Of a DNA stretch of 19,263 nucleotides, positions 1 to 19,263 are shown in pieces. The first letter of the stretch is position 1, and each line of letters starts with the position of its first letter. The notes under the pieces are model-generated. The model had not been told where the DNA came from, searched no databases, and worked only from the letters and a program-made list of their open reading frames with translations. Source of the DNA: Eubacterium sp. (GTDB lineage Bacteria > Bacillota_A > Clostridia > Lachnospirales > Lachnospiraceae); assembly GCA_024687845.1 (NCBI GenBank), contig JAILEL010000457.1, positions 1 through 19,263 of the forward strand. The letters run 5' to 3'. Both the position numbers and the translations under genes were made by a program.

Positions 1-165
1 TATTAATTTAAAAGAGAATTTGTAAATGTGTTTTGTGATGGAGAAAAAATATGAAATTAGTAGATAATAAGTATTGAATTATCAAAAAAACTATGTTATG
101 AGTCCAGACTGATAGATGGTAAACTTATAACAAATAGAAGATAAATAACGGATAAGTAGAAGGAA
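1..165. other. AT-rich leader upstream of the CHAT gene
   Basis: No open frame enters from the left edge; all three forward frames meet stops within the first 25 bases or so. I see no convincing sigma-A promoter. The nearest -35-like TTGAAT at 74-79 is followed by TATGTT at 92-97 with only 12 nt between them, which is too short. The promoter for the CHAT gene is therefore either atypical or lies to the left of the window. Confidence 0.4.
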
Positions 166-3100
166 ATGAATGCTGAAATGTATAGTCGCGAAGAATTATA
201 TGAACTTCTAAAATCTGATATTTCTGAATCTGAGCAGTTTGAGATATTTATAGCTTTAGCATTAATACATAAAGATTTTAATGAAAATGAAATAAGGCGA
301 TTAATAGAGGAACTGCTGATAGATGAAACAATAAATGCAGAGGCTTTGTCCTCTGCGTTTTTTGCATGCATTAGACTTGGTAACTCCCATCAATATCAGC
401 ATATTTTTTCGGATAATAAAAATATCTCAGTTCATGAAATTCTTGATCCTATTCTATACTCTGACAATTACACTATATACGACCTTATAGATATTGCAGC
501 AGGTGCTCTTATTATATATGGTTCGGGAGAGACATGTCTTAAATTCTTGGACTCGTGGTTTGAATATATGAACCACTTATATAGTAGTTACCATTATCCA
601 CCTTTTATGCTTGCAAAAAATACCCGTTTTCAAACTACAGACATAAAAACCCTTGATTTACAAACTACAAAGAATCAAAATGTAGATTCTAAGCCTATCC
701 AGATATTCACTCTTTTCATGCTTCGTGAATGGTCAGTAGCTGAAGATATTGGCAGAGTAGGTAAATATATAGAAACTCTGGATATGAATTTTATCAAGCA
801 GTTTATTCCGGAGAATCCAGGTTTCTTCTTTGAATGCTTTGTTTCCATTGGAAATATTATAAACTTGGAAAAGTCGATTGACTGCAATAAAATCGCAGTT
901 GAAATCATGAATCAGTATTTTGTTAAGAATGAGGACGAATTAATCATCCTTTATAATATCGCCAACACCTATTACATAATGGGCAAATACTTAGAGACAA
1001 ATGACTATCTCGACCGAATAATAACTAAAGGAGAGAATAGTCCTGAAGAATGTGCATATGTTCTTTCATTGGCATATTCGCTTAAGGCTGAAAATGTCAC
1101 TGTAATTAAGGCGGATAATTCTGAATATGCAGTTGATCTTCTAATAAAATCTCGTGACTATCTTGACTTAATTAAAAGTGATGATGCATATAATGTTGCT
1201 TATATTTCCCTCTGTAAAGTGGCATCTAAGGTATATCTTGACATGGGAGATATTAAGAGAGGTGAAAGCTTTGCAAATGATCTTTGTAGAGCTTATGAAG
1301 AGGGATTTGCGGGTATTGACGATTATCTTGTAGGTCTTAACAATCTTGCTATAGCTTTTCGAAAGCAGGGATTGAAACCTAAAAGTAGAGAGACTTTGGA
1401 AAAAGCTATTCGTTTAGTTGAAGAGAATAATCTTCAGAATACGAATGTTGGGATAATTATTTATAACACTAAAAAAGCACTTTTTACTGAAAATAAAACA
1501 TCGCTAATACAAGAGGCATATGATACGCTCCGAAATTGTAGTAGTGTAAATGGAGTAAATTTTTATACTGTAGTAAATGCTGTAAGTATTACAGTTTCTT
1601 ATGAAAAAAGAAAGTATAGGGTTGAATCATTACTTATAAATGCAATCAAATGCCTTGAAGAATATATTTCGGTGGTTGAAGATAAAAATCTAATTGCTCA
1701 GTATTACATCACGAGATCACTCATTGAAGGGTATTTGTGTAACTTTTATTTATCTGCGGAATTTGTGAAAAAAGCAATTAGTGTTGAACGTGAATCAGAC
1801 TACAGTGTAGATGTTGTAATGATTAATCTTGGATTACATGGCGATATATATATGCATGTATTTAATTCTGCCGAGTTTAAGGCGGTTCTTATGGATGTTA
1901 TAAGAGGCTTTCCACATCGTGCATGGGAAATGCTCAAGCTTTCTGACGAAATGTCACTGTTCAAAGGGCTTTCGCGTCTTAGTGAATATTACAAATTTGT
2001 TCTTTCTGAGCATTATCTGCGTAGAATTCATCTGACTGATGAAGAATTTGTAGAAATATCAGTTAATTGTAAAAATATATATTCAGATATTCTTGGAGTC
2101 AGGGGTGAAGTTGAAAATATGAATCCCTGGTACGAAGAAGAATATGAAGAAGTTAACAAGTTGCATAGAACAATAATCAATCTTCAGCTTGGAAAGTTTT
2201 TTAATCATGAAGAAAGTGAAGCTAGAATAGAAAGCCTGAAAGATGAGAGACATGAAAAAGAGCTTCAATTAATGGAAGATCAGCCTTATAAGAGGTTACA
2301 TTGGATGAATATAGATGAGATAGCCAGTCATCTTCCAGACAATGTAATCTATATAGATTATATTGTTATGCCTCCCGTTGAGGTAAACAGAGATGCTTAT
2401 ATCAAGGATCTGGTATATAACAGATTTGTTCTAGTAAAGGCAAATGGTCAGTTGAGGATAAAAATACTTCCATATCAGAATCTTCTAAAAATAAGATATC
2501 AATTCGAGATTCTCGAAAAGCTTCTTAGAGAAAAATATGGTAAGGAAAGTATTTATTCTCTTGGAAGAATACTAAGAGGTGATAATGCAGTTCTGATTAA
2601 TCTCTATAGAACTTTGTTCAAAGAGGCAATTGATTTTGCAAGGAAGCTTAATATTGTACCAAAGACAATTATTATTTCAGGTGATGCTGAACTAAGTAGT
2701 TTTCCATATGATGCATTAATTGATGAACAAGGAAAATATCTGGTAGAAAAATATGAGATAGTAACTGTTAATTCCCTAAGAAACTATAAAGGAGAGGTCA
2801 AGCTTGAAGAGGGAGATACGGAAAATGCAGTCGTTATAGGTAATCCTTCATTTACTATGGATCTTTCAGTAACTCAGAACTCTGACGATGATAAATATCT
2901 GGTTCAGATACCGCTAAGTAAGATTGAAGCACAGGCTGTTGCAGATACAATCGGTGTAAGACCTTTGCTTAGATCTGATGCAAAGAAGAGTGTGCTTATA
3001 GATAATGACTGCAGAATTCTTCATATAGCAACTCACGGAGATCATCTTGAAGCTGATTATGCAAATGAAATGACAGGGGACTGGATAGAAGGAAATGTAA

Positions 3101-3630
3101 CGAATCCACTCCTGACAAATTGTATATTTATGAGTGGTGCAAATGACTGGATAGTTAAGAATGAAATTGATGAACGGTATGGAAATGGGATTATTACTGC
3201 AGAGGAGTTTAGTACTTACAAACTTCCAAAACTAAAGGTTGTTACGATGTCTGCTTGTTTTACTGGAAGTGGGGACATTAATTATCAATTGGGACTAATA
3301 GGTATGAGAACGGCTCTGATGGCTACCGGAGCAAGAGCGATTATTACGAACCTTTGGGAAGTTGATGATTTTGCTTCGGCAGTATTTATGACAAGATTTT
3401 ATAATAATCTTAAAACAATGACTGTTTCAGCTGCTCTTCGTGAGGCAAAACTATATCTTATGTCAGTTACACTAAAAGATCTTACCATTGACGGATGGTT
3501 TGGTGAAAGTAGAATCAGAAGACTGGGACTGGTTGCTGAAGATATGAGAAAACTATCAGAAAAACCTCCAGGAACAAAACTTTTTGAAAAGCCATTTTAT
3601 TGGGGTGGTTTTACACTTCTTAATCAGTGA
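166..3630 (+). CDS. TPR-CHAT caspase-like cysteine protease
   Basis: Predicted 1154-aa soluble protein: a long all-helical, TPR-like N-terminal part and a C-terminal CHAT (caspase HetF associated with TPRs) peptidase domain. TPR-type helix pairs are visible at about residues 259-292 and 390-423. The CHAT domain covers about 850-1150. Its presumed dyad is His957 in the motif HIATHG and Cys1031 in SACFTGSG, followed by the family-typical stretch GMRTALMATGARAIITNLW. CHAT proteins are clan CD proteases, relatives of caspases and separase, and serve as effectors in several bacterial immunity systems such as Craspase and gasdermin operons. The substrate here is unknown. No signal peptide or membrane segment is seen. 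Start choice is uncertain: AGAAGG at 158-163 leaves only 2 nt to the ATG at 166 and 14 nt to the in-frame ATG at 178, so the first residue could be M1 or M5. The gene has its own terminator and heads the cassette, suggesting separate expression from the downstream genes. Confidence 0.9.
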   Translation: MNAEMYSREELYELLKSDISESEQFEIFIALALIHKDFNENEIRRLIEELLIDETINAEALSSAFFACIRLGNSHQYQHIFSDNKNISVHEILDPILYSDNYTIYDLIDIAAGALIIYGSGETCLKFLDSWFEYMNHLYSSYHYPPFMLAKNTRFQTTDIKTLDLQTTKNQNVDSKPIQIFTLFMLREWSVAEDIGRVGKYIETLDMNFIKQFIPENPGFFFECFVSIGNIINLEKSIDCNKIAVEIMNQYFVKNEDELIILYNIANTYYIMGKYLETNDYLDRIITKGENSPEECAYVLSLAYSLKAENVTVIKADNSEYAVDLLIKSRDYLDLIKSDDAYNVAYISLCKVASKVYLDMGDIKRGESFANDLCRAYEEGFAGIDDYLVGLNNLAIAFRKQGLKPKSRETLEKAIRLVEENNLQNTNVGIIIYNTKKALFTENKTSLIQEAYDTLRNCSSVNGVNFYTVVNAVSITVSYEKRKYRVESLLINAIKCLEEYISVVEDKNLIAQYYITRSLIEGYLCNFYLSAEFVKKAISVERESDYSVDVVMINLGLHGDIYMHVFNSAEFKAVLMDVIRGFPHRAWEMLKLSDEMSLFKGLSRLSEYYKFVLSEHYLRRIHLTDEEFVEISVNCKNIYSDILGVRGEVENMNPWYEEEYEEVNKLHRTIINLQLGKFFNHEESEARIESLKDERHEKELQLMEDQPYKRLHWMNIDEIASHLPDNVIYIDYIVMPPVEVNRDAYIKDLVYNRFVLVKANGQLRIKILPYQNLLKIRYQFEILEKLLREKYGKESIYSLGRILRGDNAVLINLYRTLFKEAIDFARKLNIVPKTIIISGDAELSSFPYDALIDEQGKYLVEKYEIVTVNSLRNYKGEVKLEEGDTENAVVIGNPSFTMDLSVTQNSDDDKYLVQIPLSKIEAQAVADTIGVRPLLRSDAKKSVLIDNDCRILHIATHGDHLEADYANEMTGDWIEGNVTNPLLTNCIFMSGANDWIVKNEIDERYGNGIITAEEFSTYKLPKLKVVTMSACFTGSGDINYQLGLIGMRTALMATGARAIITNLWEVDDFASAVFMTRFYNNLKTMTVSAALREAKLYLMSVTLKDLTIDGWFGESRIRRLGLVAEDMRKLSEKPPGTKLFEKPFYWGGFTLLNQ

Positions 3631-3714
3631 TATTTTTATCAAATAACCAATATTTATGTCAAAATTATGGTGAATTTCGCTATATTTTCGATATTTTAAT
3701 GATTCTAAGAACAT

Positions 3715-3761
3715 ATAGTTAGTGAAAAGCAAAAACTATGCCTTTCACTAGCTATTTTTTT
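3715..3761 (+). terminator. Intrinsic terminator after the CHAT gene
   Basis: A 13-bp stem (3715-3727 with 3743-3755, one G-T wobble) and a 15-nt loop are followed directly by a run of seven T (3755-3761). This is a standard Rho-independent terminator. It separates the CHAT gene from the next gene, whose ribosome binding site begins only about 33 nt further on. Either the downstream operon is fed by read-through, or its promoter lies upstream of or inside the hairpin, which would then act as an attenuator. Confidence 0.85.
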
Positions 3762-3793
3762 AGTGCGTAAAATTATTTATTTCGATTATTTTT

Positions 3794-3799
3794 GGGAGG
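3794..3799 (+). promoter_or_regulatory. Ribosome binding site fixing the start of gene 2
   Basis: GGGAGG lies 7 nt before the ATG at 3807. A longer in-frame reading from the TTG at 3792 would consume this site and has no Shine-Dalgarno of its own, so ATG 3807 is preferred. Confidence 0.85.
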
Positions 3800-3806
3800 T
3801 AAAACC

Positions 3807-4361
3807 ATGGATAATGTTGCAATTTTGGATAGAGACAATTATGTAGCTAACGATTATAGGCATATTTATGAAAGGATAAATCTGTTAGCTGATTATAGGC
3901 CAAAGAATAGTAAAAAGGATATCATTCTCGGCTTAATTGTAGATTTAATAACTAAAGAACTCGGTCTAAGGAAAGACAAATTAACTCTAAAGAATCACAG
4001 TATTGAATTTCGACTACAGATTCCACAGTCTGAACTGGTTATTTTGATTACTCACACTGATGTTGACAATATGATTTCCATTGTAGCAATTATTCCGAGT
4101 ATTTATAACGAGGAATATACAAGGGATTTGGCTGATCAGATTACCCAATGTAATTCTTCTTCCAAAATAGTGCCTTTGGGAAGGATTCTAATGAAGAGAA
4201 CGATAGGGCTTATATGTATGGAGAATCAATTTATATGCAAATCAGAAGAGGATTTTAGTCAAGAGGAGTTCATGACTTATTTTTCTGCAACTGTTGTATC
4301 AGCTGGGCGACTATATCCCAGAATTAGTGAGTATTTATTGAAAGAAGGAGAACCCCAATGA
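3807..4361 (+). CDS. Small YbjN/CesT-chaperone-like protein
   Basis: Predicted 184-aa soluble acidic protein starting MDNVAILDRD. The predicted order is helix, several beta strands (IEFRLQIPQ, LVILITHTD, MISIVAIIP), helix, strands (GRILMKR, GLICMENQFIC), then a long C-terminal helix. This resembles the YbjN/type III secretion chaperone-like fold, including an acidic residue run (SEEDFSQEEF) before the last helix. Such proteins often bind a partner rather than catalyse a reaction, so an adaptor or chaperone role for the Lon-like protein or the CHAT protease is a reasonable inference. The family call rests on pattern and predicted topology, not on a diagnostic motif. Its last codon overlaps the next start as ATGA, implying translational coupling to the Lon-like gene. 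ATG 3807 was chosen over TTG 3792 because of the GGGAGG at 3794-3799. Confidence 0.7.
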   Translation: MDNVAILDRDNYVANDYRHIYERINLLADYRPKNSKKDIILGLIVDLITKELGLRKDKLTLKNHSIEFRLQIPQSELVILITHTDVDNMISIVAIIPSIYNEEYTRDLADQITQCNSSSKIVPLGRILMKRTIGLICMENQFICKSEEDFSQEEFMTYFSATVVSAGRLYPRISEYLLKEGEPQ

Positions 4362-7300
4362 AAGTTAAATTTGAAGATGATATGAAATTTGAAGGTGGTA
4401 GTAATATTGGAAAGCTTGCTGACTTCATCGATACCTATAAAGATGGGGTTACATTGCTTCCTGGTTATATGGAAGCGGCTAATAGTGAATGGTATATGAA
4501 GAAGGTTATGATTATTTCAATTGAAAATGACAATCATAAGTCCAAGGAATACTTTAAGGTTTATGGACTTATAAAGGATGAGCTGGAGACAGATTCTGAT
4601 GATAATAACAAGAAGTCAGATACTGATGCAGCTGAAAAGCGTCATGATAAGGTTAAGGGCTGGAGTGGATACACGGATTACGAAATTGTTGACAGAATCT
4701 CAAAAATCAGTACCGATAATCCGGTTTATATCATTTATGCTTATATCAAAGCTACTAGAAAGAACTATCTTGTGGAATTTCTCACTGAAGAAGAGTTTGA
4801 AAGATACTCCAAAAATATTGTATATGAATCTCAGGATGAATTCTATCAGAAGCTTATCATGTTTCTTAATCTTAGCGATAAGAATAAGAGATATGTCAGA
4901 ATGAGATATGGACTTGAACCTCTTACTGTAAGAGATGGGCTGTTTCATGCTGAGAATTCTGATATCGATTCTGAAGAGTCAGAAATTGTATTGAAATTTT
5001 GCGATGGCCTTATTCCAGAATATGTTAAGAAGGCTATGAAGCAGGATAGCAAGCTATCCAAAAACCATAAGCTTCCGGATGCTGTCAAGAATTCAGTGGG
5101 AATCAGGCAGATGTATTTTCCACGTGTACCTTTTGGACTTCCGTTTAAGCCTAACATTTTGGAAGAAGGCATGGAATATCTAGATCAGCATATTTATGGA
5201 TATACAAACGAGAAGAAAGCTGTTCTTCAGTATATAGATTCTAATAGAAGACGTTTCCATGGAAAATCTATGGCAGAAATCTACAAGATGGAAAAAACCA
5301 GACCTTCAGTGATTGTTATTCTTGGAAGAAATGGAAGTGGTAAGCATCTGTGGGCGAGCAAACTTCCTGAAGCCATTAGTTATACACATGCTGAGTTTGA
5401 TGTCAGTTCGGCGTCTCATGACATAGATGCTTTTCTGGGTTCAAGTCCTATTTATTCGAATTCAATTAATGGTTCTATATCTGAGATTATTACAAAGACC
5501 GGAGATAATGGATGTCTCTCCCTTATAGGATTTGGAACAGCAAAGCCAATCATGAAGAATTCCATAACAAAGTTGGTGACTCAGGGTATTCTCAGAGACA
5601 ACAGTCTGAGTTTTGATATGGATCTTTCAAGAATGACCTTTATTGTTACAGCTGAAAAGAAGGAAGATGTTCCTTCTGAGATTCTGAATATTGCACATGT
5701 AATAACTCTCGGTAAGATGTCTGATGAAGAACGTCTTGTTATCGGGCGTGATTATATGTTTCCACGGGTTTGTGAGAAGCTTTTAGTAGATGGTTCGCTT
5801 ATTCGTATCACAGATGGGGCATATAATAAGATCTGTAATATGTACAGAGTTACTTCATCTCTTGATCAGATTTACATTAACCTTCAGACTGTTGTTCATA
5901 GTGTATCAGAGGACTATGCCGAAGCGCTTTCAAATGGTGAGAATGTTGAGGTAACAGAGGACTATGTAAGAGAAGTTCTTTTCCAGTCCAGCTATGATGA
6001 CTACGTCTATGACATTAGTCAGCTGACAGAAAAGTTTAAGTTCTATAGAGAACGTTTTACTAAGGATACTCAGGATAAGATAGAGGAGCTTTTCGAGGAA
6101 CATGAGGTTGTAGAAGATAAGCGAGCGAAGACGACACTTGAAGAAAAGATCAGATTCTATGTCAATTATGTTCCTTCTGAGTCAGAGATTAAGATTTCTG
6201 TAGAGGATATTTTATTAAACTATAAGAATCTTATGAATGAGAAAGAATATGGACATGATGAAGCTAAGAACATGATCATTGATTCCATGATTGAAAACAT
6301 ACTCGCAGGAAAGAATCTCTTCGGTTCTCTTAATATCCTCCTATATGGAGCTCCTGGTACAGGTAAAACTATGCTGGGTCACATGGTAGCAGATATCCTG
6401 AATGTTCCGTTTATTAAGATAAGTCTCAATGGAATGAAGGATCCGTCTATACTAAAGGGGCACTCTGAGGGATATTCTGGAGCTACATTAGGAAAGCTTA
6501 GTGAAGAGTTAAGAAAAAATGGTCCGACAGCGGTTCTGCTTTTCGACGAGTTAGAAAAGGCTTCGCTTGAAGTAATTAATACATTATACGATATCCTGGA
6601 TCCTTCAGAACACGGATACTATGATTGTTATCTTGGAGACTTTGTTGATACTTCTCAACTTATTACTATTGCTACATGTAACGATATTAGTAACATTCCG
6701 ACAGCTTTGAGAGACCGTTTCAAGTGTATTAGTATCGATGGATATACTGTAGAAGAGAGAAAGATTATTGCGCGTGATTACGTTATTCCTAAGTTTCTTG
6801 AGGAGTTTTCGCTGACTAAGAAGGTGATCTTTAAGCAGGAAGCTATTGATACATTAATTGAAGACTATATCCACTCATCAAGTGTCAGAGAGATTGAGAA
6901 ATGCATAAAGAAGCTTCTCGTCAGAACGTATAGTGGAACAGTTATCAGTGGTAAGAAGCGTGGGAAGCTGACTATTACAAGTAAGATTGTTCGAGAAATT
7001 CTTGGTGCCAGACCTATTAAGTCAGGAAATATTCCTGAGGGCGACTATACTCCGGGAATTATGAATTGCCTTGCAGTGCATAATGATGGCAGCGGATGTG
7101 TATTTCCTGTAGAGGTTGAGCTTTCACCATATATTGACGAAAGTTATGTTACCGGTTCCTGTAAGGAAATGATTCAGGATTCCATTAAGATGGCGAAGGT
7201 TGTTGTGTCCAACATGTTGGGAAGAAAGCTGGATAATGTTGCAATTACCATGTCCGAGCAGGCTGTGCCTAAGGATGGTCCGTCAGCAGGACTCTCAATA

Positions 7301-7591
7301 GCCATATGTATGTTATCTGCACACCTTGGAATCAGTGTACCAAAGACTATTGCAAGTACAGGTGAGATTGATCTCAAAGGTGGTGTATATGCTATAGGAG
7401 GCCTTAAGGGCAAGCTTGATGCAGCGCGTCAGGAAAATATTACCAGAGTATATATTCCTAAGCAGAATTATGACTATATGCAGGAAAATGGTGAACTTGC
7501 TTCTTATACTGATTTAGATATAGTACCGGTAAGCAATATCCGGGAGGTAGCTGAAGAATTATTTGGGGAGGCTCTGAAAAATGAAAAATGA
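4358..7591 (+). CDS. Lon-like AAA+ protease with duplicated ATPase module
   Basis: Predicted 1077 aa, longer than typical Lon (about 780-800 aa). Residues 1 to about 260 form a non-Lon N-terminal region with a charged linker near 75-105. A first Lon-type AAA module (about 265-500) begins with LDQHIYGYTNEKKAVLQYI but is degenerate: its Walker A is GRNGSGKH (323-330, His in place of Ser/Thr), the Walker B acids are missing (LSLIGFG), and no arginine finger is visible. A second module (about 615-880) is intact: Walker A GAPGTGKT (664-671), Walker B with D730-E731, and ALRDRF as arginine finger. The C-terminal Lon protease domain keeps PKDGPSAG with Ser976 and GGLKGK with Lys1019, 43 residues apart as in E. 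coli Lon (S679/K722), so it is predicted to be an active Ser-Lys peptidase. The start has AAGGAG 7 nt upstream and overlaps gene 2 by 4 nt. Proteolysis of a system component or an invader protein is inferred; the target is unknown. Confidence 0.92.
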   Translation: MKVKFEDDMKFEGGSNIGKLADFIDTYKDGVTLLPGYMEAANSEWYMKKVMIISIENDNHKSKEYFKVYGLIKDELETDSDDNNKKSDTDAAEKRHDKVKGWSGYTDYEIVDRISKISTDNPVYIIYAYIKATRKNYLVEFLTEEEFERYSKNIVYESQDEFYQKLIMFLNLSDKNKRYVRMRYGLEPLTVRDGLFHAENSDIDSEESEIVLKFCDGLIPEYVKKAMKQDSKLSKNHKLPDAVKNSVGIRQMYFPRVPFGLPFKPNILEEGMEYLDQHIYGYTNEKKAVLQYIDSNRRRFHGKSMAEIYKMEKTRPSVIVILGRNGSGKHLWASKLPEAISYTHAEFDVSSASHDIDAFLGSSPIYSNSINGSISEIITKTGDNGCLSLIGFGTAKPIMKNSITKLVTQGILRDNSLSFDMDLSRMTFIVTAEKKEDVPSEILNIAHVITLGKMSDEERLVIGRDYMFPRVCEKLLVDGSLIRITDGAYNKICNMYRVTSSLDQIYINLQTVVHSVSEDYAEALSNGENVEVTEDYVREVLFQSSYDDYVYDISQLTEKFKFYRERFTKDTQDKIEELFEEHEVVEDKRAKTTLEEKIRFYVNYVPSESEIKISVEDILLNYKNLMNEKEYGHDEAKNMIIDSMIENILAGKNLFGSLNILLYGAPGTGKTMLGHMVADILNVPFIKISLNGMKDPSILKGHSEGYSGATLGKLSEELRKNGPTAVLLFDELEKASLEVINTLYDILDPSEHGYYDCYLGDFVDTSQLITIATCNDISNIPTALRDRFKCISIDGYTVEERKIIARDYVIPKFLEEFSLTKKVIFKQEAIDTLIEDYIHSSSVREIEKCIKKLLVRTYSGTVISGKKRGKLTITSKIVREILGARPIKSGNIPEGDYTPGIMNCLAVHNDGSGCVFPVEVELSPYIDESYVTGSCKEMIQDSIKMAKVVVSNMLGRKLDNVAITMSEQAVPKDGPSAGLSIAICMLSAHLGISVPKTIASTGEIDLKGGVYAIGGLKGKLDAARQENITRVYIPKQNYDYMQENGELASYTDLDIVPVSNIREVAEELFGEALKNEK

Positions 7592-9488
7592 TTATGATTT
7601 AGACAAGGTTGAAATGCTCAATAACCGAGTGACTGGTGAAAGAGACCTGGTATATGGTAACAAAGTGATTGCAAAAAATGTATATCCGCCAATTATGAAA
7701 AGACAGAATAGTGGAATCGTTTATGGCAGATATCAGGTTCCTTTTGCGACCCTCGATGAAAACGAATTATATCCGGTACATTTCTTTGTTTACTCTGTAA
7801 ATACAGATAAAACATATAGTTACAGAAAGGACAGGCTTTTCATCTCAGAAGTATATGATTATCCTCTTTGTCAGGAGGATAATCATATAAAGAGATTCGC
7901 AATAAAGGATGGCATCGCGATGTGGGAGACAATCTATGACATTGATAACAGTCAAAATGTTGTGAAGGGTGGTTCAGATCTTTGGCAGATTGAAACTAAG
8001 TTAAGTGAGGCGGATTTCCAGATACCTTTATGTATTACTGAAGACTATGAGGTTCAGGAATCAACTGGAAATGAACTTAGTAAAGTATTGTGGAAACAGA
8101 TTTATTATCACTTAGGAGATAAAATATTTAATACTAGGAAGATTGATAGAGCTGATTTCCCTATGATTAATACATTGGAAAATGTGAAGGCTGTTATTGA
8201 GGCAATAATAGATGCAAAACTTAGAATTGACATAGAGCTTTCTTCGTCAGATGAAGACGAGGATGAGGATTCAGATATTGCTAAAGCCAAGAATGAATAC
8301 AGGAGACGGGATATCGAAGAACTTATTAAAGCGCTAGACAGAAGAATCGCAGAACTTGAAAATGGTGAAGAAGGAGAGACTGAGAAAAAAAGCCTTGAAG
8401 CCGTATCCAGGATAAATAAAAATTATAAGCTTTACAGATTCTGTAGAAACGAAAAACTGGATGGTTTTAAGGACTTACTTCATATATGTGAAGAACAGCT
8501 GGGAATTAAAGATGAAGACGATATTACATATCTTCTTCTAAGAATTATCCGGGCACTCAGGGGTATCTACTCTACAGAAGAAAATCATTTCACTTATGAG
8601 CGGTTCAATAAACTGTTTGAAAAAACAATTAGTGAAAAAACGAAGAACAGAAAGATGGCGCGACGTGCAATGAAGGAGATATTTATTAATCCAGTATCTA
8701 AAGATTACCCTTTGGACGTTGAATGCTTACAAGCTTTTTATCCTAAGCTGGAAAAGGCTGCTGATTATTGTTCAAAGAGAATTATAACTAATAGTGGTCT
8801 TGATGTTCCAGAAAGTAATGGTAATAGAATCGGTTGGATAGAATACTGTGAGTCAGAGAATGAGATAGGTGTCTTCTATGAGGAAAGCATTCCTTATGGT
8901 GATTTAAGGTTTTCCGAGGAGATTCATCCAAGCGTAGGCAAAGAGCAATCTGTAAAGATTAATGACCCGGATTTCAGATATGCTGAAATATATTATAGCC
9001 TGAGTGACAGAATGCTTCATGTTATTAATAATGAAAAAATACCGTTACAAAGTCTTATGAAGGGTATGTGCATTTTCGAAGAATCAGACGTCAGTTATAT
9101 CATAGATGATGATTATATTGATCATACATATAGTAAACCTCTTTTAGATGATAAAGATAGATTTAGATGTACTCTTGATAACTATGAAAGATATCTGCCA
9201 CAGTATTTGGGAATACGATATGGAGGGTTGGTTATTCTGGATGATGATTCAATCTCTGTCATGAGATTACAAATTAAGGATCTCAAAGCGTACATCCTGG
9301 CTAATGATCATATGAAGCTTGCAAGAGAAATGGAAAGTGGGGAGGTTTTCTGGGTAAGAAAAACACCTCATGGTGATATATGTACCATTGTATCAGATAG
9401 ATTTGACAGAAAGGTTATTTCGGCTATAGATGAGCTGTTTGGACTTAATGGAAAATGGAAATGGAGACGTTATTTAAGTGGGGAGTGA
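7581..9488 (+). CDS. Unrecognised 635-aa cassette protein
   Basis: I do not recognise a family. The predicted soluble acidic protein has a mixed alpha/beta N-terminal half rich in aromatic residues (about 1-150), a low-complexity acidic tract SSSDEDEDEDSD at 221-232, and a charged coiled-coil-like segment just after it (RRRDIEELIKALDRRIAELE, about 240-265). A helical middle and a beta-rich C-terminal part (about 430-635) follow. No Walker motif, HExxH, nuclease motif or transmembrane segment is visible. The start ATG sits 9 nt after GGGGAGG (7565-7571) inside the end of the Lon-like gene and overlaps it by 11 nt, so the two are probably translationally coupled and may act together. The gene ends 7 nt before the helicase start. 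A scaffold or recognition subunit is possible but unproven. Confidence 0.85.
   Translation: MKNDYDLDKVEMLNNRVTGERDLVYGNKVIAKNVYPPIMKRQNSGIVYGRYQVPFATLDENELYPVHFFVYSVNTDKTYSYRKDRLFISEVYDYPLCQEDNHIKRFAIKDGIAMWETIYDIDNSQNVVKGGSDLWQIETKLSEADFQIPLCITEDYEVQESTGNELSKVLWKQIYYHLGDKIFNTRKIDRADFPMINTLENVKAVIEAIIDAKLRIDIELSSSDEDEDEDSDIAKAKNEYRRRDIEELIKALDRRIAELENGEEGETEKKSLEAVSRINKNYKLYRFCRNEKLDGFKDLLHICEEQLGIKDEDDITYLLLRIIRALRGIYSTEENHFTYERFNKLFEKTISEKTKNRKMARRAMKEIFINPVSKDYPLDVECLQAFYPKLEKAADYCSKRIITNSGLDVPESNGNRIGWIEYCESENEIGVFYEESIPYGDLRFSEEIHPSVGKEQSVKINDPDFRYAEIYYSLSDRMLHVINNEKIPLQSLMKGMCIFEESDVSYIIDDDYIDHTYSKPLLDDKDRFRCTLDNYERYLPQYLGIRYGGLVILDDDSISVMRLQIKDLKAYILANDHMKLAREMESGEVFWVRKTPHGDICTIVSDRFDRKVISAIDELFGLNGKWKWRRYLSGE
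9480..9485 (+). promoter_or_regulatory. Ribosome binding site deciding the helicase start
   Basis: GGGGAG lies 10 nt before the ATG at 9496 and 7 nt before an in-frame TTG at 9493. The longest reading from GTG 9478 overlaps this site and has no Shine-Dalgarno of its own, so the start is taken as 9496. Confidence 0.7.
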
Positions 9489-9495
9489 TTTATTG

Positions 9496-12400
9496 ATGAG
9501 AAAAAGTACTCAGCTTCTTGATATTCCATACGAAACTGAAGAATCTGCAGGATTCACAGAGCATAAAGCCTGGTCGTATGAGCTGCCATTCAGAAAGTGT
9601 GGCTCATACGATATATCTGAGGTTTTGTCTATCTGCCTGTATGATAAAAAAGGTATCGTAGATATTTACTATTGTGCCAAGCTCGCAGGTGTCAGTGAAC
9701 AGGCAATAGTTGATTATTATATTGGTAAGGCGGTAATTCAGATACCAGGTATGTATGCTTTTCACAGAAAAGAATACGAGGACTATATTCTGATCGTCCA
9801 GTATCTGCAGGGGAATCTGTATGATCTTCTGAATGAAGTAGAACAATATAACGAGCAATTTGAACACAGATTCGATATAAATGAAGCTGTTATCTTAAAG
9901 CATATGCCTGAGATACCTTCTATTTATGATATTCATACACAGCTTGGTGCAACCTGGATTTCTGAAAATACTATTGCTGCTTTCATTAAGGATCTGCTCC
10001 ATCTTCCGATTGAGCCTAAAGTGAAGACCTATAAGAACAAGCGAAGAATTGATTGCCCGATATTACCATATGACATTTATAACAGAGAAAAGTTCGGAAC
10101 TGATCGAATGAGTGCTCTCAAAATTCTGGACCATATTCTTAATGCCTCTACCATCAAGGTAAAGGATGAGGTTCCTGCAGATAATGCAAGTGGAAAGAAA
10201 ATGGTTGTAAATAAGATTGAGACTCAGATTGCGGAGGAGAAGAAGCACATTATTCTACGTGAATTTGATAAATGGTGCAAGAGAAATAAGATCATTATTA
10301 AGTCTCTTATCAGACAGTACTGTGATATGTATGCCTATACGATTCCAAAGTACGATGGTTCATTTCTCAAGTTCAGTGATATGAATCCTGAGGTTACCTT
10401 CTATCAGCATCAGAAGGATGGTGTAGCAAGAGCAATCCTTTCCGATACGGGTACAGGCAGTAATGTGGTCTATTGTCACGACGTAGGCTCGGGAAAGACT
10501 TATATCATAGTCGCAACCGCACACGAACTTAAAAGACTTGGCCTCTCTGAGAAGAATATGATCGTTGTTCCGAACAACGTTTTCGGTGATGCAGTCAGAA
10601 CACATAAATATCTTTATCCTCAGGATAAGCTTCTTACTATCTCTCCGGAAGACTTTACACCTAAGAACAGGGAAGAGATTATTCATAAGATAAAGACTGA
10701 AGATTACACAGCGATTTATATCTGCTACAGCAAGTTTGATATGCTTTCTTTGTCTTACTCATACTATCTGGAAAGCATGCAGGAAGAACAGAGGGAGCTG
10801 AATGACGACTATCGTAATATCAAAGATAGATGGGCGAGAAAAGTAATCTCCGGTAAGCTTGATAATATCAAGAAGAAAAAGGAGAAACTTGAAAAGGAAT
10901 ATACAGAAGATGTCAGATGCTGTTTCGATGAGCTTGGAATTACGAGTCTTTTTATAGATGAGGCTCATAATTATAAAAACTGTAGTATAGATACAAGACT
11001 GGAAGGCGTCATAGGTATGCATCGTAAAGGAAGTAATAAGGCAGATCTTCTGCTTGATAAAGTAAGATGTGTTCAGAAGAAAAAGGGAAATGTATTCTTC
11101 TACACAGGTACGCTTCTTACGAATTCTATTGCTGACCTTTTTGTTTTTCAGGACTATCTTCAGCACGATACCCTTAGAAACTGTTCAATAGCTACATTTG
11201 GTGAATGGGCTTCGACCTTCTGTTCGATTATCAATTCATTTGAAATCGATGTTGACAGTACTAATTTCAGATATACCACAAGGCTTTCGTCTTACCATAA
11301 TCTACCTGAACTGATGAGTGTAGCCGGGGGAGTATGTGATTTCTATCATAATTCTCCTGATGATATGCCACTTCCGATATTTAACGGTTATAAAGACATT
11401 GTAGTAGAGCAGACTAAATATCATGAAGAATATAATAAGATTATTGTAGATAGAGTTGATGAGATAAGAACCGGAAATGTACCTCCGGATGAGGATAACA
11501 TACTTATGCTCATAACTGATGGTAGAAAGATATCTCTTGATGCGAGACATATATACTCGGAGGCTGTAATTCAGGAGAATGAGTGTAAGGCTGGTGCATG
11601 TGCAAAGGAAGCTGCGAAGATTTATAAAGAACATCCTGGAACTACCCAGATCATCTTCTGTGATTACTCGACACCTAAGGATGGTTTTAATGTATATGAT
11701 GAGGTGAAGAAATATCTTATAAAGAATGGCGTTAAGGCAAAGGAAATCGCATTTATTCAGGAGGGTACTACTGAGAATAAGAAACAGAAGCTTCTGAAGC
11801 ATCTTAATGATGGTGAAATCAGAGTTATGCTTGGTTCGACCTCAAAGCTTGGAGTTGGTGTGAATGTTCAGGAGAACCTGATAGCTATCCATCATCTCGA
11901 CGCTCCATGGAGACCATCAGATATTTCGCAACGAGAAGGCAGGCTTATCAGACAAGGAAACAAGAATGAAGAGGTATTTATCTTCAGATATCTGACAAGT
12001 GGAAGCTTCGATGCTTATGTATGGCAGCTGCTTGAGAATAAGCGTAAGTTCATAGGCGATTTTCTTAAAGGTTCACTTTCTGAGTTCCATAGGGATGAAT
12101 CAGAGATTGATACTGTTATGCTGGACTATTCCGAGGTAAAGGCTCTTGCTCTTGGCAATTCTAAGATAAGGAACCGTATTCAGACTTTTAACAAGCTTGA
12201 AAGAGCGAAAATCAGCAAGAAATATAGATATAAGCAGCTTGGAGAAATGTCAGAAAAAGTTAAGAGTTTAAAGTCTCAGATTAAGAAGACAAATTACAAA
12301 ATCCATGTAGTTACGGCTGATAAAGAATACTATAATGAAAAGAAAGAAAAGGTTACCCGAGAGGAAAGAATTGCTTTTGGAGAAGACCTTATCGAAGCAC

Positions 12401-12771
12401 TCAATGAGAATATTAAGTCATGGAAAGAGCAGATATTTCAGGACTATATGGGTTTTGACGTAATACTTCCTGAAGATATGACTCTGGATGACAGATATGT
12501 AATTCTCCGGAGAAGAAATGGTGGTTCCTATAAGGTTGCCATGAATGACAGAACTCCTCTTGGCGTTACGCAGGCTTTAGATGCTACGCTGCTTGGTCTT
12601 TCAAAAAGAGTTTTGAAACTGAAGAGGTTAGTAACTGATTATGAGAATGAACTTGAAGAATCTCTAAATGAGATTGCAAAGGGTAACATATATGATGATG
12701 AGGTTGAAGAACTTGAGGCAAAGCTGGCCCAGCTAGACCGGGAACTTACTGAGTCATTAGAAAAGAAGTAG
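9496..12771 (+). CDS. Stand-alone SNF2/DEAH-type helicase-like ATPase
   Basis: Predicted 1091-aa superfamily 2 ATPase. Residues 1 to about 290 form an N-terminal region that includes a possible helix-turn-helix-like stretch (KLAGVSEQAIVDYYIGK) and a charged helix. The helicase core follows: a Q-like motif region (FYQHQKDGVARAIL), Walker A HDVGSGKT (328-335), the DEAH box (488-491) in FIDEAHNYKN, TGTLLTNS as motif III, SKLGVGVNVQ as motif V and QREGRLIRQG (812-821) as motif VI. A charged C-terminal coiled coil (about 880-1090) ends the protein. The core and the SYAEVKAL-like sequence after it (DYSEVKALALGNSKI) match the helicase half of very large phage and integrative-element proteins that also carry an N12-class adenine methyltransferase. 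No methyltransferase motif is present here. It probably uses ATP to translocate on or remodel duplex DNA. Three in-frame starts exist (GTG 9478, TTG 9493, ATG 9496); the Shine-Dalgarno favours one of the last two. Confidence 0.9.
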   Translation: MRKSTQLLDIPYETEESAGFTEHKAWSYELPFRKCGSYDISEVLSICLYDKKGIVDIYYCAKLAGVSEQAIVDYYIGKAVIQIPGMYAFHRKEYEDYILIVQYLQGNLYDLLNEVEQYNEQFEHRFDINEAVILKHMPEIPSIYDIHTQLGATWISENTIAAFIKDLLHLPIEPKVKTYKNKRRIDCPILPYDIYNREKFGTDRMSALKILDHILNASTIKVKDEVPADNASGKKMVVNKIETQIAEEKKHIILREFDKWCKRNKIIIKSLIRQYCDMYAYTIPKYDGSFLKFSDMNPEVTFYQHQKDGVARAILSDTGTGSNVVYCHDVGSGKTYIIVATAHELKRLGLSEKNMIVVPNNVFGDAVRTHKYLYPQDKLLTISPEDFTPKNREEIIHKIKTEDYTAIYICYSKFDMLSLSYSYYLESMQEEQRELNDDYRNIKDRWARKVISGKLDNIKKKKEKLEKEYTEDVRCCFDELGITSLFIDEAHNYKNCSIDTRLEGVIGMHRKGSNKADLLLDKVRCVQKKKGNVFFYTGTLLTNSIADLFVFQDYLQHDTLRNCSIATFGEWASTFCSIINSFEIDVDSTNFRYTTRLSSYHNLPELMSVAGGVCDFYHNSPDDMPLPIFNGYKDIVVEQTKYHEEYNKIIVDRVDEIRTGNVPPDEDNILMLITDGRKISLDARHIYSEAVIQENECKAGACAKEAAKIYKEHPGTTQIIFCDYSTPKDGFNVYDEVKKYLIKNGVKAKEIAFIQEGTTENKKQKLLKHLNDGEIRVMLGSTSKLGVGVNVQENLIAIHHLDAPWRPSDISQREGRLIRQGNKNEEVFIFRYLTSGSFDAYVWQLLENKRKFIGDFLKGSLSEFHRDESEIDTVMLDYSEVKALALGNSKIRNRIQTFNKLERAKISKKYRYKQLGEMSEKVKSLKSQIKKTNYKIHVVTADKEYYNEKKEKVTREERIAFGEDLIEALNENIKSWKEQIFQDYMGFDVILPEDMTLDDRYVILRRRNGGSYKVAMNDRTPLGVTQALDATLLGLSKRVLKLKRLVTDYENELEESLNEIAKGNIYDDEVEELEAKLAQLDRELTESLEKK

Positions 12772-12810
12772 TATATCATTAATTCAGATAATCAATAGAA
12801 AGGAGCCCCA

Positions 12811-13956
12811 ATGGCAATACTTAATCTTCCGGAGATTTCCACCGGTGAAGTTGTAAAAATTAATTCTGATTACATTATAAAAATGCTTAGATCCGGAGTA
12901 GAATGCAAGGACATCCGTGCCAGCATCTTCTTCGGACCTACAGGTGTAGGAAAGTCTGCTGCAATCTACCAGATTGCAGAAAGGCTGAGAAAGGAACTCA
13001 AAAGACCTGTAGAAGTGGTTGACATAAGATTAACAACCTGCAGCATTACAGATCTTATTGGTATTCCTGTTCCAAATGCGGATAGAACCGAAACGACATG
13101 GCTCCGGCCGGAGATATTTAAGATAAATAAATCAGAGGACGATGATACCCTGTTTCTATACTTCTTTGATGAGCTGGATAAGGCAAGCCCTTCTGTGCAG
13201 GCCGCAGCCTTGCAGCTTGTGCTGGACCGCACCGCCTTCTCTCATAATTTTTCAAAGAATACGATTATTTTCGCAGCTGCAAATCCAGCGAGAACATCCA
13301 GTGCGAAAAAAGCAGATGGTATGGGGCCAAAGGAAACCAAAATGACTCCGGAACTTCTCAACCGCTTCCGTCAGTTTTTGGTTAAACCTGATATGGATTC
13401 CTTTAGAGAGTGGGCCATAGCGAATAAGCTTCATCCACTGGTTTTAGGATATCTATCCTTTGACAACAGCAAGCTCTATGCTGCTTCGGAGATGGAGACG
13501 ACTGCATTTCCAACTCCAAGAAGCTGGAAGAGTGTGAGTGATCTGCTGAAGGCATATGACGGCCCTGATGATATGGATATCAGTGATCTGCATTATGACA
13601 TTGCAGGTGACCTGGGAAAGGGTGTCGCACTGGAATTCGAAAGCTGGTGTTCTGTTTCAGAATTCCTTCCTGATATCAGATATATTTTCACAGGACAGGA
13701 GACAAAACTCCCTCGTACACCGGATGTATTGCATGCAGTTATTGCATCCATGACAACCTATATAGAAGATCATATTAAGCGTATGCCTGTATCCGAAATG
13801 AGAAATGCCTGTAAGTTTGTAAACCGCTTTCCAGTGGATTTCGCAGCACTTTTCTATCGAAATATAAGGGATATTGAAGGCGTAAATCTTCGACTTATGA
13901 AAGTCACAGAATATAGTGAATGGTGTAGAAAGCATTCTGAAATAGCAGGAAGATAG
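12811..13956 (+). CDS. MoxR-family AAA+ ATPase
   Basis: Predicted 381-aa cytoplasmic AAA+ ATPase. Walker A is GPTGVGKS (42-49), Walker B ends in FFDELDKA with D120-E121, sensor 1 is in IIFAAANPA, and ELLNRFRQF supplies the arginine-finger region. Layout and length fit the MoxR group. MoxR proteins are chaperone-like ATPases that typically pair with a vWA-domain partner encoded next door, and exactly such a gene follows 10 nt downstream, so a MoxR-vWA complex is the likely unit. The start ATG follows AAGGAG (12800-12805) by 5 nt. The gap after the helicase is 39 nt with no terminator visible, so it is probably in the same operon. This gene looks richer in G and C (codons GCC, CTG, CCG) than its neighbours, by eye only. 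Confidence 0.93.
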   Translation: MAILNLPEISTGEVVKINSDYIIKMLRSGVECKDIRASIFFGPTGVGKSAAIYQIAERLRKELKRPVEVVDIRLTTCSITDLIGIPVPNADRTETTWLRPEIFKINKSEDDDTLFLYFFDELDKASPSVQAAALQLVLDRTAFSHNFSKNTIIFAAANPARTSSAKKADGMGPKETKMTPELLNRFRQFLVKPDMDSFREWAIANKLHPLVLGYLSFDNSKLYAASEMETTAFPTPRSWKSVSDLLKAYDGPDDMDISDLHYDIAGDLGKGVALEFESWCSVSEFLPDIRYIFTGQETKLPRTPDVLHAVIASMTTYIEDHIKRMPVSEMRNACKFVNRFPVDFAALFYRNIRDIEGVNLRLMKVTEYSEWCRKHSEIAGR

Positions 13957-13960
13957 GTGA
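13955..13960 (+). promoter_or_regulatory. Ribosome binding site before the vWA-metallopeptidase gene
   Basis: AGGTGA, the 3' part of the ideal Shine-Dalgarno, lies 6 nt before ATG 13967 but directly against the alternative ATG 13961. This favours 13967. An upstream AGGAAG at 13947-13952 could instead serve ATG 13961 at 8 nt, so the choice is not settled. Confidence 0.55.
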
Positions 13961-13966
13961 ATGACT

Positions 13967-15223
13967 ATGGATGATAACGATAAAAGAAATATATCCTTAA
14001 GACTTTCGCATGCACGAGCCGTACTTTTGAAGAAATATCCATTTTTCGGAAATATGGTTATGAATCTTTCCTTCGGCCTTGACGATAGCTGTGGTACTGC
14101 GTATACAGATATGCAGCACATCATTTTTGATCCACAGTTTGCTAACAGACTGTCAGATGAAGAACTTGAATTTGTATTGATGCATGAGGTTATGCACTGT
14201 GTACTTAATCATTGTGTTAGAGGCAGAGGAAAGATCTCAATGATATACAATATCGCCTGCGATATCGTTGTGAATTCGAATATTCTCGATTATATGAATA
14301 ATACTGAATTTGTTGATAGAGACTTCCGGAATATTGATGACCAGAAGCTGATGGAAGAACTTAGGAGTCGTGAATTTAAGGTGGATGGAGAACCTGTAAT
14401 GCATCTTACTCCCTCTAAAAAAGAGGGGAGACTTTTCACTGCGGAGGAGATATATGATGAACTAATATCCAGCAAAAATCTTCAGGGGCTGGAGGAGACA
14501 TATAAAAACCTTGATTCACATGATATCTGGAATGAGATAGAAATCAATGAACAGGATGCAGATAAATGGGACAAGATACTTAAGGACTATGGCTCAAAGT
14601 CCGGGAATTCTTTTTCTATTATTCCACAGAGTGTAAGAAAGATTTTTGAGGATGCTGAGAAACAGGCAAGCATCAAATGGAAGGATTATCTTAGAGAATT
14701 TGTGAGTTCTTATATTGATGTAACAGATTATTCTTTTTCGCCTCCGGATAGGAGGTTCAGTGGAAATAGTGAATATCCATTTCTGCTGCCGGGAGAGAAT
14801 TCATTTTCCATGGTAAATCGACCACAGGGAATATGGTTTGCTGTGGATACATCTGGCTCTATATCTCAGAAAGAGCTCACAAGACTCTGTGGCGAGGTTA
14901 TGCATGTGATTGAGGAGTGTCCGGGAGCGAGCGGATATATATCATTCTTTGATACTTCGATTACAGAACCTGTTCCATTTTCAGAAAAGGAAGATATTGA
15001 ATATTTAGATCCTAAAGGTGGTGGTGGCACTTCCTTCTCGCCAATCTTTAGATACATGAAAGAGAATATGATGCCAGACCTGCCTAAAGCTATAGTCATA
15101 ATGACTGATGGGTATGCACCGGATGTTCCTATGGAAAGGGCATTAGGCGTACCAGTTCTTTGGGTGCTGATTAACAATCCTGAGGATAAAACCTGGGGAG
15201 AAAACATACATATAAATACATGA
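13967..15223 (+). CDS. vWA-domain metallopeptidase-like protein (DUF2201 type)
   Basis: Predicted 418 aa with two domains. The N-terminal half is metallopeptidase-like: HEVMH (73-77) is an HExxH zinc motif, followed by CVLNH with a further His82, as in the putative metallopeptidase domain of the DUF2201 family. The C-terminal half is a von Willebrand A fold with a complete MIDAS metal site: DTSGS (294-298), Thr355 in GGGGTSF and Asp381 in MTDG. Proteins of this architecture are commonly encoded next to a MoxR ATPase, as here. The pair is thought to work as an ATP-driven chaperone or regulatory unit; whether the zinc site cleaves peptides is not established. No signal peptide or membrane anchor is seen. 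An alternative start 6 nt upstream (13961) would add two residues. Confidence 0.92.
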   Translation: MDDNDKRNISLRLSHARAVLLKKYPFFGNMVMNLSFGLDDSCGTAYTDMQHIIFDPQFANRLSDEELEFVLMHEVMHCVLNHCVRGRGKISMIYNIACDIVVNSNILDYMNNTEFVDRDFRNIDDQKLMEELRSREFKVDGEPVMHLTPSKKEGRLFTAEEIYDELISSKNLQGLEETYKNLDSHDIWNEIEINEQDADKWDKILKDYGSKSGNSFSIIPQSVRKIFEDAEKQASIKWKDYLREFVSSYIDVTDYSFSPPDRRFSGNSEYPFLLPGENSFSMVNRPQGIWFAVDTSGSISQKELTRLCGEVMHVIEECPGASGYISFFDTSITEPVPFSEKEDIEYLDPKGGGGTSFSPIFRYMKENMMPDLPKAIVIMTDGYAPDVPMERALGVPVLWVLINNPEDKTWGENIHINT

Positions 15224-15261
15224 AAAAAACATTGACGAGCTAAAAAGAAAGAGGGTGTGAC

Positions 15262-16941
15262 ATGAACAGAAGGAAATGCAAAGAGTATGAAAATATAAAA
15301 AACCTAGGCGATATCTTCCGTTATGCATATGAGCATGATTTTTATTACTATTCATTAAGTAACGACGATGAAGATCCATATGGCGTATATTTGACTGATG
15401 AGAGTGAAGGATCGGATGCACTTAGAACGGTATATATGTGTATGCTTGAAAAAGGTCTGATTGCTACTGGAAAGGAACGTTATGATTTTGAATATGCACT
15501 GAGGTGGTTTAGTTCTGATGAAACTCTTTATAGAGCTGAACTTGTTCTTCCATTTCTGAAGCTTACCCTCTTTAAAAATCTAGGGCTTATAGATATAGAT
15601 CCAGATTTGTATTCGGATTTTTTTGACGAATATGAACAGGAAAATCCAGATGATTTTGATCCATTTGATAATAATCTGAGTAACTCTTACGCTGCTTATA
15701 TCGATACTGTAAATATAGATCCTATAGTAGATTATCTTAATTCGTTTACAGTAAATGAAGTGATAAAAGAAAATGCGAGTGATATATTCTATACATTAAA
15801 TAATTATGGAAATATAAGTGGTCATTCACTAATATATTATAGTGATGAAAGTGGTAAACTAGTGCCAGAATCACATAGATTTGATCATGTTTTTAAACTT
15901 GATCTTTATGCAACTGAAAAACAAAGCATTATAGAATTAGATTCAGATATAGAATATCAATTTGGCCATACTGATGGTGGAAGCTGGGTAATGTATGGTA
16001 AAAAAGCAAAAACTTTGGATCATGAAGATACTGAAGAGAATGAATCTGAGAATATATGTAGAAATATAAAACTGATTTCTTTAAATGCTGAAACAGGAGA
16101 TAAGATTGAATATAAGGGTGTGGTCGTAGCGTATAATAATCAGGATAAGGTTATTATTCAGCGTGGAAATATTCTCTATAAGGTGGAAGGAAACTGCATA
16201 GAAGAAATACGAAATCTTGGAAAGAGGGAATATGTTAAATGGGATAATGATGAATACTTGAAAATATCGGCTTATAGTAAGTTAAAAGAGGAATTAGTTA
16301 TTCATCCGATTCTTCGAGGAGCATTTGTACCTTTCCGTATCTCGTATGAAGGAGAATATATAGGAATGGACACGTCAGCAAGTCAGTATATATGGTGGTC
16401 TATTTTATCCATGGATTATTTCAATGCTAAAAGTCAGGATCTGCCATATGAAATATTCTGTCATGGATTAAATGAGAGATACGAATCAGATAAAAAATTC
16501 AAAAAATTTATGTTGGATAAGTGCTCCATAAATGAGATTATGTCATTTGAAAATAAAATGTATAAAAGAAATAAAAAGCTGATAAAAAGTATGAAGCCTA
16601 TATTTTTACTAGTTACTGCACTTTCATATGCAGTAGATAAAGATGCTGATATAAGTAGTCTTCTTTGCAATATTAGAAAAGATTTCTTAAATAGCCAGAA
16701 ATCTTACTGGGATGACATTATAGATATGAAGTACGAACATGCAGATAAGGAAGATGAAGATATAGTGGAAAAAGACCTACTTGGACAGAGGTTTTGTAAG
16801 GACTTTGTTATAAGTTATAGATATAACAGCTTCGTTTCACAGGAATATGTAGAGGATGTTATTGTAAGGTATGGAACACATCATATGAAGGATTATGTTA
16901 AAAAACTTTGGTTTAAAGACTCACCTTCATTAATAAATTAA
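15262..16941 (+). CDS. Unrecognised 559-aa protein closing the cassette
   Basis: I do not recognise a family. The predicted soluble, acidic protein is rich in Asp, Glu, Tyr and Asn. The N-terminal part (about 1-160) is helical and contains an Asp/Glu-dense stretch around DEYEQENPDDFDPFDNN. The middle (about 195-345) looks beta-rich, with short strand-like segments such as VFKLDLYAT, GVVVAYNN, KVIIQRGNILYKV, perhaps a small propeller or sandwich, interrupted by the acidic loop HEDTEENESEN. The C-terminal part (about 400-559) is helical and basic, with a run KMYKRNKKLIKSMKP. No catalytic motif is visible. The start follows GAGG (15251-15254) by 7 nt, 38 nt after the vWA gene. Its codon use is more ATA/AAT-rich than the MoxR gene, resembling the CHAT gene, so it may be a variable or later-added component such as a target-recognition or toxin-like part; that is inference. 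Confidence 0.82.
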   Translation: MNRRKCKEYENIKNLGDIFRYAYEHDFYYYSLSNDDEDPYGVYLTDESEGSDALRTVYMCMLEKGLIATGKERYDFEYALRWFSSDETLYRAELVLPFLKLTLFKNLGLIDIDPDLYSDFFDEYEQENPDDFDPFDNNLSNSYAAYIDTVNIDPIVDYLNSFTVNEVIKENASDIFYTLNNYGNISGHSLIYYSDESGKLVPESHRFDHVFKLDLYATEKQSIIELDSDIEYQFGHTDGGSWVMYGKKAKTLDHEDTEENESENICRNIKLISLNAETGDKIEYKGVVVAYNNQDKVIIQRGNILYKVEGNCIEEIRNLGKREYVKWDNDEYLKISAYSKLKEELVIHPILRGAFVPFRISYEGEYIGMDTSASQYIWWSILSMDYFNAKSQDLPYEIFCHGLNERYESDKKFKKFMLDKCSINEIMSFENKMYKRNKKLIKSMKPIFLLVTALSYAVDKDADISSLLCNIRKDFLNSQKSYWDDIIDMKYEHADKEDEDIVEKDLLGQRFCKDFVISYRYNSFVSQEYVEDVIVRYGTHHMKDYVKKLWFKDSPSLIN

Positions 16942-17166
16942 TAGAATAGTGGCTTTATTGTTGTGCTTTTGTTGTTCTTCGGGGTGTATATTTTACGCAG
17001 TACAAATATATAGGATTTAAATGGCAGAGTTATGAAATAGTGTTAATAATCGAATAACAAAGCTCGTGGGAGATAAAAATCGATAAGCCGAAGGAGATTT
17101 TCATATAAAACAATTGGTGAGAGAGTCGAAAAATGGAATGATCTCCTTTGGAAACATGTGGCTTGC
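16942..17166. other. Non-coding stretch with a long-range hairpin
   Basis: No gene is supported here. The only structure seen is an 11-bp inverted repeat, CCGAAGGAGAT at 17088-17098 pairing with ATCTCCTTTGG at 17141-17151 (one G-T wobble), with a 42-nt loop. It is not followed by a T-run, so it is not a terminator. No stem plus T-run occurs directly after the 559-aa gene, so the cassette transcript probably runs through to the terminator at 17167. Confidence 0.5.
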
Positions 17167-17200
17167 AAAAAGAGTGTCGCTTGCGACACTCTTTTTGTTT
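17167..17200. terminator. Strong intrinsic terminator with CTTG loop
   Basis: A perfect inverted repeat, 17167-17180 with 17183-17196, contains the core GAGTGTCG, the stable tetraloop CTTG and CGACACTC. The A-run on one side and T-run on the other make it able to work in both directions. It is the first convincing terminator after the eight-gene cassette and shields the following LicA-like operon. Confidence 0.9.
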
Positions 17201-17209
17201 AGGAGTTGC

Positions 17210-17280
17210 TATTCACGGTTCATGAGATAAGTAAGCAAAAAATGACTGCTTGCAGGCACTTTTTGAGTTGACCGTGAATA
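17210..17280. repeat. Nested inverted repeat, terminator-like or mobile-repeat-like
   Basis: Outer arms TATTCACGGTTCA (17210-17222) and TGACCGTGAATA (17269-17280) are complementary apart from one extra base. Inside them sits a second hairpin (17236-17249 with 17252-17265, two mismatches) that also has a CTTG loop and A-run/T-run flanks. The nested arms are more elaborate than a simple terminator and resemble small non-autonomous intergenic repeats. Whether it recurs in the genome cannot be seen from this window. Confidence 0.65.
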
Positions 17281-17319
17281 AAAACCTTGCACGAAAAAAT
17301 TAAAAACCTTGTACGAAAA
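17280..17319 (+). repeat. Paired 18-bp direct repeats upstream of a promoter
   Basis: AAAAACCTTGCACGAAAA (17280-17297) and AAAAACCTTGTACGAAAA (17302-17319) differ at one base and are offset by 22 bp, about two helical turns. They end 6 bp before the -35 box of the LicA-operon promoter. A weaker third copy (AAAACTTGACAC, 17321-17332) may overlap the -35 box itself. This arrangement fits a binding site for a dimeric regulator, but the regulator is unknown. Confidence 0.6.
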
Positions 17320-17325
17320 TAAAAC

Positions 17326-17355
17326 TTGACACAAGTGCATATATACGTCTATACT
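17326..17355 (+). promoter_or_regulatory. Sigma-A promoter for the LicA-like/BCCT operon
   Basis: A perfect -35 box TTGACA (17326-17331) and a -10 box TATACT (17350-17355) are separated by 18 bp. Transcription would start near 17362, giving a leader of about 50 nt before the ATG at 17413. Confidence 0.8.
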
Positions 17356-17357
17356 AC

Positions 17358-17394
17358 TGTTCATAAATTATACATTCGATTAAATTCATGAACA
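17358..17394. repeat. Inverted repeat at the presumed transcription start
   Basis: TGTTCATAAATT (17358-17369) and AATTCATGAACA (17383-17394) are complementary at 11 of 12 positions with a 13-nt spacer. It overlaps the expected +1 and leader, so it could be an operator or a 5' hairpin in the mRNA. No regulator is identified. Confidence 0.5.
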
Positions 17395-17412
17395 TCAAAG
17401 AAAGGACATAAT

Positions 17413-18318
17413 ATGAACAAAGAAGTGTTAGAAATAATATGTAATCTCATGAATGTAAATGAAGATGAAATATCTGACATTACGAAGCTTACTGTTGGAA
17501 TGACTAACCGTTCATATATATTTACGTATAAGAATGAACGATATATAGTGCGGATTCCTGGGGTTGGTACGGATACGATAATCAACAGAAAAGAAGAAGC
17601 TGCTGTTTATAATGCAGTAAATGGTAAGGGAATCTGTGAGGACATAGTCTATATTAATCCTGAGAATGGATATAAAATATCTAAATATATCGAGAACACA
17701 CATATCTGTGATGCTCAGAATGAAGAGGATGTGGTTCTTGCCCTAAAAACGATAGTTGGTCTGCATAATCTGAAGCTTAAGGTTGATCATGAATGGGATA
17801 CTTATGAGAGGTTTGATGCCTATGATTCTATGTGGAAGGGGCATCCATCAATATTTTCTGATTATGAAGAAGTCAAGGAACAGATTCTTGATCTTCGTGG
17901 ATATATAGAGACGCATAGTGAGGAAAAGGTACTCACACATGTGGATGCGGTAGATATAAATATTCTTATAACAAATGATAAGGATAATCCAATAGCTTAT
18001 CTGATAGATTGGGAATATGCGGCGATGCATGATCCGCATCTGGATATCGTATGCTTTGGTATATTTGCAAATTATGATAAGAAGCAGATGGATTGGCTGA
18101 TTGATAAATATTTTGAGATCCGACATCAGAAATGTTCCTATGAAACCAGAACAAAACTCTATGCACTTATTGCTACATTTGGCCTTCTATGGACTAGCTG
18201 GTCCGAAGGCAAGAGGGTTGGTGGACAGGATTTTGAAGCTTACGAAAAGACACAGTATAGATATGCTAAGGAATATCTGAAGTACGTTCAGGAAAGACTT
18301 AGAAGGAAGAGCGCATAA
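17413..18318 (+). CDS. LicA-like choline kinase family protein
   Basis: Predicted 301-aa phosphotransferase of the choline/aminoglycoside-kinase fold. The N-lobe has GMTNRSYIF as a nucleotide-binding loop and YIVRIPG with the conserved Lys/Arg-type strand. The catalytic Brenner-type motif is HVDAVDIN (176-183, with D178 and N183), and the second metal site is in LIDWEYA (D199, E201), followed by DPHLDI. This pattern matches LicA, which phosphorylates choline for phosphocholine decoration of surface glycans or teichoic acid; related kinases act on ethanolamine or other alcohols. The neighbouring BCCT transporter supports choline as substrate. The start has AAAGGA at 17401-17406 and a 6-nt spacer, with a sigma-A promoter about 60 bp upstream. 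It lacks the nucleotidyltransferase domain sometimes fused to LicA; a LicC-like partner would be expected further right, outside the window. Confidence 0.88.
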   Translation: MNKEVLEIICNLMNVNEDEISDITKLTVGMTNRSYIFTYKNERYIVRIPGVGTDTIINRKEEAAVYNAVNGKGICEDIVYINPENGYKISKYIENTHICDAQNEEDVVLALKTIVGLHNLKLKVDHEWDTYERFDAYDSMWKGHPSIFSDYEEVKEQILDLRGYIETHSEEKVLTHVDAVDINILITNDKDNPIAYLIDWEYAAMHDPHLDIVCFGIFANYDKKQMDWLIDKYFEIRHQKCSYETRTKLYALIATFGLLWTSWSEGKRVGGQDFEAYEKTQYRYAKEYLKYVQERLRRKSA

Positions 18319-18328
18319 AGGAGAAAAA

Positions 18329-19263
18329 ATGAGCAGACAGGCATCTATGGTACGAGGCAAACATATAAGTTTAGCACGTGAAGAAAAGAAAAATGTACAG
18401 GGAAGAATTGATTATATTACTATGATTCTGCCACTTGTAATTGTAGTAATAATGGCAATTATATTTATGGCAAAGCCAGAGCAATCTGAGTACTATCTGG
18501 GGATTGTAAGAACATTTATCGGAGATGATTGCGGACTCTATTATTCAATAATAGCTGGCGGTGTTTTTCTGGTAACAATGTATATGGCATTCTCAAAGAT
18601 TGGAAATATTAAGCTTGGCGCAGAAAATGATGAAAAAGCTTATTCTGATTTTAAATGGGGAACGATGATATTTACATCTACTATGGGGGCAGATATTTTA
18701 TTCTATTCACTGTCAGAATGGTCGATGTATGCAAGTGATGACTATATTAAGGCTAAGGGTGTTGAAGAGTGGGCTTCTACTTATCCACTTTTTCACTGGG
18801 GACCTCTGGCATGGGGACTCTACATAGTTCTTGCTGTAGCATTTGGATATATGATAAATGTGAAGAAATGTGATAAGCAGAAATATTCCGAAGCCTGCAG
18901 AGGTGTTCTTGGAAATAAAGTAGACGGTTGGATTGGAAAGGCTATAGATATTTTTGCAGTATTTGCACTTATCTGTGGAGCGGCTACTACATTTACAGTA
19001 TCAGCACCACTTCTGTCAGATGCATTATGTGCTATAGCAGGTTTAAAACCTACTGCAACTATGGCAGTTATATTTCTTCTTTTTATTACAGCTATATACA
19101 CAATTGCAGTAGTTTTGGGAATGAAGGGAATTCAGAAATTATCAACTATTTGTACATATCTCTTCATTGGACTATTACTTTATTTCCTCATTTTTGGTGG
19201 TGAAACACGTTACATTTTAGAGTCATCCTATCAGTCACTTGGAAATATGCTTCAGAACTTTGC
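18329..19263 (+). CDS. BCCT-family choline/betaine transporter (partial, 3' end missing)
   Basis: An open frame from ATG 18329 runs off the right edge after about 311 codons. The product begins with a short charged cytoplasmic end, then hydrophobic helices (for example ITMILPLVIVVIMAIIFM and SIIAGGVFLVTMYMAF). It shows BCCT hallmarks: KLGAENDEKAYSDFKWGTMIF, a glycine-containing TM segment (STMGADILFYSLSEW), and the FHWGPLAWGLY motif. BCCT proteins import choline, betaine or carnitine, usually driven by sodium or protons. AAAGGAG (18318-18323) sits 5 nt before the start, and the gene follows the LicA-like gene by 10 nt, so the two are cotranscribed: import followed by phosphorylation. Confidence 0.9.
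   Translation, partial: MSRQASMVRGKHISLAREEKKNVQGRIDYITMILPLVIVVIMAIIFMAKPEQSEYYLGIVRTFIGDDCGLYYSIIAGGVFLVTMYMAFSKIGNIKLGAENDEKAYSDFKWGTMIFTSTMGADILFYSLSEWSMYASDDYIKAKGVEEWASTYPLFHWGPLAWGLYIVLAVAFGYMINVKKCDKQKYSEACRGVLGNKVDGWIGKAIDIFAVFALICGAATTFTVSAPLLSDALCAIAGLKPTATMAVIFLLFITAIYTIAVVLGMKGIQKLSTICTYLFIGLLLYFLIFGGETRYILESSYQSLGNMLQNF

What the first reader, a model, noticed from the sequence alone, without database searches (positions are those of the whole stretch)
166..16941. Eight-gene cassette combining CHAT, Lon, SNF2 helicase and MoxR-vWA modules, not matching a system I know
The sequence directly shows a TPR-CHAT protease, a YbjN-like small protein, a double-AAA Lon protease, an SNF2/DEAH helicase, a MoxR ATPase, a vWA metallopeptidase-like protein and two unknown large proteins, all on one strand with overlaps or gaps mostly below 40 nt. 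CHAT proteases, helicases and MoxR-vWA pairs each occur in known bacterial conflict systems, including ternary systems built around vWA and MoxR with protease effectors. I know of none with this full set. There is no nuclease, methyltransferase, PglZ, BrxC or CRISPR component. A defence or programmed-death role, with the CHAT protein as effector and the ATPases as sensors or gates, is inferred.
Basis: partly seen in the sequence, partly recalled or inferred. Interest (0 to 1): 0.88.

Follow-up and report, generated by a model that had tools for sequence, protein, structure and literature searches.

The report
Helicase–MoxR–vWA core with two proteases
An unnamed bacterium carries eight neighbouring genes in which a conserved three-gene set (a helicase, an ATPase and a metallopeptidase partner) sits beside two proteases, one of them caspase-like; the layout resembles predicted bacterial immune or self-destruct systems, but with a Lon-type protease where such systems have been described with FtsH.

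Summary
They are not shown to be one conserved cassette. Genes 5-7 (SNF2-type helicase, MoxR-type ATPase, metallopeptidase-vWA) recur in the same order in at least 7 of 299 genomes of a Lachnospiraceae family draw, give broadly congruent trees, and have varying partners (TerY-P-like genes plus restriction helicase, GmrSD, HerA, WYL, FHA). Genes 1-4 were found with them nowhere else: gene 4 matched 0 of 299 genomes. Gene 8 recurs in the nearest relative, away from the core.
Gene 3 is a tandem-AAA+ Lon. Its first ring aligns along Lon but lacks the Walker B acidic pair and arginine finger; its second ring and Ser-Lys dyad are intact. This parallels the published FtsH-type MoxR-vWA ternary conflict systems (inactive plus active AAA+ copy, caspase-like effector), with Lon in place of FtsH. 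Gene 8 is tentatively beta-propeller-like.
Best reading: a new variant of MoxR-vWA conflict systems, ATPases gating proteolysis and CHAT as executioner. Defence is inferred; gene 1 is probably transcribed separately, behind a terminator-like hairpin, so its membership rests on adjacency.

The parts
166..3630 (+). g1: TPR-CHAT protease (1154 aa), CHAT domain at about 2599-3621, His957/Cys1031; candidate effector, own transcription unit likely
   Evidence: Pfam CHAT 9.2e-46, TPR models below cut-off; motifs; 0 of 200 family genomes at 1e-12
3705..3762 (+). terminator-like hairpin followed by a T run between g1 and g2
   Evidence: listed by the scan on the - strand at 3750-3720; window 3700-3775 of the + strand folds at -22.2 kcal/mol
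3807..4361 (+). g2: small protein, 184 aa from ATG 3807 with GGGAGG upstream (TTG 3792 possible); no known family
   Evidence: model pLDDT 37.6, no fold assignable
4358..7591 (+). g3: tandem-AAA+ Lon-type protease (1077 aa): degenerate AAA+ ring 1, active-looking ring 2, Lon proteolytic domain with Ser976/Lys1017
   Evidence: Pfam Lon_C 2e-30, AAA 2.2e-18; residues within 134-541 align with the helical plus AAA+ part of Lon proteins, Walker B acids and Arg finger lost
7581..9488 (+). g4: 635 aa protein of unknown family
   Evidence: no family at cut-off; one 98% relative among the 7994 candidates scored from 5.8 billion proteins; 0 of 299 genomes; no plasmid match
9478..12771 (+). g5: stand-alone SNF2-type helicase related to DarB and conjugative-element helicases, no Pfam methylase domain; first gene of the conserved triad
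   Evidence: phrog_10089 1.9e-173; Helicase_C 1.6e-11; relatives annotated SNF2-related; triad side of a 100/100 branch
12811..13956 (+). g6: MoxR-type AAA+ ATPase; second gene of the triad
   Evidence: Pfam AAA_2 4.2e-7, AAA_5 3.1e-5; AAA_3 in 8 of 9 alignment members; phrog_1297 4.3e-66; alignment A3
13961..15223 (+). g7: metallopeptidase (HEVMH) fused to vWA (MIDAS DTSGS, TDG), DUF2201_N plus DUF2201; third gene of the triad
   Evidence: Pfam 2.6e-27 and 4e-17; phrog_1314 2.4e-75, labelled HNH endonuclease there; alignment A2
15262..16941 (+). g8: 559 aa, tentative beta-propeller-like middle (residues about 181-384, nt 15802-16413) between helical parts
17167..17197 (+). hairpin with T-rich tail closing the gene run before g9
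   Evidence: sequence read, position; seen by eye, not listed by the scan

Best explanation
Shown: genes 5-7 are a linked, apparently co-inherited three-gene set of Lachnospiraceae-family genomes (stand-alone SNF2-type helicase, MoxR-type ATPase, metallopeptidase-vWA) with exchangeable neighbours. In this window it is joined with an operon-like set g2-g3-g4 upstream and g8 downstream, next to a TPR-CHAT protease gene. Shown from sequence: g3 is a Lon with a degenerate first AAA+ ring and an intact second ring and protease dyad. Inferred: the whole works as a MoxR-vWA-gated proteolytic conflict system, laid out like the published FtsH-type ternary systems but built on Lon. Proposed steps, all inferred: the helicase engages invading or abnormal DNA; MoxR with the vWA partner remodels a MIDAS-bound client and sets a threshold; the metallopeptidase and Lon cut or clear a regulator (g2, g4 or g8 being candidate adaptors or sensors); the CHAT protease is then released to cleave host proteins and stop growth or kill the cell.
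For: Triad in the same order in 7 of 299 family genomes (neighbourhoods of 13 of the 28 matching genomes opened). The three proteins give the same three groups in their trees and distance correlations r 0.92, 0.95, 0.84, reached by 34, 8 and 23 of 40,320 permutations. Partners include TerY-P-like genes plus a DUF4011/REase helicase scoring 3e-192 to PADLOC PDC-S37 and a GmrSD_N gene about 30 nt downstream in G283. Catalytic motifs present in CHAT, Lon, helicase, g6 and g7. Degenerate first AAA+ ring, matching the 'inactive plus active AAA+ copy' that section 21 of PMC7159879 gives for FtsH ternary systems, whose complex variant has a typically caspase-like effector. Tight gene layout from g2 to g8. 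Full-length 98-99% copies of g3 and g4 on other ENA contigs.
Against: No other locus opened joins the triad to a CHAT or Lon gene, including the nearest relative G001, where FHA and vWA-like genes hold that place. g1 is set apart by 161 nt with a terminator-like hairpin. The two further genes of this window are choline-kinase-like and BCCT, not defence genes. None of the eight proteins gives a full-length PADLOC match. Some triad loci have ordinary neighbours (aspartokinase in G001 and G130; nothing striking in G113, by eye). Congruent trees could also come from vertical inheritance of whole genomes; no control for that was run. Genes 2 and 4 could not be assigned. No experiment.
Confidence: 0.45

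Rival explanations
1. Composite of independent units: the triad is a self-sufficient DNA-processing or stress module, and CHAT, g2-Lon-g4 and g8 are recent neighbours that share an island but no mechanism.
For: Neighbours of the triad vary between genomes; g1-g4 were seen with it only here; g8 sits elsewhere in G001; hairpin between g1 and g2.
Against: g2 to g8 run with junctions of at most 39 nt, g2/g3 and g3/g4 overlapping, which suggests one transcript; exchangeable partners are also what modular conflict systems show.
Confidence: 0.33
2. Protein and DNA quality-control or stress-response operon: MoxR-vWA and Lon remodel and degrade damaged complexes, CHAT being a maturation protease, without a role against invaders.
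For: Known MoxR-vWA pairs assist complex assembly and metal-cluster insertion (passages of PMC7159879); Lon is a quality-control protease (established knowledge); no defence gene among the two further genes of this window.
Against: Sparse detection (at least 7 of 299), divergence (33-72% identity between loci) and neighbours such as TerY-P-like/REase helicase and GmrSD genes are unlike housekeeping.
Confidence: 0.15
3. Remnant of a mobile element: helicase from a conjugative-element methylase-helicase and MoxR/metallopeptidase-vWA from a phage assembly pair, kept by an integrated element.
For: Outside the triads the helicase is closest to DarB-like and conjugative-element proteins; the MoxR plus metallopeptidase-vWA pair occurs in phages (PMC7824862 passage); serine recombinases (by eye) beside two IMG/VR triads.
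Against: Triad helicases lie on one side of a 100/100 branch (only four outgroups) and lack a Pfam methylase; no structural, relaxase or integrase family among the ten window ORFs scanned.
Confidence: 0.07

Closest known systems
FtsH-type MoxR-vWA ternary conflict systems (Kaur et al. 2020, PMC7159879, section 21 read)
   Same: MoxR-vWA pair; a further AAA+ protein of protease type with two AAA+ copies, the first inactive; caspase-superfamily protease; possibly a propeller
   Different: Lon instead of FtsH; vWA fused to a metallopeptidase, not to a propeller; no Ubl/E1/E2/JAB genes seen; no EAD1 hit; canonical P-loop in g6 (the paper gives GXXXTAKS as common); an added SNF2-type helicase
Phage MoxR plus metallopeptidase-vWA pair (jumbo phages, PMC7824862 passage)
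   Same: Same two-protein pair, vWA with N-terminal metallopeptidase; g6 and g7 match phage families phrog_1297 and phrog_1314
   Different: Helicase gene in front; not on a recognisable phage; the role proposed there is virion assembly
DarB-like and conjugative-element methylase-helicase proteins
   Same: Helicase region aligns over about 1,000 residues at about 30% identity
   Different: Stand-alone helicase without a Pfam methyltransferase or the long polyvalent chain
Type III-E Craspase (TPR-CHAT with gRAMP; abstract listing only)
   Same: TPR-CHAT architecture of g1
   Different: No repeat array and no cas family beyond partial Cas3-helicase and CARF-Lon similarity; no CHAT chain among PDB matches of g1 at E 1
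TerY-P triad systems (Anantharaman 2012, as cited in passages of PMC11090510)
   Same: TerY-P-like genes (PP2C, kinase, vWA) with a restriction-type helicase lie directly upstream of the triad in G176
   Different: No TerY-P genes in this window; the helicase-MoxR-vWA trio is a different set

Membership tests
FtsH-type MoxR-vWA ternary system | AAA+ ATPase of MoxR clade next to a vWA protein | tested here: met
   g6 beside g7; AAA_5 and vWA-like DUF2201 matches; AAA_3 in 8 of 9 members of A3, not in g6 itself
FtsH-type MoxR-vWA ternary system | Third component with two AAA+ copies, first inactive, second active | tested here: met
   by sequence only: g3 ring 1 lacks Walker B acids and Arg finger but keeps a P-loop-like GRNGSGKH (the published first copy has lost it too); ring 2 intact
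FtsH-type MoxR-vWA ternary system | The AAA+ copies are FtsH-type | tested here: not met
   Lon-type: Lon_C 2e-30; TIGR00763 2.8e-87, below its curated cut-off; ring 1 aligns with Lon
FtsH-type MoxR-vWA ternary system | Caspase-superfamily effector fused to EAD1 (complex variant) | tested here: not met
   CHAT present; no EAD family hit in g1 at E 0.1
FtsH-type MoxR-vWA ternary system | Ubl, E1, E2, JAB genes (complex variant) | tested here: inconclusive
   no such family among the ten ORFs scanned, but the contig starts 165 nt before g1 and three proteins are unassigned
FtsH-type MoxR-vWA ternary system | vWA fused to beta-propeller (complex variant) | tested here: not met
   g7 is metallopeptidase-vWA; g8 is a separate, only tentatively propeller-like protein
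Beta-propeller MoxR-vWA ternary system | MoxR of the bpMoxR family | tested here: inconclusive
   no bpMoxR match in g6 at E 0.1; weak matches in 5 of 9 members of A3, best 0.0028
VMAP or iSTAND ternary system | VMAP or iSTAND third component | tested here: inconclusive
   no Pfam family at cut-off in g2, g4 or g8, but these proteins are unassigned
MoxR plus metallopeptidase-vWA pair | vWA with N-terminal HExxH metallopeptidase beside MoxR | tested here: met
   DUF2201_N plus DUF2201, HEVMH; phrog_1314 and phrog_1297
DarB/BcgI-like methylase-helicase | N6-methyltransferase domain with the helicase | tested here: not met
   no methylase family in g5 in Pfam or NCBIfam; PHROG families labelled DNA methyltransferase match the helicase by part of long profiles
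DISARM or BREX | DrmABC, or BrxC/PglZ set | tested here: not met
   within the window only partial DrmD, DrmA, BrxH and BrxL similarity
Canonical Lon | Ser-Lys proteolytic dyad | tested here: met
   Ser976, Lys1017 by motif; region aligns with solved Lon proteases
Canonical Lon | N-terminal LON substrate-binding domain | tested here: not met
   no PF02190 match in g3 at E 0.1, while two Lons of the family show it
Anti-phage defence system | Interference with phage or plasmid | not testable with these tools
   needs an experiment

The most novel reading that the evidence does not exclude
Probability: 0.3. Interest if true: 0.85.

Novelty: new variant of a known kind. Interest (0 to 1): 0.6.

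Why it matters
The MoxR-vWA conflict systems of PMC7159879 are preponderantly from multicellular prokaryotes (abstract) and use VMAP, iSTAND, FtsH or propeller partners. A helicase-led core in Lachnospiraceae, with Lon in the FtsH place, would suggest that the same gate was built around another AAA+ protease, and gives a defined three-gene set to test. It would also give a tandem-ring Lon with a degenerate first ring a functional context.

Tried and rejected
Gene 4 and gene 3 in viral contigs: no confirmed match. Gene 7 alone in viral contigs: none; its alignment A2 gave 33 loci, of which 2 hold the triad and 28 of 33 a MoxR hit. Gene 8 alignment in viral contigs: none. These scans use short exact peptide patterns and miss distant relatives. 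Gene 2 fold: model too poor, Foldseek rows meaningless; its two weak genome hits rejected: G088 lies in a GGDEF protein, G028 has a stop inside and was not opened. Gene 3 N-part matched 252 of 299 genomes at E 0.001; 14 of the 15 longest ORFs at the best hits matched again by phmmer, and of three scanned two are ordinary Lon proteins and one an AAA protein without a Lon domain, so these were taken as generic AAA+ hits, not orthologues. Rejected: DISARM/BREX (partial scores only); Craspase (no repeat array; only partial Cas3 and CARF-Lon similarity); plasmid carriage of the triad (4 of 2044 helicase-bearing plasmid records and 2 of 55 gene-7 records opened; no triad annotated in the shown flanks). 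An empty genome search is weak evidence, as the tool warns: gene 1 (200 genomes, E 1e-12) and gene 4 (299) rang nowhere.

Rows dropped before counts or trees: three helicase fragments (one plasmid piece, one G130 piece, the G001 C-terminal piece) and one partial MoxR; in the family draw 15 of the 28 gene-7 genomes (E 3e-15 to 8e-11) were not opened, so 7 of 299 is a lower bound. G093 was labelled non-triad only because its contig ends upstream of MoxR.
Full report
Observation. The window encodes eight + strand genes between 166 and 16941 followed by a choline-kinase-like gene and a BCCT transporter gene. From gene 2 to gene 8 the junctions are overlaps of 4 or 11 nt or gaps of at most 39 nt (the g4/g5 overlap rests on a GTG start); between gene 1 and gene 2 lie 161 nt with a hairpin and T run, and a hairpin follows gene 8 (17167-17197). 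The next gene has a TTGACA-18-TATACT site at 17326. So g2-g8 look like one transcription unit and g1 like another. These are consensus matches only: the promoter scan as a whole was at shuffle level (78 found, 77.0 expected) and the 12 terminator-like sites little above it (8.3 expected, sd 3.0). The gene 1-2 hairpin was listed on the - strand, and the hairpin after gene 8 was seen by eye.

The proteins. g1 is TPR-CHAT with His957 and Cys1031; g3 a Lon; g5 a helicase with GSGKT, DEAH and QREGRLIR; g6 an AAA+ ATPase; g7 a DUF2201 metallopeptidase-vWA with HEVMH and DTSGS; g2, g4 and g8 reach no family's cut-off in Pfam and match nothing in NCBIfam, PADLOC or PHROGs at E 0.1. The SNF2 label of g5 comes from annotated relatives; Pfam's own SNF2 model was below cut-off. 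The MoxR label of g6 comes from its relatives (AAA_3 in 8 of 9), from the pairing with a vWA protein, and from Midasin as the best PDB match of the profile (E 3.7e-4). In g3, residues within 134-541 align along the helical and AAA+ part of Lon proteins from the family of G001 (two of them scanned: full Lon architecture); the P-loop is GRNGSGKH where three aligned Lons have GPPGTGKT, and the acidic Walker B pair and the arginine of the LLDR motif are missing. The second ring and the Ser976/Lys1017 dyad are present. So 'double-AAA' is right, with the first ring probably dead.

Distribution. A search of 5.8 billion proteins, in which about 8,000 candidates per query are scored, found one relative of g4 (98%), two of g8 besides itself (76% and 33%) and, for g3, one 99% copy followed by distant Lon and Clp-type ATPases. 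One pattern scan of the species genomes with the g8 alignment confirmed one locus, in an uncultured Lachnospiraceae MAG (G001), where g8 stands beside genes of unknown role and a metallophosphatase, with RtcB and TatD genes nearby. G001 also carries g5, g6 and g7 in the same order at 48-60% identity, on two contigs.

The triad. In 299 genomes of the family drawn for G001, 28 matched g7 at 1e-10; I opened the neighbourhoods of 13 of those 28. Helicase-MoxR-vWA stands in that order in 7 (G001, G283, G099, G040, G113, G176, G130); G093 ends just upstream of MoxR; G298 has the pair in reverse order without a helicase hit; the other 4 opened have distant pairs only. In 398 genomes of the phylum, 9 matched the g7 profile at 1e-25 including G001; all 8 others were opened: MoxR hit in 7 of 8, helicase hit in 0 of 8, several contigs being short. 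Trees of the three proteins give the same three groups, (window, G001), (G176, G130), (G283, G099, G040, G113); the G176-G130 pair is below the tool's star in the MoxR and vWA trees (90/76 and 92/93), and the order among the groups is open there. The distance matrices correlate at 0.92, 0.95 and 0.84, values reached by 34, 8 and 23 of 40,320 permutations. That fits co-inheritance, but descent of whole genomes would give the same and was not controlled for. In the g6 and g7 trees G093 falls inside the group.

Partners. Beside the triad lie: a vWA, a kinase and a PP2C gene (TerY-P-like) and a DUF4011 helicase-REase (G176); a GmrSD_N gene about 30 nt downstream, with a WYL gene and a phosphoesterase just below cut-off upstream (G283); WYL (G099) and two phosphoesterase genes (G040); HerA and aspartokinase (G130); an ACT/aspartokinase end, a vWA-like protein below cut-off and an FHA protein (G001); nothing striking by eye in G113. 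g1-g4 gave no tblastn match at 1e-3 in the loci listed. Thus the conserved unit is g5-g7, and the rest is specific to this lineage as far as could be searched.

Comparison with print. PMC7159879 (abstract, outline, sections 21 and 22 and passages seen) defines four MoxR-vWA ternary classes. Its FtsH class has a component with two FtsH-type AAA+ copies, the first inactive, and in its complex variant usually a propeller-vWA, Ubl genes and a typically caspase-like effector fused to EAD1. The window shares the logic (pair, inactive plus active AAA+ copy, caspase-superfamily protease, possible propeller) but fails on FtsH type, EAD1 and vWA-propeller fusion, and shows no Ubl genes, so it is not filed as a member; it may work like one. 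PMC7824862 (passages) describes a phage MoxR with a metallopeptidase-vWA, the same pair type as g6-g7. PMC11090510 (passages) describes TerY-P triads attached to restriction-type systems, which fits G176. PMC8195603, PMC12839542, PMC10910872 and PMC12669027 were seen as passages. No paper with this combination surfaced in the nine searches; most papers of subscription journals are not held.

Mechanism. Shown: gene content, motifs, triad linkage, congruence, degenerate Lon ring. Inferred: DNA sensing by g5, thresholding by g6-g7, Lon-mediated removal or processing of a regulator, CHAT execution. I give the conflict-system reading 0.45 and the composite-of-units reading 0.33. The strongest facts against the first are that no second locus joins the triad with CHAT or Lon and that g1 is set apart by a hairpin.

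Noticed in passing
L090 4216-6902: In an IMG/VR contig a large serine recombinase ORF (by eye) abuts the remaining C-terminal part of the triad helicase, as if an element had inserted into the helicase gene; MoxR and vWA follow.
   Followed up: partly
L091 5293-12087: Triad followed by a DUF2828/DUF7788 protein and two large serine recombinases (by eye).
   Followed up: partly
L037 (G176), upstream of the triad: TerY-P-like genes plus a 1651 aa DUF4011/MTES_1575 helicase-nuclease (PDC-S37 3e-192) directly upstream of the helicase-MoxR-vWA triad.
   Followed up: partly
L001 154-12263 (G001): RtcB, TatD, two metallophosphatases and a 688 aa unknown protein in the region of the g8 homologue; possible RNA-repair island.
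   Followed up: no
L038 (G130): Triad helicase reads as two ORFs, one with a run of N, so it may be broken or badly assembled.
   Followed up: no
window 17413-19261: Choline-kinase-like gene and BCCT transporter gene, a lic1-like pair (name recalled), with its own promoter-like site.
   Followed up: no
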